DNA of 64,000 nucleotides from NCBI RefSeq assembly GCF_016861655.1, contig NZ_BOLN01000002.1, positions 62,001-126,000 of the forward strand, written 5' to 3'. The notes beneath the pieces were generated by a model. That model was not told where the DNA came from and did not search any database. It worked only from the letters and a program-made list of their open reading frames with translations. Positions 1 through 64,000 of this stretch are shown piece by piece; positions within the stretch are counted from its first letter, which is position 1; each line of letters begins with the position of its first letter. Made by a program: the position numbers and the translations under genes. The stretch is from Levilactobacillus lanxiensis. GTDB taxonomy: Bacteria > Bacillota > Bacilli > Lactobacillales > Lactobacillaceae.

Positions 1-475
1 CGGAGTAATCCAGCTGTAAGAGCTGATTCTGTTGGAGTTGCGTGGCGAGGTTTTGCACGTTGCGCGCATCCATCCCGCTCATGGTCAGCTTCCCGGGGAG
101 AATCTTCTTTTCATCAAAGTAGCCGTTGGCCGGAATGTTTCGCCCGCCACGGACCGCCGTCTTGGCAGCGTCCTCTTCGGCTTCCTTGGGCTTCATGTGT
201 AGCATCTTTTCGATCTTAGGCGAGATGTCGAACGGGGCCTTCTTCTCGGTAAAATAATAGATGGTGTTCAGGTAGACAAAGTACAAGAGAATGATGGCTA
301 CCAGTAAGATCAGTAAGCCCCAGAATGGATGGCCGTTTTGCAGGTAACGAACCGCGATGTAGAACAGGTAGAGGTCACCCAACGCACCAATGATCACGTA
401 GATGCGGTTTTTAATTTTAGCGTTGACGTTGATGTAGCCTAAATAATGGTTGACCATATCAAGGAAACTAAGCAT
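1..475 (-). CDS. Membrane protein, DUF6681-like, 3' part outside the window
   Basis: The reading frame starts with ATG at 475, behind a GGAAGGGGG ribosome site, and runs off the window at base 1, leaving about 158 residues visible. Two hydrophobic segments (residues about 26-46 and 52-74) are followed by a charged cytoplasmic-looking tail rich in Lys and Glu. The start MLSFLDMVNHYLGY with tandem membrane helices resembles, from memory, a Lactobacillaceae-specific family (DUF6681); no function is known to me. It lies 20 bp downstream of a Ser/Thr-rich membrane protein on the same strand, so the two are probably co-transcribed. Confidence 0.6.
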   Translation of the reverse strand, partial: MLSFLDMVNHYLGYINVNAKIKNRIYVIIGALGDLYLFYIAVRYLQNGHPFWGLLILLVAIILLYFVYLNTIYYFTEKKAPFDISPKIEKMLHMKPKEAEEDAAKTAVRGGRNIPANGYFDEKKILPGKLTMSGMDARNVQNLATQLQQNQLLQLDYS

Positions 476-495
476 TATCGGTCCCCCTTCCTTCG

Positions 496-1017
496 TTATT
501 GATTTGTGCCGTCATTGGTTGTGCCAGTTGTCGTTTGGCCACCCGTGTCGGTATTGTCGGTCGTGTCATTTGCCGTATCGGCGTTGTCCGTTGAACTTTC
601 TTCCGTAGTCGCTGAAGAGCTAACGGCGCTCGATGAAGTCTTCTTCTTTTTAGAATTAGTCGTTCCAGTCGTCGTCTTGCCAGTAGTGTTCTCCGCGGTA
701 CTAGACTCGGTCGTAGAGGTCTTCTTGGCCGAGGAACTTTCCGTGTCCGTGGATGACTCGTCCTTCGATGAGGAATCACTGCTATCGGAACTGCTCTTAG
801 AAGAGTCAGAATCCTTCTTCTTACTGTCGTCGCTAGCCTTTTTCTTCGAATCACTCGACGACATATTGTTGACCAGTGATGAGCTGGTGTTTGACACCCG
901 CGTGGCGCCTTCGTTGGTCTTCGTCACCGTGTTCGTCACCACGTTAGTTGCCCCCAAGGCCAGAGCCATTGAGACAATTGCGAACGGCGTAATCAAGGGT
1001 GGTGTGCGATACCCCAT
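496..1017 (-). CDS. Ser/Thr-rich membrane-anchored protein, unknown function
   Basis: A 173-residue protein starting at ATG 1017 with an AAGGAGG site. Residues about 8-27 are one hydrophobic helix, with no clear signal-peptidase site. From about residue 45 the protein is low complexity: Ser, Thr, Asp and Lys runs with no folded domain I recognise. It is probably a membrane-tethered, disordered surface or wall-spanning protein. It precedes the DUF6681-like gene by 20 bp. The repetitive composition makes the opposite strand look open as well, but only this strand has a good ribosome site and a membrane segment. Confidence 0.65.
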   Translation of the reverse strand: MGYRTPPLITPFAIVSMALALGATNVVTNTVTKTNEGATRVSNTSSSLVNNMSSSDSKKKASDDSKKKDSDSSKSSSDSSDSSSKDESSTDTESSSAKKTSTTESSTAENTTGKTTTGTTNSKKKKTSSSAVSSSATTEESSTDNADTANDTTDNTDTGGQTTTGTTNDGTNQ

Positions 1018-1091
1018 GCGTCATTCCTCCTTCGTTTTGCCTAATTACGACTATTGTCGCATAGGAAACTCAAAAATCTTTCAAATTTATC

Positions 1092-1550
1092 TTAATTTTT
1101 CACTAAGTCTGCTTCCTGAACGCCGGCCGCCTTGCAGTCAGCGCAGAGGCCGTACAGTTCGAAGCTGTGCCCAGCAATTTCACAACCCGGTAATTGATCT
1201 GTGAAAAAGTCCATCGGGCACATCTGTAATTCAATCACCTTACCACAATTTTGACACACAAAATGATGATGGTGTTGGTGATGCAGGTCACACTGATACT
1301 TGACCCGCGCCCGTTCCTGTTCCGTGTTTTGCTCAACGATGCCAACCTCTTCAAATTCCTTGAGGTTACGGTAAACCGTGTTGTGGCTCATCCCCGGAAA
1401 CTCGGTCCGCATGTAAGCATCCACGGTCACCACGTCGGTGTAGTGGGCTTGGTTCGTCAGCAGAAACTCCAAGAGAGCATGCCGTTGCTTGGTCATCTTC
1501 AGTTTGTTCTTCTTTAAAATTGCGACGGCGGTGGTTAACGATTCTGCCAT
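1092..1550 (-). CDS. Fur-family metal-responsive repressor
   Basis: A 152-residue Fur-superfamily regulator (Fur/Zur/PerR). The N-terminal winged helix carries the family-type recognition segment SHNTVYRNL at about residue 60. The C-terminal half has a His-rich metal segment (HHQHHHHF) and two CxxC pairs (CQNC, CADC) that build the structural zinc site. An in-frame TTG nine bases upstream sits inside the AGGAGG ribosome site, so ATG 1550 is the better start. The gene is monocistronic. The co-sensed metal (Fe, Zn, Mn or peroxide) cannot be read from sequence alone. Confidence 0.88.
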   Translation of the reverse strand: MAESLTTAVAILKKNKLKMTKQRHALLEFLLTNQAHYTDVVTVDAYMRTEFPGMSHNTVYRNLKEFEEVGIVEQNTEQERARVKYQCDLHHQHHHHFVCQNCGKVIELQMCPMDFFTDQLPGCEIAGHSFELYGLCADCKAAGVQEADLVKN

Positions 1551-1624
1551 AGTGCCCAACCTCCTTCTTTCTCTGTCTTAACTGGTTCATAGGCCAGTGA
1601 AAATAAACGGGTATTGATGATGCT

Positions 1625-1816
1625 GGTCGTTCCCGGCGGCGGGCTCAACCTGCCCTGCTGTGGGGTCGCTTTCAGCCTGCGGGGCGGGCTTTCAGCTCGA
1701 CTTGAAACCTCGCTGAGGTTCGCGAGTTTCCAAGGTCGTCCCGTGGACTAGGCTGAGAAAGGACCTCAGCCAAGGCCACCGACACAGCTGGTCAGGTTGG
1801 CCCGCCTCTGGTCACT
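1625..1816 (-). repeat. SIR copy 1, subtype A
   Basis: On the minus strand it reads GTGACCAGAGGC, then GTGTCGGTGG, a GGCTGAGG/CCTCAGCC stem, two further hairpins and CCCCACAGC, closing with GCCGCCGGGAACG. Its right end faces the Fur gene start. Part of an outer arm (TGATTTTCACTAGCC) remains at about 1830. Confidence 0.85.
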
Positions 1817-1987
1817 GATAGGGTGCGGTGATTTTCACTAGCCGCTTAGCCCCACTACGAGGTTACCCATCGACCATTTCTATATTTCAATTTAATCTAA
1901 TTCATTCGCGATTGATTCACGAACTAAACAGGTTCACTTTAAACTCACCGGCCAACCAACCCACCGATAAGCCTAACACCCAATTCG

Positions 1988-2196
1988 GTTTAAACCAGTG
2001 TCAGCCGTGAGGGTGGGCAAAATGGACTCAGCCGTGGGATTTCTAACGCGGTTCGCGTTAGAAATGGCGACTTTGAAACTCGCCCTTTGAGGTTCAAAGC
2101 GAGCTTCGAGACCGCTCCTTGGCTCGGAGCGTCCTGCCCACAGCGTTCCGGTCAGTTTTTCTCGTCCGGTAAGGCGACCCCAACCTGTTTAAACCC
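1988..2196 (+). repeat. SIR copy 2, subtype B
   Basis: Bounded by GTTTAAACC-type ends in inverted orientation. It contains GCCGTGGGA, a TTTCTAACGCG hairpin, CTTTGAAAC/GGTTCAAAG, GAGACCGC/GGCTCGGAG and GCCCACAGCG. The right end faces the 3' end of the guanylate-kinase-like gene 37 bp away. It stands back to back with copy 1. Confidence 0.85.
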
Positions 2197-2232
2197 GAAT
2201 TCCCTGTTAGTTTATCATATTTACTGGGAAAC

Positions 2233-2808
2233 TCAACTATCAGCCGTCTCTCCCTGTCGCAACTGCGTCATCAATTCATCCAGCTTCACCTGGGTCTGTT
2301 CCCAGTCGTCGTTGTTTAGCTGAATCGCTTTGCCCCGCAGTGCCAGCGGCATGGTCAGGTCGCGACGATACTCTGGACTGGCTAAGCGCTGGGCCATCAT
2401 TTCTTCATCGTCGCCCCGTTTGCTCAGCCGATGGGCCAGCTTGGTAGACTCGCTAACCGTGAGGAAAATGATGACGGCCTGGTCGCCTAGCTCTTCGGCG
2501 TAGGTGATGGCGCCCTTGCTATCTAACACGATGGCGTCAAATGGTGCGCGTTCAAAGCCACGGGCCAAGCCCTCGCGTGAAGACCCATAGTGGTAGCCGG
2601 CGTACGTCACGGATTCCAGGTAATGATTCTTGGGGAAGCTGGCTTCCGTTTCAAAATAGTAATCGACGCCATCGACTTCACCCTGGCGCGGTGGCCGCGT
2701 CGTGTGGGTGATGACCTTGGTCACGGGATAGTGCGCCACCAGATAATCTTGGACCGTGGTCTTGCCGGTCCCCGTCGCGCCGGTGATCACCAAAACTTTA
2801 TTCGGCAT
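2233..2808 (-). CDS. Guanylate-kinase-like nucleotide kinase
   Basis: A 191-residue P-loop kinase of the guanylate kinase superfamily. The Walker A GATGTGKTT is at residues about 9-17. TTRPPRQGEVDGVDYYF around 37-53 is the GMP-binding region of the family. It lacks the extended family C-terminus, so it may be the second, divergent GMK-like protein common in lactobacilli rather than the essential Gmk. ATG 2808 has a GGAGG site inside the end of the upstream Nudix gene, an 11-bp overlap that implies translational coupling. Confidence 0.8.
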   Translation of the reverse strand: MPNKVLVITGATGTGKTTVQDYLVAHYPVTKVITHTTRPPRQGEVDGVDYYFETEASFPKNHYLESVTYAGYHYGSSREGLARGFERAPFDAIVLDSKGAITYAEELGDQAVIIFLTVSESTKLAHRLSKRGDDEEMMAQRLASPEYRRDLTMPLALRGKAIQLNNDDWEQTQVKLDELMTQLRQGETADS

Positions 2809-3220
2809 GCTGATCCTCCAAGTACGTATTGGCTTGGTCTAACAAGCCCTTTAAGTTGTCATAGCTCAGGCGTTCGCGGGCAATCTTGTAGTCGAACCAG
2901 CCGAACTCACTGATTTCTTCAACCTGCCGCTTAATCTCACTGTCGGCTGGCACCAGCGACGTGTACAGGACCACGTGCTTGTGATGGCCGTTCTTCATGT
3001 CGTAGTCCAAGTCGGCGTGAAACTCGGGATTGATGGCGACGACTAAACTAGTCTCTTCTTTAATTTCACGAACGGCCGTCTGGAGATCCGTTTCATCCCC
3101 CTCGACGTGGCCCTTGGGAAAACCCCAGAAGTGACTGGTGGCACTCTTTAACAGTAAATATTGGATTTGATTGTCGACGAGCCGGTAAACGACCGCGCCG
3201 CTAGCATTTTCGGTAATCAT
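2798..3220 (-). CDS. Nudix hydrolase (diadenosine-tetraphosphatase-like)
   Basis: A 140-residue Nudix protein. The Nudix box lies at about residues 38-60: G(x5)E(x7)REIKEET, which places the divalent metal for cleavage of nucleoside diphosphate derivatives. GFPKGHVE just before it, and the N-terminal GAVVYR, are typical of bis(5'-nucleosyl)-tetraphosphatases. It is the first gene of a two-gene unit with the guanylate-kinase-like gene, consistent with nucleotide housekeeping. The substrate is inferred only from family resemblance. Confidence 0.82.
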   Translation of the reverse strand: MITENASGAVVYRLVDNQIQYLLLKSATSHFWGFPKGHVEGDETDLQTAVREIKEETSLVVAINPEFHADLDYDMKNGHHKHVVLYTSLVPADSEIKRQVEEISEFGWFDYKIARERLSYDNLKGLLDQANTYLEDQHAE

Positions 3221-3648
3221 GTTGCATTGCCCCCTCGAATTAAATAAACTCCTTCTATTTTAAATCGAAACCACTCAGAATGGGTAAAATAAACCCGACT
3301 TTCTCAAAAGCAACCGCTTACTCTCATTGACTTTTAATTTAATACCACGGTACACTATCCAAGACATCATCGCGACTACCAGCCTCAGCCTCCCAAATTA
3401 ATCACAAAAAAGGCTGAAACTGCGCGCGACAATGTGTATCATCATTATATAAGGAAAGTTTTGGTTTAGGTGGTTTCCGCTAGTTGGGCTAAATGACATT
3501 AGCTTTTGATGAATCAGCTAGCAGACAATCACATGACTCACTGCACCCGCGCAATCTTGCTGACGCCGCATTCACAACAGTCTAATTGTCCAACCAGTCT
3601 GCCAGTTGCATTGGCCAGGCAGCTCGGACGGTTTAGCTTTACCGCCAA
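3221..3648. other. Intergenic region with candidate promoter
   Basis: No gene was found here. TTGACT near 3329 followed about 17 bp later by TACACT is a candidate promoter toward the permease, giving a leader of about 500 nt. The segment 3461-3474 (TTGGTTTAGGTGGT) is the inverted complement of 3840-3853, bracketing SIR copy 3. Confidence 0.4.
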
Positions 3649-3837
3649 CGTCAGCCGTGAGGTCAGAGAAAATGGGCTCAGCCGTGGGAGTTACCTTAAC
3701 GGGTTCCCCGTTTAGGTAACTGCTATCTTTGAGACGTGGACTTCGGCTCAAAGTAAGGCTGAAGACCGCCTCTCAGGCTTCGGCCGTGCGCCCACAGCGT
3801 CCCGGCCCATTTTCTCTGACCGGTAAGGCGAGTCAGA
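3649..3837 (+). repeat. SIR copy 3, subtype B
   Basis: Arms GTCAGCC...GAGAAAATGGGC and GCCCATTTTCTC...AGTCAG. The core contains a GTTACCTTAACGGG hairpin, CTTTGAGAC/GGCTCAAAG and GAAGACCGC...AGGCTTC. The right end faces the permease start, so the element probably lies in its 5' leader. Confidence 0.85.
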
Positions 3838-3882
3838 AGACCACCTAAACCAAACAGTTTCAACGACATAAGGAGGCTTTTT

Positions 3883-5277
3883 ATGGGACTTGCGCGAATA
3901 TTTCGTCGCGAACGCTTAGATAATTACTTAAAGAGTGACCAACACTTTGCCAAAACAATGACGGCAAAGGATCTGATGTCACTCGGCATTGGGGCGGTGA
4001 TTGGGACCGGGATCTTCATTCTCCCCGGCACCATCGCCGCACAGTACAGTGGACCTGGCATCGTTTTATCCTTTCTGATTGCCGCCATCGTCTGTTCCAC
4101 GGCCGCCATGTGCTACGCCGAATTTGCTTCCGTCTTGCCGGTTGCCGGGTCCGCCTATTCTTACGGCAACCTGGTCTTCGGCGAAATCATCGGCTGGATT
4201 CTGGGCTGGGCTTTGATTTTGGAATACGTCCTGGCCGTGGCCGCCGTGGCCAACGCCTTTGGGGCCTATTTCAAATCCTTCTTGGCCGGCTTCGGGCTCA
4301 ACTTGCCCAACGCCATCAGTGGCCCCTACAATCCGGCCGGGGGCACGTACGGCAACCTGATTGCCATCCTGGTGGTCTTCTTCATCAGCTGGCTGTTAAA
4401 TCGGGGGATGCGCGAGTCCATGCGGATCAACAACACGATTGTCATCGTGAAAATTGCCATCATTATTTTATTTGTGGTCGTCGGTGTCTTTTACGTGAAG
4501 CCTAGCAACTGGCAACCGTTCGCACCATTCGGCTCCAAAGGGATCCTGCGGGGGGCCTCGACCGTGTTCTTTGCCTACCTGGGCTTTGACGTGGTTTCCG
4601 CCTCGGCTGCGGAAGTGAAGAACCCCAAGAAGAACATGCCCATTGGGATTATCGGCACGCTCATCGTGGCCACCGTGCTCTACATGTTGGTCGCCATCGT
4701 GCTGACCGGGATGGTCCACTACACCAAGCTAAACGTTGCGGACCCCGTAGCCTTTGCGCTCACGTTGGTCCACCAAAACTGGACGTCCGGTATCATTTCA
4801 CTGGGTGCGCTGGCGGGGATGTTTACCATGATGGTCACTATGATCTACAGTTCCTCGCGGCTGATCTACTCGGTCGGACGCGACGGCCTGTTGCCAAAAT
4901 TCTTAGGCAAAATCGACGACAAGACGGGCACGCCCAAACACAGTCTGGCCGTGATTACCGTCGTGATTGCGTTGTTAGGTGGCTTCGTGCCCCTGGCGCA
5001 GCTGACCAACCTGGTTAACATCGGGACTCTGGTCGCCTTCCTGTTTGTCTCGTTTGGGATTCTCCGGCTGCGTCATTTGCCAGAAATGCCCCACAACACG
5101 GGCTTCAAGGTGCCCTTCTACCCGGTACTGCCCATCATCTCGGGCCTGCTGTGCTTCTACATGATGCTCCAACTCCCCGCAGAAACCTGGATTGCTTCAT
5201 CGATCTGGTTCGCACTGGGCCTGATTATCTACTTCAGCTACGGCATCCGTCACAGTCGATTGAACGAAGAGGAGTAA
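3883..5277 (+). CDS. APC-superfamily amino acid permease
   Basis: A 464-residue integral membrane protein with about 12 predicted helices. The family signature region GIGAVIGTGIFILPG is at about residues 34-49 (helix 1, the unwound substrate site of APC transporters). The layout resembles the cationic amino acid transporter/YfnA branch, secondary carriers driven by ion gradients; the exact substrate is unknown. ATG 3883 follows AAGGAGG. Transcription probably starts near 3360, before the SIR element. The next gene downstream is PepX, so uptake and peptide breakdown sit side by side. Confidence 0.88.
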   Translation: MGLARIFRRERLDNYLKSDQHFAKTMTAKDLMSLGIGAVIGTGIFILPGTIAAQYSGPGIVLSFLIAAIVCSTAAMCYAEFASVLPVAGSAYSYGNLVFGEIIGWILGWALILEYVLAVAAVANAFGAYFKSFLAGFGLNLPNAISGPYNPAGGTYGNLIAILVVFFISWLLNRGMRESMRINNTIVIVKIAIIILFVVVGVFYVKPSNWQPFAPFGSKGILRGASTVFFAYLGFDVVSASAAEVKNPKKNMPIGIIGTLIVATVLYMLVAIVLTGMVHYTKLNVADPVAFALTLVHQNWTSGIISLGALAGMFTMMVTMIYSSSRLIYSVGRDGLLPKFLGKIDDKTGTPKHSLAVITVVIALLGGFVPLAQLTNLVNIGTLVAFLFVSFGILRLRHLPEMPHNTGFKVPFYPVLPIISGLLCFYMMLQLPAETWIASSIWFALGLIIYFSYGIRHSRLNEEE

Positions 5278-5278
5278 C

Positions 5279-5399
5279 TCGCCTCCAGGATGCTGAAAAC
5301 AGGCCGGTTTGGCGATGGGCGGACGCCCCGAGCCAAAGAACGGTCTCGGGACTGGTAGGCCAGTTTTCAACATCCTTGCGGCTTATACCTGTTTAACCC
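5279..5399 (-). repeat. SIR copy 4, deleted form (D)
   Basis: Starts 2 bp after the permease stop. Outer arms GATGCTGAAAAC and GTTTTCAACATC remain, but only one inner hairpin (GAGACCGTTC/GGCTCGGGG on the minus strand) is left; the first two inner stems are missing. The right end faces the permease. Confidence 0.75.
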
Positions 5400-5596
5400 A
5401 CTGATTGGTTTCTTCAATTATTTATTGTTCCAACAATTAATCTTTGCGTTACACTTACCACAAGACAACTGTTTCATCTCAACTTCTAGTTGCACGCATC
5501 CTATAAATCATGTGCCAGCCAAGAAGTCAGGACAGCTAAACCAATGTAACCCTTGAGCACCAACATTAACCATTTTATCCATCACTCGTTGGCACT

Positions 5597-5872
5597 TAAA
5601 ACCAGTGTGAGCCGCAGGGCTGGTGAAAATGGGCCAGTCGTGGCAGTGACCAGAGGCGAGCCAAGGTGCCCGGCTGTGTCGATGGCCTTGGCTGGGGTAT
5701 TTTCCCAGCCTAGCCCATGGGACAACCTTTGAGACCGCACTTCGGCTCAAAGTTGAGGTGGAAGCCCGCTTCACAGGCTGTAACCGGCCCCACAGCAGGG
5801 CACCTTGAGCTCGCCGCCGGGAACGAACGCGACGCGGCCCATTTTCACCAGCCCGGAGGCGCTGACAACACA
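5597..5872 (+). repeat. SIR copy 5, subtype A, complete
   Basis: One of the fullest copies. Outer arm GCAGGGCTGGTGAAAATGGG pairs with its complement near 5836-5857. Inner arms are GCGAGCC-AAGGTGCCC and GGGCACCTT-GAGCTCGC. The core has GTGTCGATGG, a GGCTGGGG/CCCAGCC stem, CTTTGAGACCGC/GGCTCAAAG and GGAAGCCCGC/GGCTGTAACC. The right end faces PepX. Confidence 0.9.
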
Positions 5873-5930
5873 CCGTTGTAAGTACCAACGCAAGCGTTGA
5901 TTTTTAAAATTGATAAGGTAGGCGATATTT

Positions 5931-8375
5931 ATGCGTAACCAACAATTTGCCATTCGGCCCACAGCACCCGCTCAGGCCCTAGACGAACTTCAACGAATTC
6001 ATTTCTTAGACGAACACACGGAAAAACTCACCACCCCGAGCCAACTGCTCTGCAACTTCTATGACCGGAGCTGGCCCGAATTTACCACGCCTGATACGGT
6101 TTCCCAACAGCTCAGTAACCTGATGGCGACGCCCGACACCGATGGCTTGGACTTTCTCAGTAACCACGACAACGTCCCCGTCACGGTCTTCTACAACCTG
6201 GCCCTACAACGGCTGGAATTTGCCGTCGACCTCGACTTTAAGCTGAGCGACCCCTTAGCTGCCATGGCCAAGATGCAACTGCCCGTGGCCGACCACGCCG
6301 GTGCGGACTTCACCTTGGATGAGCTCAAGCAGGCCTGGTACCTGCTCCTAACGACGCACACCAAGAACGGGCAGAGCTTCCTGGATCACCTGACCACGAA
6401 GGGCTACTTTGACCCCTTCGTTCACGATGCCCACGTCGACAAGCCCCTGATTTTTAACGGGAAGTCCCAAGCCGTCTTTGATACGACCAAACTGATTCGC
6501 GAAGTCGTTTACGTGGAAAGTCCCCAGGACACCGACCACGACGGCAAGCGCGACCTGTTAAAGGCTGAGGTCATTCGCCCAGCCGAAACGGAAGCCGGCC
6601 TCAAGGTTCCCGTGCTCTACACCGCCAGTCCTTACAACCAAGGTACCAACGACGAAGCCGGTGACCAAATGATGCACAACGTGAACGTCCCGCTGCAACC
6701 GAAGCAGCCCAACGACTTCACGCTGGCTGACGTGACCGCCCAACCGGACGACACGCCACTGCCCGCCCCCCGCGCCGTAACCGCTACGACCAAGGAAGCC
6801 GCGCAGACCTTTGCACGGGAACAATCCTACACATTAAACGACTACTTCCTGGCCCGCGGGTTCGCCGTGGTCTACGCCGCTGGTATCGGGACACTGGATT
6901 CCGATGGCGTCCGCACGACCGGTGACCCCGAGGAAACGACCTCGACCATTGCCATCATCGAGTGGTTGGCCGGTAACCGGACGGCCTTTACCAGCCGCAC
7001 TGCTACGCAGGCCATTCCCGCTTGGTGGAGCAATCACGCCGTTGCCATGACCGGCCGTTCTTACTTGGGGACGCTGGCCACGGCCGCCGCGACCACTGGT
7101 GTTGAAGGCCTCAAGACGGTCATTTCCGAAGCCGCCATTTCCAACTGGTACGACTACTACCGTGATGGCGGGCTGGTCATCGCGCCCGGTGGCTTCCCAG
7201 GTGAGGACGCCGACGTGCTGGCCGAGGAAACGTTTAGCCGTCAGCTTCAGGCCGGGGACTATCACCGGATTCAGGCCAAATGGCAAGCCGACCTGGCCGC
7301 CATTACCCACGGCCAAGACCGGTCGACCGGGAACTACAATTCTTTCTGGGACGCGCGGAACTACCTGAAGAACGCCAAGAATATCAAGGCGGACCTCCTG
7401 TTGGTCCACGGTCTGAATGACTGGAACGTTAAGCCACGGAACGTCAACAATTTGTGGAACGCCGTGCGCGACCTGCCCGTCACCAAGAAGTTGATCCTGC
7501 ACCAAGGCCAACACATTTACATCAATGCCTTTCGTTCCATCGACTACACGGACATCGTCAATCTTTGGCTGACCCATGAGCTCCTGGGCGTCGACAACCA
7601 AGCGGAAACGCTGTTGCCAAACGTCATCATTCAGGACAACGTTCAGCCGGAAACGTGGCACGCCTACGAGGACTGGGATGCGCCAACCAACCCGACCCGC
7701 AGCTTTAACCTGCAGGCCGATGAGTTGGTCGATCAAAGTACCCACGAGCCTCTGGCCTACGCCACGAGTTTCAACGACCAATTACCCGTTGAACAATTTA
7801 ACAAATACACCCACCATATCGATCAGTGGCAAACTGATTTGCTGGGTGACAAGCACAACGACATGTTCAATCACCGGTTAATCTTTAAATCAGCTGTCTT
7901 GACGGACGACCTCCTGTTAGATGGGAAGCCCACCGTCGACCTGCGCGTGGCCGTGAACCAGCCGGTCGGGATGCTGAGCTTCCAGCTGGTCGACTACGGG
8001 GATGCCAAACGCCTCGGTGTCTCACCAACTATCCTGGCGCGCAAGGCCCTGGACGAAGGTTACCGTTGGCGTGAAGACGACCTGCGTGAGTTCAAACCGG
8101 CCGCAACCACGCCGTTTAAGATGATCACCAAGGGCCACCGTAACCTGCAAAATCGGACCAACGCCTACCACGTCGACGAACTGAAGGCCAACGAGTTCTA
8201 CGACCTCAGCGTGACGCTGCAACCAACGCACTACCGGCTGCTGGCGGGCCACCAACTGGGCCTGGTCATCTACGCGACTGACTTCGGCATGACCGTGCGC
8301 GGGAATCAGGACTTGCAGTACTCCATCCAGCTCGGCAATTCCGCCCTGCACCTCCCGTTCTTACCAGAAAACTAG
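5931..8375 (+). CDS. pepX: Xaa-Pro dipeptidyl-peptidase
   Basis: An 814-residue cytoplasmic serine peptidase (S15) that removes X-Pro dipeptides from the N-terminus of peptides, central to casein-type peptide use in lactic acid bacteria. The nucleophile motif GRSYLGT puts the catalytic Ser at about residue 377. The Asp lies in the HGLNDWN segment and the His in HQGQHIYIN. Length and the N-terminal helical domain match the family (about 760-815 aa). The start is ATG 5931 behind AAGGTAGG. It stands alone between two SIR elements that face inward. Confidence 0.97.
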
Positions 8376-8390
8376 GTTAGTGTGTAACGC

Positions 8391-8584
8391 GCGTTCCCGA
8401 CGGTGGGTTCAACCTGCCCTGCTGTGAGGCCGGTTCCAGCCTGAGGAACGGGCTTCCAGCTCGACTTGAAACCTCGCTAAGGTTCGCGAGTTTCCAAGCT
8501 CGCCCCGTGGGCTAGGCTGAATGAGAAACTTCAGCCAAGACCACCGACACAGCTGGGCAAGTTGCCCCACCTCTGGTCACTCAC
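8391..8584 (-). repeat. SIR copy 6, subtype A
   Basis: Begins 15 bp after the pepX stop. The minus strand reads GTGACCAGAGG, GTGTCGGTGG, the stem pair, hairpins with GGAAACTCGC and GGAAGCCCG, CTCACAGCAGG and CCGTCGGGAACGC. The right end faces pepX. Confidence 0.85.
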
Positions 8585-8671
8585 ACTGGCCGTTGGTGCT
8601 GGTATGGATGGGATGTTGGATGTGGTTGCTCATGTTCACATTAACTTATCCATCAAATTATCTATAATGCT

Positions 8672-8705
8672 AAAGAGCTAACGCCAATGACGTTAGCTCT
8701 TTTTA
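8672..8705. terminator. Intrinsic terminator between pepX and pepI
   Basis: AGAGCTAACG...CGTTAGCTCT stem followed by TTTTT on the + strand and preceded by an A-poor flank. It probably ends transcription reading through SIR copy 6 from pepX. Confidence 0.7.
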
Positions 8706-8771
8706 GGTCACCTGGAGATATATGGGAAGCATCACCAAAATACATCCCCCGCCGGCAGTACCAGCAGAATA

Positions 8772-8992
8772 CTGGTTAAACTCGTGTCAGCCGCAGGGCT
8801 GGTGAAAATGGGCTCAGCCGTGGGAGTTGCCTTAGCGGGTCCCCCGCTTAGGCAACTGCTATCTTTGAGACTCGCTTCTCAGAGGCTCAAAGTAAGTCTG
8901 GAGACCGCCTTTCGGCTCCAGACGCGCGCCCACAGCGCCACGGCCCAGTTTTCACCAGCCCGGAGGCGTAATCAACACCCAAGTTTAACCAG
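8772..8992 (+). repeat. SIR copy 7, subtype B, complete
   Basis: Ends GGTTAAACTCGTG and CAAGTTTAACC are inverted. Arms GCAGGGCTGGTGAAAATGGG and its complement. The core has a GTTGCCTTAGCGGG hairpin, CTATCTTTGAGAC/GGCTCAAAGTA, TCTGGAGACCGCC/GGCTCCAGA and GCCCACAGCG. The right end faces pepI. Confidence 0.9.
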
Positions 8993-9070
8993 CAAAGAAG
9001 GTTGGGTGTTTAGAAATGACACCGTTAGTGATAAACTATTAATAACTCATTAGAAACGGGGGAATCTCTC

Positions 9071-9982
9071 ATGAAACAAGGCACCACGATTATCACCTTA
9101 GACAACGGTTACCACCTTTGGACCAACACCCAAGGCACTGGTGACATCCACCTGCTCGCCTTACACGGTGGCCCTGGTGGCAACCATGAATACTGGGAAG
9201 ACACTGCCAAGCAATTAGCCGCTCAAGGCCTGAACGTTCAGGTCCACATGTACGACCAATTGGGTTCTTGGTACTCCGATCAACCCGACTATAGCGACCC
9301 CGAAACGGCTAAGAAGTATCTGACCTACGATTACTTCTTGGATGAAGTTGAAGAAGTTCGGCAAAAGCTGGGCATCGACAAGTTCTACCTGATTGGCCAA
9401 TCATGGGGTGGCGCCTTGGTTCAAATGTACGCTGCTAAGTATGGCCAACATTTAAAGGGCGCCATCATTTCCTCCATGGTTGATAACATCGACGAATACG
9501 TTGAAAGCATCAACCATATCCGGGAAACAGTTTTGACGGCTGACCAAGTGGCCTACATGAAGCAAGTTGAAAAAGATGGGAACTACGACGACGCCAAGTA
9601 CCAAAGCTACGTCGACATCTTAAACGACGGCTACGTGGACCGCAAGAAGCCCGCTGCCATTTCTCACCTGATCAGCACCATGGCAACCGACGTTTACGGT
9701 GCCTTCCAAGGTGACAACGAATTTGTCATTAAGGGTAAGCTGAAGGAATGGAACTTCCGTGAACATTTGAAGGAAATCAAGGTCCCAACCCTGTTGACCT
9801 TTGGAGAACACGAAACCATGCCAATTGCCACGGGTAAGAAGATGGCGGAACTCATCCCCCACTCTCGCTTCGTGACAACGCCTGAAGGTGGCCATCACCA
9901 CATGATCGACAACGCACCCGTTTACTACGATCACTTGGCAACGTTCATCCGCGACGTGGAATCCGATAACTTTAACGCTTAA
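9071..9982 (+). CDS. pepI: Proline iminopeptidase
   Basis: A 303-residue alpha/beta hydrolase of family S33 that releases N-terminal proline from short peptides, complementing PepX. The oxyanion segment LHGGPGG is at about residue 32 and the nucleophile elbow GQSWGG puts the Ser at about residue 111. The catalytic Asp/His lie toward the C-terminus, the His in EGGHHHM. ATG 9071 follows GGGGGAA. The gene stands alone and ends in its own terminator. Confidence 0.95.
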   Translation: MKQGTTIITLDNGYHLWTNTQGTGDIHLLALHGGPGGNHEYWEDTAKQLAAQGLNVQVHMYDQLGSWYSDQPDYSDPETAKKYLTYDYFLDEVEEVRQKLGIDKFYLIGQSWGGALVQMYAAKYGQHLKGAIISSMVDNIDEYVESINHIRETVLTADQVAYMKQVEKDGNYDDAKYQSYVDILNDGYVDRKKPAAISHLISTMATDVYGAFQGDNEFVIKGKLKEWNFREHLKEIKVPTLLTFGEHETMPIATGKKMAELIPHSRFVTTPEGGHHHMIDNAPVYYDHLATFIRDVESDNFNA

Positions 9983-9989
9983 GTTTGAT

Positions 9990-10029
9990 AAAAAAATCCC
10001 GCTCTAATCACTGATTAGGCGGGATTTTT
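9990..10029. terminator. Terminator after pepI
   Basis: AAAATCCCGC...GCGGGATTTTT hairpin 8 bp after the pepI stop. The A-tract on the other side lets it also serve the convergent L,D-transpeptidase gene. Confidence 0.85.
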
Positions 10030-10100
10030 GTGTGCGACGACAAAAAAGCAGTGACCAGTCATTTCTGACGAGTCACTGCTCTGAAATATATTGTTTGTGC

Positions 10101-10697
10101 TTAGTGGATAACAACTTTCATCCCGTAAGGCACGTGATTGTAGACCCATTTGGCATCGGCCACGGACAGGCGGACACATCCGTGTGAAGCGGCGGTCTTA
10201 CCTAACTCCTCGGCTTCACTCTTGATGTAATTGCCGTTCTGGTCGGTTGGCACACTGTGGAACAAGTAGATGCCGTGGTCCTTCCAGGAGACCCAGTACT
10301 TGGCTCCTTCACCAGAACTCTGGTTAAAGAAGAACTTCCCCCGTTCCCCCTGAATGGCGTACGTGCCGTGTGGCGTCTTGTTTTCCTTGCCCGTCCCGGT
10401 TGAGCAATACATGGTGTAAAGCACCCGGTTATTGCCGTCGCGAATGTACACCCGTTGCCGACTGGTATTCACGTCCAGCCACGCGTTGGGATGTTTATCT
10501 AAATTGGGATAAGGCTTGCTTTCCGACGGCTTACGCCAATTAATGGTATCGGCCTTGGCCGTCTTCTTTGCCGTCGTCTGGGTCGTCTGCTGACTCGGGT
10601 GCGAAGTCGCGGTCATCTTCTGAAAGACCCGGTTGACCCCAAGTGCCGCAACGATGATCAGCGCGACAACCACGAGTAACTGTCTAAAACGTCTCAT
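10101..10697 (-). CDS. L,D-transpeptidase (YkuD domain)
   Basis: A 198-residue protein with an N-terminal membrane anchor (residues about 6-24), a Lys/Thr-rich linker and a C-terminal YkuD domain. The signature His (FHSVP) and SHGCVRL with the catalytic Cys lie at about residues 146 and 172. Such enzymes make 3-3 peptidoglycan cross-links or attach proteins to the wall, outside the membrane. It appears monocistronic, convergent with pepI. Confidence 0.92.
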   Translation of the reverse strand: MRRFRQLLVVVALIIVAALGVNRVFQKMTATSHPSQQTTQTTAKKTAKADTINWRKPSESKPYPNLDKHPNAWLDVNTSRQRVYIRDGNNRVLYTMYCSTGTGKENKTPHGTYAIQGERGKFFFNQSSGEGAKYWVSWKDHGIYLFHSVPTDQNGNYIKSEAEELGKTAASHGCVRLSVADAKWVYNHVPYGMKVVIH

Positions 10698-10796
10698 ACT
10701 CTGCCGTCCTTTTCGAATTTTTCCTAACTACGACTACTGTAACGGATTTTTCAGAAAAAAGGAACGCCTTTTACCAAAACGTAATCTACATGCAAC

Positions 10797-12350
10797 TTAG
10801 TTTGCAGAATTCTTTAAACTCAGCTTCTCCACGTTCAAAATCTTGTCGACGAGCCCGGTGTAAAAACTGGCCTCATGGCTGACGATGATTGCATTGCCTT
10901 GGAAGTTCAAGATGGCTTGCTTCAAGGCTTGCTTGGTCTCGTCATCCAAATGGTTCGTGGGTTCGTCCATAATCAGGAAGTTAGCGGGTTCAAATTCCAT
11001 CAAGGCCAGCTTGACCTTGGTTTGTTCCCCACCAGATAGCTCACCGATGGGCTTCATCGCGTTAGCGGAGTCCAGCCCACACTTGGACAGCTTGGTCCGG
11101 ATGGCCTTTTGTGGCAGCTTTTCGTACTTGGCTTGGATGATCTGTAACGGCGTCTGTTGGTCGTTGTCCCAGACCAGGTCCTGGCTGAAGTAGCTGATAC
11201 GGGCGGATGGTGAGAAATGAGCCTCGCCACCCTTGGCCTTGATGATGCCCAGAATCGACTTGATCAGAGTGGACTTCCCGACCCCGTTAAACCCAGTCAA
11301 CCCAACCTTTTGGTCAGTCGTGACGGAGAACGTGACGGGCTTTAACAGTGGCCGGTCGTAACCGACGGACAGTTGGTCCACCACCAGCGCGTTTTGCGAC
11401 CCGGTTTCCTGGTAAGGGAAATCAAAGTGGGCTTGCACATTGGTCGAAGGTGGATCGACCCGGTCCAACCGGTTAAGCATCTTTTCCCGTGACTTGGCCA
11501 TGGTCGACTTGGACCCCGCCTTGTTCTTACGGATAAAGCGTTCGGCCTTTTCGATAACGACCTGTTGCTTGTCAAATTCCCGTTGTTGGGCCTTTTCACG
11601 TTCGTCACGCTGGCGCATGGCTTGCTTGAAATTGCCCCGGTACTTGGTGATCTGTCCAAACGCCACGTTAATGATACAGTTCGTCACGTTTTGCAGGAAA
11701 TCGTAATCATGGGACACAATCAAAGCGGCCCCATCAAAGTTGTTCAGGTAGTCTTCCAACCACGCAATGTGGGCAACGTCCAGGTAGTTGGTCGGTTCGT
11801 CCAAGAGAATCACGTCGGGATTTTCCAGCAGTAATTTTGCCAAGATAATCTTTGACCGTTGGCCCCCAGACATCTTCGCCACTTCATGGTCCCGGCCAAT
11901 GTCGTCCAGGCCTAACCCGGAGATGACCCGTTCGATTTCGGTTTCGATGTCGTAGAAGTTTCGCGCATCCAATTCTTCTTGGAGCCGGCCGGCCCGTTCG
12001 AGCAGCTTGTCCTCCATGGTTTCGGCGTATTCCGTGTACAACGCCGTCATCCGGTCGTTCTTTTCGTACAGGTCAGCGTAGGCCGTATGGAGGAAATCAA
12101 TCAGCTGCATACCTTCAGGAATATCTGCGTATTGGTCCAAATAACCGATGTGGGTTTTCTTTTGCCATTTCACAGAGCCCGTCAATGGCAGCTCTTGTTC
12201 CGTAATAATTTTAATCAGTGTGGACTTTCCCACACCATTTTGCCCGACAACACCCATGTGTTCACCCTTGTTTAAGGTGAAGCTGGCGTTCTCGTAAAGT
12301 TTCTTGTCGGCGAAGCTCATGCTCAGGTCGTCGACTTCTAATAATGGCAC
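10797..12350 (-). CDS. ABC-F family ATPase
   Basis: A 517-residue cytoplasmic protein with two ABC modules and no membrane part, of the ABC-F class that acts on ribosomes in translation or antibiotic protection. Walker A sequences GQNGVGKST (about residue 32) and GFNGVGKST (about 355), signatures MSGGQRSK and LSGGEQTK, and DEPTN in both halves. The charged inter-domain linker at about 235-290 is typical. I use GTG 12350 (VPLLEVDDLSM) because it has a GGGAAGGG site; an upstream GTG at 12377 lacks spacing. TTGACG and TAAATT around 12425-12460 form a candidate minus-strand promoter. Confidence 0.93.
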   Translation of the reverse strand: MPLLEVDDLSMSFADKKLYENASFTLNKGEHMGVVGQNGVGKSTLIKIITEQELPLTGSVKWQKKTHIGYLDQYADIPEGMQLIDFLHTAYADLYEKNDRMTALYTEYAETMEDKLLERAGRLQEELDARNFYDIETEIERVISGLGLDDIGRDHEVAKMSGGQRSKIILAKLLLENPDVILLDEPTNYLDVAHIAWLEDYLNNFDGAALIVSHDYDFLQNVTNCIINVAFGQITKYRGNFKQAMRQRDEREKAQQREFDKQQVVIEKAERFIRKNKAGSKSTMAKSREKMLNRLDRVDPPSTNVQAHFDFPYQETGSQNALVVDQLSVGYDRPLLKPVTFSVTTDQKVGLTGFNGVGKSTLIKSILGIIKAKGGEAHFSPSARISYFSQDLVWDNDQQTPLQIIQAKYEKLPQKAIRTKLSKCGLDSANAMKPIGELSGGEQTKVKLALMEFEPANFLIMDEPTNHLDDETKQALKQAILNFQGNAIIVSHEASFYTGLVDKILNVEKLSLKNSAN

Positions 12351-12556
12351 TTGTAGTCCCTTCCCTTCTTCTCTCACGCAGAAAAGGCCCCGACAACGTC
12401 AAGGCCGTATCGTAAACATATATTAGGTAGTAATTTACCACGAAACGCCCGGGTTCGTCAACTTCCCCACCTGGGATTGCCCCCGCATTCTATGCTATAA
12501 TAGGTGAAATTCACCCGAATTGGCGTGGGGTCTAACTCGTAAATTGGTCGAGGCGG

Positions 12557-12740
12557 ACCGTTCCCGACGGCGGGTTCAAACTGCCCTGCTGTGGGGCCGG
12601 TTCCAGCCTGTGAACCGGGCTTCCACCTCAACTTTGAGCCAAAGTTCGGTCTCAAAGATTGTCCCATGCTCTAAATAGAGAAAAACACTCTATTAAGACC
12701 ATCGACACAGCTGGTCAATTTGACCCGCCTCTGGTCACTG
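12557..12740 (-). repeat. SIR copy 8, subtype A
   Basis: The minus strand reads GTGACCAGAGGCG, GTGTCGATGG, a CTTAATAGAG/CTCTATT stem, CTTTGAGACCG/GGCTCAAAG, GGAAGCCCGG...GGCTGGAACC and CCCCACAGCAGG. The right end faces the ABC-F gene start. Confidence 0.85.
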
Positions 12741-12962
12741 ACTGTGGTTGAATTCACGTGATGTTTGCTAGGCCAATTCTGGTGACTGCTGTGTGGTTAA
12801 CGCCAACACGCAATTGCTGGCTGACATCCCAGTTAACCAACCCGCTGGATGAGCGGACGATTGCTTTTCCCATTCACAGGCTTGTTGCCAAATACATCCA
12901 CAGGAGTGTCACCCAATCAGGCAGTTGCTTTTATGGTGACGCGCTTCGTTGCCAGTCACATC
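12741..12962. other. Intergenic spacer between back-to-back repeats
   Basis: No gene, hairpin or promoter could be supported here. It separates SIR copies 8 (-) and 9 (+), whose left ends face each other. Confidence 0.4.
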
Positions 12963-13150
12963 TATGTAAGCCGCAGGGCGGGTGAAAATAAGCTCAGCCG
13001 TGGGAGTGGCCTTAGCGGTTTACCGCTTAGACCACTGCTATCTTTGAGACGTGACTTTCGGCTCAAAGTAAGTCCGGAGACCGCCCTTCGGCTCCGGGCG
13101 GCGCCCACAGCGTCACGGCTTATTTTCACCCGCCCAGAGGCGAAAGCAAA
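12963..13150 (+). repeat. SIR copy 9, subtype B
   Basis: Arms GCAGGGCGGGTGAAAATAAGC and the complement near 13115-13140. The core has a GTGGCCTTAGCGG hairpin, CTTTGAGACG/GGCTCAAAG, TCCGGAGACCGCC/GGCTCCGGG and GCCCACAGCG. The right end faces the VOC gene. Confidence 0.88.
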
Positions 13151-13210
13151 CACCTATCTCCGCACCAAACACAAAACCAATCATAAAAACCAAAAAAGGA
13201 CTGACTCTGA

Positions 13211-13594
13211 ATGAATATCCGTAACATTGATCACATCACCTTAACCGTTAGCGACGAGGAACGTTCCGTTCGCTGGTACCACGAAGTCTTTGACCTGCCT
13301 ATCATTGAATTTGACAATGGTCGACGCGGCGTTAAACTTGGCAAACAAAAAATCAATTTCCAACAGAGCGATGCCCCTCATTTGCCAGTCGCTAAGCATC
13401 CCCTGGCCGGAAGCGCCGACTTCGCCATCATTGCGACCGACCCGCTGGCCAACATCCTCTCACACCTGACCAACTACGCCGTTGAAATTGTCGACGGCCC
13501 GCTCCCCAAGGAAGGCGCCCTGGGCCCCATGACCTCGGTCTACGTCCGCGACCCTGACGAAAACTTGATTGAAATCGGCAAGTACGACAAGTAG
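13211..13594 (+). CDS. VOC-superfamily (glyoxalase-like) protein
   Basis: A 127-residue single-domain protein of the vicinal-oxygen-chelate fold. His at HITLTV (about residue 8) and Glu at LIEIG (about 121) occupy usual metal-ligand positions, and RDPDENLIEI is the common family ending. It could be a lactoylglutathione-lyase-like or dioxygenase-like enzyme; the substrate is unknown. The CPBP protease gene follows after 16 bp, probably in the same transcript. Confidence 0.82.
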   Translation: MNIRNIDHITLTVSDEERSVRWYHEVFDLPIIEFDNGRRGVKLGKQKINFQQSDAPHLPVAKHPLAGSADFAIIATDPLANILSHLTNYAVEIVDGPLPKEGALGPMTSVYVRDPDENLIEIGKYDK

Positions 13595-13610
13595 GAGGTC
13601 CCCGTAGTTC

Positions 13611-14312
13611 ATGAACAAATTAAATCAACTCCTGACGGCCGCTGGCAGTTGGCTGATTCGCAGTCTAAAATGGATTGGCTTTCTCGTGATTTACCTGGCC
13701 GATTCGCTCATTCTGCAGGCGGCCACCAGCAAGGCCAGTCATCCCCAGGTGGCAACGCGCTTGATTGGCATCATGCTGATCTACTCGGCGTTCCTTCTGG
13801 CCTTTCTGACCTGGCGCTACTGGCAACAGCTAAAGAAAAATAACCCCCGCCACATCGGCAAGACGCCGTTCACGGCCAAACGCTCGTGGCAATTGGCTGG
13901 CCTCTTTCTCCTGATGCTGGTCATTCAGTTCGGCTGGACCTTCCTGATCAACAGCCACGTCTTGAGTAGTCCCGCCAACCAAACGGCGCTCAACACGCAG
14001 ATCCTGCAGTTACCATTCTGGAACTTGGCCTACGCGATTCTGTTAGCCCCATTCGTCGAAGAAATGATTTTCCGTGGTATCTTTTTAAACTACTTCTTCC
14101 GCGAAAATTCCCGGGTGATGAACTTTCTTGGCGTCTTCATGTCCGGTCTGATTTTTGGCATGATGCACGTCATGAGCTTCTCGTTCACGCTCCTCATGTA
14201 CTCGGCCTTAGGTTGGGTGCTGGGCTACACGTACCTGAAATTCCGCGACTTGCGCTACAACGTGACGTTGCACTTCTTAAATAATGCGTTGTCGTTGTTG
14301 TCATTTATTTAA
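13611..14312 (+). CDS. CPBP-family intramembrane metalloprotease
   Basis: A 233-residue membrane protein of the CAAX-protease/bacteriocin-processing (Abi) family. The active-site motifs are EEMIFRG at about residue 151, FGMMHV at about 184 and HFLNN near the C-terminus, all in transmembrane helices. Relatives handle bacteriocin self-immunity or protein maturation; no bacteriocin genes are adjacent. ATG 13611 has a TAGGAGG site. Confidence 0.88.
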   Translation: MNKLNQLLTAAGSWLIRSLKWIGFLVIYLADSLILQAATSKASHPQVATRLIGIMLIYSAFLLAFLTWRYWQQLKKNNPRHIGKTPFTAKRSWQLAGLFLLMLVIQFGWTFLINSHVLSSPANQTALNTQILQLPFWNLAYAILLAPFVEEMIFRGIFLNYFFRENSRVMNFLGVFMSGLIFGMMHVMSFSFTLLMYSALGWVLGYTYLKFRDLRYNVTLHFLNNALSLLSFI

Positions 14313-14326
14313 AACAATTCTATGCG

Positions 14327-14375
14327 AAAAGGCTTCGACTGCACACCCATCTAGGTGTGTCGTCGAAGCCTTTTT
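14327..14375. terminator. Bidirectional terminator between CPBP and HigA genes
   Basis: AAAAGGCTTCGAC...GTCGAAGCCTTTTT with an inner CACACC/GGTGTG extension. It is placed between convergent genes and serves both strands. Confidence 0.9.
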
Positions 14376-14386
14376 AGAAATGTTTC

Positions 14387-14689
14387 TTAATTCATTGAAA
14401 CATCAATTTTGTCAAATTGCACATTCAACGTCCGATGTGTTTTGATGGCAATATCAATTAACGTCTGCGAACTCGCCTTATCAAAGCCCGTCTCAATCCG
14501 AGCAATCGTCGAAGTGGATTTGCCAACCAGCTCGGCAAACTGCTTTTGGGTCAACCCAAGTTCAGCCCGCAGATTCTTAACCCCCATCGCAATTTTCAAG
14601 TTCATTTCTGCGTCAGCCAGCTTCGCATCAAAGTTCGGATCTTCCTGCCGTAAGTCATCAGCATAGTCATCGATTGATTTTAACTTCAT
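14387..14689 (-). CDS. HigA-type antitoxin (XRE domain)
   Basis: A 100-residue protein with a helix-turn-helix at about residues 35-85 (LGLTQKQFAELVGKSTSTIARIE). It overlaps the upstream toxin gene by 4 bp (ATGA), in the reversed toxin-first order typical of HigBA modules. It is expected to bind and neutralise the toxin and repress the operon through the palindrome at 15046-15067. Confidence 0.88.
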   Translation of the reverse strand: MKLKSIDDYADDLRQEDPNFDAKLADAEMNLKIAMGVKNLRAELGLTQKQFAELVGKSTSTIARIETGFDKASSQTLIDIAIKTHRTLNVQFDKIDVSMN

Positions 14690-15039
14690 TTCTGATCATC
14701 TCCATGTTCTAAGTAGAATTTTCTTAACTGCCGGCCTCGACGCTTTTCCCGTTCTGGCGTTCTATCGGTTTTCTTAGTAAATCCATGCGTGATAATAAAC
14801 CCATCTTCATAAGCCTTAAAATAGATAGCTCGTTGAATATTACTGCCAAACTTTGAACGAATTTCATAAAGATTACGCTCCAGCTTTTTAACCCATTGCA
14901 TACGTTTAGCCGTTTCTAGCCCATATTTTTCGATTAGCAAAATGGTTTGTACTAGCTTTTGAGCATCCCCCTTAGGTAAAGCTGCTAAATATTCCGCAAA
15001 CTCCGACTGATCATAGTACTTAAACTTTACACTCCCCAT
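14686..15039 (-). CDS. HigB/RelE-type toxin
   Basis: A 117-residue basic protein of the RelE/HigB (phage-derived Gp49-like) family. The fold-typical segment LERNLYEIRSKFGSNIQRAIY and GFTKKTDRTP near the C-terminus are shared by HigB ribosome-dependent mRNA interferases. A -10-like TATTAT lies only a few bases before ATG 15039 and no ribosome site is visible, so the message may be leaderless. It is followed by its antitoxin gene. Confidence 0.85.
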   Translation of the reverse strand: MGSVKFKYYDQSEFAEYLAALPKGDAQKLVQTILLIEKYGLETAKRMQWVKKLERNLYEIRSKFGSNIQRAIYFKAYEDGFIITHGFTKKTDRTPEREKRRGRQLRKFYLEHGDDQK

Positions 15040-15045
15040 AACTGT

Positions 15046-15067
15046 ATAATAGCATTGATGCTATTAT
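15046..15067. promoter_or_regulatory. HigBA operator palindrome
   Basis: A perfect 22-bp palindrome with arms ATAATAGCAT and ATGCTATTAT and a 2-bp centre. It overlaps the -10 region of the higBA promoter 7 bp from the start codon, as expected for antitoxin autorepression. Confidence 0.75.
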
Positions 15068-15154
15068 TTTACACCCCATTTTCCCTACTCTAAACAAAAC
15101 TGTCTGAATCATCAGCATACCATCTCCCTGTATTTGTAAAAGCGAACGTCCGTT

Positions 15155-15335
15155 TTAATAAAAAGCCGCTGTCAATAACTCCCCTACACCAGGAAAAGTT
15201 ATCAACAGCGGCCTTACTTATACACCGAGTTACGCACCCCTTGGGGGATAACTCGTTATTTTTAAGAATCATTCACGTAGAAAATCGTTTGGAACGGTGG
15301 ATAACTCCTAAAATCTGCCCAAGTTATCCACTATC
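15155..15335 (-). other. Three-hairpin locus sharing GTTATC motifs, candidate small RNA
   Basis: Three consecutive inverted repeats each built from AGTTATC-like arms: 15164-15213 (GCCGCTGT...ACAGCGGC), 15225-15255 (CGAGTTA...TAACTCG) and 15298-15330 (GGATAACT...AGTTATCC). On the minus strand the first ends in TTTTTATT; on the plus strand the second ends in TTATTTTT. Several copies resemble DnaA boxes (TTATCCAC, TTATCAACA). No ORF is convincing here. Confidence 0.4.
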
Positions 15336-15378
15336 ACCATCTGTTAAGCACAGTTCCCTTGTCACGTGAACATCGTCC

Positions 15379-15661
15379 TAGCCAATTGAAGCCCACTAAA
15401 CAGCAGCTGGCTGGTGTCGTCCGTGTAGTCGAAATAATCATAACCACATGCGGCGGTCGTTGTCAGCGACCAGAGGCAACTTTGCGGACGCAGCTGTGTC
15501 GATGGCGTTGGCTGAGGTTCTTTCTCAGCCTACACCATGGGACGACCTTGGAAACTCGCGCTTCTCAGCGAGGTTTCAAGGCGAGACGGAGGACCGCTCC
15601 ACAGGCCGCAGTCAGTCCCCACAGCAGCGGTAGCGAAGATTGCCGCCGGGAGCGCTGGCCT
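15379..15661 (+). repeat. SIR copy 10, subtype A, in tandem duplication
   Basis: The first unit of a roughly 283-bp direct tandem repeat. The core has GCGACCAGAGGC, GTGTCGATGGCGTTGGCTG, CTTGGAAACTCGC/GAGGTTTCAAGG, GAGGACCGC/GGCCGCAGTC and CCCCACAGCAGCGG. The right end points toward the ABC ATPase gene. Confidence 0.88.
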
Positions 15662-15944
15662 CCACCAATCGAAGCCCACTAAACAGCAGCTAACTGGCGT
15701 CGTCCGTGTAGTCGAAATAATCACAACCACGTGCAGCGGCCGTTGTCAGCGACCAGAGGCAACTTTGCGGACGCAGCTGTGTCGATGGCGTTGGTCGAGG
15801 TTCTTTCTCGACCTACACCATGGGACGACCTTGGAAACTCGCGGTTTTGGCGAGGTTTCAAGGCGAGACGGAGGACCGCCTCTCAGGCCGCAGTCGGTCC
15901 CCACAGCAGCGGTAGCGAAGATTGCCGTCGGGAGCGCTGACAAG
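15662..15944 (+). repeat. SIR copy 11, subtype A, second tandem unit
   Basis: Near-identical to copy 10, including about 65 bp of left flank (CGAAGCCCACTAAACAGCAG). Differences in the second stem (GGTCGAGG/CTCGACC versus GGCTGAGG/CTCAGCC) keep pairing, which supports structure. The right end is 20 bp from the ATPase stop codon. Confidence 0.88.
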
Positions 15945-15964
15945 GCGCTGGCACGGACCGCCAG

Positions 15965-16738
15965 CTAGTCGGCGAAGAGGGACATGAGCTCCTCCTGCCG
16001 CAGCCCGTCCTTAGCCGCCCCGCGAACATCCAGCTTGATCTGCCCATCCTGGACCATGACCAACCGATTGCCATAGGTCAAGGCGTCACTCATTTTATGG
16101 GTGATCATCATCGTGGTCAAGTGGTTGGTTTCAACAATCGTTTGGGTCAGGTCCATCACCTTTTTACTAGTCTGGGGATCCAGGGCCGCCGTGTGTTCGT
16201 CTAGCAACAGTAAATCTGGGTGACTCAACGTGGCCATCAACAGCGACAGCGCTTGCCGTTGCCCACCCGATAAGTATTTGACCTGCGTCGTCAAGCGGTC
16301 CTCGAGTCCCATATTCAGGGACTGTAACAGCTCGCGATACGTGGCTTCTTGACTGGCCTTGCGATACCGACCGAGACTCATACTGCCGGTGTGTTGTTGC
16401 GCCAGCGTCAGGTTCTGGGCCACGCTCAGTTCCCCCGCCGTGCCCAACTTGGGGTCCTGGAAAACCCGTGACAGCCATTTAGCCCGGTACGCCACGGATT
16501 TCTTAGTCACGTTGTGGCCGGCCAGGGTCAACTCCCCGGCATCGGCAGGTAACGTTCCGGCAATCGTGTTGAGCAGCGTCGACTTCCCTGCCCCGTTGTT
16601 CCCGATGACAGCGACGAAATCGCCCGGTTCAATCGTCAGGCTGACATTTTTCAGGACGTGACGTTCATTTGCTGTCCCGGGAAAGAAGACCTTCTGGAGA
16701 TGCTTGACGGTTAAGACTGCTGGTTGATTCTGCTTCAT
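15965..16738 (-). CDS. ABC transporter ATPase, TrpZ-type (Phe-leader operon)
   Basis: A 257-residue ATP-binding subunit with Walker A GNNGAGKST at about residue 42, signature LSGGQRQAL at about 147 and Walker B LLLLDEHTAALD. The D-H variation (DEHTA) is shared with the paralogue at 23329. It is the third gene of the substrate-binding protein/permease/ATPase operon. The start is ATG 16738 with GGAG nine bases upstream; the upstream in-frame TTG has no site. It overlaps the permease gene by 74 nt in another frame. Confidence 0.9.
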   Translation of the reverse strand: MKQNQPAVLTVKHLQKVFFPGTANERHVLKNVSLTIEPGDFVAVIGNNGAGKSTLLNTIAGTLPADAGELTLAGHNVTKKSVAYRAKWLSRVFQDPKLGTAGELSVAQNLTLAQQHTGSMSLGRYRKASQEATYRELLQSLNMGLEDRLTTQVKYLSGGQRQALSLLMATLSHPDLLLLDEHTAALDPQTSKKVMDLTQTIVETNHLTTMMITHKMSDALTYGNRLVMVQDGQIKLDVRGAAKDGLRQEELMSLFAD

Positions 16739-17636
16739 GTTCATCGGCTCCAATCTGTTTGAGGTAACGTTTCAACTGTTGACGCGTCCGGTACTTGGTC
16801 CGCAGGATGGGCAGGCAAATGACCACGACCAAGATGCCTGCGGAGAGAATTTTCAAATCGTCGACCGGGAAGCCCAGGCCCATCGCGACCGTTAAGAGGA
16901 ACCGGTAGATGATGGCGCCGAGGACCATGCCCGTCAAACGGACCCACATCTGCCGCCCGTGGAGGAAGATTTCCCCCACCAGAACGGACGCCAGGCCAAT
17001 CACGATGGTCCCGATTCCCATGCCAATGTCGGCATAGCCGTTGCTCTGGGCGATCAGGGCCCCGGACAATGCGATGCAGCCGTTGGAGACCATGTAACCC
17101 AGAATCACCATCCGGTCGGTGTAAATGCCGTTGGCCGCACTCATGGCGGGATTATCCCCGGTCGCCATCAGTGATAGGCCCAGCCGCGTCTTGAAGAGCC
17201 AAATGAGCACGGCAATCACGACACCGGTCACGACCGCCCCAACGATAATCGTCTGCAGGTCGACCGACCACGTGGCTGGCAGATAGTTGGTCAACACTTT
17301 TTGATTTAACAACGGCACGTTCGACTTGCCCATCACGTGCATGTTCACGGAGTACAGGCCGGTCATGGTTAAAATCCCAGCGAGCAGGGATGGCATGTGG
17401 AGCTTGGTGTCGAGCACCCCGGTGACCCAACCGGCCACACAGCCGGCGAGGAAGCCCAGTAAGCTAGCGACCACGGCGGATTGCCCGCTGATCATGGCGC
17501 TAACGGTCACGGCGGCCCCCAGTGGGAAGCTGCCTTCCGTGGTTAAATCGGGGATATCGAGAATCCGGAACGTTAAGAACACCCCGATAACGAGTGGTGC
17601 CCACAATAGTCCCTGTCCAATACTGGTGATTAACAT
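16665..17636 (-). CDS. ABC transporter permease, TrpY-type (Phe-leader operon)
   Basis: A 323-residue permease with about 8-9 hydrophobic helices, of the LivH/TrpY branched family (FLTFRILDIPDLTTEGSFPLG near the N-terminus). It has a charged tail of about 40 residues (from about KYRTRQQLKRYL) absent from the paralogue at 22437. That tail is encoded by the stretch overlapping the ATPase gene, suggesting a late 3' extension. Ribosome site AAAGGGG. Located 17 bp after the binding-protein gene. Confidence 0.9.
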   Translation of the reverse strand: MLITSIGQGLLWAPLVIGVFLTFRILDIPDLTTEGSFPLGAAVTVSAMISGQSAVVASLLGFLAGCVAGWVTGVLDTKLHMPSLLAGILTMTGLYSVNMHVMGKSNVPLLNQKVLTNYLPATWSVDLQTIIVGAVVTGVVIAVLIWLFKTRLGLSLMATGDNPAMSAANGIYTDRMVILGYMVSNGCIALSGALIAQSNGYADIGMGIGTIVIGLASVLVGEIFLHGRQMWVRLTGMVLGAIIYRFLLTVAMGLGFPVDDLKILSAGILVVVICLPILRTKYRTRQQLKRYLKQIGADEHEAESTSSLNRQASPEGLLSRDSK

Positions 17637-17653
17637 AACTGGTTGCCCCTTTC

Positions 17654-18622
17654 TTAAGGTTCTTTGATTTGACTAGTTTGTAGGCCAATGGCTTTCGTGT
17701 TGGCTTTATTGACGTACAGGTGCAGCTTCTTCGCGGTTTGAACGGCCATGTTCTGGGGCTTTTGGTTCTTTTCCAAAACGTTGTAGGCCATCTTCCCAGT
17801 CTGCTTGCCCAAGTCGTAGTAGTTCAGGCCGTAAGTCGCGGTGCCGCCATCTTCGGCCATTTCAATTGAGCCGGTAACAACGGGCAACTTGGCCGCCTTG
17901 GCCTTGGCACCGATGGTCTTCATGGCGCTGGCCATCAGGTTGTCGGTTGGTAAGTACAGGCCGGAAATCTTGCCGGTCAGCCCTGCCAGGACGCTGGAAA
18001 CATCGTTGGTGCTGGTAGCACTGACGATCTTTAATTTCAAATTGTGCTTCTTAGCGTAAGCCTTAGCCAACTTGACCTGGAGCACGGAATTTTCTTCGGA
18101 TGAGTTGTACATGATGCCGAGCGGTTGGTTGCCCTTGGTCATGCTAGCCAACAATTTCAGCTGGAGGCCAACTGGGGTCAAATCGCTGGTCCCACTGACA
18201 TTGGTCTGCGGCTTATCGTCGGATTTGACCAACCCAGCGGCTTTCAAATCGGTCACGGCGGTCACCAACGTTGGCGTAGTCGTGGTCTTCTTGGCTAAAG
18301 CCTGAGCGGCTGGCGTTGCGATGCCCAACAGTAAGTCATTCTTTTGTTGAACCAATTGTTGGCTCATGGTGTTCAGGTTCGATTGGTCACCCTGCGCGTT
18401 TAAGTAGTGGTAGGTCACCTTGGTTGATTTGCCGTGGGCCTTGAGTTCTGCCTTCAGGCCGGCCTTGAAGCCTTGCCGCGCCTCATCCAGCGAACCATGT
18501 TGCACGACCTGTAAAATCCCGACGTTCAAGCTGCTCTTGTCGGCACTGGACTTGCTGGAGCACCCGGCTAAGACGAGACCCAATCCCATTAAAGCTAAAC
18601 TGCTAACTAATAATTTCTTCAT
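17654..18622 (-). CDS. ABC substrate-binding lipoprotein, TrpX-type (Phe-leader operon)
   Basis: A 322-residue lipoprotein. The signal peptide ends in the lipobox LVLAGC (Cys about residue 21). The rest is the ABC_sub_bind fold (PF04392 family, tryptophan/aromatic-type): VGILQVVQHGSLDEA, LLLGIATPAAQALA and LYLPTDNLMASAM. ATG 18622 has GGAGG; an upstream in-frame TTG lies inside that site. The family usually carries Trp, but the upstream leader peptide is Phe-rich, so phenylalanine is my inferred ligand. Expression is likely controlled by the attenuator at 18793-19038. Confidence 0.88.
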   Translation of the reverse strand: MKKLLVSSLALMGLGLVLAGCSSKSSADKSSLNVGILQVVQHGSLDEARQGFKAGLKAELKAHGKSTKVTYHYLNAQGDQSNLNTMSQQLVQQKNDLLLGIATPAAQALAKKTTTTPTLVTAVTDLKAAGLVKSDDKPQTNVSGTSDLTPVGLQLKLLASMTKGNQPLGIMYNSSEENSVLQVKLAKAYAKKHNLKLKIVSATSTNDVSSVLAGLTGKISGLYLPTDNLMASAMKTIGAKAKAAKLPVVTGSIEMAEDGGTATYGLNYYDLGKQTGKMAYNVLEKNQKPQNMAVQTAKKLHLYVNKANTKAIGLQTSQIKEP

Positions 18623-18792
18623 AATCGATTCCTCCAAGGTATGATGGTGCTTTTATTTTCGGGCCGGTATAACTGTCACCGGTCAACGATTGACTGATCC
18701 TTTAATTGGTAAATTTAACCAATCTGCCAGCAAGATGACACGCCCTGCGTCCAGGGATGTCACCGTTTCTCGGAAAAAGACCTCCGGGAAAA

Positions 18793-18833
18793 CAAAAAAC
18801 ACCAGATAGATTCTGAGTAGAATCTACCTGGTG
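18793..18833 (-). terminator. Attenuator terminator of the Phe-leader operon
   Basis: On the minus strand CACCAGGTAGATTCT pairs with AGAATCTATCTGGTG (one G-U pair), followed by TTTTTTG. It sits about 170 nt before the binding-protein start, so it must be bypassed for expression. Its 5' arm (18819-18833) can instead pair with 18857-18867. Confidence 0.88.
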
Positions 18834-18856
18834 ATATCGGGCCCGATATATTTTCT

Positions 18857-18927
18857 CCAGATAGATTATACCCGTATCTATCTGGCGCTAAGTTCATGCT
18901 GAAAAACTTTAGCTATTCGATAGATAC
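18857..18927 (-). promoter_or_regulatory. Antiterminator segments 2, 3 and 4
   Basis: Segment 2 (18907-18927), segment 3 (18874-18885, CCAGATAGATAC) and segment 4 (18857-18867, AATCTATCTGG). Segment 3 pairs with 4 as a hairpin, or through GATAGATAC with GTATCTATC of segment 2. Segment 4 then becomes free to pair with the terminator's 5' arm. The alternatives are mutually exclusive by sequence. Confidence 0.75.
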
Positions 18928-18975
18928 AAACGCAATTGAGCGGCGCGTTCGTATCCAACGAGGTGAATACAAACG

Positions 18976-19038
18976 CTATCTAAAGAAAAAGCTAAAGGCA
19001 AATTGGTTATTTAAATGAGTTAGGCTATTGAGTTTCAT
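18976..19038 (-). CDS. Phe-rich leader peptide (attenuation)
   Basis: A 20-residue ORF with an AAAGGGA ribosome site and ATG 19038, ending NNQFAFSFFFR then TAG. Five of the last eight residues are Phe, as in enterobacterial PheL. The Phe codons (18979-19002) overlap attenuator segment 1 (18976-18997), whose CTTTAGCT pairs with AGCTAAAG in segment 2. Ribosome stalling on Phe codons would free segment 2. Too short for routine gene calling; the function is inferred from codon content and position. Confidence 0.85.
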   Translation of the reverse strand: MKLNSLTHLNNQFAFSFFFR

Positions 19039-19076
19039 AATGGCAAAATCCCTTTCATTTATCAATTTACTCTCTC

Positions 19077-19105
19077 AGTTAACCATGAAAAAATAAGACT
19101 GTCAA
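19077..19105 (-). promoter_or_regulatory. Promoter of the Phe-leader operon
   Basis: Minus-strand TTGACA (19100-19105), 17-bp spacer, TTAACT (19077-19082). The predicted start is about 35 nt upstream of the leader-peptide ATG, giving a leader of about 450 nt before the binding-protein gene. Confidence 0.8.
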
Positions 19106-19145
19106 CCCTGAATTTTAATTTAATTCTCATTTTCGGATTGTGTAG

Positions 19146-19275
19146 TCGTTGCCCTCGCCCTCCGGGAGACTGCCAATGGACCGTGACGCTGTGGGCGGAC
19201 ACCCAGAGCCAAAAGGCGGTCTCTGGGATGCTGAGTCCATTGGCAGTCTCCCTGCGGCTAAACAACGTTCAACCC
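19146..19275 (-). repeat. SIR copy 12, deleted form (D)
   Basis: Arms GAGACTGCCAATGGAC/GTCCATTGGCAGTCTC and one inner hairpin (GAGACCGCC/GGCTCTGGG on the minus strand), then GTCCGCCCACAGCG. The first two inner stems of subtype B are missing. The right end faces the Phe-operon promoter. Confidence 0.75.
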
Positions 19276-19473
19276 GAAAATGAGATTTCTGACAATTACT
19301 AAGTTGGTGGCCTGGTCATTCTGTGAGTGTGTGTGGAATAGGTTTTACTGGTCAAACTTGTCCAATCTGTAATTGAAATAGGACGACTCTCTCTATAACA
19401 TTGACGGCCAAAAAGAAACTGACCATCAATCACGACAGAACGCCAACCAACACAAACGTCCACCGCAACTGTA

Positions 19474-19765
19474 GGGCTAAACCAGTGTTAGCCGCAGGGC
19501 TGGGAAAACTGGGCCGGTCGTGGAAGTGACCAGAGGCAGATCAAAGTGACCGGCTGTGTCGATGGTCTTAGCTGAGGTTTCCCACTCAGCTTAGCCCATG
19601 GGACAACCTTTGAGACCGCACTCTGGCTCAAAGTTGAGGTGGAAGCCCGCCCTTTGGCTGTAACCGGCCCCATAGCCGGGCACTTTGAATCCGCCGCCGG
19701 GAACGGAAGCGACCAGGCCCAGTTTTCACCAGCCCGGAGGCGCAAACAAAAACACAAGTTTAACC
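19474..19765 (+). repeat. SIR copy 13, subtype A, complete
   Basis: Ends GGGCTAAACCAGTGTTAGCC and CACAAGTTTAACCC. Outer arms GCAGGGCTGGGAAAACTGGGCC and its complement. The core has GTGTCGATGG, CTTTGAGACCGC/GGCTCAAAG and GGAAGCCCGCC/GGCTGTAACC. The right end touches the stop codon of the DegV gene. Confidence 0.9.
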
Positions 19766-20668
19766 CTAAAGTTCGCTGACGTTTGGTTCGAGGGTGAGGA
19801 GGCTGCGGTAGTCCTGGCACCAAGCCAAGCCCATCGCCCCATCCCCAACATGCACCCCAAAACTAGGCCCAATCAAGGCCACATCAAATTTAACCGTCGG
19901 GAACCGCTTCTGCGCACCAGCGAGCCAGCGTTGCGTGGCTTCCGGTTGGTCGGCATTTAACACCGTCGCCTTAACCGGGTCGGCCCCCGCCAAGTCAGCG
20001 GCCAGGTCGTCCAGGAAGTCTGCCATGGCGCCCTTCAACCGCAAGGCACTCCCTGCCACCCGCATTTTACCGGATGGATCAAAAATCAGGATGGGCTTGC
20101 CCGCCAACAAGGGCGTACTGCCGGGACTGTGGCTGGGATTGACTTCCCCCGTGCGTAACAGCGGCTTGATGGAATCCACCACAAACACACTGTGCGCGGT
20201 TGCCCGCAGCTTGGTGAGCTGGGCGAAGACTTCCTTGACTGCGTACCCCTTCGCGACCAGTTCAGCGGCCAGGCGCACCTGGTCCCCCATCGTCGTGAGG
20301 ATGCCGCGAGAGTCCCACGGCCAAACGTGGACACTGGTAATATTTTCAACGTAAGCGGCTAACGTGTTCACCAGCCCGGAAATCCCGAGTGAGGGTCCAA
20401 TCACGATGACGTCGGTCACGCCCGTTTCAGCCAAGGCATCACAGGTCGCCTTCACGGTCTTCATGGAAACCTGCGGCGCGGTCGGCACCATTTTTTTCGA
20501 TTTGGCCAGCCGCATCAAGCGGTAGTAATCGGCCGTGCTCAGGTCTTGATACTCGTGGTACTGCCGGTTGCCAAACATAATTGGCGCGGCCAAGAGCGTC
20601 ACCTGGCGCTCCGCCGCCTCGTCAAAGTCCATGCCGGCAGACGTATCCGTTAGAACTGCAATTTTCAT
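19766..20668 (-). CDS. DegV-family fatty-acid-binding protein
   Basis: A 300-residue DegV protein. Relatives (FakB) bind a fatty acid and present it to the kinase FakA for phosphorylation and phospholipid synthesis. The N-terminal MKIAVLTDTSAGM is the family start. TAPQVS at about residue 73 and GISGLVNTLAAY at about 105-116 correspond to fatty-acid and phosphate contacts. ATG 20668 has AAGGAGG. A single gene between the two ABC operons, not obviously linked to them in function. Confidence 0.9.
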   Translation of the reverse strand: MKIAVLTDTSAGMDFDEAAERQVTLLAAPIMFGNRQYHEYQDLSTADYYRLMRLAKSKKMVPTAPQVSMKTVKATCDALAETGVTDVIVIGPSLGISGLVNTLAAYVENITSVHVWPWDSRGILTTMGDQVRLAAELVAKGYAVKEVFAQLTKLRATAHSVFVVDSIKPLLRTGEVNPSHSPGSTPLLAGKPILIFDPSGKMRVAGSALRLKGAMADFLDDLAADLAGADPVKATVLNADQPEATQRWLAGAQKRFPTVKFDVALIGPSFGVHVGDGAMGLAWCQDYRSLLTLEPNVSEL

Positions 20669-20879
20669 TGATGCAGCCTCCTTGTGTCGTTTCATTCGAG
20701 GGTATGCATCCCCCGCAACTGTTATCGTCCAGTATACCAAAAATCAGCGCCACCCAACGCCAAAGTTTGTGATTTCCGGGCAATGATTCTTCTACCTGTC
20801 TCTTACACACCTCTCTTTACGCTGAACAACTTATGACCGTATCTAAATCCTATAGTCCCTCATCAGAAAAAGATGTGAC

Positions 20880-21099
20880 AACCAACACGGCCAACCTCAG
20901 TGACCAGAGGCGAATCAAGTTTCCCGGCTGTGTCGATGTTCTTAGCTGAGCGGGCTACTCTCAGCTTAGAACATGGGGCGACCTTTGAGACCGCTCTTTG
21001 GCTAAAAGTCGAGGTGGCAGACCGCCCCTCAGGCTGGCACCGACCCCACAGCAGGGATACTTGAATTCGCCGCCGGGAACGACGGTCGGCCTGTTGGTC
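20880..21099 (+). repeat. SIR copy 14, subtype A
   Basis: Arms ACCAACACGGCC and GGCCTGTTGGT. The core has GTGACCAGAGGCG, GTGTCGATG, a CTTAGCTGAG/CTCAGCTTAG stem, CTTTGAGACCGC...GGCTAAAAG, GGCAGACCGC...AGGCTGGCACC and CCCCACAGCAGGG. The right end lies 33 bp before the -35 box of the Trp-leader operon. Confidence 0.88.
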
Positions 21100-21131
21100 C
21101 AAACCAATTTGTAAAAAAATGAAAATTAAGG

Positions 21132-21160
21132 TTGACGCCTTTTAAGCGTTGCCGTAAACT
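21132..21160 (+). promoter_or_regulatory. Promoter of the Trp-leader operon
   Basis: TTGACG (21132-21137), 17-bp spacer, TAAACT (21155-21160). The leader of about 280 nt before the binding-protein ATG carries a short ORF and two terminators. Confidence 0.8.
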
Positions 21161-21195
21161 AAAATTATTCAAACAACGGAAAGAAGGAAAAGTTA

Positions 21196-21243
21196 ATGCA
21201 AATGTCTAACACAAAACTTAATGGACGTTGGCAAAGCCGGTAA
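21196..21243 (+). CDS. Candidate Trp leader peptide MQMSNTKLNGRWQSR
   Basis: A 15-codon ORF behind GAAGGAAAA with one Trp codon near its end. The last codons contain AGCCGG (21235-21240), complementary to CCGGCT (21302-21307). The bases just before its ATG (21187-21195) pair with 21307-21315, so one downstream strand can contact both the ribosome site and the Trp codon region. A second AGCCGG (21377-21382) sits inside the last terminator. By analogy with the Phe leader I infer tryptophan control, but a single Trp codon is weak evidence. Confidence 0.6.
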   Translation: MQMSNTKLNGRWQSR

Positions 21244-21320
21244 TCAAGTCGTCATCAGTGTTGATGCGACTTGAGCTCCCAGAGCGATTCTCGCATCTGC
21301 GCCGGCTAACTTTTCTATGC

Positions 21321-21364
21321 AAAAGCCCGCACGGATGTATCATTCCGGTTTTGCGGGCCTTTTT
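21321..21364 (+). terminator. First leader terminator of the Trp-leader operon
   Basis: AAAGCCCGCA...TGCGGGC stem followed by CCTTTTT, located between the leader peptide and the binding-protein gene. Confidence 0.85.
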
Positions 21365-21368
21365 ATTT

Positions 21369-21399
21369 GGGTACCCAGCCGGTCTGGGTGCTCTTTTTT
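21369..21399 (+). terminator. Second leader terminator of the Trp-leader operon
   Basis: GGGTACCCAG/CTGGGTGCTC with two G-U pairs, loop CCGGT, then TTTTTT. It starts 5 bp after the first terminator. Its AGCCGG can alternatively pair with CCGGCT at 21302-21307, an obvious antitermination option. Confidence 0.85.
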
Positions 21400-21444
21400 G
21401 TATAATCGACCGTTGCCAACCACCATTAAAGTGAGGTTAACCAA

Positions 21445-22440
21445 ATGAAACGTCTATATGGACTCATTGCCATTTTACTTATTTTTCTCGGCTTTGCCTT
21501 CGTTCAGGAGAGCAAGCCCGAATCTGCTGCTAAGAAGGAAGTCCCAACGGTTGGGATTCTCCAGTTGCTTTCTCACCCGGCCCTCGACGCTATTCACAAA
21601 GGCATCATCCACGGGCTCGCCGAAGAAGGCTACACCGTGGGCAAGAACGTCAAAATTGATTTTCAAAACGCCCAAAATGATCAGAGTAATCTGAAGACCA
21701 TGAGTGCCCGCTTCGTGAACGAAAAGGCGGCCGCCATGATTGGGATTGCCACGCCATCCGCACAGGCCTTGGCCAACGCCAGCTCGAACATTCCCGTCGT
21801 GCTGGGGGCCATCACCGATCCGATGGGCGCCGACCTGGTCAAGAGCAACACGCATCCTGGCAACAACGTCACCGGGGTGTCCGACCAAGCACCGCTGAAG
21901 GCCCAGCTCAAATTGATTCAACGCATCATGCCTAAGATGAAGACACTGGGCATCATCTACACTTCCTCCGATGACTCCGCTACCGCCCAGTATCACCAAT
22001 TCAAGGCTCTTTGCAAAAAGGAACACGTCCAACTCAAGGCCTACTCCATCGCCAGCACCAACGATTTGAACCAGGTCGCTGAACAGATGGTCAGCCAGGT
22101 CGACGCCATTTACGTGCCGACCGACAACACGGTGGCCAGTGCCATGCAAACGCTGGTCTCCACGGCCAACGCCAAGAAGGTCCCCGTTTTCCCAGCCGTC
22201 GATACCATGGTCAAGGCTGGTGGGCTCGCCACGTTGAGTATCAACCAGTACAAGCTCGGGGTTGAAACCGGGAAGATGACCGCCGCCATTTTAAACGGTA
22301 AGAACCCGGCCGACACGCCCATTCACTTCGAGAAAAAAGGTGAAATGACCGTCAACCTGAAACAAGCCAAGAAGCTGGGCATCACGTTGCCCGCCGACGT
22401 TGTTAAAGAAGCCAAAGCACACGGGGAGGTTTTTAAATGA
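21445..22440 (+). CDS. trpX: ABC substrate-binding protein, TrpX-type
   Basis: A 331-residue paralogue of the protein at 17654, with VGILQLLSHPALDAI, MIGIATPSAQALA and IYVPTDNTVASAM at matching positions. The N-terminus is a hydrophobic segment without a lipobox Cys, so it is probably membrane-anchored by an uncleaved or non-lipoprotein signal, unlike its paralogue. It is the first gene of the plus-strand operon and overlaps the permease by 4 bp. The symbol follows family usage; Trp as substrate is inferred from family and leader. Confidence 0.82.
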   Translation: MKRLYGLIAILLIFLGFAFVQESKPESAAKKEVPTVGILQLLSHPALDAIHKGIIHGLAEEGYTVGKNVKIDFQNAQNDQSNLKTMSARFVNEKAAAMIGIATPSAQALANASSNIPVVLGAITDPMGADLVKSNTHPGNNVTGVSDQAPLKAQLKLIQRIMPKMKTLGIIYTSSDDSATAQYHQFKALCKKEHVQLKAYSIASTNDLNQVAEQMVSQVDAIYVPTDNTVASAMQTLVSTANAKKVPVFPAVDTMVKAGGLATLSINQYKLGVETGKMTAAILNGKNPADTPIHFEKKGEMTVNLKQAKKLGITLPADVVKEAKAHGEVFK

Positions 22441-23336
22441 GTTTAGCAGTTTCCGCAATTGGACAAGGCCTCCTCTGGGCCGTCCTCGGGGTCGGGTTAT
22501 TCCTGACCTTTAGAATCTTAGATTTCGCTGATATGACGGTTGAAGGCACGTTCCCACTGGGTGCCGCCACCGCCGTCGCTGCCATTGCCAACGGGATGAA
22601 CCCGTTACTCGCCACGTTGCTAGCTTTCGTCATCGGTGCCCTCGCCGGCCTGATCACCGGGCTGCTCTACACCAAGGGGCACATCCCCATTCTGTTAGCC
22701 GGGATTCTGGTCATGACGGCCTGTTACTCCGTTAACCTGCGGATCATGGGCCGGGCCAACGTTTCCCTTCTGGGGAAGGCCACCTTATTTAAGAACCATT
22801 TCTTAGCCTCCCTGCCCCAATACTTTGACAGCGTGGTACTGGGCACCCTGATCATGGTGATCATCACGACCATCGTCATCTACTTCCTGCAAACGGATCT
22901 GGGCCAAGGGTTCATCGCCACCGGGGATAACCAAACCATGGCGCGCTCACTCGGCATCAATACCGACAACATGAAAATCATGGGCCTGATGGTCTCCAAC
23001 GGCTTGATTGCCTTTGGCGGCGCGCTGGTCGCCCAAAACAACGGGTACGCCGACGTCAACATGGGGATCGGCATCATCGTTATCGCGCTGGCCTCCATCA
23101 TCATTGGGGAAGTGGCCTTTGGCGATTTGACCCTGAACCAACGGCTAGTCGCGGTCACACTCGGCAGTATCCTCTACCGGTTCGTCCTGTTGCTGGTCCT
23201 CAAGTTGGGCTTCAGCGCCAACGACCTGAACCTGATTTCCGCCATCATCCTGGCACTCTGCATGATGCTGCCGGTCTTCAACAACGTGTTGAACTTCAAG
23301 CACCTTGTGAAACGGGGGTTGGATACCAATGACTAA
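22437..23336 (+). CDS. trpY: ABC transporter permease, TrpY-type
   Basis: A 299-residue permease with about 8-9 helices. FLTFRILDFADMTVEGTFPLG near residues 20-40 and NNGYADVNMGIGIIVIALASIIIGE near 200 match the paralogue at 16665. It starts inside the binding-protein stop (ATGA) and overlaps the ATPase gene by 8 bp, so the three genes are translationally coupled. It lacks the charged tail seen in the minus-strand paralogue. Confidence 0.88.
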   Translation: MSLAVSAIGQGLLWAVLGVGLFLTFRILDFADMTVEGTFPLGAATAVAAIANGMNPLLATLLAFVIGALAGLITGLLYTKGHIPILLAGILVMTACYSVNLRIMGRANVSLLGKATLFKNHFLASLPQYFDSVVLGTLIMVIITTIVIYFLQTDLGQGFIATGDNQTMARSLGINTDNMKIMGLMVSNGLIAFGGALVAQNNGYADVNMGIGIIVIALASIIIGEVAFGDLTLNQRLVAVTLGSILYRFVLLLVLKLGFSANDLNLISAIILALCMMLPVFNNVLNFKHLVKRGLDTND

Positions 23337-24099
23337 ACCATTACTGGAATTAAAGGATGTCGTGTTAAAAGTCAATCGCAACACGCCCGAAGAAATCACG
23401 ATTTTAAATAAGCTCAACCTGACCATCAACGCCGGCGATTTTATCACGGTGTTGGGCTCCAACGGGGCGGGGAAATCCACCCTGTTCAACGCTATTGGGG
23501 GCGACCTCAGTATCGATAGCGGTCAGATTCTCCTGAACGGTAAGGACATCGCCCACGAATCCGTGGAAAAACGGACCCGCTTCCTGGCCCGCGTTTTCCA
23601 AGATCCTAAGCTGGGGACTGCTCCCCGGATGACGGTCGCCGAAAACCTGTTACTGGCCGAACGGCGCGGACAACGCCGCGGCTTGTTGCCCCGGGGGCTG
23701 AACCACCACATGGCCCACTACAAGGAATTGACGGTCACCATGCACAACGGCCTGGACGACCGCCTGACCACGGCGACCGGGAACCTCTCCGGTGGGCAAC
23801 GCCAAGCGCTTAGTTTCCTGATGGCCACGCTAAAACGCCCGGAAATCTTACTGCTGGACGAACACACGGCGGCTCTCGATCCCCGGACCGGTCAGGATTT
23901 AATGCATTTAACCAATGAACGGGTCTCCCAGGATAAGTTGACCTGCTTGATGATCACCCACCATATGGAAGACGCCCTGACGTACGGCAACCGCTTGATT
24001 GTCCTGCACCACGGCAAGGTCACCTACGACGTAGCCGGCGCCGATAAGCAAGCCCTGACCAGTGAAAAGCTCTACAGCTTCTTCGCCGAGATTGAATAG
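23329..24099 (+). CDS. trpZ: ABC transporter ATPase, TrpZ-type
   Basis: A 256-residue ATPase: Walker A GSNGAGKST at about residue 43, signature LSGGQRQAL at about 148, Walker B LLLDEHTAALD. Like the other ATPase, it has His after DE in place of the usual Pro. It energises import by the TrpX/TrpY pair at the inner membrane face. A GNAT acetyltransferase gene follows after 13 bp with its own TAGGAGG site, so it may be the fourth gene of the operon. Confidence 0.9.
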   Translation: MTKPLLELKDVVLKVNRNTPEEITILNKLNLTINAGDFITVLGSNGAGKSTLFNAIGGDLSIDSGQILLNGKDIAHESVEKRTRFLARVFQDPKLGTAPRMTVAENLLLAERRGQRRGLLPRGLNHHMAHYKELTVTMHNGLDDRLTTATGNLSGGQRQALSFLMATLKRPEILLLDEHTAALDPRTGQDLMHLTNERVSQDKLTCLMITHHMEDALTYGNRLIVLHHGKVTYDVAGADKQALTSEKLYSFFAEIE

Positions 24100-24112
24100 G
24101 AGGTCCCCTTTT

Positions 24113-24544
24113 ATGGAAATCGTCATTTCAAATGCACCCTTCAACCGCGCCGCTGCCCTGTCCTTGCGGCAAGCCACCTTCGTCACCGAACGCGGCATTC
24201 CCCGCGACGTCGAGTTTGACGACCGCGACACGCCGGACCGACTCTACGTGGTTGCCTACCAACGGCCAGAACTGCCGGTCGGCACGTTGCGGCTGGAACC
24301 CCAATCGACAACAGAAATGCGCTTCGGTCGGGTCTGCACCAGTCAGGCATTGCGCGGCCAAGGCATCGGTAGCCAGGTCCTGCAGGCCGGTGAGAATTGG
24401 GCCAAGGCCCACGGCTTCACCAGCGGTCTGATTGACGGCGAGCTCACCGCCAAAAGTTTCTACGAACGTTGCGGCTACCACGTGGTCGGTGAGCCCTTCG
24501 AAGAGGACGGCGCCCCAGTGGTAACGTTGAAGAAGACGCTGTAA
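24113..24544 (+). CDS. GNAT-family N-acetyltransferase
   Basis: A 143-residue acetyltransferase. The acetyl-CoA pyrophosphate loop lies at about residues 78-88 (TSQALRGQGIGSQVL, the RGQGIG form). ATG 24113 has the TAGGAGG that overlaps the preceding stop. An earlier in-frame ATG inside the ATPase gene is not preferred. The last 29 bp of this gene are repeated at 26240-26268, marking the edge of an inserted segment. The substrate is unknown. Confidence 0.88.
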   Translation: MEIVISNAPFNRAAALSLRQATFVTERGIPRDVEFDDRDTPDRLYVVAYQRPELPVGTLRLEPQSTTEMRFGRVCTSQALRGQGIGSQVLQAGENWAKAHGFTSGLIDGELTAKSFYERCGYHVVGEPFEEDGAPVVTLKKTL

Positions 24545-24557
24545 CCTGTACGTTTGC

Positions 24558-24601
24558 CGTTCGTTCCCGGCGGTGGGCTCAAGCTGACCTGCTGTGGGGA
24601 C
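24558..24601 (-). repeat. SIR copy 15, truncated remnant
   Basis: Only the right end of a subtype A element: CGTTCCCGGCGGTGGGCTCAAG and CTGCTGTGGGGAC, then abruptly AT-rich sequence. The break coincides with the start of the AT-richer island. Confidence 0.8.
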
Positions 24602-24680
24602 TAATATTAAATAGACAAATTATCGTATGCTTATTCCCAACAGATAACGACCAATTATCATTTAAGTCAGCTTTCAATCC

Positions 24681-24722
24681 AAATAGGAGAAACCACTTAT
24701 CTTTTAGTGGTTTCTCCTATTT
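24681..24722. terminator. Bidirectional terminator
   Basis: A perfect stem AAATAGGAGAAACCACT/AGTGGTTTCTCCTATTT between the GNAT gene and the convergent oxidoreductase gene. Confidence 0.85.
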
Positions 24723-24775
24723 GATTCTATTACATAACGCATTTTTAGACTTTCCCAGAACTTTTCACCAGTTAA

Positions 24776-25714
24776 TTAATCACTAAACTTGATGATTCGT
24801 TTGCCACGATTGGGTCCCTTTTCAAAATCGCTCTGTGCTATCTTAACGCCTGCCAACGTGAATGGATAGATTTGATTCACGTGGATGTCTAGCTGATTAT
24901 GCGCATACAGATCAACAACCGACGAACGTGTTTCTTCGCTGACATCTCCCCAAATAAACTTGGCCTCCACGTTATATTTCTTGGCCAGTTCTTGATCAGG
25001 GACCACGGCTGGCGACAGTAGCTTTCCACCTGGCTTAATGACCGAATAACTTCTATCTTGAGTTGCCTTATCAACGAGGTGGACTACCAAATCGACATCC
25101 TTGACAATTTTCCCAAAATCTTCATGCCGATAATCAATAAACTGGTCTGCCCCTAAAGCTGTCACATAGTCTTCATCCTTAGCCGCTGCCGTCGTAATCA
25201 CGTAGGCACCGGCGGCCTTAGCAAACTGAATCGCCATACTACCGACGCCACCAGCACCACCATGAATCAGTACCTTTTGGTTGGCCTGCACCTTACCTTC
25301 AAGCACCACAGCGCTCCAAGCAGGAAGTGCCGTTCCTAGCAAGCCACCTAGTGGCACCAGATCCAGGTCTTGTGGTACTTTACTAATCAGCGCATTTTCA
25401 TTAATAGCAACATATTCAGCGTAGGTAGCCAATGTGTTCAATCCAACGACGTGGTCCCCGACCACAAACTTGGTGACCTGACTGCCCGTCTGCGTGATGA
25501 TTCCTGAAAAATCAGTACCCAAAGAATGTGGCAAGGCGGCTTGGTTTTGCACCGTTGCCGGGAAACCATTCTTACGGATAACCACATCCACATCATTAAC
25601 GCCGGTGGCAACTAACTTGACCAGCACCTCATCTGCTGCAATCGTTGGCATAGCAGTATCGACTTCAAACAAACCATCGACAGAGCCATATTCACGCAAA
25701 AGTATTTCTTTCAT
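24776..25714 (-). CDS. NADP-dependent quinone-oxidoreductase-like MDR protein
   Basis: A 312-residue zinc-independent medium-chain dehydrogenase/reductase. The N-terminal GroES-like domain is followed by the Rossmann motif GGAGGVGSMAIQFAKAAGA at about residues 152-170. It lacks the Cys cluster of structural zinc. Relatives reduce quinones or enone electrophiles. It is divergent from an HxlR regulator at 25857, the usual pairing for quinone- or aldehyde-inducible reductases. Confidence 0.88.
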   Translation of the reverse strand: MKEILLREYGSVDGLFEVDTAMPTIAADEVLVKLVATGVNDVDVVIRKNGFPATVQNQAALPHSLGTDFSGIITQTGSQVTKFVVGDHVVGLNTLATYAEYVAINENALISKVPQDLDLVPLGGLLGTALPAWSAVVLEGKVQANQKVLIHGGAGGVGSMAIQFAKAAGAYVITTAAAKDEDYVTALGADQFIDYRHEDFGKIVKDVDLVVHLVDKATQDRSYSVIKPGGKLLSPAVVPDQELAKKYNVEAKFIWGDVSEETRSSVVDLYAHNQLDIHVNQIYPFTLAGVKIAQSDFEKGPNRGKRIIKFSD

Positions 25715-25856
25715 TACTCGCCACTCCTCACTTGATTAAAAATCAGTTCCATTGCGCTTTCAATTTCAATATGCTTATTATAAGATGTACCCTAGTTAAA
25801 ACAAGTACGCAATAAAAGAATAGATACTATCAAAAAGTATCCTAAGGAGAACAACG
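25715..25856. promoter_or_regulatory. Divergent promoter region with HxlR-type sites
   Basis: Contains spaced GTAC half-sites (near 25785 and 25806) and the inverted pair GATACT...AGTATC (near 25825-25842) between the oxidoreductase and HxlR genes. HxlR proteins often bind such symmetrical sites next to their own gene. The assignment is tentative. Confidence 0.4.
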
Positions 25857-26189
25857 ATGAAAGTTGAAAATGAAGCAGCCACCCTTGCACAGTGTCCCAT
25901 AGCACCGTCACAAAAAATTCTTCGTGGCAAATGGACTTTGGTCATCCTATATTTTCTCAGTCAAGGGGTCTTGCGCTTTGGCGAACTACAACGAAAATTA
26001 CCAAACGTAACGCAGGCCTCACTCACTAAGCAGTTGCGTTTGCTGGAAGAATACAAGATTGTCCATCGGGAAGTCTACAAACAAGTTCCACCTAAAGTAG
26101 AATATTCTCTAACTGAAGTTGGCCAAGGATTTATTCCGGTGTTGACTGCACTGGAGAAGTGGACGACAGACTATCAAGAGCTCCAGTAA
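25857..26189 (+). CDS. HxlR-family transcriptional regulator
   Basis: A 110-residue winged-helix protein (HxlR/MarR-like). Cys at residue 13 (AQCPIAPSQKILRGKWTLVIL) is the redox- or electrophile-sensing position of many HxlR proteins. RFGELQRKLPNVTQASLTKQL is the recognition region. ATG 25857 has AAGGAGA. It probably controls the divergent oxidoreductase gene. Confidence 0.9.
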   Translation: MKVENEAATLAQCPIAPSQKILRGKWTLVILYFLSQGVLRFGELQRKLPNVTQASLTKQLRLLEEYKIVHREVYKQVPPKVEYSLTEVGQGFIPVLTALEKWTTDYQELQ

Positions 26190-26268
26190 ATTCGCTGGCT
26201 CTCAAGAAGGACTAGACTGGTTAACCGGCAACAATAATTAGTGGTGACGTTGAAGAAGACGCTGTAAC
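26190..26268 (+). pseudogene. Scar: antitoxin 3' fragment plus GNAT 3' fragment
   Basis: Bases 26190-26241 encode FAGSQEGLDWLTGNNN then TAG, matching the KKGLDWLND end of the DinJ antitoxin just downstream. Bases 26240-26268 repeat the last 29 bases of the GNAT gene (24517-24545) with one mismatch. Both are remnants, with no start codon. Confidence 0.65.
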
Positions 26269-26362
26269 TTAACTAAATCGGTCTAGCTGGAATGAATGCC
26301 GAGGCACCCAACCAGCTGGGCCATTTTTTTTGTAAATTACTGTGCAAATCAGTTGTTATCTT

Positions 26363-26380
26363 TGGTACTAGATGGTACCA
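26363..26380. promoter_or_regulatory. DinJ/YafQ operator
   Basis: The inverted pair TGGTAC and GTACCA with a 6-bp spacer, ending 20 bp before the antitoxin start. A typical place for antitoxin autorepression. Confidence 0.6.
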
Positions 26381-26399
26381 TCCAACCAGAGGTGATAAA

Positions 26400-26642
26400 A
26401 TGACTTCCCAAGTACATTTTCGAATGGATAAAAAGGACAAGGAAGACTTAGAAGCCGTCATGCATCGAGTGGGGTTGACTCCCGCTGAAGCATTTCGTAT
26501 CTTTGCAAAAAAGTCGATTGAAGTTGGCGGTATTCCTTTTGAGGTCGCCCAACCCACTCCACGTCTGACAGAAGCAATAAACAGTCAAGATTACATTGAA
26601 TTTGATGATCCAAAGAAAGGGCTGGATTGGTTAAATGACTAA
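26400..26642 (+). CDS. RelB/DinJ-family antitoxin
   Basis: An 80-residue protein with an N-terminal ribbon-helix-helix (SQVHFRMDKKDKEDLEAVMHRVGLTPAEAFRIF), the DNA-binding half, and an acidic toxin-binding tail. The start is ATG 26400 behind AGAGGTGATAAA; the frame is open further upstream but without a ribosome site. It overlaps the toxin gene by 8 bp. Confidence 0.88.
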   Translation: MTSQVHFRMDKKDKEDLEAVMHRVGLTPAEAFRIFAKKSIEVGGIPFEVAQPTPRLTEAINSQDYIEFDDPKKGLDWLND

Positions 26643-26916
26643 ACAGCCGTATAAACCAGCCTTTGAGAAAAAATTCAAAAAGCACTATCAAAATCTGCTT
26701 CGGGGCGGTCGTTACCACAAACCCGATTTCGAAAATGTTTTCTATGCATTAATTAATGATGACGTATTAGAACCACGTTATAACGACCACCCTCTAGTCA
26801 ATCGTAAACCTGAACGGGAATTGCACATCAAACCCGACTGGCTACTTATTTATAAATATGATGGTAGCTTTATCCGCTTCATCGATACTGGGAGTCACGC
26901 AGATCTGTTCAAGTAA
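26635..26916 (+). CDS. YafQ-family toxin
   Basis: A 93-residue basic protein of the RelE/ParE superfamily. The end DWLLIYKYDGSFIRFIDTGSHADLF and PLVNRKPERELHIKPDW carry the conserved His and Arg of YafQ ribosome-dependent endoribonucleases. It is coupled to its antitoxin by overlap. It lies inside an AT-richer island, consistent with horizontal spread. Confidence 0.9.
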   Translation: MTKQPYKPAFEKKFKKHYQNLLRGGRYHKPDFENVFYALINDDVLEPRYNDHPLVNRKPERELHIKPDWLLIYKYDGSFIRFIDTGSHADLFK

Positions 26917-27023
26917 AAACGCTCCACGTAAAGTACGTGAATCCTACTTTACAGAATATCAGACTGGTTTTCGTGGTAAGGTAGTTGCTGTGTGCTGATC
27001 AATATTGCTAAAAGATTAAACCC

Positions 27024-27064
27024 AAAAGGCCATGTGACGAAATTCCTGTCACACGGCCTTTTCA
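27024..27064. terminator. Terminator after YafQ
   Basis: AAAAGGCCATGTGAC/GTCACACGGCCTTTT hairpin between the TA module and the convergent membrane-protein gene; it works on both strands. Confidence 0.85.
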
Positions 27065-27081
27065 ATTTCAGTGAAATCTCG

Positions 27082-27489
27082 TTACTTGCGTTGCCACATC
27101 GCTTCAACCGCAACAATCACCGGTGCCGCAACAATCACAAACAACCGCAATACAAAATCCGTCCCCCAGCTGGTCAGCCAGCTCTCCTTGCCAGCGGCAT
27201 CCCCAACGCGGGCCGTGCCAAAACGCCCGGTGTTGGCATAACTAGCCCCATCACGTAAGGCCTCCTCTTCAGCATCGCCCCGCGGCCGCTGAATCTGTGG
27301 TCCCTTATTCTTGCGAGAAAACTGCTTCATGATGCGGTAAGCATGCGGAAAACAGACGCCATAGCTCAGAACCGCATACACGGTCCACCACGAAAAAGTG
27401 AGATGCGGAGCTCCATGGGTGACCGGCACACTAAACAGGACGAACCAAAAGAGACAGGGAACAATTCCCTTTAAATATGATTTAACCAT
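27082..27489 (-). CDS. Small membrane protein, unknown function
   Basis: A 135-residue protein with two N-terminal hydrophobic helices (about 7-25 and 35-52), a polar Arg/Asp/Gly-rich middle (QIQRPRGDAEEEALRDG) and a third hydrophobic segment near the C-terminus (FVLRLFVIVAAPVIVAVEAMW). ATG 27489 has GAGGAG nine bases upstream; a TTG one codon earlier is a worse start. I do not recognise the family. It stands alone at the edge of the AT-rich island. Confidence 0.65.
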   Translation of the reverse strand: MVKSYLKGIVPCLFWFVLFSVPVTHGAPHLTFSWWTVYAVLSYGVCFPHAYRIMKQFSRKNKGPQIQRPRGDAEEEALRDGASYANTGRFGTARVGDAAGKESWLTSWGTDFVLRLFVIVAAPVIVAVEAMWQRK

Positions 27490-27697
27490 CAACTATTTCT
27501 CCTCTATTTCTATATAGCTTAAAGATACCACCGGACGGCCAGCTGGACAATCCATGACCGCAAAAAGGCCGCCAATGACGGCGACCTCGATTCATTATTT
27601 TATTGAAGTTAACCAGCTGTCAGGGCGACTAACTAAGTAGACAACCACCAACCCTCACCGGCTTACAGGGCACAATCCCCAGTCAACGACGGAATTA
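27490..27697. other. Spacer
   Basis: Nothing beyond a short GCGGTC-like hairpin near 27565 (AAAAAGGCCGCCAATGACGGC) could be supported before SIR copy 16. Confidence 0.3.
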
Positions 27698-27915
27698 GGG
27701 CTAAACCTGTGTCAGCCGCAGGGCTGGTGAAAATGGGCTCAGCCGTGGGAGTTGCCTTAGCGGGTTTCCCGCCTAGGCAACTGCTATCTTTGAGACTCGG
27801 TCTATGAGGCTCAAAGTAAGTCTGGAGACCGCCTTTCGGCTCCAGACGTGCGCCCACAGCGCCACGGCCCATTTTCACCAGCCCGGAGGCGCTGCCAAGC
27901 ACACAAGTTCAACCC
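27698..27915 (+). repeat. SIR copy 16, subtype B, complete
   Basis: Ends GGGCTAAACCTGTGTCAGCC and CACAAGTTCAACCC. Outer arms GCAGGGCTGGTGAAAATGGG and its complement. The core matches copy 7 almost base for base. The right end abuts the stop codon at 27916. Confidence 0.92.
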
Positions 27916-28779
27916 TTATTTCTCGTAAGTCTTGATTAAGCCCTGGGTGCCGTCGTTGCCTAAGCCGAAGTCGTCCACCATCGCCTCATACAACAGCTTA
28001 GCCTGCGTGGTAGCCGGCAAGTCCAGCCCCATCCGGTCCGCTTCCTGCAAGGCAATCCGCAGATCCTTCAAGAAATGCTTGGCGAAGAACCCCGGCGTGT
28101 AGTCACCCTTCAAAATACGGGGCACGTAATTGTCCATGCTCCAGTTGTCGGCGCCACCACTGCTCAGCGTGGCCAAGACCTGCGGCAAGTCCAGCTCGGC
28201 GGCCTTGGCGTAGACCAACATTTCCGTCAGTCCGGTCATGGTACCGGCAATCATGATTTGGTTGGCCATCTTGGTGTGCTGACCCTTACCGGCACCGCCG
28301 AAGTAGTTGACCCGTTGGCCTAATTGTTGAAAGACCGGCAAGACCTGATCATACGCGGCCTTATCGCCACCGACCATCACCGTCAGCGTGGCGTTCTTGG
28401 CCCCAACATCCCCACCGGAAACGGGGGCGTCTAACGCTTGAACGTCGTGGTCGTGCGCCAGCTGCGTTAGTTTTACCGCCAGCGCTGGGGTACTGGTCGT
28501 CATGTCCACGACCGTACTACCGGCTTGGATGCCAGCAAAGATGCCGTGCTCACCAGTGTACACCTCTTCGACGTCGCTGGGATAGCCGACCATGGTCATG
28601 ACCAGCTGCGATTGTGCCGCCACGTCTTCGGGTGTCTCGGCCCAGGTGGCCCCAGCAGTCAAGACGGTTTCGGCGTGCGCCTTGGTCCGATTGTAGACCA
28701 CGACCGTTTGCCCCGCTTTCAAGAGATTCAAGATAATGCCGGTGCCCATGACGCCGGTCCCAATAAACCCAATTTGCAT
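27916..28779 (-). CDS. NAD(P)-dependent beta-hydroxyacid dehydrogenase
   Basis: A 287-residue enzyme of the 3-hydroxyisobutyrate/6-phosphogluconate dehydrogenase-like family. The N-terminal Rossmann motif is GFIGTGVMGTGI, the substrate loop DAPVSGGDVGAKNATL is at about residues 114-129, and the catalytic Lys lies in GKGQHTKMANQ at about 166. Relatives act on hydroxyisobutyrate, tartronate semialdehyde or succinic semialdehyde; the substrate is not decidable. It is separated by 23 bp from the MucBP protein gene upstream. Confidence 0.9.
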   Translation of the reverse strand: MQIGFIGTGVMGTGIILNLLKAGQTVVVYNRTKAHAETVLTAGATWAETPEDVAAQSQLVMTMVGYPSDVEEVYTGEHGIFAGIQAGSTVVDMTTSTPALAVKLTQLAHDHDVQALDAPVSGGDVGAKNATLTVMVGGDKAAYDQVLPVFQQLGQRVNYFGGAGKGQHTKMANQIMIAGTMTGLTEMLVYAKAAELDLPQVLATLSSGGADNWSMDNYVPRILKGDYTPGFFAKHFLKDLRIALQEADRMGLDLPATTQAKLLYEAMVDDFGLGNDGTQGLIKTYEK

Positions 28780-28802
28780 AAGCGTTACCTCCTGATTGTC
28801 AC

Positions 28803-29429
28803 TTACTGATTAATCCATTTCCACGAGCTCGCCGTGAACTGAAAAGTGTGCAGCTTGTTCTTTACCAAATATGTGGCGCGCACCTGTTTGCGAGACACTA
28901 GCAACGTTTTAAACGTCGTCCCACCAATCTTGCCGTGATAGGTTTTACCCCGCGTCAGGCGCCGGCCATTGACCGTGACCTTCCCCTTAGAAAAGTTAAT
29001 CGCCTGAATGTATCCGGACCCCTTCAGGCTGGTGGACACATCAAAAATCTGATGGTTCCCGTTCATCTGAATATTGGTTAACTGAAGCGAGTTTTTGCCC
29101 CATAGCCGAAAGAAAGCCAGTGCCGATAGAAACTTGTACTGCACGTGAATCGTCTTTTTGGTAAATTTACCCTGAAACTTTTTCGGTTGCTTTTTGTTCC
29201 ACGAATACTGCCGGGAATCTATTTGCGCATTCTTATACGTTGTCCGGTAGTGCTGTCCCACCGGCCCCGTCAAGGTTTTTCGCGCCAAAATAGTGCCGTC
29301 CGCCACCTTATACGTGACGAGCACCTTGCCCGTCGTTGTTGCCGCCTGCGCACGGGTCATTGTGCCGCCGACGCCTAGCAGGATACTCACTAGGATTAAC
29401 CAATTGAAACGCTGCCACCAGGTCCGCAT
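28803..29429 (-). CDS. Secreted MucBP-domain protein
   Basis: A 208-residue exported protein. The signal peptide (about residues 1-29) ends near AQA. Residues about 32-100 (GKVLVTYKVADGTILARKTL...VQYKF) match one mucin-binding MucBP domain. The remaining hundred residues form a beta-rich region I do not recognise, with no LPxTG, so the protein is released or held non-covalently. ATG 29429 follows GGAG with further GAAGG. Confidence 0.75.
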   Translation of the reverse strand: MRTWWQRFNWLILVSILLGVGGTMTRAQAATTTGKVLVTYKVADGTILARKTLTGPVGQHYRTTYKNAQIDSRQYSWNKKQPKKFQGKFTKKTIHVQYKFLSALAFFRLWGKNSLQLTNIQMNGNHQIFDVSTSLKGSGYIQAINFSKGKVTVNGRRLTRGKTYHGKIGGTTFKTLLVSRKQVRATYLVKNKLHTFQFTASSWKWINQ

Positions 29430-29448
29430 ACCTTCATCTCCATTTTAC

Positions 29449-29746
29449 GAGTTCGACTCTGTTTACGCCTCCGGGCTGGGTGAAAATGAGCCAGAACGTG
29501 GTGTCGTTCGTTCCCGACGGCGGGCTCAAAGTGCCCTGCTGTGGGGTCGGTTCCAGCCTGTGAAGCGGGCTTCCACCTCAACTTTGAGCCTGAGGAACGG
29601 TCTCAAAGGTTGCCCCATGCTCTAAACTGAGAAAATCACTCAGTTAAGACCATCGACACAGCTGGGCGCTTTGGCCCGCCTCTGGTCACTTACATTGACC
29701 ACATTGTTCATTTTCACCAGCCCTGCGGCTGACAGTGATTTAACCC
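29449..29746 (-). repeat. SIR copy 17, subtype A, complete
   Basis: Outer arms CCGGGCTGGGTGAAAATGAGC and TCATTTTCACCAGCCCTGCGG. The minus-strand core has GTGACCAGAGGCG, GTGTCGATGG, CTTAACTGAG/CTCAGTTTAG, CTTTGAGACCG/GGCTCAAAG and GGAAGCCCGC. The right end faces the MucBP gene start. Confidence 0.9.
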
Positions 29747-29954
29747 GTAATGATATTTCGTTCACTATTCTGTTTTCTTTTATTGATTCAGCTTCTACTG
29801 ACTAGCCATGCTAAAACGACCAACCACACAGTCTTCACTAACAGCTGAACCTACAATCGGTAAACAGAATTATCCCATCCCCCTAAAGAACCTAACCTTC
29901 AATTGAACAAGAACTAAACATATCTTTAGTATACCCATTTCTCCAGCTGGGCAC
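29747..29954. other. Spacer
   Basis: AT-rich with no ORF, promoter or repeat that I can support, between SIR copy 17 and the TerC terminator. Confidence 0.4.
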
Positions 29955-29991
29955 TACAAAAAGGCCGCGAACATTTTCTGTCCGCGGCCTT
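29955..29991 (-). terminator. Terminator of the TerC gene
   Basis: AAGGCCGCG...CGCGGCCTT stem with a TTTTT run on the minus strand, 5 bp after the stop codon. Confidence 0.85.
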
Positions 29992-29995
29992 GGCA

Positions 29996-30775
29996 TTAAG
30001 ATTCAGTTTGTTTTGAGGCTTTTTCAGTCTTGGCTCGTGGTTGACGCCGCTTGCGGATCACGTGAATCAACAACGTAATCACGATGGCTCCCAGCACGAC
30101 AATCCCAAACAGCGTGGCGGGAATTTCAATGTCGATAGCGGGAATCGAGACGAACAGCTTCAGGGCAATAATCCCAATCAGGATGTACGCCATTGGCTCC
30201 AGCTCGGGAATCCGCCGCATTAATTTCATGATAACTTCGGCGACACCCCGCATGGCCAGAATGCCAATCAGTCCCCCAATCAAGACAATGACTGGGTTGT
30301 TGGAAATGGCTAAGGACGCCAGCACGGAGTCCACGGAGAAAATAATATCCATCATTTCAATCTGCATGACCACCGACCAGAATAACGGTAGGAAGCGGCG
30401 TTTCTTGTCCTTGACCAGTTTGCGGGTATGTTTAACCCGGGTTTTACTGAAGTATTGAAACACCAGAAAGACCAAGTAGAGTGCCCCGATGACCTTGATT
30501 TCCCAGAAATTAATCAGGTACGTTCCTAGTCCAATGATGATGAACCGGAAGAGGTACGCGCCCCAGATCCCGTAAAATAACGACTTTTCCTGTTGTTCAC
30601 GGGTGGGCAGTGACTGCGTTTGGGCGGCTAACACGACTGCGTTATCCACCGACAATAGACATTCAATTAAGACCAGTGAAAAGATGATCAGCCAGTCGTT
30701 GCCGGACGTAATCACCGTTTCCCAGTTGTGTAAATCAAAGAATGGCCCATAGAGTTGGCCAAGAAAATGTAACAA
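29996..30775 (-). CDS. TerC-family integral membrane protein
   Basis: A 259-residue protein with about 7-8 helices. Acidic membrane motifs LLSVDNAVVLA at about residue 40 and IIFSVDSVLASLA at about 148 are the paired Asp-containing signatures of TerC/YkoY proteins, implicated in Mn export or metalation of secreted enzymes. The start is TTG 30775 with GAGGAG about 12 bases upstream. I looked for a yybP-ykoY Mn riboswitch upstream and did not find one. Confidence 0.85.
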   Translation of the reverse strand: MLHFLGQLYGPFFDLHNWETVITSGNDWLIIFSLVLIECLLSVDNAVVLAAQTQSLPTREQQEKSLFYGIWGAYLFRFIIIGLGTYLINFWEIKVIGALYLVFLVFQYFSKTRVKHTRKLVKDKKRRFLPLFWSVVMQIEMMDIIFSVDSVLASLAISNNPVIVLIGGLIGILAMRGVAEVIMKLMRRIPELEPMAYILIGIIALKLFVSIPAIDIEIPATLFGIVVLGAIVITLLIHVIRKRRQPRAKTEKASKQTES

Positions 30776-31007
30776 TGCTGGGTTCAGCTCCTCATAACTA
30801 ATTTTATATTGGGGCTAAGTTTACCACACTCCCCTAAAAGTTGCGACCCATTAAGTTGCTTCACCCCATACTCTTTTAATGCCTTGGTTAAGTATCTTAA
30901 CCTGTTTATAAAATAAATCGTTGAAAATGTTACTGAAAAGTGACAATCTTGTTACCTCTTCGCAACTATCCAGCGGTACCATGGGACTTACAACTAAGGG
31001 GAAATGG

Positions 31008-32327
31008 ATGATGATTGTGAAGAAATTATGGTTAATCTTGGGGACGCTTTTGGTTGTTGGGGCTTTGTTACCTGCCACTTCGGCGGATGCCAAAAGCTAC
31101 CTGCAAATCACTAGCAAACAAAATGTCAGCTACAACGCGCGGTTCACGAATCAGGCGAGCCGCAACGACGGCATTTATTATTACGCACCGTACTACACGC
31201 AGCGCTCGGCTAAGACCCGCGACGCTAGCGGAAAGAATTGGCAACACCGCTTCGTCAAGGTCACACAGACGGCCAAGCTCTCGAACGGGACGACCTACGT
31301 GAAATTCGCTTGGTATGGCAAAACGATTGGCTGGGTCAATCAAAACGCCCTGCAAAAGTACAGCCGTTCGCAAAATGCGGCCGCGTTACTAAACAACGCC
31401 CACTTCCAAGGAAGTGCCATGCTGTTCAACCACTACGCGACCGGGGCCAGCCTGGTCAGTGTCGGTAACGCCGATACCACCAGCAAGTCCGCCAACAGCG
31501 CAACGACCCTCTTTCCCATCGCCTCGCTACAAAAGGTCATGACGGGGGCCATCATTGAACAATTGGCGGCCAGCAACAAGCTTTCCTTAACCGATAAACT
31601 CAGCAAATACTACCCCAGCGTTTCCGGTAGCGGTAGCATTACCCTCCGGCAACTGCTGAACCACCGTTCCGGCATCGACATGGACGAAAGCACGCCCGAC
31701 AGCGTGTTGAGCACCCAGGCAGCCGAACTGAACTACACGCTCAGCCAGCTCAAGAGTACCGGTGGACAAAACTTCAACTACACCAACGCCAACTACACCC
31801 TGCTCGCAGCGATTGCGTCCAAGGTCACCGGCCAAAGTTACGATAACCTGGTGCAAAGCCGGATCATCAAGCCACTGAACCTGCAGCACACCTACGCCTG
31901 GGACAGCCTGCCTAAAGACAGTGTCGTGGCCAACGGTTACAGCTATAGTAATGGCAACAGCGTCGCCAATGGCGTCTCACAAAAGCTGATGTCCTCGCTG
32001 TTGGGAGCCGGTAACTACTACTCGACCCCATCGGATTACTACAAGATCCAAAAGGGCCTGCGTAACGGTAAAATTTTGACCAAGAACCAATACTACGACT
32101 TAGCTAACGATTACAAACTAAACTACGCCGGCGGGCTTTACCACTATAATGGCGGCATCAAGCGCGTCCGTGGTGCCCTGACCGGTTCCGGTTACGAAAC
32201 CATTTACTACGGCTCCGAGGGGAACAAGAAGGGTGTCGTCTTATTCGCCAACCAGAAGCCAACCAAGTCCATCGATACGTTGGCCAAGACCCTCTACGAT
32301 CTCGCGCGTTACTACAACGAAAACTAA
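31008..32327 (+). CDS. Secreted serine hydrolase, class C beta-lactamase/DD-peptidase fold, with SH3-like domain
   Basis: A 439-residue exported protein. The signal peptide (MMIVKKLWLILGTLL...) ends near ADA at residue 28. An N-terminal GW/SH3-like module covers about residues 30-110. A beta-lactamase-related domain has SLQK as the SxxK nucleophile at about residue 179, YTNANY as the YxN motif and HRSGI. Likely a wall-acting DD-peptidase or esterase. ATG 31008 has AAGGGG; ATG 31011 is equally possible. Confidence 0.85.
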   Translation: MMIVKKLWLILGTLLVVGALLPATSADAKSYLQITSKQNVSYNARFTNQASRNDGIYYYAPYYTQRSAKTRDASGKNWQHRFVKVTQTAKLSNGTTYVKFAWYGKTIGWVNQNALQKYSRSQNAAALLNNAHFQGSAMLFNHYATGASLVSVGNADTTSKSANSATTLFPIASLQKVMTGAIIEQLAASNKLSLTDKLSKYYPSVSGSGSITLRQLLNHRSGIDMDESTPDSVLSTQAAELNYTLSQLKSTGGQNFNYTNANYTLLAAIASKVTGQSYDNLVQSRIIKPLNLQHTYAWDSLPKDSVVANGYSYSNGNSVANGVSQKLMSSLLGAGNYYSTPSDYYKIQKGLRNGKILTKNQYYDLANDYKLNYAGGLYHYNGGIKRVRGALTGSGYETIYYGSEGNKKGVVLFANQKPTKSIDTLAKTLYDLARYYNEN

Positions 32328-32345
32328 CTTGGTTCGGTCGCTGAC

Positions 32346-32530
32346 ACTGCGCCTGCGGTAATTCAAGCCCTTCACCCTGTGGGGACCGGCTCCAGCCTGA
32401 GGTTCTGGCTTCCGCCTCGACTTGAAACCTCGCCAAGACCGCGAGTTTCCAAGCTCGTCCCGTGCTGTAAGCCGTCAAAAGCGACGACTAACACCACCGA
32501 CACAGGGTTCGGTCTTGATTACCTCCGGAT
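32346..32530 (-). repeat. SIR copy 18, subtype C
   Basis: The minus strand has CTGTGTCGGTGGTGTTAG, CTTACAGCACGGGACGA, CTTGGAAACTCGC.../GGTTTCAAG, GGAAGCCAG.../GGCTGGAGCC and CCCCACAGGG. Outer arms GGTAAT.../...ATTACC, tips CGCCTGCGG/CTCCGG. The right end faces the hydrolase stop. Confidence 0.85.
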
Positions 32531-32595
32531 CCGTTAGGCAACAACCACGTGAGTTTCGTGGTCACGACTAAACTGTATCTGTTTGACTGTACTAA

Positions 32596-32648
32596 GAATC
32601 CCCGTCATCAGCAGTCCTACTTGGACGTTGGTGGCGGGGATTTTTTTC
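32596..32648 (+). terminator. Intrinsic terminator
   Basis: AATCCCCG...CGGGGATTTTTTT hairpin on the plus strand downstream of SIR copy 18, probably the real end of the serine hydrolase transcript. Confidence 0.75.
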
Positions 32649-32797
32649 AATCTTTTATTCAGTTATGTTCAGATTCGAGGATAGCTCACTAAGAGTCAAA
32701 TCGACTGTCTCTATCACGACAATCAACGCCGTCAGGAACGACTATGCCAGCCAGCCGACAAGTCAGCCCACCACAACAGAGCCAGCACACACCTAAT

Positions 32798-33094
32798 GGG
32801 CTAAACCAGTCTTAGCCGCAGGGCTGGGAAAATTGGGCCGGTCGTGGGAGTGACCAGAGGCGCGCCAAGGTGACCGGCTGTGTCGATGGTCTTGGCTGGG
32901 GTATTTTCCCAGCCTAGCCCATGGGACAACCTTTGAGACCGCTCCCCAGGCTCAAAGTTGAGGTGGAAGCCCGCTTCTCAGGCTGGAACCGGTCCCACAG
33001 CAGGGCACCTTGAGCGCGCCGTCGGGAACGGACGCGACCAGGCCCAGTTTTCACCAGCCCGGAGGCGCGGCAACAACACAACCAACCAAGCCCG
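32798..33094 (+). repeat. SIR copy 19, subtype A, complete
   Basis: Begins GGGCTAAACCAGTCTTAGCC. Arms GCAGGGCTGGGAAAATTGGGCC and its complement, GCGCGCC-AAGGTGACC inner arm. The core has GTGTCGATGG, GGCTGGGG/CCCAGCC, CTTTGAGACCGC/GGCTCAAAG, GGAAGCCCGC/GGCTGGAACC and CCCACAGCAGGG. The right end abuts the stop codon at 33095. Confidence 0.92.
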
Positions 33095-33721
33095 TTAAGT
33101 GTCGTACTGATTCAGGTTGTAGGTGGCGATGACATTGTCGAGTTTCTTGGCGTAATCCGGATCCGTGGCGTACCCGTTGCTCTGCAGCAACTTCGCCGCC
33201 GTCCGGTAATCCGTCACAGTCTGCTTGAAATAACTCTCCTTCAACAAGGCATCATGATCCAGAATCGCCGCGGTCAAACTAGGATAGTCCCGGAAATCAG
33301 CGTGGATCTTGATCTTTTTACCATTAACATATTCGGTCGTGGGAAACGACTTGGTCTTGCCCTGATAACTGCCCTTCACCCCAAACGGGTTGTTGGCCTG
33401 GACAAACAGCGCGGACGTCCCCCAGCTCGATTCCAGAATGGCCTGGGCAATCACGATGCTGGGCAAGACCTGACCATTTTGCTGGTACACGCGTACGGCC
33501 GGGGCTGCAATCTTCTTGATGAATTTCTGTTGCGTCGCCGTTTCACCGGTGTTGCCGGCACTGTAGCTGGTCTGCTCGACGTGCGTCGCCTGCATGACCG
33601 TCTTGATTTTACCCCGCATTAACAGGCCGCCACCCAGCACCAACAGGATCAGGACAAAGATCCAGGTAGCCATGGCGGGGTTAGTCGTTGATTTTCGTTT
33701 TTTTCTCCGTCGTTTTGCCAC
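33095..33721 (-). CDS. Membrane-anchored N-acetylglucosaminidase (GH73)
   Basis: A 208-residue protein with a Lys/Arg-rich start, one membrane anchor (about 17-37) and a GH73 domain. The catalytic Glu lies in AQAILESSWG at about residue 93, and NNPFGVKG is the usual follow-up motif. It cleaves peptidoglycan glycan strands outside the membrane during wall turnover. The start is GTG 33721 with GAGGGG. Divergent from the YdcF gene. Confidence 0.92.
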   Translation of the reverse strand: MAKRRRKKRKSTTNPAMATWIFVLILLVLGGGLLMRGKIKTVMQATHVEQTSYSAGNTGETATQQKFIKKIAAPAVRVYQQNGQVLPSIVIAQAILESSWGTSALFVQANNPFGVKGSYQGKTKSFPTTEYVNGKKIKIHADFRDYPSLTAAILDHDALLKESYFKQTVTDYRTAAKLLQSNGYATDPDYAKKLDNVIATYNLNQYDT

Positions 33722-33835
33722 CAGAATCCCCTCGTTTCCGTTATAATAGACTCAATTATACCGAGAAAAGTTTAAGGAACTGCTAAATTCAGAAAGTCTC
33801 AAAAAAACTTAACCTTTACGAAAGGAGCCGCGCGG

Positions 33836-34822
33836 ATGCTGCTTACTGTGAGTGTCATTTTAATTTTATTAGCCGTCTTACTAACCTTCTGGCAACCCCA
33901 CGGCCTCAGTTCCGCGGTGATGACCTGCATCAGCGGCGGGCTGATTATTCTCTTCGCCAGCTTCTCTCACCATCCCGGCTGGCAGCTGGTCGCCCACCTC
34001 GGTTGGGGTCTGATCACCATCATCGGCGTGGTCGGTCTCTTCAGTTTATTACTGATTCTAAATGCGCCCCACCTAGTCGTTCGCAAAAAGGAACGCCTGA
34101 CTTACGGGCTCCTAGCTGGCATTTGGCTCTGTCTGATTCTCGGCGTGGGCTGGGGCTTCCGGCTGGCCAGTGGCCACTTTGGTGAAAGCTGGTGGCCGTG
34201 GGTGACCTTCATCCCCGCCTTCAGCGCTTACCTGGGCGTGCTCTACGGTGCCAGTCTAGTCGGCAACCTGCGGGCAAACGTTTGGCGGGCCCGGCGAGCG
34301 GATACGATTCTGATTCTCGGCGCGGGCCTGCGCAACGGCCATGAAATTGGCCGCGTGTTGGGCAGTCGATTGGATACGGCCCTAGCCCTTGCTAGACGCC
34401 AAAAAGGCCCCGTGACCCTCCTAGTTAGCGGAGGCCAGGGACCGGACGAAACAATTTCGGAAGCCGCAGCGATGGCGGCCTATTTAGAGGCCCACGATTG
34501 GCCCAGCGACCAGATTGTTCAGGAAACGCGGGCCACGAGTACCTTTACCAATCTGCTTTATAGTCAACGATTATGGACGAAGCTGCCCCAGCAAGGCGGC
34601 CGCGTCGTCATCGTGACCAACAACTATCACCTGTTCAGGGCCGAACACCTGGCTAGTCAGCTCGGCATTCGGTGTGGCGGTTACCCGGCCCCGACCCGGT
34701 GGGGCTATTTGCCAGCGGCGTGGGCGCGAGAATTTCTGGCGATTATCATGCTGCATCCCCGCCTCCACCGTGGCGTCTTGATTGGCATGGTTGCGGCCAA
34801 TATTCTGTGGTTCCTAATTTAA
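33836..34822 (+). CDS. YdcF-family membrane protein (DUF218)
   Basis: A 328-residue protein with about five N-terminal helices (residues 1-150), a cytoplasmic or external DUF218 domain (about 155-290) and a final helix. The domain has ADTILILGAGLRNG, LLVSGGQGPDE and ATSTFTNLLYS, the conserved pieces of the SanA/ElyC/YdcF family linked to envelope precursor handling. ATG 33836 has GAAAGGAG. It overlaps the convergent amidase gene by 9 bp. Confidence 0.87.
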   Translation: MLLTVSVILILLAVLLTFWQPHGLSSAVMTCISGGLIILFASFSHHPGWQLVAHLGWGLITIIGVVGLFSLLLILNAPHLVVRKKERLTYGLLAGIWLCLILGVGWGFRLASGHFGESWWPWVTFIPAFSAYLGVLYGASLVGNLRANVWRARRADTILILGAGLRNGHEIGRVLGSRLDTALALARRQKGPVTLLVSGGQGPDETISEAAAMAAYLEAHDWPSDQIVQETRATSTFTNLLYSQRLWTKLPQQGGRVVIVTNNYHLFRAEHLASQLGIRCGGYPAPTRWGYLPAAWAREFLAIIMLHPRLHRGVLIGMVAANILWFLI

Positions 34823-35791
34823 CGCGGTCACGCTGAGCTGATTGGGCACGTTGTAATACTTGGGCTTGGTCCACGTCAACATTTCCGGCGTCAAGCGCAA
34901 CTGAACCGTGTCCAAGCGGTTATACGGCTGGAAGTAGTACGTCAGCGATTCGCAAACGGTGGCGGCGCGGTAGACCGAGTACGTCGGCCGATACTTGGAG
35001 CTGCGCGGCACGGTCACGCTGTCCAGCAAGTGCCAGGCGCTGATAATGGCCTCGTCCTCGTTGTCCGGCAAATCGGCGCGTTCCTTGTAGTAAGCGGCGC
35101 GCACGAAGCGGCCACCCGGTGTGAAGGATCCACTCGGCACGGGCTTACCGGAGAAGCGGCCGGTCGTCACTCGGGGCGCGTTCAATGGGACGGTGCCGGC
35201 GTCAAAGTCGTCGGTATAGTTCACGTATTGGCCCAACCGTTCCAGCTGAAGCTCGAAGTCCTTGCTGTTGGTGACGACGCCCAAGGGATTCTCGCGCACC
35301 TTCATGGGAAAATGCGTGGGTTCGATGACCACGGTCCGGCCGGTGCGGTCGACCACAGCAAAATGTAATTCGGAGTCGCCAATGTCGTTCACGGCAAAGC
35401 GATTCGTCATCAATTGAATCTCGTCGATGTGGGCTTCAATATCGGCGACCGAGGCGTAGTGCCCCAATAAATAAAATGAAAATTCATACGGAGCCAGATG
35501 AACCTGGCCCGGCGTTGGCGTTTCCACGAGGTGTGACCCGTTGGCAAACGTCAATTTTTGTACGCTCAAGCCCATTTCATTGACGCCATCGGACACGTCA
35601 ATTTCATGGTCGTGCGCGCCCCCACCGCCGATCATGGCGTAGCGGTTGGTGTGAACTTCGTTGTCGTATAGGCCCTGCCACTGGAAATTGCGGGGCACGA
35701 ACAGGGGTTGGACGTATAGGGCGTGCCAATCCATGGTGCGGGCTAGGATGTGGCTGCCGTCTTTCGCAATCTGTAATATGCTGGTACACAC
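34814..35791 (-). CDS. Choloylglycine hydrolase/penicillin V acylase-family amidase
   Basis: A 325-residue Ntn-hydrolase. Cys2, exposed after Met removal (MCTSI), is the nucleophile. RTMDWH at about residue 18, NEMGL at about 74 and the Asn/Arg region near 170-225 are the remaining family active-site positions. The family hydrolyses conjugated bile salts, penicillin V or N-acyl homoserine lactones. Bile-salt versus penicillin activity cannot be fixed by eye, so no symbol is given. Confidence 0.88.
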   Translation of the reverse strand: MCTSILQIAKDGSHILARTMDWHALYVQPLFVPRNFQWQGLYDNEVHTNRYAMIGGGGAHDHEIDVSDGVNEMGLSVQKLTFANGSHLVETPTPGQVHLAPYEFSFYLLGHYASVADIEAHIDEIQLMTNRFAVNDIGDSELHFAVVDRTGRTVVIEPTHFPMKVRENPLGVVTNSKDFELQLERLGQYVNYTDDFDAGTVPLNAPRVTTGRFSGKPVPSGSFTPGGRFVRAAYYKERADLPDNEDEAIISAWHLLDSVTVPRSSKYRPTYSVYRAATVCESLTYYFQPYNRLDTVQLRLTPEMLTWTKPKYYNVPNQLSVTALN

Positions 35792-35829
35792 AGGTGTCAG
35801 CCTCCTTAAAAATTGTCTGGGGTTGGTTT

Positions 35830-36021
35830 TCCCGGTTTCCGCCTGCGGTAGTCTGGTAGCTCCACCGCCTCCAGCCTGGAAAGCGGTCTTCCGGCTCGCC
35901 TTTGAGCCTCGAAGATCACGAGTCTCAAAGACGTCCCGTGGTGTAAGCTGAGAAAAATCACTCAGCTAACGCCACTGTCACAGGGGTTCCGTACCAGTCT
36001 ACCTCCGGTTCCAACCGGGAA
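35830..36021 (-). repeat. SIR copy 20, subtype C
   Basis: Arms CCCGGTT.../...AACCGGG and TACCAGTCTACCTCC. The minus-strand core has CTGTGACAGTGGCGTTAGCTGAG, CTCAGCTTACACCACGGGACG, CTTTGAGACTCG/GAGGCTCAAAGG and GGAAGACCGC/GGCTGGAGG. The right end faces the amidase start. Confidence 0.85.
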
Positions 36022-36220
36022 ATCCAACTGAAATTTTATCGCGTGCCGATACCTATGAGGTACCGCACGCGTTTTTGCTTTGGTTAATTAATTGTCTAAA
36101 CTTGTTGCTGTAAAACTCTCAACTGCACGTGCTCACCCGGTCTGGTGGACTTTACGTTGTCCGCTTCATACCCGCAACGACATCTGCTAACTGCCATTAA
36201 CACCGGCACACAGCCAGTCG

Positions 36221-36445
36221 GTTTGGCTTGGCCGTTGTCAGCGACCAGAGGCAACCTTGCGGACGCAGCTGTGTCGATGGCGTTGGCCGGCGTTCTTTGC
36301 CGGCCTAGGCCATGGGACGACCTTGAAGATGGACTTTTCAGCTTCAAGGCGAGACGGAGGACCGCCCCTCAGGCCGCAGTCGGTCTCCACAGCAGCGGGA
36401 GCAAGGATTGCCGCCGGGAGCGACCACCCAACGACCAAGCCAAAA
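36221..36445 (+). repeat. SIR copy 21, subtype A
   Basis: Arms TTTGGCTTGG and CCAAGCCAAA. The core is close to copies 10/11: GCGACCAGAGGCAAC, GTGTCGATGGCGTTGGC, GACCTTGAAGA.../CTTCAAGGCG, GAGGACCGCC/GGCCGCAGTC and CCACAGCAGCGG. The right end faces the SDR gene stop. Confidence 0.88.
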
Positions 36446-36502
36446 ACAAAAATCGGCCACCGCAATTAGCGATGACCGATAGCTTTATGCAGTTATTCTA
36501 TT

Positions 36503-37264
36503 TTAAGCGAAATTAATCCCACCATCAACAATAATGGCTTGGCCGGTAATGTAATCGGACTTCTTGTCGGCTAAGAAGGAAACCAGGTTAGCGACATCGG
36601 CTGGTTGTTCGCCACGGCCTAAGGCAATGCTATCAATGTTCTTCTGTAAGGTTTCGCCTTCAGGAACGTTGTAGATTTTTGCCATGCGTTGGTCGATTTC
36701 ATCCCACATTGGGGTGAGCACGATACCAGGGCAGTAAGCGTTGACCGTGATTTGGTCCTTCGCCAATTCCTTGGCAGCGGCTTGCGTCAAGCCACGAACA
36801 GCGAATTTCGTTGCGGAGTAAGCACCCAACATTTCAAAGCCTTCATGGCCGGCGATTGAGGAAGCACTGATGATCTTCCCGCCAGTTCCTTGGGCCTTGA
36901 ATTGTTCAGCAGCGGCTTGAATCCCAAAGAAAGCACCCTTGATGTTCACGTCTAAAATTTGGTCCAAATCTTCTTCAGAGGTTTCAATGACGGGGTCGAT
37001 CTTGGCAATCCCAGCGTTGTTGACCATCACGTCCAGGTGGCCCATGTCGGCAACGACGTTCTTAACCAGGTCAAACATGGCTTGCTTCTTGGAAACGTCA
37101 ACGAAGTAGCCCTTGGCACCATTGCCCACTTCAGCGGCAACGGCTTCAGCATGTTCCTTGTTCAAATCAGCCACGGCAACTTGTAAGCCATCGGCAACTA
37201 ATTGTTTAACGATACCTTCACCAATACCTTGGCCACCACCGGTAACAATCGCAACTCTTGTCAT
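36503..37264 (-). CDS. SDR dehydrogenase, acetoin/diacetyl reductase-like
   Basis: A 253-residue classical short-chain dehydrogenase: TGGGQGIG cofactor motif at residues about 8-15, NNAGIA at about 86, catalytic Ser in SASSIAG (about 138) and YSATK (about 152). Overall sequence, including [12 protein letters not shown], resembles bacterial (S)-acetoin forming diacetyl reductases/2,3-butanediol dehydrogenases. ATG 37264 has AAGGAG; a TTG two codons earlier lacks spacing. A cre-like site at 37387-37400 suggests CcpA control, fitting a role in overflow metabolism. Confidence 0.88.
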
Positions 37265-37386
37265 ACGCAAAACACTCCTTCTAATCTGATTTTTTCGAAA
37301 ATAACCAGCGAATCCAGCCCCGCCTCCCGGACGACGTTAAATTAAAGACTAATTGTTTTCCGAACATCTTAATTAAAGCATATAAA

Positions 37387-37400
37387 TGTAAGCGCTTCAA
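37387..37400. promoter_or_regulatory. Candidate cre (CcpA) site
   Basis: TGTAAGCGCTTCAA matches the TGWAARCGYTWNCW catabolite-response consensus with one mismatch, 123 bp upstream of the SDR start codon. Confidence 0.55.
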
Positions 37401-37660
37401 TTTATTTCACAAACAAAAGCGGCGGTCTCAGTCACGAATCGACCAACAACCACCGCCATATCAAGCATATCCCCTCATTGATGACAAATAATTGCATGAA
37501 GGAATAGCCATTTTTACTTACCAACCACAAACTCACAAGCGTAAATTCTTGCCATCAGTATCTCCATTGAATAGCAAACGTTCAACCGAAATAAACCGAC
37601 TGCCTCACTAGACATAACCACACAACGGAAAACATAGCAGCAAGCCCTAGCGGCTGTTGA
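37401..37660. other. Spacer upstream of SIR copy 22
   Basis: AT-rich, no gene. A GCGGCGGT.../...ACCGCC inverted pair (about 37418-37460) might form a hairpin; nothing else could be supported. Confidence 0.3.
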
Positions 37661-37856
37661 CGCCCAGAACCGGAGGTAGAGGGGTACGGAACCCCTGTGT
37701 CGGTTTCGTTAGTCGGGGTTCCTTCCCGGCTTACGAAACGGGACGACCTTTGAGACTCGTGCTTTTCGAGGCTCAAAGGCGAGCCGGAAGCCCGCTTCCC
37801 AGGCTGCAGGCGTTCCCCACAGGGGTGAAGTACCCCTCTACCGCAGGTGGCGGGCT
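37661..37856 (+). repeat. SIR copy 22, subtype C
   Basis: Arms CGGAGGTAGAGGGGTA and TACCCCTCTACCGC. The core has CTGTGTCGGTTTCGTTAGTC, CTTACGAAACGGGACGACC, CTTTGAGACTCG/GAGGCTCAAAGG, CGGAAGCCCGC/GGCTGCAGGC and CCCCACAGG. The right end is 13 bp from the stop of the small gene at 37870. Confidence 0.9.
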
Positions 37857-37869
37857 AAGAAACACCCGC

Positions 37870-38100
37870 TTAGGCTTGCGAAGCGTCGGTTAGGAAGGAC
37901 TGGAAGCGCCGATCAATTTCCTTCAACCGCGCCTCACTCCCCAAACTATCCGCCACACTCGCCGTAATTTTCAGATAGGCGAACATGACTTGACTAGGAT
38001 CTAACCCGGCCTGCGCGGCTAATTCCGTCGCAAACGGGTAACGTTGGTCAGTTAACATTTTTGCAAATGGGCTTTGGTAGGCCCGATGATGCTTAGCCAT
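37870..38100 (-). CDS. Small conserved-looking protein, unknown
   Basis: A 76-residue hydrophilic protein starting MAKHHRAYQSPFAKML. The start ATG 38100 has GGGAGGG; an upstream in-frame ATG lacks a site. Mostly helical by composition, with no motif I recognise. It is divergent from the MMPL transporter gene and shares its promoter region (38100-38300), so joint regulation is possible. Confidence 0.6.
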   Translation of the reverse strand: MAKHHRAYQSPFAKMLTDQRYPFATELAAQAGLDPSQVMFAYLKITASVADSLGSEARLKEIDRRFQSFLTDASQA

Positions 38101-38302
38101 TGAAGTTCCCTCCCTTATTGGGTGATACAAGTGTTTCTAACCTTACCCCTTTAAGAATTTAAAGCAACTAAAGAGTTTCTTAAACTTTGTTAAATCCGTC
38201 TTAAAAAGGCCCGAAGCCCGGTCATTATGGTAAAATTGAGTATGGATTATACCCTGCTTGCACGGCGGGAGATTGGATACATAGAGAGGACTCAGACTAC
38301 TT

Positions 38303-41119
38303 ATGCAAGAACGGATTAGAAAGCTTCACCACAACCGAATTTTTGCACTCGTATTCTGGTTAATCGTGGTTTTTGCGGCCATTGTCACCTTGCCGAATGT
38401 CAATACCATTATTCAATATGATGGTCAACCACAATTGGCGAATACGAGTCAACCCGTTAAAGCAACCCAGATTCAAAATACTTGGGGGCGCAACTTAAAC
38501 GGGACGTACACCGTCAACGCGGTTTTCAACAACCCGGGCGGCGCGCTCACCAATAAGCAATTAGCAGCGGTCAATAAGACCGTAGCCAATTTGCAAAAAC
38601 GGTCAAGTTATTATGGGATTCAAAAGATCACCACAATGACCAACACGCCAACCAGCAAACCGCAACTGTATTCCAAGGATAAGTCGACCGAGGTTGTTCA
38701 ACTCGCGGTCAGCCACAACCAAGGAACAGTTCGTCAAATTACTGGGCAACTCACCAGTCAAATTTCTACGCTCGGCCTCAACACGTATGTGACCAGCCCG
38801 GAAATCGTTAGTGACGCCGCGAACGAGCACATTTCGTCCTTCACGTTAATCGTGATTTTAATGACGTTACTGATTGCCTTAGTCGCCATGGGGATTTTAT
38901 TCGCATCCATCATCGCCCCAATCATTACGTTCCTAGCCATTTTAATCAGTTATATTTCAACGCTTAGTTTGGCGACTAACCTGGCTTATCACTGGAATTT
39001 CGCGTACTCCGAGTACACACCGATCTTCCTCTTACTGGGAATCAGCCTCTTCACCTTGCTGACCAGCTTCTGGTTCTTCCGGGAACTGCGCAACCACGTG
39101 GATGACGGCATGGAGAGTCAAGAAGCCACTAGCAAAGTCATTCAGGACCTGGGTTACCGGATTCTTATCAGTACCCTGAGCCTGACATTGGCCTTTGGTA
39201 GCCTCATGCTCTTTGACTTCTCCACCATTCGGGCGTACGGCCTCCTCGGGATTGGCTTTGCCATCACCGGGATTGCCAGCGTCACCTTGATTCCCGTCTT
39301 CGCCGGTATGCTGGGAACCAGCCTCTTCTGGCCAAAGAAGACGCGGCCAAAGCTCAAGGATCACAAGTTATGGCACAGCCTCGCCCGTTTCGGCCTCTGG
39401 CAGCCATGGATTGCCATTTTGGTCGTCCTCTACTTGGTCGGTCCATTTGCTTACAGCTACCGCAACCAACTCAACTATGATAATTCAACGGATATTCCAA
39501 ATAACCAAGCCGTGCAGGGTGCTCGGGTCTTAAGTGCCCACTTTGGTCAAGGGAAAGCAACCCCATTGACCCTCTATGTTCAAACGAACAAACGTCTTGA
39601 TAACCAAAACCAACTCTTCCAGCTGGATAACTTAACGAAGAAGCTGCGGGCCCAACCGGGTGTCGCCAGCGTCACGTCCGTTACCCAACCAGGTGGTCAA
39701 CCCATCACGCAGTACTATGCGTCAACCCAACTCAACTCGTTAACCAACGAATTGACCGGCGTGGTTGGTCAACTCGGGACTGTCCGCAACGATTTGAAAT
39801 CAGACAGTGCCAACCTGAAACAGAAGACGTTGAAGGCTGAAATCAAACGCCTGCAACAACTCTCAACGCAAACCACTAGCTTAGTCAGCGACAGCAGCGC
39901 GCTGCAAAGTTCCCTGCAAGCTGCCCAAAGCAAGTCGAGCGCAAGTAGCACCAGCAGCACGTCCAAGAAGGTTACCCGCTACATCAACCAATTGAACGCC
40001 GTGAACTCGCAACTGAACTCAGCGATTGCTACCTTAAGCACGCTGTCCAGTGACGTCAGCACCACCAACACGGACGCCAGTGCCGCTCACTCCAACATGA
40101 GTAACTACGCCGAAACCATCAAGGCCGTCAACACCAGCCTGAATGATTCGCGTAAGCAAGTCATCACCATGCAGAAGTCCTTAAACAAGATGTACCTGTA
40201 CCTGAGTGGCCTGCAATCATCCGAAGCAGCCAAGGCCTTGTACCTGTCCCCTACTCAAATCTCTAGTGGTGACTTCCAACAATCCTTGACCAACTTCACC
40301 GATGAAAAGGTCAAAGCCACTTACCTGACCATTACCTTGAAAAACGCGCCAAACGCCAACGATACGGCCAAGACGTTGACCCAACTGAAGCAAGTCGCTA
40401 CCGCCCAATTACGCGGCACGATTATGGAAGGGTCCACGTTGACCTTCGCTGGCCAACCAGCCACGACCGCCACGATTCAAAACCAGTACCAACACGACTT
40501 ACCACGGGTCTTACTCCTGGTCTTCGGGATTACGTTATTACTCCTGATCATCTTCAGTCGGTCCATCCTGCAAGCCACTTACTGGTTCTTGACCTTCCTG
40601 GCCTCGACCGCTGCTAGTTACCAGTTGACCCACCTCTTAATGAAGTGGTTGACTGGCGACGGCGATTTCAACTGGCAAGTGCCACTGTTAGCCTTCGTGC
40701 CCGTCACCGTATTGGCCGTCGTTGAATTGACCCAGTTAGCCTTGAGCTACCGGCTAAACGACGCCCCACTGCTTGACTGGTTACTCCCAGGCATTAACGA
40801 AGTCGGCCAAACCATGCGCCACTCCCTGTTCATCATCATTGCCGGGGTCTTAGGCCTGTTGGTCGCTGAATCACAAACGTTGACCGCTGTGACCTTGATT
40901 ACCATCTTAACGGCAATCATCTTCAACCTGACGCTGCCAATCATGGCATCCTCCTTCGGGAAGTTGTCCGTGATTCTCCCAGCACAGAAGCCACACGAGT
41001 TCCACGCGCCACACCGCAAGAAGCGGCAAAAGCGGGCGGACCGGCCAATGAAGTCAGCCAAGTCTAGCAAGGCAGATGCCAAGCCAACGACAACGCCTGA
41101 CGATTCGAAGAAAGATTAA
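38303..41119 (+). CDS. MMPL-family membrane transporter
   Basis: A 938-residue RND-superfamily exporter of the MMPL type. Helix 1 (about 13-32) is followed by an extracellular domain, helices 2-6 (about 180-350), a second long extracellular region (about 400-720) with a Ser/Thr/Gln-rich coiled-coil-like stretch at about 490-640, then helices 8-12 (about 730-890). The tail is very basic (KKRQKRADRPMKSAKS). Relatives export lipids or are YhgE-like. Ends in a terminator 13 bp downstream. Confidence 0.88.
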   Translation: MQERIRKLHHNRIFALVFWLIVVFAAIVTLPNVNTIIQYDGQPQLANTSQPVKATQIQNTWGRNLNGTYTVNAVFNNPGGALTNKQLAAVNKTVANLQKRSSYYGIQKITTMTNTPTSKPQLYSKDKSTEVVQLAVSHNQGTVRQITGQLTSQISTLGLNTYVTSPEIVSDAANEHISSFTLIVILMTLLIALVAMGILFASIIAPIITFLAILISYISTLSLATNLAYHWNFAYSEYTPIFLLLGISLFTLLTSFWFFRELRNHVDDGMESQEATSKVIQDLGYRILISTLSLTLAFGSLMLFDFSTIRAYGLLGIGFAITGIASVTLIPVFAGMLGTSLFWPKKTRPKLKDHKLWHSLARFGLWQPWIAILVVLYLVGPFAYSYRNQLNYDNSTDIPNNQAVQGARVLSAHFGQGKATPLTLYVQTNKRLDNQNQLFQLDNLTKKLRAQPGVASVTSVTQPGGQPITQYYASTQLNSLTNELTGVVGQLGTVRNDLKSDSANLKQKTLKAEIKRLQQLSTQTTSLVSDSSALQSSLQAAQSKSSASSTSSTSKKVTRYINQLNAVNSQLNSAIATLSTLSSDVSTTNTDASAAHSNMSNYAETIKAVNTSLNDSRKQVITMQKSLNKMYLYLSGLQSSEAAKALYLSPTQISSGDFQQSLTNFTDEKVKATYLTITLKNAPNANDTAKTLTQLKQVATAQLRGTIMEGSTLTFAGQPATTATIQNQYQHDLPRVLLLVFGITLLLLIIFSRSILQATYWFLTFLASTAASYQLTHLLMKWLTGDGDFNWQVPLLAFVPVTVLAVVELTQLALSYRLNDAPLLDWLLPGINEVGQTMRHSLFIIIAGVLGLLVAESQTLTAVTLITILTAIIFNLTLPIMASSFGKLSVILPAQKPHEFHAPHRKKRQKRADRPMKSAKSSKADAKPTTTPDDSKKD

Positions 41120-41131
41120 TTAGATACATGC

Positions 41132-41168
41132 AAGCCACCAACCCCAAACAGGTCGGTGGCTTTTTTGG
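41132..41168 (+). terminator. Terminator of the MMPL gene
   Basis: AAGCCACC...GGTGGCTTTTTT hairpin directly after the stop. Confidence 0.85.
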
Positions 41169-41384
41169 TTGGGCTATCATCATTCGCCTGCGGCTGCCAG
41201 AGATTCCGGCGTCTGTGGGGAACGCCTGCGGCCTGAGAAACGGTCCTCCGGCTCGGTTTGAAGCCCGAGAACCCACCGGTCTCCAAACACGTCCCACGCT
41301 GTAAGCTGAGAAAACACTCAGCTAACACCGTCGACACAGCTACCTCCATCTCTGTCCTCCTCCGGCTAACGTTGTATCCCAACC
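41168..41384 (-). repeat. SIR copy 23, subtype C
   Basis: Tips GGTTGGG and CCCAACC. The minus strand has AGCTGTGTCGACGGTGTTAGCTGAG, then CTCAGCTTACAGCGTGGGACG, GTTTGGAGACC/...GGTTT, GAGGACCG/GGCCGCAGGCG and CCCCACAG. The right end faces the MMPL terminator. Confidence 0.85.
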
Positions 41385-41485
41385 AGTACTTAGGTTGTTG
41401 ATTCCTGCCTATTCTTCCTCTCTGTTCCGTTCGTAGACACTTCCATTAATGATCCATGTCACCACCTAATCTGTGACCAATTTCT

Positions 41486-41532
41486 AAAGTTAAGTAACTT
41501 TATTTGATTTTTGTAACTTCTTCATCTATACT
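41486..41532 (+). promoter_or_regulatory. Promoter and operator of the SDR gene
   Basis: TTGATT (41504-41509), 17-bp spacer, TATACT (41527-41532). Just upstream is the dyad AAAGTTA/TAACTTT (41486-41501), and GTAACTT occurs again between the -35 and -10. This looks like a repressor-controlled promoter. Confidence 0.6.
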
Positions 41533-41569
41533 CATCTTACAAAATAAAACAAATAAGGTTGGCAAAAAT

Positions 41570-42373
41570 ATGAAATTAACAAACAATACAATTATGATTA
41601 CTGGTGGGACTTCTGGAATTGGCTTGGCCTTTGCGCTCCGGCTCTTGGACATGGGCAATCGCGTCATCGTTGTCGGGCGGAACCAGGCTAAGATCGATAA
41701 TGTGCTCTCCCTGCACCCTGGGCTAGAAGCCATTCGGGCCGATATTAGTCAGACAGCTGATGTAACGGCGCTAACGAATCAACTTGAACGGGACTACCCC
41801 GATTTGAATCTGATCATCAACTCCGCTGGTATTATGCGGCAGTATGACTTATTTGACCCAGAAATTGCTTTGACCGACCTCACGTCCGAGGTCACGACTA
41901 ATCTGAACGGGATTATCTATGTAACGAAATCGTTACTCCCCCTGCTCAGTCGGCAACCTGAGGCCATGCTCGTCAACATCAGTTCCCTGCTGTCGCTGGT
42001 GTCCGCGGCCGACTCACCCATCTACTCCGCAACCAAGGCGGGGATTCACATGTACACGGACGCCCTGCGCGAACAGGTCAAGGCCAACCACGTCAACATC
42101 CACATCGTTGAGCTCCTGCCACCCCTGGTGACGGGCACGAACCTGACCCAGCAATACGACAAGACCTTCCTGGATAAATTTGCCAGCTCCACCACTACAC
42201 AATTAGTCAACGCGGGCATCAAGGGCATGCAGAAAAACAAACCACAAATCGACGCCGGCTTTACCAAATTCATGCGCGTCTCAATGCACCTGGTCCCCCG
42301 GCAAGTGACCCACATCTGGGGCCAACAAACCATGACCGCCTTCTTGAAGAAACACAAACTGCTTCACGCTTAG
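41570..42373 (+). CDS. SDR-family oxidoreductase (DltE-like)
   Basis: A 267-residue short-chain dehydrogenase: TGGTSGIG at about residues 11-18, NSAGI at about 87, catalytic YSATKAG at about 153. It resembles DltE/YbbO-type reductases of unknown substrate. The start is ATG 41570; the frame is open further upstream but only here is there a ribosome-like AAGGTTGG. Flanked by SIR copies 23 and 24 and ended by its own terminator. Confidence 0.85.
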   Translation: MKLTNNTIMITGGTSGIGLAFALRLLDMGNRVIVVGRNQAKIDNVLSLHPGLEAIRADISQTADVTALTNQLERDYPDLNLIINSAGIMRQYDLFDPEIALTDLTSEVTTNLNGIIYVTKSLLPLLSRQPEAMLVNISSLLSLVSAADSPIYSATKAGIHMYTDALREQVKANHVNIHIVELLPPLVTGTNLTQQYDKTFLDKFASSTTTQLVNAGIKGMQKNKPQIDAGFTKFMRVSMHLVPRQVTHIWGQQTMTAFLKKHKLLHA

Positions 42374-42377
42374 TATG

Positions 42378-42428
42378 AAAATAGTCCGCTCGACAACTAC
42401 CAGAAACAGTTGTCGAACGGACTATTTA
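42378..42428. terminator. Terminator after SDR gene
   Basis: AAATAGTCCG..CGACAACT/AGTTGTCG..CGGACTATTT, a long near-perfect stem with T-rich end. Confidence 0.88.
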
Positions 42429-42486
42429 TTTGTTCAATTTAGTTAACGAACCCACTACCACCAAACTTAAACACCCACCGCAAATC

Positions 42487-42681
42487 GTGAGCCGGGGGGC
42501 AGCTGGGGACAGAGCCACCTGTGTCGATGGTGTTAGACCGGGCGATTTTCCCCGGACTTACAGCATGGGACGTGTTTGGAGACGGTGCCCTTCCCGGCTT
42601 CAAACCGAGCTTGCGGACCGCCCCTCAGGCCGCAAGCGTTCCCCACAGGTGGCGGCGTCCCCAGAGGCCGCAGACGTCATG
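42487..42681 (+). repeat. SIR copy 24, subtype C
   Basis: The core has CTGTGTCGATGGTGTTAGACCG, CTTACAGCATGGGACG, TTTGGAGACGG.../GGCTTCAAAC, GCGGACCGCC/GGCCGCAAGC and CCCCACAGG. The right end is 12 bp from the MFS stop codon. It is the last copy before the 15-kb repeat-free block. Confidence 0.85.
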
Positions 42682-42692
42682 GTTTAGGACGT

Positions 42693-44135
42693 TTAAGCTT
42701 TGGCGGGACGATGGAAGAGACGAACCCCGGTGATGACCGTCGCCACCAAACAAATGGCCAGCGAGACCATGAAGGCGACGCGCATCCCATCGATAAAGAT
42801 TTCCGGATGGGCTGGCAGGTAGGCCGTGACGTGGTGACCGGCGTAGTGGCCCATCGCTGAGAACAGGACGGTCGTGGCGATGGAGATACCGATGATCATC
42901 CCGAGCTCTCTGGCTAAAGCGTTGATGCCCCCGGCGATTCCCAGGTTTTGTACCGGCACAGAACTCATGACGATTGAGTTGTTGGGCGACATGAAAATCC
43001 CGTTACCCAGTCCCACCAGACCGATGAAGAACATGAAGATCCACAACGGTGTCCGAAGAGTCGCCAGCATGTACCCGACCTGGCTGATGGAAATCAGAAC
43101 CAGACCGATAAACGTTAACAGCTCCGGGCCGATTTTATCCGAGACGGCCCCGGCAATCGGCGCGACGACGACCTGCACGATGGGGAACGTCATCAGCGCG
43201 TACCCCGCGTAGTTGGCGGCCAATCCCCGGGCATTTTCCAGGTAGAACGGCGAAATCACGTTGAAGAAGAAGTTGGCTACGAAGATGAGGAAGGCACAGA
43301 GGATACTGATGCTGAAACGCTTATTGGTAAATAATTTCAAGGCCAGAATCGGGTCGGCTACCCGCAGTTCGAGTCGAACAAAGACCACGATGGCCACGAT
43401 GGCGACCGCGAACAGGCCGAGAATCAGCGGTTGAGCAAAGCCAATCTCCTGGCCGATAAAGACGCCGGCAAACAGGCTGACCATGATGAAGGCGAATAAG
43501 CTTCCCCCCGCCTTATCAATGGGCGTGTGGGTCACGGTCACGTCCTTGGGCAGGATGCGTTGGCCGATGAACCAGGCGATAATGCCGACGGGCACGTTGA
43601 TCCAGAAGATGTAGCCCCAGTGGAGGTGCGCCAGAATCAGGCCACCGATGCCGGGCCCCGCAATACTGCCCAGCGCGACGAACGAGCCAATCATCCCGAG
43701 TGCCCGGCCCCGTTCACTGAACGGGAAGACTTCGGTGATGATGCCGTTGTTGGTCGCCATGGTCATGGCCGCGCCAATCGCTTGAATCGCGCGGGCCACC
43801 AGCAGAAAGGTCAGCCCGGCACTGAAGCCACACAACAGTGACCCCAGGATAAACAGGACGGAACCCATTTTAAAAATGCGAATCTTGCCCCGGGTATCGC
43901 CGAGCTTGCCAAAGATCAGCAGGAGCGCACAGATGGCAATCAGGTAGATGGACACCACCCACTCCGCCTGGTTCATCGGGATGTGTAGGTCCTTGCTCAC
44001 GACGGGTAAGGCAATGTTGACGATACTGCCGTCCAGCGTCGACATGAAGGTAAAGAGGCAGACCGCGACGAGAATCCACCAGCGGTGTGCTTGAATCTGC
44101 GGGTCGTCCGCAAAGTTTTTCGGTTGCATGTTCAT
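42693..44135 (-). CDS. MFS multidrug transporter, DHA2 (EmrB/QacA) family
   Basis: A 480-residue protein with 14 predicted helices. Motif A-like GKLGDTRGKIRIF is at about residue 77, LDGSIVNIALP in helix 1 (motif D1 of DHA2 pumps) and the motif C region GPGIGG at about 158. A proton-driven drug exporter. It starts 4 bp inside the end of the PadR gene, so pump and regulator are co-translated and the pump is probably induced by PadR ligands. Confidence 0.92.
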   Translation of the reverse strand: MNMQPKNFADDPQIQAHRWWILVAVCLFTFMSTLDGSIVNIALPVVSKDLHIPMNQAEWVVSIYLIAICALLLIFGKLGDTRGKIRIFKMGSVLFILGSLLCGFSAGLTFLLVARAIQAIGAAMTMATNNGIITEVFPFSERGRALGMIGSFVALGSIAGPGIGGLILAHLHWGYIFWINVPVGIIAWFIGQRILPKDVTVTHTPIDKAGGSLFAFIMVSLFAGVFIGQEIGFAQPLILGLFAVAIVAIVVFVRLELRVADPILALKLFTNKRFSISILCAFLIFVANFFFNVISPFYLENARGLAANYAGYALMTFPIVQVVVAPIAGAVSDKIGPELLTFIGLVLISISQVGYMLATLRTPLWIFMFFIGLVGLGNGIFMSPNNSIVMSSVPVQNLGIAGGINALARELGMIIGISIATTVLFSAMGHYAGHHVTAYLPAHPEIFIDGMRVAFMVSLAICLVATVITGVRLFHRPAKA

Positions 44136-44668
44136 TCTCCCTTATCTAAACGCGCGAGGCGGGCGGTGATCCAGTCGGCCTGGGCCTGGGCGCGTCCTTT
44201 TTGTAGCTGATTGACCTGAAGTGCATCGGCCACGTCGGTCGGCACCATTCGCGGTCGTGTCGTCAGGTAGTCGTTCATTTCTCGCAGGTTATCTAATTGA
44301 AACTGCGTAAAGCTTTGAAAATCCTGTAACACGGTCCGTTGATCGGTCACACTTAATAAATGTAAAAAATTGCACTTGATTTGAAAGACCAGCTGAGACT
44401 GCTTGTTGACGGTCACCGGTGCCAGGATCAATGTTTGAAAATGGCTGCGGCCCTGCGAGGTGAGGGTCGCCACTTTCTTGGGTCGCTGACTGGTTTCCAC
44501 CGTGGTCAGGGTGATGTCCCCCGCCTGGCTGAGCCGCTCGAGTAAGGGGTACAGGACGCCATAGCTGACGGTCTGTTCCTGCCCCACCACTGACTTGAGC
44601 GCCTGACGTAGTTGATACCCCGCCATCTCTTGGTCCATGAGTTGGCCGAGCACAAATAATTCGTACAA
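44132..44668 (-). CDS. PadR-family transcriptional regulator
   Basis: A 178-residue protein with an N-terminal PadR winged helix (YELFVLGQLMDQEMAGYQLRQAL, VSYGVLYPLLERL) and a helical dimerisation C-terminus. I choose TTG 44668 with AAAGGAAG eight bases upstream, giving the usual family start. An in-frame ATG at 44719 lies within the promoter/operator and would start translation in the -10 region. Controls the adjacent MDR pump. Confidence 0.85.
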   Translation of the reverse strand: MYELFVLGQLMDQEMAGYQLRQALKSVVGQEQTVSYGVLYPLLERLSQAGDITLTTVETSQRPKKVATLTSQGRSHFQTLILAPVTVNKQSQLVFQIKCNFLHLLSVTDQRTVLQDFQSFTQFQLDNLREMNDYLTTRPRMVPTDVADALQVNQLQKGRAQAQADWITARLARLDKGE

Positions 44669-44700
44669 AGGGGTCGCTTCCTTTCCGCTGACTAAGTATA

Positions 44701-44719
44701 GTATATCTGGCAGATACAT
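44701..44719. promoter_or_regulatory. PadR operator
   Basis: The dyad TATCTG-G-CAGATA overlaps a minus-strand TATACT -10 box, with flanking GTAT/ATAC symmetry. Fits autorepression. Confidence 0.6.
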
Positions 44720-44764
44720 TCAACGGTGGTTTATGACAAATCTGTCACAAAGCGCTTAACCACC

Positions 44765-44799
44765 TAAAAAGGCCCAAGGCAATCCGCCCTGGACCTGCT
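44765..44799 (-). terminator. Terminator of the MerR gene
   Basis: On the minus strand AGGTCCAGGGC...GCCTTGGGCCT followed by TTTTT. Confidence 0.65.
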
Positions 44800-44825
44800 T
44801 ACTGTTACAAAATTGTGACACCACG

Positions 44826-45299
44826 CTACTCGGCTTCGGCCCGCGTCATCTGCTGGGCCTCCGCGTTCGGTAAGAGCTTGTAAGTGATGGGCCCATCGCC
44901 ATCCGGCACTAGAGCCATCAGCGTTTGCTCGGCATCAAAGGCTCCGAGATTAATGGCCAGTTGGTCATCGACCTTGGCGAACCCCTGTAGTCCGCTTGAA
45001 ATGAAATGGTGAATGTACGCCATTCGGTTTTGGCGGGCATCAGCCTTCTGGGCTGCCGCCGCTAACGTGAACCCCTCGTCCATGAAATACTTAATCAGTG
45101 ACACCTGAATGAAGGTCTTAAACGTGTAGACCCGGGCCTGCTGGCCATCCGTACGTTCCTGTGAGCTGATCAGTTCCTTCTTCTCCCAGTACCGGAGCTG
45201 CCGGGCAGAAACGTCCGTCATTGAAGCCAACTCCCCGATACGGAAAACTAACCGACGAACATCAAAGAAATGCCGGGCTTCGTTCGTAAATTGTGCCAT
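44826..45299 (-). CDS. MerR-family regulator
   Basis: A 157-residue protein with an N-terminal MerR HTH (FRIGELASMTDVSARQLRYWEKKELI at about 19-44), a helical linker and a C-terminal region without Cys. No metal-binding role is therefore likely; the ligand is unknown. The promoter side carries the dyad GTAAACT-AAGTTAC near 45327-45340, typical of MerR sites in elongated promoters. Monocistronic. Confidence 0.88.
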   Translation of the reverse strand: MAQFTNEARHFFDVRRLVFRIGELASMTDVSARQLRYWEKKELISSQERTDGQQARVYTFKTFIQVSLIKYFMDEGFTLAAAAQKADARQNRMAYIHHFISSGLQGFAKVDDQLAINLGAFDAEQTLMALVPDGDGPITYKLLPNAEAQQMTRAEAE

Positions 45300-45507
45300 G
45301 TGTGCTTCTCCTCCCCTTGACGCTTATGTAAACTAAGTTACCAATTATGTTAGATAATAGCAAATTCCGCACCCCAATTACAACTTTCTGGTTAAAAGTA
45401 ATGTTTTGTTTAAGACATTTAACAGCCCTGCAACTGGCTTGTTACATGTTTGTCATATTACATTGGTATCCTTGTACTTGTAAAATTCATGAGGGGTGTT
45501 TATTAGG

Positions 45508-46017
45508 ATGAAGAAATTTATTAAAACAATTGCAGCAAGCGCATTGGTTTTCGTTGGATTCTTTGCTTTTAACGCCGGTTCTACGACGTCTGCTTCAGCC
45601 GCTACTAAGAGCGACTTCACGTCTATCTACAAGGTTGCCAAGGCTCACTTAGGTGCTAGTTACGTTTACGGTGCCACTGGCCCAACTGCCTTTGATTGCT
45701 CTGGCTTTACGGGTTACATTTACAAGAAGGGTGCTAGCGTAACATTGCCACGGACTGCACAAGCCCAATACAATGCTTACAAGCACGTCAGCTACAAGAA
45801 CATCAAGAAGGGTGATTTGGTCTTCTTTGGTGGTAGTGCCTACTCTATCTCCCACGTTGGGATGTACATTGGTAAGGGTAAGATGATCGATGCCCAAAAC
45901 CGCGGTGTCGTTCGCGAAGCCGTTCATGCTCCATGGTGGCACGCTGTTGGTTACGCTCGGGTAACGACTGCTGATAACAGCAACAACGCTACTTCTAGTG
46001 CAACTGATGCTGATTAA
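45508..46017 (+). CDS. Secreted NlpC/P60 endopeptidase
   Basis: A 169-residue exported protein. The signal peptide (about 1-33) ends in ASA. A compact NlpC/P60 domain has the catalytic Cys in FDCSGF at about residue 66 and His in ISHVGMYIG at about 115; the third residue is probably the His in WWHAVG. It cleaves peptidoglycan stem peptides. The start ATG 45508 follows GAGGGG; an in-frame ATG four codons earlier is less likely. TTGTCA/TGTACT near 45450-45480 is a plausible promoter. Confidence 0.9.
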   Translation: MKKFIKTIAASALVFVGFFAFNAGSTTSASAATKSDFTSIYKVAKAHLGASYVYGATGPTAFDCSGFTGYIYKKGASVTLPRTAQAQYNAYKHVSYKNIKKGDLVFFGGSAYSISHVGMYIGKGKMIDAQNRGVVREAVHAPWWHAVGYARVTTADNSNNATSSATDAD

Positions 46018-46076
46018 TTCCTAAAACCTAACGTTCAGTACTCTCCTCATGAATTCAACTGAACGAATTAAATTCG

Positions 46077-46119
46077 ACACGTTACGCGTTGGCAATTGGC
46101 CGGCGGTAACGTGTTTTTT
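46077..46119 (+). terminator. Terminator after NlpC/P60
   Basis: ACACGTTAC...GTAACGTGT followed by TTTTT. Confidence 0.8.
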
Positions 46120-46222
46120 GTTTTTAAGTTGCCCCGTGTTGCTTGCTTTTCCTTCATTAAATAGGCATAACACTTACGAGATGATATCAGCCATTCGGGG
46201 TGAATCATCTTGATTTACTCCC

Positions 46223-46270
46223 GGCTCATGCTCTCATCCATTTGGGATGAAGCATGGGCCATTTTTCTTT
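46223..46270 (+). terminator. Second terminator-like hairpin
   Basis: GGCTCATGCT..CATCC/GGATG..AGCATGGGCC followed by ATTTTTCTTT. Its gene is unclear; it may end a small RNA or readthrough from NlpC/P60. Confidence 0.6.
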
Positions 46271-46525
46271 ATTAACAGCTTTCCCCCTACTCTATAGTAG
46301 AAATTGAATCCCTCAACACGCACTGCCAACCTATATGCCCTTTCCACCTCCCTAAATTCCTCGGCCTTCACGTCAAAACACGTGAGGGCTAATTTTTACC
46401 CCTAGATAAGTGAACCACGACTCTCTTCCCCTTTCAACTGCCCCCTTGGCATCAGACAAAGGTATCCTCCGGAAAAAAGAAGAAGCAGCAAATTAGCTAC
46501 TAATTCATATCTGGAGGTCTTACGA
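46271..46525. other. Leader region of the Rep gene
   Basis: Contains a GGCCTTCACGT/ACACGTGAGGGC-type hairpin with a T-run (46361-46398) and no recognised ORF. It might hold the promoter or a double-strand origin for the Rep protein; not provable by eye. Confidence 0.35.
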
Positions 46526-46627
46526 ATGTCAGACTTAACAAAGCAACACCTAACAACCGTTCCATTAGACTTGATTAACATCAAACTTTCCACCGGTGCC
46601 CTAACTTGGGGAGGTGGCTACCTTGAC
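46526..46627 (+). CDS. Small ORF translationally coupled to Rep
   Basis: A 33-residue ORF starting MSDLTKQHLTTVPLDLINIK at ATG 46526 with TGGAGG. Its end (LTWGGGYLD) carries the GGGAGG ribosome site of Rep, and its stop overlaps the Rep TTG start (TTGACTGA). Bases 46569-46588 recur exactly at 51711-51730. Possibly a leader peptide or copy-control protein; not recognised. Confidence 0.55.
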
Positions 46628-47522
46628 TGAGTCCAAGACGATTCGTGCCATTCATCCCGTCGAAGCCATCGCCGCGCATGCCCGGGTCAAGGTCACCCGC
46701 ATGCAGCAGATCACCGAGATTCAGTACAGCCAGCACCGCAATACCTGTGCGACCATTCGCCGGCTGAACAAGACCAAGTACGTGGTGCTCAGTACCGGTG
46801 AACTCAAAGCGTACGTGCGTAACGACAACCGCGCCCAGAATCTGGCGTCACTCAAGGCCAGTCTCAAACGCCTGCGTCGCCTCATCAACAACAATTTCTC
46901 CGGCGAACCAGACGAATTCTTCGTGACCCTGACGTACGCAGCGGACGTGACCGACCCCAAGCAGATTAGCCAGGACTTCGACCGCTTTATCAAGCGTCTC
47001 CGCCGGCGGTTTGCGACCTTCGATTACATCAAGATTGCGGAACCCCAGGGACGCCTGAAGTCAGGCCGGGCTGTCTGGCATTACCATTGCCTGTTCAAGG
47101 GTATCCCCTACCTCGACCCCACTGACCTGGCCGAACTCTGGGGTCACGGCTACGTTAAGAGCAAGGCGCTCCAGGACGTGGACGACATTGGCCGTTACCT
47201 CACCAGTTACCTGACGGATATCCCACTGAAAGACCTCAGTCGTGTCGCCGACTTTACTGGCAACCTCCCCATCGTGACTAAGACTGTGAACGGTCACGAC
47301 AAACAACTGGTCAAGCGGGGCCGGCTTCAGTACTACCCGTCTGGCATGAATTTTTACAGCTCATCCCGCGGAATCAAGGCCCCGACCAGTCAGTACATGG
47401 CCTACGATGAGGCTAAGAAAACGCCCCTAGGCAAGCTGACCAGTGCCAGCGAGGTCGTCATCGAATCCGGTGATTTCCATAACAAAGTCATTACGGAGGA
47501 GTACAACGCCCGGCGCCACTAA
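46623..47522 (+). CDS. HUH-type replication-initiator/relaxase-like protein
   Basis: A 299-residue protein with the three motifs of rolling-circle Rep proteins in order: FVTLTYA (about 100-106), the metal-binding HxH in WHYHCLF (about 153-158) and a Tyr motif GRYLTSYLT (about 190-198). It resembles phage/plasmid G2P-like initiators rather than Y1 transposases of IS200/IS605. The start is TTG 46623, spaced 8 bp from GGGAGG; the in-frame GTG 46614 overlaps that site. No plasmid backbone is nearby, so it is a chromosomally resident replicon remnant or mobile-element gene. Confidence 0.75.
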   Translation: MTESKTIRAIHPVEAIAAHARVKVTRMQQITEIQYSQHRNTCATIRRLNKTKYVVLSTGELKAYVRNDNRAQNLASLKASLKRLRRLINNNFSGEPDEFFVTLTYAADVTDPKQISQDFDRFIKRLRRRFATFDYIKIAEPQGRLKSGRAVWHYHCLFKGIPYLDPTDLAELWGHGYVKSKALQDVDDIGRYLTSYLTDIPLKDLSRVADFTGNLPIVTKTVNGHDKQLVKRGRLQYYPSGMNFYSSSRGIKAPTSQYMAYDEAKKTPLGKLTSASEVVIESGDFHNKVITEEYNARRH

Positions 47523-47538
47523 GCGCCGGTCCACTAGC

Positions 47539-47570
47539 AGATTGTCAGAACCCTTGACAGTCTGTTTTTG
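47539..47570 (+). terminator. Terminator of the Rep gene
   Basis: CAGATTGTCA/TTGACAGTCTG followed by TTTTT, 17 bp after the Rep stop and directly against the 3' end of the convergent surface-protein gene. Confidence 0.75.
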
Positions 47571-47572
47571 CG

Positions 47573-48817
47573 TTAGGTTGCCCCAACTGGCAGATCAGCA
47601 AGGCCCTTGAACTGGTGAGTCGAATTAACGTCAGCTACTGAATTATGCGAAAAGTTCGTGACGGCGGAAATCTTGGTTACCGTGAACCGCTTAGGGAGGG
47701 TATCTGTGATGTAAGCCCCCTTCTTCGCTGAGACCGTGGCGTTAACGTTGTAAACCATGGTATCGTCCTTATCTTTCAACGTGTTGGCCGTAGAGGTCTT
47801 GCCGTTGTAGATAATGGACTTGGAGATGGTAGATTTTGGCTTTGGAAAAGACTTCGCACCTGTGAAAACATACTCGTTATTTCCAGAGCCATGCCCCTTG
47901 ATAGTTAGGTCAATCGTTTTTGCGCCATCGGCCTTGTATTCGACAATTGCCCCAGAGTAATGAATATCTGGGTTAAGGTCTCGACTACCTACATCGGCCC
48001 AAATAGTATGAAGGTGGTTAGGATAATCAGTACCCTTCTTTTCTGGTACTACCATACCATAGCCACCATTGGGTCTTTTTGCCAATGGATCCCAGCCTTT
48101 ACCCCCAATTTTACTGGTAGAGGGCTGAAGATTACTAGGAAATGCTAACCCGTTTTTAACCTGAAATAAATCATTCTCTGCTTTATCGGTATCAATCCAA
48201 GAATACCGCGGATGAGTATCTGTCCAAGGGTGCCAAGAAGATGGATGCGTATTAGATTTGATAGATTGGTCAAACGAAGTTGCCAAAATTGGCTTAGAAT
48301 CTGTGTTACCCAGTTTAGCTGGTTCCAAATCAGTATAAGCTAAACCAATAACATCATTGTCCCACTTAACTACCCCGCCAGAATGGTAATGGAATGAAAT
48401 TTCAACATTAGCAGTTTCACTACCACCGCTAAACATGTTAAAAGACACCCCATGCTCAGATTTATACCCCATGCCAGAAGAACCACTATGACTTTTTACT
48501 TTTACCCACATGTCAATTTGTTTCTTAGTTCCAGGGTATACACCTAGCTTTTCGTATTTAATTGTCATCCCATTTTTAGGTACCCAGGCGTGCATGCCAT
48601 CTTTACCCCAAGAAGCTGAACCTAAAGAAGCACCTTGACCAGATACGCTGTAAGAAGACTTAACTCCATCGTTCCAATGCGGAGACCATGTAGTATCACC
48701 AGCTGCTTGCCACGTAGCTGCATGAGCAATGGTAGAAGAAGTGTTTAGAGTTACCCCTAATGTTGTTAATGCCATAAATGATAGCAAAGAATATTTGAAA
48801 CTCTTAGATATTTTCAT
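47573..48817 (-). CDS. Secreted isopeptide-domain surface protein, 3'-truncated
   Basis: A 414-residue exported protein (signal peptide about 1-33, cleavage near AHA). The long N-terminal beta-rich region is adhesin-like. Residues about 325-405 (KSTISKSIIYNGKTS...ITDTLPKRFTV) match an isopeptide-forming fimbrial/DUF11-like domain. Against its paralogue at 51822 identity is almost complete in this domain up to NSTH, after which it ends in unrelated LADLPVGAT beside the Rep terminator. This is a sign of truncation by the Rep segment. No wall anchor. It starts at ATG 48817 with GGGGTG, 14 bp after the LPxTG gene. Confidence 0.75.
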   Translation of the reverse strand: MKISKSFKYSLLSFMALTTLGVTLNTSSTIAHAATWQAAGDTTWSPHWNDGVKSSYSVSGQGASLGSASWGKDGMHAWVPKNGMTIKYEKLGVYPGTKKQIDMWVKVKSHSGSSGMGYKSEHGVSFNMFSGGSETANVEISFHYHSGGVVKWDNDVIGLAYTDLEPAKLGNTDSKPILATSFDQSIKSNTHPSSWHPWTDTHPRYSWIDTDKAENDLFQVKNGLAFPSNLQPSTSKIGGKGWDPLAKRPNGGYGMVVPEKKGTDYPNHLHTIWADVGSRDLNPDIHYSGAIVEYKADGAKTIDLTIKGHGSGNNEYVFTGAKSFPKPKSTISKSIIYNGKTSTANTLKDKDDTMVYNVNATVSAKKGAYITDTLPKRFTVTKISAVTNFSHNSVADVNSTHQFKGLADLPVGAT

Positions 48818-48831
48818 GTTAAGGTTCACCC

Positions 48832-49689
48832 CTATTCGTTATTTACATGTGTACGTTGACGCAACCATAATACTAATGCCGTACCCCCGAGACCCAGGAT
48901 GCCAAGGAGTCCAATGGTAGCGAGTAAGACCGTTTGATTGCTGTCTTCTCCGGTACCAGGTAGGTTACCCTTCTTGGATTGGGACTTTGCATCGGGTGTC
49001 GTACGAGATGTATTACTGGAACCTGTGATTGAACCAGCATTACCCGGGGCATTCACTGATTCCTTACTAAACTCACTGGTACTATGACTGTTGGGTTTAG
49101 TAGAAGATGAATTTACAGTGGAAGAACCTGAGTTACCATTGGAATCAGTGTTGCTATCAGTGGAATGGCTACCACTGTTTTCGTCTTGGGCTGTGGATTC
49201 TTCGTATTCGTGGGCATCTTGGGTATCTTTGATTGGATCGGAACTACTTGAATTAGAATTAGACGAACCAATACCCGGTTCTTCAGCGGTGGCAACATTG
49301 TCTCCCATGTCATCTGCGTCAGATTCACTAGTACTTTCATCCTTTTTACCCACTAGACTGCCTTTTGAATCGTAGACACCATAATCCTCACTAAGAACTT
49401 TGTTAGCCTGTTTATAAGATTCCTGGTCACCCGAGTTATAAGCGTCAGTAGCCATAGACTGGTCACTTACAATAACATCCCGTGCGATGCCAGTAACGTC
49501 CTTATTGGCCAAGATAATTTTACCCTTCGCTATATACCCTGCTAAAGTCTGCTTAGCCGTCTCACTGGCCGCATAAGCAATCGTGGGTATATGCACCGCG
49601 TTAGTAGCCATCAGCGTACCCCCAAGTGAAAAAGACGCTAAGCCAACTACGGCTAACGTGGTAAATTTCCGCCTACATGTATCTGCCAT
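48832..49689 (-). CDS. LPxTG-anchored Ser/Asp-rich surface protein (cassette 1)
   Basis: A 285-residue precursor: signal peptide (cleavage near AYA, about residue 40), a helical head of about 60 residues, a long Ser/Thr/Asn/Asp-rich stalk, then LPGTG at about residue 247, a hydrophobic helix and an Arg-rich tail for sortase A attachment. The last hundred residues are nearly identical to the protein at 53264; the heads differ. Probably displays or scaffolds the co-transcribed isopeptide protein. ATG 49689 has GAGG. Confidence 0.85.
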   Translation of the reverse strand: MADTCRRKFTTLAVVGLASFSLGGTLMATNAVHIPTIAYAASETAKQTLAGYIAKGKIILANKDVTGIARDVIVSDQSMATDAYNSGDQESYKQANKVLSEDYGVYDSKGSLVGKKDESTSESDADDMGDNVATAEEPGIGSSNSNSSSSDPIKDTQDAHEYEESTAQDENSGSHSTDSNTDSNGNSGSSTVNSSSTKPNSHSTSEFSKESVNAPGNAGSITGSSNTSRTTPDAKSQSKKGNLPGTGEDSNQTVLLATIGLLGILGLGGTALVLWLRQRTHVNNE

Positions 49690-49850
49690 ACCTTTCAACC
49701 TCTTTCTATATGAGTTATGTACTCGTTATTATTCTTGCATACAGAAATTACTTCTTGGTCTACAGAACCTCGAGGGGATTAACAGGAATAATGTATAAAG
49801 GGTCTCAAGATAGTATATAGGGTCGTTTAGTCTATAATTAGAAATACAAT

Positions 49851-49886
49851 AAAAATGCCACCCCTCAAAAGAGAATTGGCATTTTT
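49851..49886 (-). terminator. Terminator of the cassette 1 SH3-like gene
   Basis: AAAAATGCCA...TGGCATTTTT. On the minus strand it follows the stop at 49905. Confidence 0.8.
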
Positions 49887-49904
49887 AGATAGTCTTAGCT
49901 TTTA

Positions 49905-50669
49905 TTAGCATTCAGCTTTGCTAATGGTTTTATTAACACTTTTAATTCGTTCCTTAATGATACTATTATACCCAGATCCGTTAACGTCGCCAGACTTCAT
50001 CTGCCCATACAATTGCCCCGCAGCCGAATAAGAATCGAAAGCATACTCGTAACCAATATTCTTGTCCCAAGCATGGGGATGTTTTGCTAAAATAGTTGCT
50101 AACTTATTTAAAGCATCACGAAGCTTGCCTACATTCTTCATTCCCCGATAATTGGTATTAGAAACTGCGTCTGAGGTCAAATTAAAACTATCCTGAGTAT
50201 TACTACCTTTAATCTTTGTATAAGTAGTCTTACTTGCAATTTTTGTGTTAGTCGTTGGTGCAATGACCGTCTTGTTAGATACCTTGGTCACTTTCCCCTG
50301 CTTGCCCTTTAAATTGCCTGCCCAAATCCAACCTTTAACTGAGCCTTTGACGTTCTTGACATAACGGTAAGTGGCCGTCTTGCCAGTAGACTTCTTGACA
50401 CGAACACTTTCAGTCGAATAAAAGGTCTTAGTATTCTTAGAAGTTACGTGCTTAGTCAGATAACGACTGGAATAAAGCGTGACCCCTTGCTTGGGATGAG
50501 CCTTCTTGAAAGCAGTCTTCTTGTAGTGAGTGTTCTTCGTAATCTTAGTTACCCGAGCGCCCGTAGTCTTAACGGCCTTGGCTGACGCGTCGACCGTCGT
50601 GACAGCACCGCCCACAAACAAAGCGACGGACAAAGCAGAAATGGCTTTGATCAACTGAGTCTTTTGCAT
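49905..50669 (-). CDS. Secreted protein with SH3/GW-like region (cassette 1)
   Basis: A 254-residue exported protein (signal peptide about 1-29). Residues about 35-145 are a Lys/Thr-rich SH3/GW-like segment (RVTKITKNTHYKK, TFYSTESVRVKK, GSVKGWIW) common in lactobacillus wall-associated proteins. The C-terminal helical part is specific to this pair of paralogues and differs from the one at 54324. ATG 50669 has GGAGG; an upstream TTG overlaps that site. Function unknown, wall association likely. Confidence 0.75.
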   Translation of the reverse strand: MQKTQLIKAISALSVALFVGGAVTTVDASAKAVKTTGARVTKITKNTHYKKTAFKKAHPKQGVTLYSSRYLTKHVTSKNTKTFYSTESVRVKKSTGKTATYRYVKNVKGSVKGWIWAGNLKGKQGKVTKVSNKTVIAPTTNTKIASKTTYTKIKGSNTQDSFNLTSDAVSNTNYRGMKNVGKLRDALNKLATILAKHPHAWDKNIGYEYAFDSYSAAGQLYGQMKSGDVNGSGYNSIIKERIKSVNKTISKAEC

Positions 50670-50812
50670 AATAAATTCCTCCAAATTCTAGAAAATCATT
50701 TCGACATCGATTAGTCTCGGTGAACAACTGAGTACAGTTGCGTTTTAAGCTCTCTGACGTATACTGTCGTCAGTTCCATGGTTAGTCATGACTAATTGGT
50801 CGTTTCGCTTAA

Positions 50813-50853
50813 CTCTAGTTTAAAAGCGCCGTTCCGGCGCTTTTAAACTAGAG
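50813..50853. repeat. Perfect 19-bp palindrome upstream of cassette 1
   Basis: Arms CTCTAGTTTAAAAGCGCCG and its exact complement, loop TTC, no T-run. A near copy occurs at 55294-55334 in the same place relative to the paralogous gene, with a compensatory pair change (G-C to T-A at arm position 6). Confidence 0.85.
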
Positions 50854-51149
50854 CCACGGAGAAGAACCTGCGGCAATTGATATACTCAGCGTTCACTTCA
50901 AAAAAACAGAAACCTATCTTTATGTAATGTCTTCACCAATACAGGTACTACATCTACCTTTTCTAAAAAAATAACGTCACAGACAATTGCCACATCTCAC
51001 AGATTCCAGCAATCGTAGTTCACAAGCTTAATTTTACTTCTCTAAAATAGCAAAATCAACACACAGATTCTCTATTTCAACATAATACCGTATTTTAAAT
51101 AGATAATTATGTATGATTCATTGTGAAAATAGAGAATGGAGGAACCACT
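50854..51149. promoter_or_regulatory. XRE control region
   Basis: Holds inverted sites ATTCTCTATTTC (51067-51078) and GAAAATAGAGAAT (51125-51137) flanking a TAATTA -10-like box, plus TTCTCTAAAATAG (51038-51050). They suggest binding by the XRE protein encoded at 51150. Confidence 0.55.
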
Positions 51150-51521
51150 ATGAGTAAAACATTGCCAGAAAGAATCACTGATCTACGAGAGGCCAAGGGT
51201 ATCACCCAAGGACAACTAGCTACCGAGCTCAACTTGGACAAATCAAGTATGAGTCGTATCGAGAAGGGGACTCGAAAAATCTCGACCGAGGAGTTCCTGA
51301 AGATTGTCGATTTCTTTAAAATCCCCGCCGATTATGCTCTGGGACGAACAGATGACATGACTGAACCGAAATTTATCAAGGATGACCTAACGACCATAAA
51401 GGTTGACGACCTGCCCTATTACTATCGCGCTGCTATCGACGGCTACGCTAAATTCCAACGCGCACGTTATCAAGAGCGTCTGAAAGATGGCAAATTTGAT
51501 CCCACCAATCCATCTGAGTAA
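51150..51521 (+). CDS. XRE-family repressor-like regulator
   Basis: A 123-residue protein with a Cro/C1 HTH (ITDLREAKGITQGQLATELNLDKSSMSRIEKGTRKIS) in the first half and a helical C-terminus. ATG 51150 follows GGAGG. It is divergent from cassette 1 and probably represses it and itself through TCTCTA/TAGAGA sites. A decayed relative sits at the matching place beyond cassette 2 (56194-56325). Confidence 0.88.
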   Translation: MSKTLPERITDLREAKGITQGQLATELNLDKSSMSRIEKGTRKISTEEFLKIVDFFKIPADYALGRTDDMTEPKFIKDDLTTIKVDDLPYYYRAAIDGYAKFQRARYQERLKDGKFDPTNPSE

Positions 51522-51546
51522 ATCGTTTTGAGTTAGTCACACACCC

Positions 51547-51646
51547 ACCACCTCCCCATTCACTTGAGGAGGTGGCTCATTTAGTATCATTAATTATTCC
51601 AATTGCAAGGGACCTTGGGCAACGATGGCTGTTCAAGGTCCCTTTC
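51547..51646 (+). terminator. Two terminator hairpins after the XRE gene
   Basis: CCACCTCC/GGAGGTGG with CTCATTT (51549-51580) and AAGGGACCTTG/CAAGGTCCCTTTCT (51608-51646). Confidence 0.7.
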
Positions 51647-51710
51647 TGTCTAGTATTGTGATAAGCCAGTCCCCGTGACCACCACGGTCAAATCAGCGCT
51701 CTTCTACTTA

Positions 51711-51730
51711 ACTTGATTAACATCAAACTT
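51711..51730 (+). repeat. Copy of the Rep-leader small ORF fragment
   Basis: ACTTGATTAACATCAAACTT is identical to 46569-46588. It is the only trace of a Rep operon beside cassette 2, as if that unit lost its Rep gene. Confidence 0.7.
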
Positions 51731-51784
51731 CTCACCGCTGTCAAATCTGACGGTGACATCCCCTGCTCACACTTCAACGTCAGG

Positions 51785-51846
51785 TCCCCCGGATCACGAC
51801 ACTACAAAACCATCCGCATAATTAGTAGTGTCGTGATCCGGAGGAC
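51785..51846. repeat. Long inverted repeat at the end of the cassette 2 surface gene
   Basis: CCGGATCACGACACTAC (51789-51805) and its exact complement (51825-51841), extendable by GTCC/GGAC with one mismatch. The right arm is inside the coding end and the stop codon lies in the loop-proximal part. No T-run. Confidence 0.8.
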
Positions 51847-53249
51847 TTGAGCTTACCCGTGCTCTTTGGGTACCCGTAAGCGGTGTTGACTACGGGCCAT
51901 TTTAAGCTGGCCACCATACTTGGGTGTTTGTCCATCCAAGTCCCCATGTTACCGGTAATGTGGAAAGTAATCTTCTTGTTCTTGCCGTCTAGCTTGTTAT
52001 TGTTCAAGGTAGCCTTAAACTTGTGCGTCGAATTAACGTCAGCCACTGAATTATGCGAGAAGTTCGTGACAGCGGAAATCTTGGTTACCGTAAACCGCTT
52101 AGGAAGGGTATCTGTGATGTAAGCCCCCTTCTTTGCGGAGACCGTGGCGTTCACGTTGTAAACCATGGTGTCATTCTTATCTTTCAACGTGTTGGCCGTA
52201 GAGGTCTTGCCGTTATAGGTAATGGACTTGGAGATGGTAGATTTCTTTTTCTTGTTGCTGACCTTAATATTGGCATCAGAAAGAATGAATTCATCGTTTC
52301 CCTGAGAGTGACCACCAACTAAGAAAGAGATGGTCTTGGCACCAGAAGCTGCCTTGTAAACCGCAATTGCCCCAGTATAATGCAAACCTGCACGAAGGTC
52401 GCGATTAGTAGCAGCAGGATAAGTCCAAAAGCTGTGGATGTATTGATGAACTTGAGGTCGTTCTATTTCAATTCCTGAACTTGGATTATACCCCCACGTC
52501 TTGCCTGTCTTCTTATCCTTATTATCCAGATAAGCCTTAGTTGGAAAATCCCATGTACCACTGTCTTTATCCATGTGGAAGTATCCTTGATTGGCATCAT
52601 GGTTGTTTAAGAACGTTTGTTTACCAGTAAGGTCACTGTACGGATTCCAGCTATCAACGTCTGAAATCTTCTTAACATACTGGCCAAAAGACTGTTGAAT
52701 AACGCCATCAGCAGCAAGCTTCTCAGGTTCCAAATCTGAAAAGGCTACCCCAATGGAATCGTCATTCCACTTAACCTGAGTATTTGTGCCGTGATAATAG
52801 AAAGACAACTGCACTTTCATGGTACGTCCGGCTCTACCCCCACCATTCATGTTAATGGAAATACCGTGATCTTTCTTGTAACCAACCATGGTAATTCGGG
52901 AAGATAGGTCGTACAGTTTTACTTTCATGTCTACCGCTTTACCAGTATTCTGGTCTTCCCCGATATAGGTGTACTTAAATACGGTAGGACTGCTTCGACT
53001 ATAAAAATGTGGGTCGCCGCCTAGACCACTTGTCACAGGTGAACCACCGGAAACCTTTGTAATCACTGTCGTGTGCTTAGTACCATTACTGCTACCTGTG
53101 TTAATCTTCGGTGAAAAAGTGACCGTGGGAAAATCCTCTTGATGCCCATCGATAGCTTTAGCAGTCATTCCCTTACTTAGCGTTACTCCCATAGTAGTTA
53201 AGGCAACTAAAGTTAATGTTGCATACTTAAATTTCTTAGATAATTTCAT
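51822..53249 (-). CDS. Secreted isopeptide-domain surface protein (cassette 2)
   Basis: A 475-residue exported protein: signal peptide about 1-31, a beta-rich head with RSSPTVFKYTYIGEDQNTGK-type repeats of the family, and an isopeptide-forming domain at about 340-460. It shares the domain and signal region with the protein at 47573, while heads differ, as expected for diversified adhesins. The C-terminus ends KSSGSRHY inside the inverted repeat at 51789-51841, without LPxTG, so it may also be shortened. ATG 53249 has GGGGTG. Confidence 0.78.
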   Translation of the reverse strand: MKLSKKFKYATLTLVALTTMGVTLSKGMTAKAIDGHQEDFPTVTFSPKINTGSSNGTKHTTVITKVSGGSPVTSGLGGDPHFYSRSSPTVFKYTYIGEDQNTGKAVDMKVKLYDLSSRITMVGYKKDHGISINMNGGGRAGRTMKVQLSFYYHGTNTQVKWNDDSIGVAFSDLEPEKLAADGVIQQSFGQYVKKISDVDSWNPYSDLTGKQTFLNNHDANQGYFHMDKDSGTWDFPTKAYLDNKDKKTGKTWGYNPSSGIEIERPQVHQYIHSFWTYPAATNRDLRAGLHYTGAIAVYKAASGAKTISFLVGGHSQGNDEFILSDANIKVSNKKKKSTISKSITYNGKTSTANTLKDKNDTMVYNVNATVSAKKGAYITDTLPKRFTVTKISAVTNFSHNSVADVNSTHKFKATLNNNKLDGKNKKITFHITGNMGTWMDKHPSMVASLKWPVVNTAYGYPKSTGKLKSSGSRHY

Positions 53250-53263
53250 GTTAAGGTTCACCC

Positions 53264-54100
53264 CTATTCGTTATTTACATGTTTACGTTGACGCAACCAC
53301 AGTGCTAATGCCGTACCCCCGAGGCCCAGAATGCCAAGGAGTCCAATGATAGCAAGTAAGACTGTTTGATTGCTGTCTTCACCTGTACCAGGTAGGTTCC
53401 CCTTCTTGGAATGGGACTTAGCTACAGTCGTTGGGGTAGATGTATTACTTGAACCCGTAGTTGTACCAGCATTACCTGGAGCGTTCACAGATTCTTTACT
53501 AAACTCGCTGGTGCTATGACTGTTTGGCTTCGTAGAAGATGAATTTACAGTAGAAGAACCTGAGTTACCATTGGAATCAGTGTTGCTATCAGTAGAATGA
53601 CTACCACCGTTTTCATCTTGGACCGTGGATTCTTCATACTCATGGGCATCTTGGGTATCAGCTACCGGATTGGTGCTACTTGAGTCATCTTCAATACCAG
53701 TACCACCCTTGTTATCCCCAGCTTCAGCTGCTTCCTCATCATTGCTATCCTTTTTGATAGATCCATCGCTGTTGTATCCTTCTCTGTACTGGTTCAAGGC
53801 AAGACTATATGACTGCAAGTTATCTACTGTTGCCTTATCGTCCTTCAAGGATGTCTGTGCTCCCTTGTATACTTCCTGTAGGCCACTATCTTTGGGATTC
53901 TTTGCCGCAATATCCTTGAAATAATTCACTGCATTCTGCAAATCCGCTTTTGCTTCAGCAACCGTCTGCGTTTTCATCTTTGCTGCTTGCGCTGTGGCAA
54001 TACCGACTTGTGGAAGAACAGTTTCAGTACCCCCAATAGCTATAACAGCCACACCAGTCAGCATCAACCCAGTTAATTTCTTCTTACTCATACTTGCCAT
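53264..54100 (-). CDS. LPxTG-anchored Ser/Asp-rich surface protein (cassette 2)
   Basis: A 278-residue precursor: signal peptide with cleavage near AQA, an alpha-helical head of about 100 residues (VAEAKADLQNAVNYFKDIA...), an acidic/Ser-rich stalk and LPGTG about 35 residues from the end, followed by a hydrophobic helix and RQRKHVNNE. The stalk and anchor are almost identical to the protein at 48832. Cell-wall displayed by sortase. ATG 54100 follows AAAGG. Confidence 0.85.
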   Translation of the reverse strand: MASMSKKKLTGLMLTGVAVIAIGGTETVLPQVGIATAQAAKMKTQTVAEAKADLQNAVNYFKDIAAKNPKDSGLQEVYKGAQTSLKDDKATVDNLQSYSLALNQYREGYNSDGSIKKDSNDEEAAEAGDNKGGTGIEDDSSSTNPVADTQDAHEYEESTVQDENGGSHSTDSNTDSNGNSGSSTVNSSSTKPNSHSTSEFSKESVNAPGNAGTTTGSSNTSTPTTVAKSHSKKGNLPGTGEDSNQTVLLAIIGLLGILGLGGTALALWLRQRKHVNNE

Positions 54101-54260
54101 ACCACTCGACACCTTTCCAATATTAGTTATGTAACCGAGTATTGCTTACACAAGAATTGACTTGTGATTGAACAAAGATTATCTGGATTGATGGCAATAA
54201 GTTAGATTGTGTCCTAACTGACAGTTTAGGTACAATTGTCGACAAAAAGGTAAAGACAAC

Positions 54261-54297
54261 AAAATACCAACCCAATTAAAGGTTGGTATTTATTATC
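54261..54297 (-). terminator. Terminator of the cassette 2 SH3-like gene
   Basis: AAATACCAACC/GGTTGGTATTT with T-rich flank on the minus strand, after the stop at 54324. Confidence 0.75.
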
Positions 54298-54323
54298 TAA
54301 TATTATTCAATTAATATTTCACG

Positions 54324-55151
54324 TTAATATTTTGCTGCATTGATATACTTATCAGCCACTTTAATACCATTTTTGATGTCCGTTTGAGTAACTAGCCCTT
54401 TAGCATGCCCACTAGCGAAAGTCACTTTAATATCATTCGTATACCATTGATATTGAGTAGTATAATCTTGGTCTACCAAACGGTGAATATCTTTATGGGT
54501 ATAATTTTGCTTCTTACCCCAGGCGTCCCAGGCGTTAGGATGATTCTTTAAGATAGTACCCCACTGATTAATCTTGTCACGGAAAGTAGCGACGTTTTTA
54601 AGCCCCATGAAGTTGGAGTTAGATACAGCATCAGAGATAATCTTTACAGATACCTTATCCGAAGCTACAGAAGGATCTGAAGAAGTCTTCTTCAGCGGTG
54701 TAACATGTGTCTTCTTGGCAATTTTCACGTTAGTCGTTGGCGCAATGACCGTCTTGTTAGATACCTTGGTCACTTTCCCCTGCTTGCCCTTTAAGTTGCC
54801 TGTCCAAATCCAACCTTTAACTGAGCCTTTTGCGTTCTTGACATAACGGTAAGTAGCCGTTTTGCCAGTAGACTTCTTGACACGAACACTTTCAGTCGAA
54901 TAAAAGACATGAGTCTTTTTAGTCGTGACATGCTTTGTCAGATAACGATTCGAGTAAAGAACGATTCCCTGCTTGGGGTGAGCCTTCTTGAACGTACTCT
55001 TCTTATAGTGGGTGTTCTTCGTAATTTTGGTTACTCGTACGCCTGTGGTCTTAACGGCCTTGGCTGACGCATCGACAGTTATGGCAGCACCGCCCACAAA
55101 CAAGGCAACAGACAAAGCAGAAACGGCTTTGATTATCTGAGTCTTTTTCAT
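54324..55151 (-). CDS. Secreted protein with SH3/GW-like region (cassette 2)
   Basis: A 275-residue paralogue of the protein at 49905. The signal peptide and the Lys/Thr-rich SH3/GW-like segment are about 90 percent alike by eye, while the C-terminal part after about residue 150 is different (HPNAWDAWGKKQNYTHK). ATG 55151 has GGAGG; the frame is open further upstream. First secreted gene of cassette 2. Confidence 0.75.
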   Translation of the reverse strand: MKKTQIIKAVSALSVALFVGGAAITVDASAKAVKTTGVRVTKITKNTHYKKSTFKKAHPKQGIVLYSNRYLTKHVTTKKTHVFYSTESVRVKKSTGKTATYRYVKNAKGSVKGWIWTGNLKGKQGKVTKVSNKTVIAPTTNVKIAKKTHVTPLKKTSSDPSVASDKVSVKIISDAVSNSNFMGLKNVATFRDKINQWGTILKNHPNAWDAWGKKQNYTHKDIHRLVDQDYTTQYQWYTNDIKVTFASGHAKGLVTQTDIKNGIKVADKYINAAKY

Positions 55152-55293
55152 GCTAATTTCCTCCAAATTTAAGAAAATATTTTTGACATTGATTACATCT
55201 GACAAGCGACTGAGATCACTAGCGTTTTATGCTAGCTAGTGTTCGCTGTCAGGGCTTCATTGTTGCCGATGCCTAACTGGCCGTTTTGCTTAA

Positions 55294-55334
55294 CTCTATT
55301 TTAAAAGCACCGTTCCGGCGCTTTTAAAATAGAG
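55294..55334. repeat. 19-bp palindrome upstream of cassette 2
   Basis: Arms CTCTATTTTAAAAGCACCG and CGGCGCTTTTAAAATAGAG (one A-C mismatch), loop TTC. The pair at arm position 6 is T-A here and G-C in the copy at 50813-50853. Confidence 0.85.
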
Positions 55335-55385
55335 CCACGGAGATAATTGCAACAACGACCTCTCCGGTCATCAAGGCTTAATCTG

Positions 55386-55991
55386 TTAAGCCTTGATTTC
55401 TTTCAGATGCCAGGCGGCGTCATGTTCTACTTTTGTAACATCTGTCAAATTATCTAAACAATCTGTATCCTTGCGAAGTGGATGTCCACCATATTTTTTA
55501 TTTTCATTTCCCACCAGACTGATAACATGCATATTGTCATAAAGACTGGTATTTCCAATCATATCCATCAACTCTACATACGAACTTTGCAAAGCCTTAC
55601 ACAATTCATCTGAACCTTTAACATTGCTTAAGTCTCCCGTAGCAACCAGAAGTTCAGCTTCATCACTAGCATTATCTATAATACTTTTAACGACCTTAAC
55701 GTTTTTACTTTTCTGTTCATTGATTTCATGAATATACTTATCTAAATCGGAAGTAGCCACCACAGGTGTTACATTCACGATAATCATTTTTTTGTAATTC
55801 TTAGCAACATGATCTACCAATCGTTGAATAGTTGAATCCATTTCATATTCATCCCCAACACTGGGGTTTTCCATTAGAACAATTAAGTCTTGCTCTTTGT
55901 CAGAATCAACTGCACTAATCTCCAACGAATACCGACAATTCATACGGTTGATATCAGTAACTTTATAGTTCTCTGGATAAGATTTAATCAT
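55386..55991 (-). CDS. DUF1643-domain protein
   Basis: A 201-residue cytoplasmic protein. CRYSLEISAV, LIVLMENPSVGDEYEMDSTIQRLVDH-type segment (about 15-55) and KYGGHPLRK near the end are the landmarks of DUF1643, a family of unknown function often carried on mobile elements and plasmids. ATG 55991 has GAAGGAG; a GTG three codons earlier is too close. It lies between cassette 2 and the decayed XRE gene, with no counterpart in cassette 1. Low GC compared with the flanks. Confidence 0.75.
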   Translation of the reverse strand: MIKSYPENYKVTDINRMNCRYSLEISAVDSDKEQDLIVLMENPSVGDEYEMDSTIQRLVDHVAKNYKKMIIVNVTPVVATSDLDKYIHEINEQKSKNVKVVKSIIDNASDEAELLVATGDLSNVKGSDELCKALQSSYVELMDMIGNTSLYDNMHVISLVGNENKKYGGHPLRKDTDCLDNLTDVTKVEHDAAWHLKEIKA

Positions 55992-56074
55992 GCTAAGCAC
56001 TCCTTCAGAATATCCTCAAAACCTCACAAAAAATTTACCAGTTTTTAAAATTTGTTGTTCACAAGTTTAATTTT

Positions 56075-56095
56075 ACGTCTCTAAAATAGAGACGT
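56075..56095. promoter_or_regulatory. Palindromic XRE-type operator
   Basis: ACGTCTCTA-AAA-TAGAGACGT, a perfect dyad. The surrounding bases (GTTCACAAG.TTAATTTTAC) match 51018-51037 upstream of the intact XRE gene. Confidence 0.6.
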
Positions 56096-56193
56096 CAATA
56101 GCGTTAATCTCTATATCTGCAATTAGTTATGAGATATATCCCTGTTTTGTCGCATTTTGTTGTGAAAAATGCAATGCAGTTTGTGCTGATAGT

Positions 56194-56325
56194 TGGTCCA
56201 AAACAGCCACCAAACTCGCGAGTCTACGAGATATGATGGCCCCTACACAGACAAAATTGATCAGCGTTCTTGGCTTGAATAAAACCTTCATGAGAATCCA
56301 TCAGGCCAAGATTACCGTCACATAA
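56194..56325 (+). pseudogene. Decayed XRE repressor gene
   Basis: The frame reads SKTATKLASLRDMMAPTQTK then LISVLGLNKTFMRIHQAKIT and stops. It aligns with MSKTLPERITDLREAKGITQ and onward of the XRE protein at 51150, but the start codon is TGG and the protein is cut after the HTH. It occupies the same position relative to cassette 2 as the intact gene does to cassette 1. Confidence 0.7.
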
Positions 56326-56485
56326 CTATCAAAGAGTTTTCCAGTTTTGAACGAAACGGATTCAAACAGATACCGCGAGACCAACACGTCTAAGCCAGCC
56401 AAATCCTATAAATCAAAAACTACCTTCCCATACAATCGGGCAGACAATTTATTTAACACCTTAATTTCTATGGCTACCCACACAA
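56326..56485. other. Spacer
   Basis: No gene could be supported between the XRE remnant and the terminator at 56486. Confidence 0.3.
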
Positions 56486-56529
56486 AAAGGCTTCCGACCA
56501 GTACATGTTGTACTGATCAGAAGCCTTCT
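56486..56529 (-). terminator. Terminator of the GNAT/phosphatase unit
   Basis: AAGGCTTC...CCAGTACATG..GTACTG...GAAGCCTT, with TTTTT on the minus strand. Confidence 0.85.
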
Positions 56530-56546
56530 TTAAGTATAATGTGTCT

Positions 56547-56981
56547 CTATTCCCCAGTATACTGCACCGTCTGATGCTGGATACCAGCCTCTTCAAATGC
56601 GTCACCGATGGGTTCAAAGCCCAATTCTTTGTAGAAATCCATGGCCGTCAACTGGGCGTCCAATTCGACGTGCGCCACGTCTGAGCGCTTGGCGTCGTGG
56701 ATGATCTGCTTGATCAATTCCGCTGCGTAGCCGTGCTTACGTTGATCAGCGACCGTGGCCACGCGTTGAATCTTCACGCGGTTCCCCGCCATCATATCAA
56801 TCCGTGCCGTCGTGACGGGTTCATCGTCCACGTACCCAACGTAGTGCATCTTGTCTTCGTCGGTCCCGTCCAGTTCCACCTTAGGGTCAATCCCCTGTTC
56901 TTCAATGAACACGTCCTTACGCATTTGCAGGGCGTCTTGGTATACGGGGTTCAATTTACCCCAAGCCATTCTAATTTCCAT
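56547..56981 (-). CDS. GNAT acetyltransferase, ElaA-like
   Basis: A 144-residue GNAT protein; RKDVFIEEQGID at about residue 21 is typical of the ElaA branch. The acetyl-CoA loop is VATVADQRKHGYAAELI (RKHGYA in place of the classical R/QxxGxG/A). I prefer ATG 56981 (MEIRMAW) with GGATGG spacing; ATG 56993 sits directly on the GAGG. It follows the phosphoglycerate-mutase-family gene, probably in the same transcript. Confidence 0.82.
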   Translation of the reverse strand: MEIRMAWGKLNPVYQDALQMRKDVFIEEQGIDPKVELDGTDEDKMHYVGYVDDEPVTTARIDMMAGNRVKIQRVATVADQRKHGYAAELIKQIIHDAKRSDVAHVELDAQLTAMDFYKELGFEPIGDAFEEAGIQHQTVQYTGE

Positions 56982-56999
56982 CAAACCATCCATCCTCGC

Positions 57000-57665
57000 T
57001 TAATCTTTTTGGTTGTAGCTTAATACTTGAATGTCGTCCGGCGTCAGCAGCAGCTTCGTGAGACTCCCATTCGCTGGCCGTTCACTCAGGTCATACTTGC
57101 CCTGACCGTAACGTTCCATCAGGCTCAGCAGCGTGTTGCCGTGGCTGACCATCAAGACGTTATCGCCGTCTTTCAAATCGGGGTTGTGGCGCATCAGGTT
57201 AAATCCTTGATCCACCCGCGCCCAGTACTCTTCGTTGTTTTCAGCTTGGCGGAACGGGTCGGCTTCCTTCAAGAAGTCCTTGGCCTTGCCAATCGAGTAT
57301 TTCTCTTCAATCGCCTTAAACGTCGGCACCCCATGCGGCGCACCCGCCACGTACCAGGCCTGTGCCATGTCGGTGCCTTCGTAGTACCCGTAGAACTCTT
57401 CGCGGAAGAAGGACGCCGTCGTCAGCTGAGCAGCCGGTGCCGAGTGGTTAGCGGCCAAAATGGCCTTGGCCGTCTGTTCAGCCCGCGTCGTGTCACTGCA
57501 GTAAGCTGCAGCGAATTGCACATCCTGCAGGCGTTTACCCGCATTCTCAGCGTCCGCGATACCCGCCTCAGTCAATGGTGAATTGCTCCAGCCTTGGAGT
57601 TTATTGTAGATATTAAAATACGTTTGCCCATGACGGACCACGTACAGCGTGAGTTGTTTCGTCAT
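57000..57665 (-). CDS. Histidine phosphatase (phosphoglycerate mutase family)
   Basis: A 221-residue enzyme with the phospho-His motif VRHGQT at about residue 9 and the second catalytic His in MVSHGNT at about 173. It resembles broad-specificity phosphatases of the GpmB/PhoE type rather than glycolytic Pgm. ATG 57665 has AAAGGTGTG. First gene of a two-gene unit with the GNAT gene. Confidence 0.9.
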   Translation of the reverse strand: MTKQLTLYVVRHGQTYFNIYNKLQGWSNSPLTEAGIADAENAGKRLQDVQFAAAYCSDTTRAEQTAKAILAANHSAPAAQLTTASFFREEFYGYYEGTDMAQAWYVAGAPHGVPTFKAIEEKYSIGKAKDFLKEADPFRQAENNEEYWARVDQGFNLMRHNPDLKDGDNVLMVSHGNTLLSLMERYGQGKYDLSERPANGSLTKLLLTPDDIQVLSYNQKD

Positions 57666-57805
57666 AGCTAGTCACACCTTTCATTTAAAATCTATCTCTA
57701 GTGTACCAAAGATACTGCGGTAGCGGTTACAATTTCGCAGTCTGACTTAAAGTTTTCCTAAACTTGCCCCCAAAACGGCCACAGCCCCCCGAACTTTGGT
57801 ACGCT

Positions 57806-58019
57806 TGGTTGAACGTCATTGGACTCGCCTCCGGGGCGGTGAAAACTGAGCCGGAACGCGGTGGGCGCCGCCTGGAGCCAAAAAGCGGTCTCCAGACTTA
57901 CTTTGAGCCGCACGGACCGCGTCTCAAAGATAGCAGTTCCCTAAGCGGTAAACCGCTAAGGGAACTCCCACGGCTGAGCTCATTTTCACCACCCCTGCGG
58001 CTGATACTGGTTCAACCCC
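57806..58019 (-). repeat. SIR copy 25, subtype B, complete
   Basis: Ends GGTTGAACGTCAT and CTGGTTCAACC. Arms CGGGGCGGTGAAAACTGAGC and its complement. The minus strand has GAGTTCCCTTAGCGG hairpin, CTATCTTTGAGACGCGG/GGCTCAAAGTA, TCTGGAGACCGC/GGCTCCAGG and GCCCACCGCG. The right end faces the phosphatase start. Confidence 0.9.
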
Positions 58020-58293
58020 GCACCAACATCGACGGACCTGTCCTTGTTGGATGGTTTTTCTGTGTCTTGGTCTGCTTTATCCGTTAAAGTCTGTATGATT
58101 GAGACATATGGTAATTGCGTCATGTAATTAATAGGACATATATAATAGAAGAAAAGTGATTAAATAACTAGTCTATTCGTCCTTATACACTAACCGTTTT
58201 ACCCATCATCATAACCCTGTTAGGTACTAGTTTCTACTATATCAGTTACACCCTCACAGCACACACCACCCCACGTCTCATACACCAGACAAC
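58020..58293. other. Spacer
   Basis: AT-rich, with TATATAAT near 58138 but no gene, before SIR copies 26 and 27. Confidence 0.35.
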
Positions 58294-58509
58294 GTTGCCG
58301 TGCCCCACTCGGTGTGCTGGAGCGGTTAGCCACCCTCCCTGTGTCGGTGGTCTTTGGTGAGTGATCTTCTCACCTTAGACCACGGCCGAGTTGGGAGAAT
58401 TACGGGTTTTGTAAGGCTCCCAACCGCCCTGAAGACCGCACCTCAGGCTTCAGGTCTGCCCCACAGGAAGGGAGGCTGACCAGTGGAAGCATACCGAGTG
58501 GGGCACAAC
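58294..58509 (+). repeat. SIR copy 26, subtype C
   Basis: Tips GTGCCCCACTCGGT and ACCGAGTGGGGCAC. The core has CCCTGTGTCGGTGGTCTTTGG, CTTAGACCACGGCCGA, GTTGGGAGA.../GGCTCCCAAC, CTGAAGACCGC/AGGCTTCAGG and CCCCACAGG. The right end points toward copy 27 and the LtaS gene. Confidence 0.88.
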
Positions 58510-58561
58510 CCCAACACAAAGTAACCCCCTAGTCCATCTACCATTAACTGACGGGAAGTCC

Positions 58562-58754
58562 GTCAGGTGGGCCGGAGGTGATCAGACAGAACCCCGTGTC
58601 GGTGGTTTTAGTCGAGCGTTCTTCTCGACTTAGACCACGGCCGAGCTTGTAGACTCACGGTCTTGGTGAGGCTTCAAGTCGCCCTGAAGACCGCATCTCA
58701 GGCTTCAGGTCTGCCCACGGGAGTGGCGTCTGGTCACCGGAGGCTCACCTGACC
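58562..58754 (+). repeat. SIR copy 27, subtype C
   Basis: Tips GTCAGGTG.GCCGGAGGTGA and TCACCGGAGGC.CACCTGAC. The core has CCGTGTCGGTGGTTTTAGTCGAG, CTCGACTTAGACCACGG, CTTGTAGACTC/GAGGCTTCAAG, CTGAAGACCGC/AGGCTTCAGG and CCCACGGG. The right end faces the LtaS promoter. Confidence 0.88.
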
Positions 58755-58821
58755 ACCCACCCCGGTCAGTTATATGGTAGAATGAGACTACTTTATCCGC
58801 ACACGAAGGAGCGAACGCACC

Positions 58822-60954
58822 GTGGAACGTTTCAAAAAAATATGGGCCAGAACCGGGACTCGCATGGGCTTTGTCACCCTGCTGGTCGTCCTGTTCTGGT
58901 TGAAGACTTTACTCGCCTATTTCGTCGACTTCAAGCTGGGACTCAGTGATCCGTTTCAATTTCTGATTCTCCTCCTGAATCCCCTGGCGACAACGATTCT
59001 GTTGTTCGGGTTGGCGTTGTATTTCAAACGAGCGCGCTTCTTCTACCCGTTTATCTTTCTCATCGACATCCTCAACAGCCTGCTGCTGTACATCAACGTC
59101 ATCTACTTCCGTGAGTTCACGGACTTCATGACCGTCAGCACCATGCTGGGCTATTCCAAGGTCGACCAGGGACTCTCTGGGAGCTCGCTGGCCCTAACCT
59201 CGCCGCACGATATTCTGTACTGGCTCGACCTCGTGCTTGTGCTGGCACTGATGGCCACGCGGCGCATCTACATCGACCCGCGGCCGCTGAACAAACGCGT
59301 CGGCCTCGCCGTCACCTCCAGCGCCCTCCTGCTGTTCACGGTCAACCTGACCCTGGGCGAAATGGACCGGCCGCAGCTGTTGACGCGGACCTTTGACCGG
59401 ACCTACCTGGTGAAATACCTGGGGCTGGACGCCTTCACCGTTTACGATGGCATCAAGTCGCAGCACACCAGTGAACTGCGGTCGCACGCCAAGAAGTCCG
59501 AGCTCAGTGGCATTTTAAAATACGTGCACAAGAATTACGCGGCGCCCGACAAGAGCATGTATGGCGTCGCCAAGGGTAAAAATGTCATCATCCTTCACCT
59601 GGAAAGCTTCCAGCAATTCTTGATCAACAAGAAGGTCAACGGCCAAGAGGTCACGCCGTTCTTGAATAAGCTCTACAAGAGCAAGGCGACCTACAGCTTC
59701 GACAACTTCTTCCATGAGGTCGGCCAAGGTAAGACGTCCGACGCCGAAACCATGCTGGAAACCGGGACGTACGGCCTGCCACAAGGGTCGCTATTTACCC
59801 AACTCGGGAACGACAACACCTTCCAGGCCGCACCCGCCATTTTCGACCAGGCCGGCTACAGCACCGCGGTCTTCCACGGGAACGTGGCCAGCTTCTGGAA
59901 CCGCAGCAACACCTACAAGAACCTGGGTTACCAGTACTTCTTCGATGCCAGTTACTACGACACCTCGGGTGATAAATCGCTGGGCTATGGCTTAAAGGAT
60001 AAACTGTTGTTCAACGATTCCGTGAAGTACCTCCAGCATCTCCAGCAGCCATTTTACGTGAAATACCTGACCGTCACCAACCACTTCCCGTTCACGCTGG
60101 ACAGTGAAGATTCCAGCTTCAAGACGCCAAATACCGGTGATAAGACGGTCGATAACTACTTCAAGACCGCCCACTACCTCGACCAATCCATCAAGGAATT
60201 CTACGCCTACCTGCACAAATCCGGGCTGGATAAGAATTCGCTGGTCATGATCTACGGGGACCACTACGGTATTTCCAACTCGTCAAACAAGAGTCTGGCG
60301 AAGTTGCTCGGGGTCAATCCGGATGACTGGAACGACTACGACAACGCCCAGCTCCAACGCGTGCCACTGATGTTTAACATGCCTGGCTACAAGAAGGGCA
60401 AGGTCGAACACACCTATGGCGGCGAGGTCGACGTGCTGCCAACGCTGATGCATCTGATGGGCATGAATACCAAGAAGTACATTCAGTTCGGGACCGACCT
60501 GTTCTCCAAGACCCACAATCCGGTCGTGGCGTTCCGTAACCGCGATTGGGTCAGTCCGGACTACACGTCCATCGACGGCACCGTTTACAGCAACAAGACC
60601 CAAGAGGAAATTCACCCTGACAAGGCGCTACAGGCTAAGCTAGACGCCATTCAAAAGCACGTCAACCAGGGCTTGAACGACTCCGATTCACTGAATCAAA
60701 AGAACCTCCTGCGTTTCTTCCATCCCAAGGGCTTCACCGCCGTTGACCCGTCCGATTACAACTATTCCGACGGGCTGGAAAAGGAAGAGAAGTTGGAGAA
60801 GAAGTTGGGCTTGAAGTCTACCAGCCTGTTCTCCCGTAACGGGGACAAGTCGACGCAGCCGTTCTATAAGACGGACGCGCCAGAGTTGGGGCACAAGACC
60901 ACCGATTCCAACCGAATCAAGATCACCAACCAAGACGACACTAGCGGGAAGTAG
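58822..60954 (+). CDS. Lipoteichoic acid synthase family protein
   Basis: A 710-residue polytopic enzyme: five N-terminal helices (about 15-185), then an extracellular alkaline-phosphatase-fold domain. HLESFQQF (metal Glu, about residue 258), GQGKTSDAE with the catalytic Thr at about 305, and YGDHYG with Asp/His at about 480 match LtaS, which polymerises glycerol phosphate from phosphatidylglycerol. The tail beyond about 640 is charged and variable. GTG 58822 has AAGGAG. TTATAT/TAGAAT-like promoter near 58770-58790. Stands alone between inward-facing SIR elements. Confidence 0.93.
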   Translation: MERFKKIWARTGTRMGFVTLLVVLFWLKTLLAYFVDFKLGLSDPFQFLILLLNPLATTILLFGLALYFKRARFFYPFIFLIDILNSLLLYINVIYFREFTDFMTVSTMLGYSKVDQGLSGSSLALTSPHDILYWLDLVLVLALMATRRIYIDPRPLNKRVGLAVTSSALLLFTVNLTLGEMDRPQLLTRTFDRTYLVKYLGLDAFTVYDGIKSQHTSELRSHAKKSELSGILKYVHKNYAAPDKSMYGVAKGKNVIILHLESFQQFLINKKVNGQEVTPFLNKLYKSKATYSFDNFFHEVGQGKTSDAETMLETGTYGLPQGSLFTQLGNDNTFQAAPAIFDQAGYSTAVFHGNVASFWNRSNTYKNLGYQYFFDASYYDTSGDKSLGYGLKDKLLFNDSVKYLQHLQQPFYVKYLTVTNHFPFTLDSEDSSFKTPNTGDKTVDNYFKTAHYLDQSIKEFYAYLHKSGLDKNSLVMIYGDHYGISNSSNKSLAKLLGVNPDDWNDYDNAQLQRVPLMFNMPGYKKGKVEHTYGGEVDVLPTLMHLMGMNTKKYIQFGTDLFSKTHNPVVAFRNRDWVSPDYTSIDGTVYSNKTQEEIHPDKALQAKLDAIQKHVNQGLNDSDSLNQKNLLRFFHPKGFTAVDPSDYNYSDGLEKEEKLEKKLGLKSTSLFSRNGDKSTQPFYKTDAPELGHKTTDSNRIKITNQDDTSGK

Positions 60955-60959
60955 CTCGC

Positions 60960-61161
60960 GGTCAATTGGCCGCCTGCGTCGGTTAGGTGCTCCCACCCTA
61001 TGGGGCGCGGCCGAAGCCTGTGAAGCGGTCTTCGCCCTTGTGTTCAAGCCTCGCCCAACCCGCGAGTCTCGAACGCATCCCGTGCTGTAAGGCCGGCAAA
61101 TCACCGGCCAACACCACCGACACAGGGTTCCGCACCTAACCGACTCCGGCTGAGATTGGCC
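60960..61161 (-). repeat. SIR copy 28, subtype C
   Basis: Tips GGTCAATTGGCC and GATTGGCC. The minus strand has CTGTGTCGGTGGTGTTGGCCGG, CCGGCCTTACAGCACGGGATG, TCGAGACTCG.../GGCTTGAAC, GAAGACCGC/AGGCTTCGGCC and CCCATAGGG. It starts 5 bp after the LtaS stop; the right end faces it. Confidence 0.87.
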
Positions 61162-61242
61162 ACGTACCTTCTGGCTGGTTGGCTTGATAGGTAGTCTGAT
61201 TGGTTGTGAACTGTTCTATACGAAATTGATTTTTATGCAAAT

Positions 61243-61289
61243 AAAGAAGCTGTCCGTTCAATCTTTACGATTGTCCGAGCAGCTTCTTT
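61243..61289 (+). terminator. Terminator, probably of the LtaS transcript
   Basis: AAAGAAGCTG..CGG/CCG..CAGCTTCTTT hairpin on the plus strand. Confidence 0.75.
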
Positions 61290-61335
61290 GCGTTTATGGA
61301 ATTTTCTTCTATGGTTAAGGTAAGTAGTTGTGGCT

Positions 61336-61457
61336 AATCATCAATGCGTGGTGAAGTTACCGCACTATTGATGTGCTATTTCGAACGGGACAGACCAATC
61401 ATCAATGCGTGGTGAAGTTACCGCACTATTGATGTGCTATTTCGAACGGGACAGACC
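61336..61457 (+). repeat. Exact tandem repeat, 2 x 61 bp
   Basis: Units 61336-61396 and 61397-61457 are identical. Each contains the inverted pair CATCAAT/ATTGATG around GTGGTGAAGTTACCGC. Not related to the SIR core. Confidence 0.9.
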
Positions 61458-61473
61458 AACCACCACTACGAAG

Positions 61474-61718
61474 GGAGTAAAACCACGCCCGGGCCACGGT
61501 ACTTCGCGTTCCAACCCATTTTACTGGTCGGTACACAATCTCAGCCGTAAGGCAGCTAGGTGCGGAAGCCTGTGTCGGTTTAGTTTGTCGGCGTCCTCTG
61601 CCGGCTTACTAAACGGGACGCCTTAGAGACGCCGAACTCAGGCGGCTCTAAGCGCCTTGGAAGACCGCCCCTCAGGCTTCCAAGGTCGCCCCACAGGCTA
61701 GAAACAACAAAAACAAAA
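61474..61718 (+). repeat. SIR copy 29, subtype C, tandem unit 1
   Basis: The core has CTGTGTCGGTTTAGTTTGTCGG, CTTACTAAACGGGACG, CTTAGAGACGCC/GGCGGCTCTAAG, TTGGAAGACCGCC/AGGCTTCCAA and CCCCACAGG. The 3' outer arm is missing (replaced by CTAGAAACAACAAAAAC) where the tandem copy begins. Confidence 0.88.
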
Positions 61719-61971
61719 GGAGTAAAACCATGTCTGGGCCACGGCACTTCGCGGTCCAACACCCTTTACTGGTCAGACCACAATCTCAGCCGTAAGGCAG
61801 CTAGGTGCGGAAGCCTGTGTCAGTTTAGTTTGTCGGCGTCCTCCGCCGGCTTACTAAACGGGACGCCTTAGAGACTCCGCACTTGGGAGGCTCTAAGCGC
61901 CTTGGAAGACCGCCCCTCAGGCTTCCAAGGTCGCCCCACAGGCTGGGAGCACCTAGCGGCCGTCGGCGGCA
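61719..61971 (+). repeat. SIR copy 30, subtype C, tandem unit 2
   Basis: Repeats copy 29 with its left flank (GGAGTAAAACCATG..GGGCCACGG). The outer arm is complete here: GCAGCTAGGTGC and GCACCTAGCGGC. Hairpin loops differ while stems persist. The right end is 32 bp from the reductase stop. Confidence 0.88.
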
Positions 61972-62002
61972 ATCCTCCACAACCTCATCAGCAATCTAAA
62001 AG

Positions 62003-62989
62003 TCAAAGACCGAGCGAAGTGCTGTGGACCGGACCGTGGTGGTCGGGGAAGAAGCGGGTCATGATCGACCGCACCGCCACCGGCGCTTCACCGTACCCCG
62101 TCGCAATCAGCGGCTGTTTGCCGGGATACATGACGCCATCGCCAATCGCGTAGATACCGTCCACACTGGTGGCCATGGTCGAGTCGACCGCAATCAGGCG
62201 TTGGCTCTCGGCTAGTTGAACGTCCCATTTAGCCAGGGCACTGTGGTCCGACGTGAAGCCGTAGCTGACGACCAGGTCATCCACGGTCGTGTGAACCGGG
62301 TCACCCGCCTGCCCGACTTGCTTTAACGTGACGTCCAGGCCGGCCGGCGTTTCCGTCAAGTCGCGGATCAGGTACGGCGTTTGGACGTGGACACTGGACT
62401 CATGCAACAGGTCGACCATGTGCGGTAACCCGCGGAACTGCGCGCGCCGGTGAAGTAGCGTCACGGACTTGGCGACCGGCTCCAGCATCAGCGCCTGGTC
62501 GATGGCGGCATCCCCACCCCCGGCAACCATGACGTCCTTATCACGGAAGCGTTCGAGGTCGCGGACGCTGTAGAAAAGGTGTTTGCCCGTCAGGTCGTCC
62601 GCGGTGGCCACGTTTAATTTTCGTGGTGAAAAGGCCCCGTTCCCAATGGCGACAATCACGGCCTTACTCTGCGACGTGCCGGCTGGCGTGGTAATGGTGA
62701 ACCCGTCTTCCGTGGCCGTCACGTTGGTCACCGTCTCCCCCGTTTTCACGGTCAGGGGAAATTGGGCGTTTTGCTTTTGCTGGTTGGCAATCAGGTCGCG
62801 CCCACTCACGGCGGGAAGGCCGGCCACGTCTAAAATGGTTTTCTCGGGGTACAGGGCGTTGACCTGCCCACCCAGCTCGGCCAGGCTTTCGATGACCTGG
62901 GTCTTGGCATTGTTCATGCCGGCGTAAAAGGCCGCGAACATGCCGGCCGGGCCGCCCCCGATAATCGTGATATCAAATTGCTCAGTCAT
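62003..62989 (-). CDS. Ferredoxin/flavodoxin-NADP reductase-like flavoprotein
   Basis: A 328-residue thioredoxin-reductase-fold protein: FAD motif GGGPAGMFAAFYAG at about 11-24, NADPH motif GGGDAAIDQAL at about 160, and AIGDGVMYPGKQPLIATGYGE near the C-terminus. It lacks the CxxC of thioredoxin reductase, which places it in the YumC-type ferredoxin-NADP reductase group. The start is ATG 62989 with AAAGGA; the long open upstream extension overlaps the divergent gene and is rejected. Confidence 0.92.
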   Translation of the reverse strand: MTEQFDITIIGGGPAGMFAAFYAGMNNAKTQVIESLAELGGQVNALYPEKTILDVAGLPAVSGRDLIANQQKQNAQFPLTVKTGETVTNVTATEDGFTITTPAGTSQSKAVIVAIGNGAFSPRKLNVATADDLTGKHLFYSVRDLERFRDKDVMVAGGGDAAIDQALMLEPVAKSVTLLHRRAQFRGLPHMVDLLHESSVHVQTPYLIRDLTETPAGLDVTLKQVGQAGDPVHTTVDDLVVSYGFTSDHSALAKWDVQLAESQRLIAVDSTMATSVDGIYAIGDGVMYPGKQPLIATGYGEAPVAVRSIMTRFFPDHHGPVHSTSLGL

Positions 62990-63022
62990 TTTATCAAAAT
63001 CCTTTCTAAGGAGGTGGTCCCT

Positions 63023-63781
63023 GTGAAACACACGCGTGGACTCACCATTTTCCTCACAATACTCTTGGTCTTGGGCAGCTTCATTGGCTGGTGGAATCAC
63101 CGCTGGACTGTGCTCAACGATCTGCGCGTGCCCCAGACGCGGACGGCCACCCTCTTTTTGCCGGGGACCCACGGCGCTTGGCTCTCACTGCGTAGCATGG
63201 TCACCAGTCTGAACCGCCCGCACGTCGGGACGTTTGCCCTGACGGCACGGGTCACCTGGAACGGCCACGTGACCTGGCAACAGCACCAGGCTGTTGGCCG
63301 CAACAATCCGCTCATTCCGGTTATTTTCAAGGATAACACGCATCCACAGAAACAGGCACGGCAATTGGCGACCGTTCTAACGCAATTACACCGACGTTAC
63401 GGGATTGACCGGGTCAATTTGGTCGGCCACTCCTCCGGCGGCACGATTGCCTACGACTACCTAAACGACCACGCGCCCGCCCCGGTGGCCGTCGCCCGCA
63501 TCGTGATGATGGGCGCCGACTTCCCGGAACGGACGCGCCTCGCTGACCGCTATCCAGAGTTAAAAATTTTAAATATCGCTGGCGTGATTGGCCGCACCGG
63601 CAACGACAGTGAGGTTCCGGCGAACACCGTGACCCCACTGCGGCGCCTGGTCGCTGGCCGCATCGGTCAGTACCGCTACGAAACGTTTACCGGACCCGTT
63701 TGGGACACGCAACACTCCCTGTTACACGAGAACCCGGCGCTGGACGCCAAGCTGATGCGCTACCTCTATCCGCCGAGCTGA
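63023..63781 (+). CDS. Membrane-anchored alpha/beta hydrolase (DUF915-like)
   Basis: A 252-residue protein with one N-terminal helix (about 4-22) and an alpha/beta hydrolase domain. LPGTHGAW is the oxyanion region and GHSSGG puts the nucleophile Ser at about residue 136. The C-terminal His is in DTQHSLLHEN. It resembles the DUF915 cell-surface hydrolases of lactobacilli. The start is GTG 63023 with AAGGAGG. It overlaps the convergent last gene by 16 bp. Confidence 0.85.
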   Translation: MKHTRGLTIFLTILLVLGSFIGWWNHRWTVLNDLRVPQTRTATLFLPGTHGAWLSLRSMVTSLNRPHVGTFALTARVTWNGHVTWQQHQAVGRNNPLIPVIFKDNTHPQKQARQLATVLTQLHRRYGIDRVNLVGHSSGGTIAYDYLNDHAPAPVAVARIVMMGADFPERTRLADRYPELKILNIAGVIGRTGNDSEVPANTVTPLRRLVAGRIGQYRYETFTGPVWDTQHSLLHENPALDAKLMRYLYPPS

Positions 63782-64000
63782 TTACCTTTCAAGATACGTT
63801 GGCCCTGAAGCGTGCACGCCTCTCGAAGACCGGCGTTGATCAGCACAAAGATGGCGACCCAGCCGATGGCGATGAGCATCCACTGCTGCAGGTATAAAAT
63901 GTCTAATAAGGCGAACGGCGCGTTCCAATCCCAGAGGGCGTGCAGCGCAATGGCCAGGAGGTAGAAGCGCAGAAATTTTGGCGCGACCATGTTACTCCCG
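63766..64000 (-). CDS. PrsW-like intramembrane protease, N-terminal part outside the window
   Basis: The frame is open through the window edge; an internal Met at 63990 is not preceded by a ribosome site, so the true start probably lies beyond 64000. The visible 78 residues have two hydrophobic helices. FYLLAIALHALWDW carries the His-Ala-Leu-Trp-Asp motif of PrsW-type membrane proteases (CPBP-related). Relatives cleave anti-sigma factors; the target here is unknown. Confidence 0.6.
   Translation of the reverse strand, partial: GSNMVAPKFLRFYLLAIALHALWDWNAPFALLDILYLQQWMLIAIGWVAIFVLINAGLREACTLQGQRILKGNQLGG

Follow-up and report, generated by a model that had tools for sequence, protein, structure and literature searches.

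Structured intergenic repeats with strand-biased covariation in Levilactobacillus lanxiensis and other Lactobacillaceae

We describe a family of folded intergenic repeats in a 64,000-nucleotide stretch of the Levilactobacillus lanxiensis genome (the window; contig NZ_BOLN01000002.1, positions 62,001 to 126,000). The copies share a predicted fold with covariation and a strand bias, lie between genes with a polarity towards them, and are present or absent at equal places in different species. The evidence supports a real repeat family, as a first-pass annotation of the same DNA had proposed: copies occur outside the window, and Rfam 15, named beforehand as a check, gave no match at gathering thresholds for the window, nor any for five loci from other genera. 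At E ≤ 5, Rfam gave three weak window matches, none of them on an element. No earlier description was found in the open-access literature, subscription papers lying outside the scope of the search. New findings that go beyond the annotation are a polarity with respect to genes, a bias between strands, the gene-end arms and the orientation kept between two species. We tentatively favor, at a little under an even chance, the reading that the repeats are a single Lactobacillaceae element, non-autonomous, mobile and now mostly dormant, with the folded sense strand as its mobility signal.

Two covariance models were used: R1, built from 40 of 57 listed copies, and R2, built from 31 of 32 B-type candidates. 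R1 gave 35 matches in the window, eight of which were antisense to a better overlapping match, leaving 27 elements, and R2 contributed two shorter ones. The resulting 29, or approximately one element per 2.2 kb, bear out the density claimed in the first-pass annotation at one copy fewer than the thirty it had counted. The sequence blocks it had pointed out are real, the core motif CTGTGTCGRT occurring 288 times genome-wide vs. nine times for the reversed control. In a 464-kb sample made up of the window and 400 kb from contig 1, R1 gave 137 matches, or 123 after removal of overlaps; these represent 122 elements, one being split at a 20-kb border. None of the 123 lies inside a gene called by our simple purpose-made caller, and all 29 window elements are likewise outside called genes, as the annotation had placed nearly all copies. 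Extrapolation from this sample gives ~800 copies in the 3.03-Mb genome. The genome-wide spread proposed earlier therefore holds, while the figure of over a thousand was somewhat high, element density being higher in the window than in contig 1. In whole-genome searches, the best 150 of 1312 candidates were scored with R1 and the best 150 of 1413 with R2. The 150 R1 copies so listed are scattered on at least 14 contigs and show no overlap with the 80 listed R2 places that belong to this genome, giving a total of at least 230 non-overlapping copies. Among relatives within the genus, 22 of 23 were R1-positive, and matches were found in 73 of 301 Lactobacillaceae genomes and in 11 of 40 genera. 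One genome of the same genus, G021, had no match with R1 or R2, and copy number within the genus thus ranges from 0 matches to at least 230 in this genome. The covariance-model search of the genome and its relatives, proposed in advance as a check, revealed many copies beyond the window. The assignment of the DNA to the Lactobacillaceae also stood, the window PepX being 99% identical to that of Levilactobacillus wangkuiensis and L. mulengensis.

The window elements carry cores of several types (scores in bits, R1 unless indicated). A-type cores lie at 1638..1805 (- strand; 169.0), where the core is internally deleted in L. mulengensis, at 12569..12728 (-; 166.6), 20910..21071 (+; 152.7), 36251..36412 (+; 149.0) and 37676..37842 (+; 158.2), and, in divergent form, at 32356..32523 (-; 139.8). 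Another A-type core (29519..29679, -; 168.8) stands 89 nt ahead of the next gene's start, and one at 41193..41357 (-; 131.4) follows a gene stop and a terminator-like hairpin. A tandem pair with a 283-bp unit (repeat D18) is formed by A-type cores at 15476..15644 (+; 158.8) and 15759..15926 (+; 163.6), with a B-type core at the latter place in two relatives. A-type cores set in B-type arms are found upstream of pepX (5656..5815, +; 172.9), where the same arms enclose a B-type core in L. wangkuiensis, at 19536..19695 (+; 148.8), where the arm terminates at the facing gene's stop codon, and at 32860..33020 (+; 171.1). Past the pepX stop, an A-type core (8402..8570, -; 151.0) occupies a position at which elements also occur in other species and in Furfurilactobacillus; its P4 hairpin is swapped between species. 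B-type cores (R1 and R2 scores) lie at 2017..2162 (+; 47.1, 131.3), 12978..13134 (+; 66.8, 154.3) and 57839..57988 (-; 62.0, 158.8), upstream of a bcaP-like gene (3667..3817, +; 69.3, 150.2), just upstream of a pip promoter predicted by score (8803..8955, +; 68.8, 161.3), and at 27723..27883 (+; 63.7, 169.2), again with an arm terminating at the facing gene's stop codon. The two R2 contributions are short C-type elements, one immediately past the stop of the bcaP-like gene (5292..5417, -; R2 32.8) and one at 19169..19268 (-; R2 35.3). Further elements lie at 35847..36002 (-; 102.7), 58321..58486 (+; 116.0) and 58577..58739 (+; 112.1), directly past a lipoteichoic acid synthase-like gene (60978..61143, -; 115.1), and between a terminator-like hairpin and the facing gene's stop (42501..42668, +; 130.6). 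A second tandem pair has a 245-bp unit (repeat D11; 61555..61714, +, 91.7; 61797..61961, +, 103.6). The settings given for 5292..5417, 41193..41357 and 42501..42668 were read from the sequence itself.

In the shared predicted fold, a long stem of inverted repeats is capped by a four-way junction from which three hairpins branch. In the R1 alignment, 95.6% of 1919 cells pair, vs. only 30-44% when the columns are slid by 1-3, and both-side changes occur in 35 of 48 pairs; in B-type copies, 97.0% of 1364 cells are paired. De novo folding of 22 copies from three other genera recovered the same plan, with both-side changes in 42 of 43 pairs. Invariant columns are also present outside the paired positions of the core. 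When wobble was compared between strands, the ratio of G-U to A-C was 85:5 in the core, or 46:5 with one invariant U-G pair set aside, and a symmetric 18:14 in the outer stem. The core excess of 46:5 implies that the sense strand probably folds as a single strand. Judging from a ratio of 31:1 in 24 A-type copies flanked on either side by genes opposed to the sense strand, it would do so even where neither flanking gene transcribes it. Among orthologous pairs, the core bias is weaker (26:11).

The elements are also oriented with respect to genes. The 3' end is nearer to a gene in 114 of the 123 copies in 464 kb, in 113 of 126 across Levilactobacillus and in 32 of 34 in other genera (the cross-species counts start from 177 of 178 matches, one overlap being removed, and leave out contig-edge cases). 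At the 3' end of a gene an element is thereby read in antisense, at the 5' end in sense. It is conceivable, if somewhat unlikely, that they are selected cis elements serving the host, each copy folding within a 5' leader, a 3' untranslated region or read-through RNA as an mRNA stabilizer or insulator. Copies do lie near genes: among 60 scored copies facing a gene start, 26 are within 102 nt of it, leaving scant space for an intervening promoter. Orthologues also persist between the compared species pair, where element counts are equal in 33 of 49 intergenic regions and orientation is kept in 41 of 41 matched copies. In the same pair, all 36 base pairs changed on both sides still pair and none broke, and single changes kept the pair in 32 cases and lost it in 20, against an expected 0.33. 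Host service is, however, at odds with a sense bias that is as strong where both flanking genes oppose the sense strand, and with the antisense reading at gene 3' ends vs. the sense reading at 5' ends. Neither the matchless G021 of the same genus nor the differing copy number in 16 of the 49 regions fits it well.

Differences between species were followed at individual loci. In L. brevis ATCC 14869, pepX and pip lie ~80 nt apart, vs. 695 nt with two elements here, and at C1:145608-146007 the gap in four genomes of the genus is 74-115 nt long and holds no element. Within the species pair, the differences examined come down to a lost core, a tandem change or one core exchanged for another, and the seven differing regions that were aligned contained no clean insertion junction and no readable target duplication. 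A lone 328-bp difference can also be explained as a deletion between direct repeats. Likewise, an apparent core insertion at two loci of G012 with an identical junction was discarded, as deletion at a short direct repeat explains it equally well.

Element ends are inverted repeats, yet the outer arm sequence varies by locus. Arm-to-arm length is 100-350 bp in 69 of 72 pairs in 716 kb; the other three span 1.76-1.92 kb, and one of these bridges two known elements. In 48 of 75 A-type copies, the arms are complementary locus by locus, with a mean duplex energy of -32.1 for own arms vs. -22.0 for swapped ones, and 27 of those 48 have a family-like arm in common. In addition, in 8 of 41 cases the far arm holds, in inverted form, a stretch of the facing gene's end that scores higher than the swapped controls' 99th percentile. 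Inverted gene-end copies are not a general trait of these genes: the 99th percentile of the end's own control is exceeded by 6 of 47 gene ends that have an element and by 5 of 220 that have none; of those five, one adjoins an element past the distance cut and four have a partner ≤42 nt from the stop codon. Complementarity between an arm and the downstream gene start showed no excess (1 of 27). Copying of spacers from donor loci by 5' transduction was also rejected, 62 of 75 spacers having no non-self match in 464 kb; the other 13 mostly match other elements. Two spacers, one behind C1:22915 and one behind C1:124903, resemble each other at 78% along 74 nt.

Template switching has been published as a mechanism for RNA hairpins, as set out in PMC8794818. 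Replication alone could in principle make, lengthen and correct such inverted repeats as DNA palindromes with no selection on RNA, a reading that the arm complementarity, the inverted gene-end stretches and the symmetric outer-stem wobble all suit, as does the clustering of both-side changes in some elements of the species pair. We nevertheless consider it unlikely as a full account, because template switching predicts neither the core strand bias nor the invariant unpaired core columns, and dispersal to hundreds of sites is left unexplained. Separate small RNA genes, driven individually from a promoter in the spacer behind the 5' end, would suit a folded sense strand and a spacer that is always at least 123 nt in the 123 copies, but are highly improbable: no conserved motif was found upstream of the arms, and 20 copies between convergent genes showed no sense promoter enrichment (5.83 sense, 6.06 antisense, 5.90 shuffled, on a promoter scale), while the slight sense excess at 30 copies between co-directional genes (7.07, 6.44 and 6.32, respectively) is also explained by the gene's own promoter.

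According to the mobile-element reading that we favor, the folded single strand, whether RNA or DNA, would be the recognition target of an enzyme, and the recognized element would be inserted at gene borders. The sense-strand fold may be needed for spreading, because its signature is equally strong where flanking genes do not transcribe the sense strand. The outer arms would be lengthened or repaired through template switching during replication, because they are locus-specific, lack strand bias and are able to copy a neighboring gene's end in inverted form. Since the differences examined in the species pair are losses, tandem changes and exchanges of cores, the family is probably mostly dormant there today. 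A narrower version is doubtful, namely that this is the first bacterial SINE-like family, with a folded non-coding single strand as mobility substrate and a fixed-polarity insertion at gene borders that duplicates the target in inverted form.

Several observations count against mobility. The orientation kept throughout the species pair is as compatible with old residents as with mobile copies, substitution rates of 0.041 at paired vs. 0.107 at unpaired positions reveal a constraint for which pure dormancy would give no reason, and the strand bias weakens in orthologous pairs. Moreover, neither RVT_1 nor Y1_Tnp is found in all carriers. RVT_1 (PF00078) is present in 6 of 24 Levilactobacillus genomes, including this one, and its absence from the other 18 led us to reject a reverse transcriptase of group II intron or retron derivation as a necessary partner; G002 and G020 also lack it with at least 72 R1 matches each. 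A Y1 transposase, the partner type of REPs (REP/RAYT), was rejected on the same grounds, Y1_Tnp (PF01797) being present in 17 of the 24 and absent in seven. It is absent in G012 despite at least 150 R2 matches, and G002 has neither domain. In 716 kb, over the 69 short arm pairs and the long span that bridges two known elements, no arm-bounded unit resembled an autonomous parent. Carriage by plasmids or phages was dismissed after one A-type query each returned no similar record.

Bacteria often carry small structured repeats, but this multi-helix element, with strand-specific covariation at hundreds of sites, would, if mobile, be an unusually well documented example of repeats spread by a folded nucleic acid, here in food-associated lactobacilli. 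The family would explain much of this genome's long intergenic space and represents a practical gap in annotation. It also offers hundreds of natural replicates for the birth, repair and loss of hairpins at known loci, and opens the question of which enzyme moves structured elements that lack an obvious transposase. On the SINE-like version, the far arm would hold an inverted copy of the neighboring gene's last codons.

Known systems resemble the family in part. Like MITEs, the elements are short (<600 bp), non-coding and outside called genes. MITEs have terminal inverted repeats common to all copies; the ends here are inverted repeats with outer arms that differ by locus. Integron attC sites stand in a cassette array beside an integrase, and the spread of the 150 listed copies over at least 14 contigs is unlike a single array. 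The bcr1 element, from another Firmicute group (Bacillus cereus), is likewise structured and dispersed, differing in its description as ~155 bp long with target duplications. REP/BIME, ERIC and Correia elements are single hairpins or MITE-like, REPs and ERICs can adjoin stop codons, and we know of no multi-helix junction with covariation among them. The long abundant RNA of Lactobacillus salivarius is reportedly a single megaplasmid RNA of the ROOL family and not a dispersed repeat. What the present family has in common with these two groups is, respectively, the form of intergenic palindromic repeats (mentioned in PMC3049150) and that of a lactobacillus non-coding RNA (PMC5643018). BOX of Streptococcus pneumoniae and S. 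suis, with its boxA, boxB and boxC modules, comes close as a modular, structured, intergenic, high-copy repeat; in PMC3049150, BOX is described as currently dormant, predicted to fold upon transcription, changing size through its modules and over-represented between convergent genes (16 of 86 BOX). Unlike BOX as there described, the present element combines a four-way junction supported by covariation and strand bias with a polarity towards the nearer gene and with arms that vary by locus and are able to copy the end of a gene, and it spans several genera of the Lactobacillaceae.

The first-pass annotation had claimed about 30 structured repeats in 64 kb, and covariance models R1 and R2, the second representing the B-type core variant of the element, recovered 27 and 2 elements, respectively. 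The 27 remain from 35 R1 matches after removal of eight antisense duplicates, and the two added by R2 are short. R1 was built from 40 copies, out of 57 listed, from 464 kb of genome (the window plus 400 kb of contig 1), and R2 from 31 B-type copies. The 40-copy alignment folds into two nested stems, the long outer P1 and the inner P2 (CTGTG/CACAG), and, inside them, a four-way junction bearing hairpins P3, P4, and P5. Standard pairs fill 95.6% of its 1919 pair cells vs. 30-44% once partners are shifted by 1-3 columns, and the covariation score is 0.493 vs. 0.054-0.104; in the B-type alignment, 97.0% of 1364 cells are paired. The same plan emerged from model-free alignment and de novo folding of 22 R1 matches beside pepX in Companilactobacillus, Furfurilactobacillus, Lactiplantibacillus, and one uncultured genome, with both-side changes in 42 of 43 pairs. 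No named repeat of this form had been recognized initially, and Rfam gave no match in the window or at five loci of other genera; relaxing the cut-off to E ≤ 5 brought up three weak window matches, all of them outside the elements. P4 and P5 often share a terminal motif, GA-CCGC...GG, in which a short C-C/G-G pairing comes after an unpaired A; this could be a double protein-binding site.

As anticipated, copies are present beyond the window, in the rest of the genome, in genus relatives and in other genera of the Lactobacillaceae. L. lanxiensis carries at least 230 copies: each model gave at least 150 places, and no overlap was seen between the 150 R1 places and the 80 listed R2 places compared with them. 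The 464-kb sample gave 123 matches, with one element double-counted at a border, and extrapolates to ~800 genome-wide. Matches occurred in 22 of 23 genus relatives and in 0 of 16 genomes from other families of the order. Across the Lactobacillaceae, 73 of 301 genomes, from 11 of 40 genera, were positive at E ≤ 1e-8 in a survey with stricter filters that scored at most nine candidates per genome, the model E-values being rough. One Levilactobacillus genome (G281) had no match among its nine scored candidates, and another (G021) had zero matches with R1 or R2. The latter, at 2.4 Mb, offers a natural control for element effects, although it may hold copies too divergent for the models. Within the window, a 15-kb stretch (42669-57838) lacks the element; it encodes a G2P-like replication protein (46614-47522; PF23343) and holds two blocks ~4.4 kb apart, 83-93% alike, whose ORFs have no Pfam matches. 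This stretch may be a recent arrival not yet reached by the repeats.

The element is polarized towards genes. With gene calls from our own simple caller, 0 of 123 elements lay inside genes, and in 114 of 123 the 3′ end was nearer a gene than the 5′ end; the median core-to-gene distance was 30-35 nt facing a stop codon (n = 62) and 116-143 nt facing a gene start (n = 61). Pairs diverging towards their two flanking genes were common. Among pepX-locus matches, polarity held for 113 of 126 in Levilactobacillus species and for 32 of 34 outside the genus, in a count over 177 of 178 matches (one overlap dropped, weak matches and three near-identical Furfurilactobacillus milii genomes kept) with 17 contig-edge cases set aside; none of the 177 lay inside a gene. 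Among 60 scored elements facing a gene start (61 in all), 12 had a gap promoter score more than 2 SD above shuffles, and 26 sit no more than 102 nt from the start, leaving little promoter room.

Past the conserved core, the stem runs into arms of locus-specific sequence that are complementary within each locus. In the 48 of 75 A-type copies that were tested, arms from the same locus gave a mean duplex energy of -32.1 and swapped arms one of -22.0; 27 of these 48 share a family-like arm. When the far arm was compared with the last 40 nt of the gene in 41 of the 62 stop-facing elements (gap ≤60 nt), eight held an inverted gene-end copy above the 99th percentile of swapped controls, three of them including the stop codon (contig 1, 137161, 27772, and 153337). 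At a longer gap, the arm at contig 1, 232936 carries a 13-nt inverted gene-end copy, stop included. Spacers behind the contig 1 elements at 22915 and 124903 share a 74-nt stretch at 78%, although neither part was called an element.

Comparison with a close relative (G012; collinear contig, ~93% coding identity) covered 49 element-bearing intergenic regions between anchored genes, with counts equal in 33 and different in 16 (32 and 17 before a border-split element was corrected). Orientation was kept in 41 of 41 matched elements, at a median identity of 0.92; six pairs, with values of 0.62-0.71, appear to have exchanged cores, and core exchange within the same arms was seen upstream of pepX, as was a P4 hairpin swap after it. 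In the 34 pairs at identity ≥0.80, change rates were 0.041 at paired vs. 0.107 at unpaired sites; where both sides had changed, 36 pairs remained paired and 0 were broken, and single changes left 32 paired and 20 broken. The size differences in the 16 unequal regions are 80-232 nt (12 regions), 264 and 490 nt (two regions, fitting tandem units), 339 nt (one) and 9 nt (one). When seven of the differences were aligned, six had kept the arms and lost the core in whole or in part, and the seventh comprises the entire 328 bp. In G012 (contig 3, 45558 and 49824), the whole core is gone at an identical junction, with a mini-hairpin, GCC-GGTAA-GGC, in intact arms. Tandem multiplication occurs at 15382-15846 and 61458-61947 of the window (units ~245-283 bp), and G012 has three tandem copies (contig 3, 114047-114694) vs. 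one here. Since four congeneric genomes have no element at contig 1, 145608-146007, and a gap there of only 74-115 nt, this copy was probably gained in the present lineage. Likewise, the gap between pepX and pip is 695 nt here and ~80 nt in L. brevis ATCC 14869.

In the 40-copy alignment, G-U outnumbered A-C cells by 85:5 in core helices (46:5 minus one invariant U-G pair) vs. 18:14 in P1, and between G012 and L. lanxiensis, core changes from or to Watson-Crick pairs involved G-U and A-C at 26:11, those of P1 at 7:6. Since folding of the other strand would swap G-U and A-C, constraint as a single sense strand appears to act on the core but not on the outer stem. The ratio was 31:1 in 24 A-type copies with both flanking genes antisense to the element, and 25:1, 18:3, and 6:1 in the remaining arrangements. 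No excess of sense promoters was found behind the 20 copies lying between convergent genes; in all, 108 of 123 copies were scored. That the bias is equal where neighbors leave the sense strand untranscribed, together with the lack of promoter enrichment, argues that the fold was more important to the element's own spread than to a local transcript; pair variants handed down from parent copies would produce the same picture. At unpaired sites of 34 orthologous elements, per-base substitution was asymmetric (C>T 0.072 vs. G>A 0.030), which may reflect transcription of the sense strand or its exposure as a single strand.

The element is most likely a structured mobile repeat of the non-autonomous kind that used to be active and is now largely dormant, and whose arms would have been formed and repaired by template switching. 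As published, that mechanism accounts both for double changes arising at once and for reverse-complement copies of flanking sequence (PMC8794818). Searches of 24 Levilactobacillus genomes for RVT_1 (in six) and Y1_Tnp (in 17) brought out no partner enzyme; G002, with at least 72 R1 matches, lacks both. BOX (PMC3049150) and our element are alike in modular build, intergenic place and apparent dormancy, but differ in the junction fold, the polarity and the gene-end arms.
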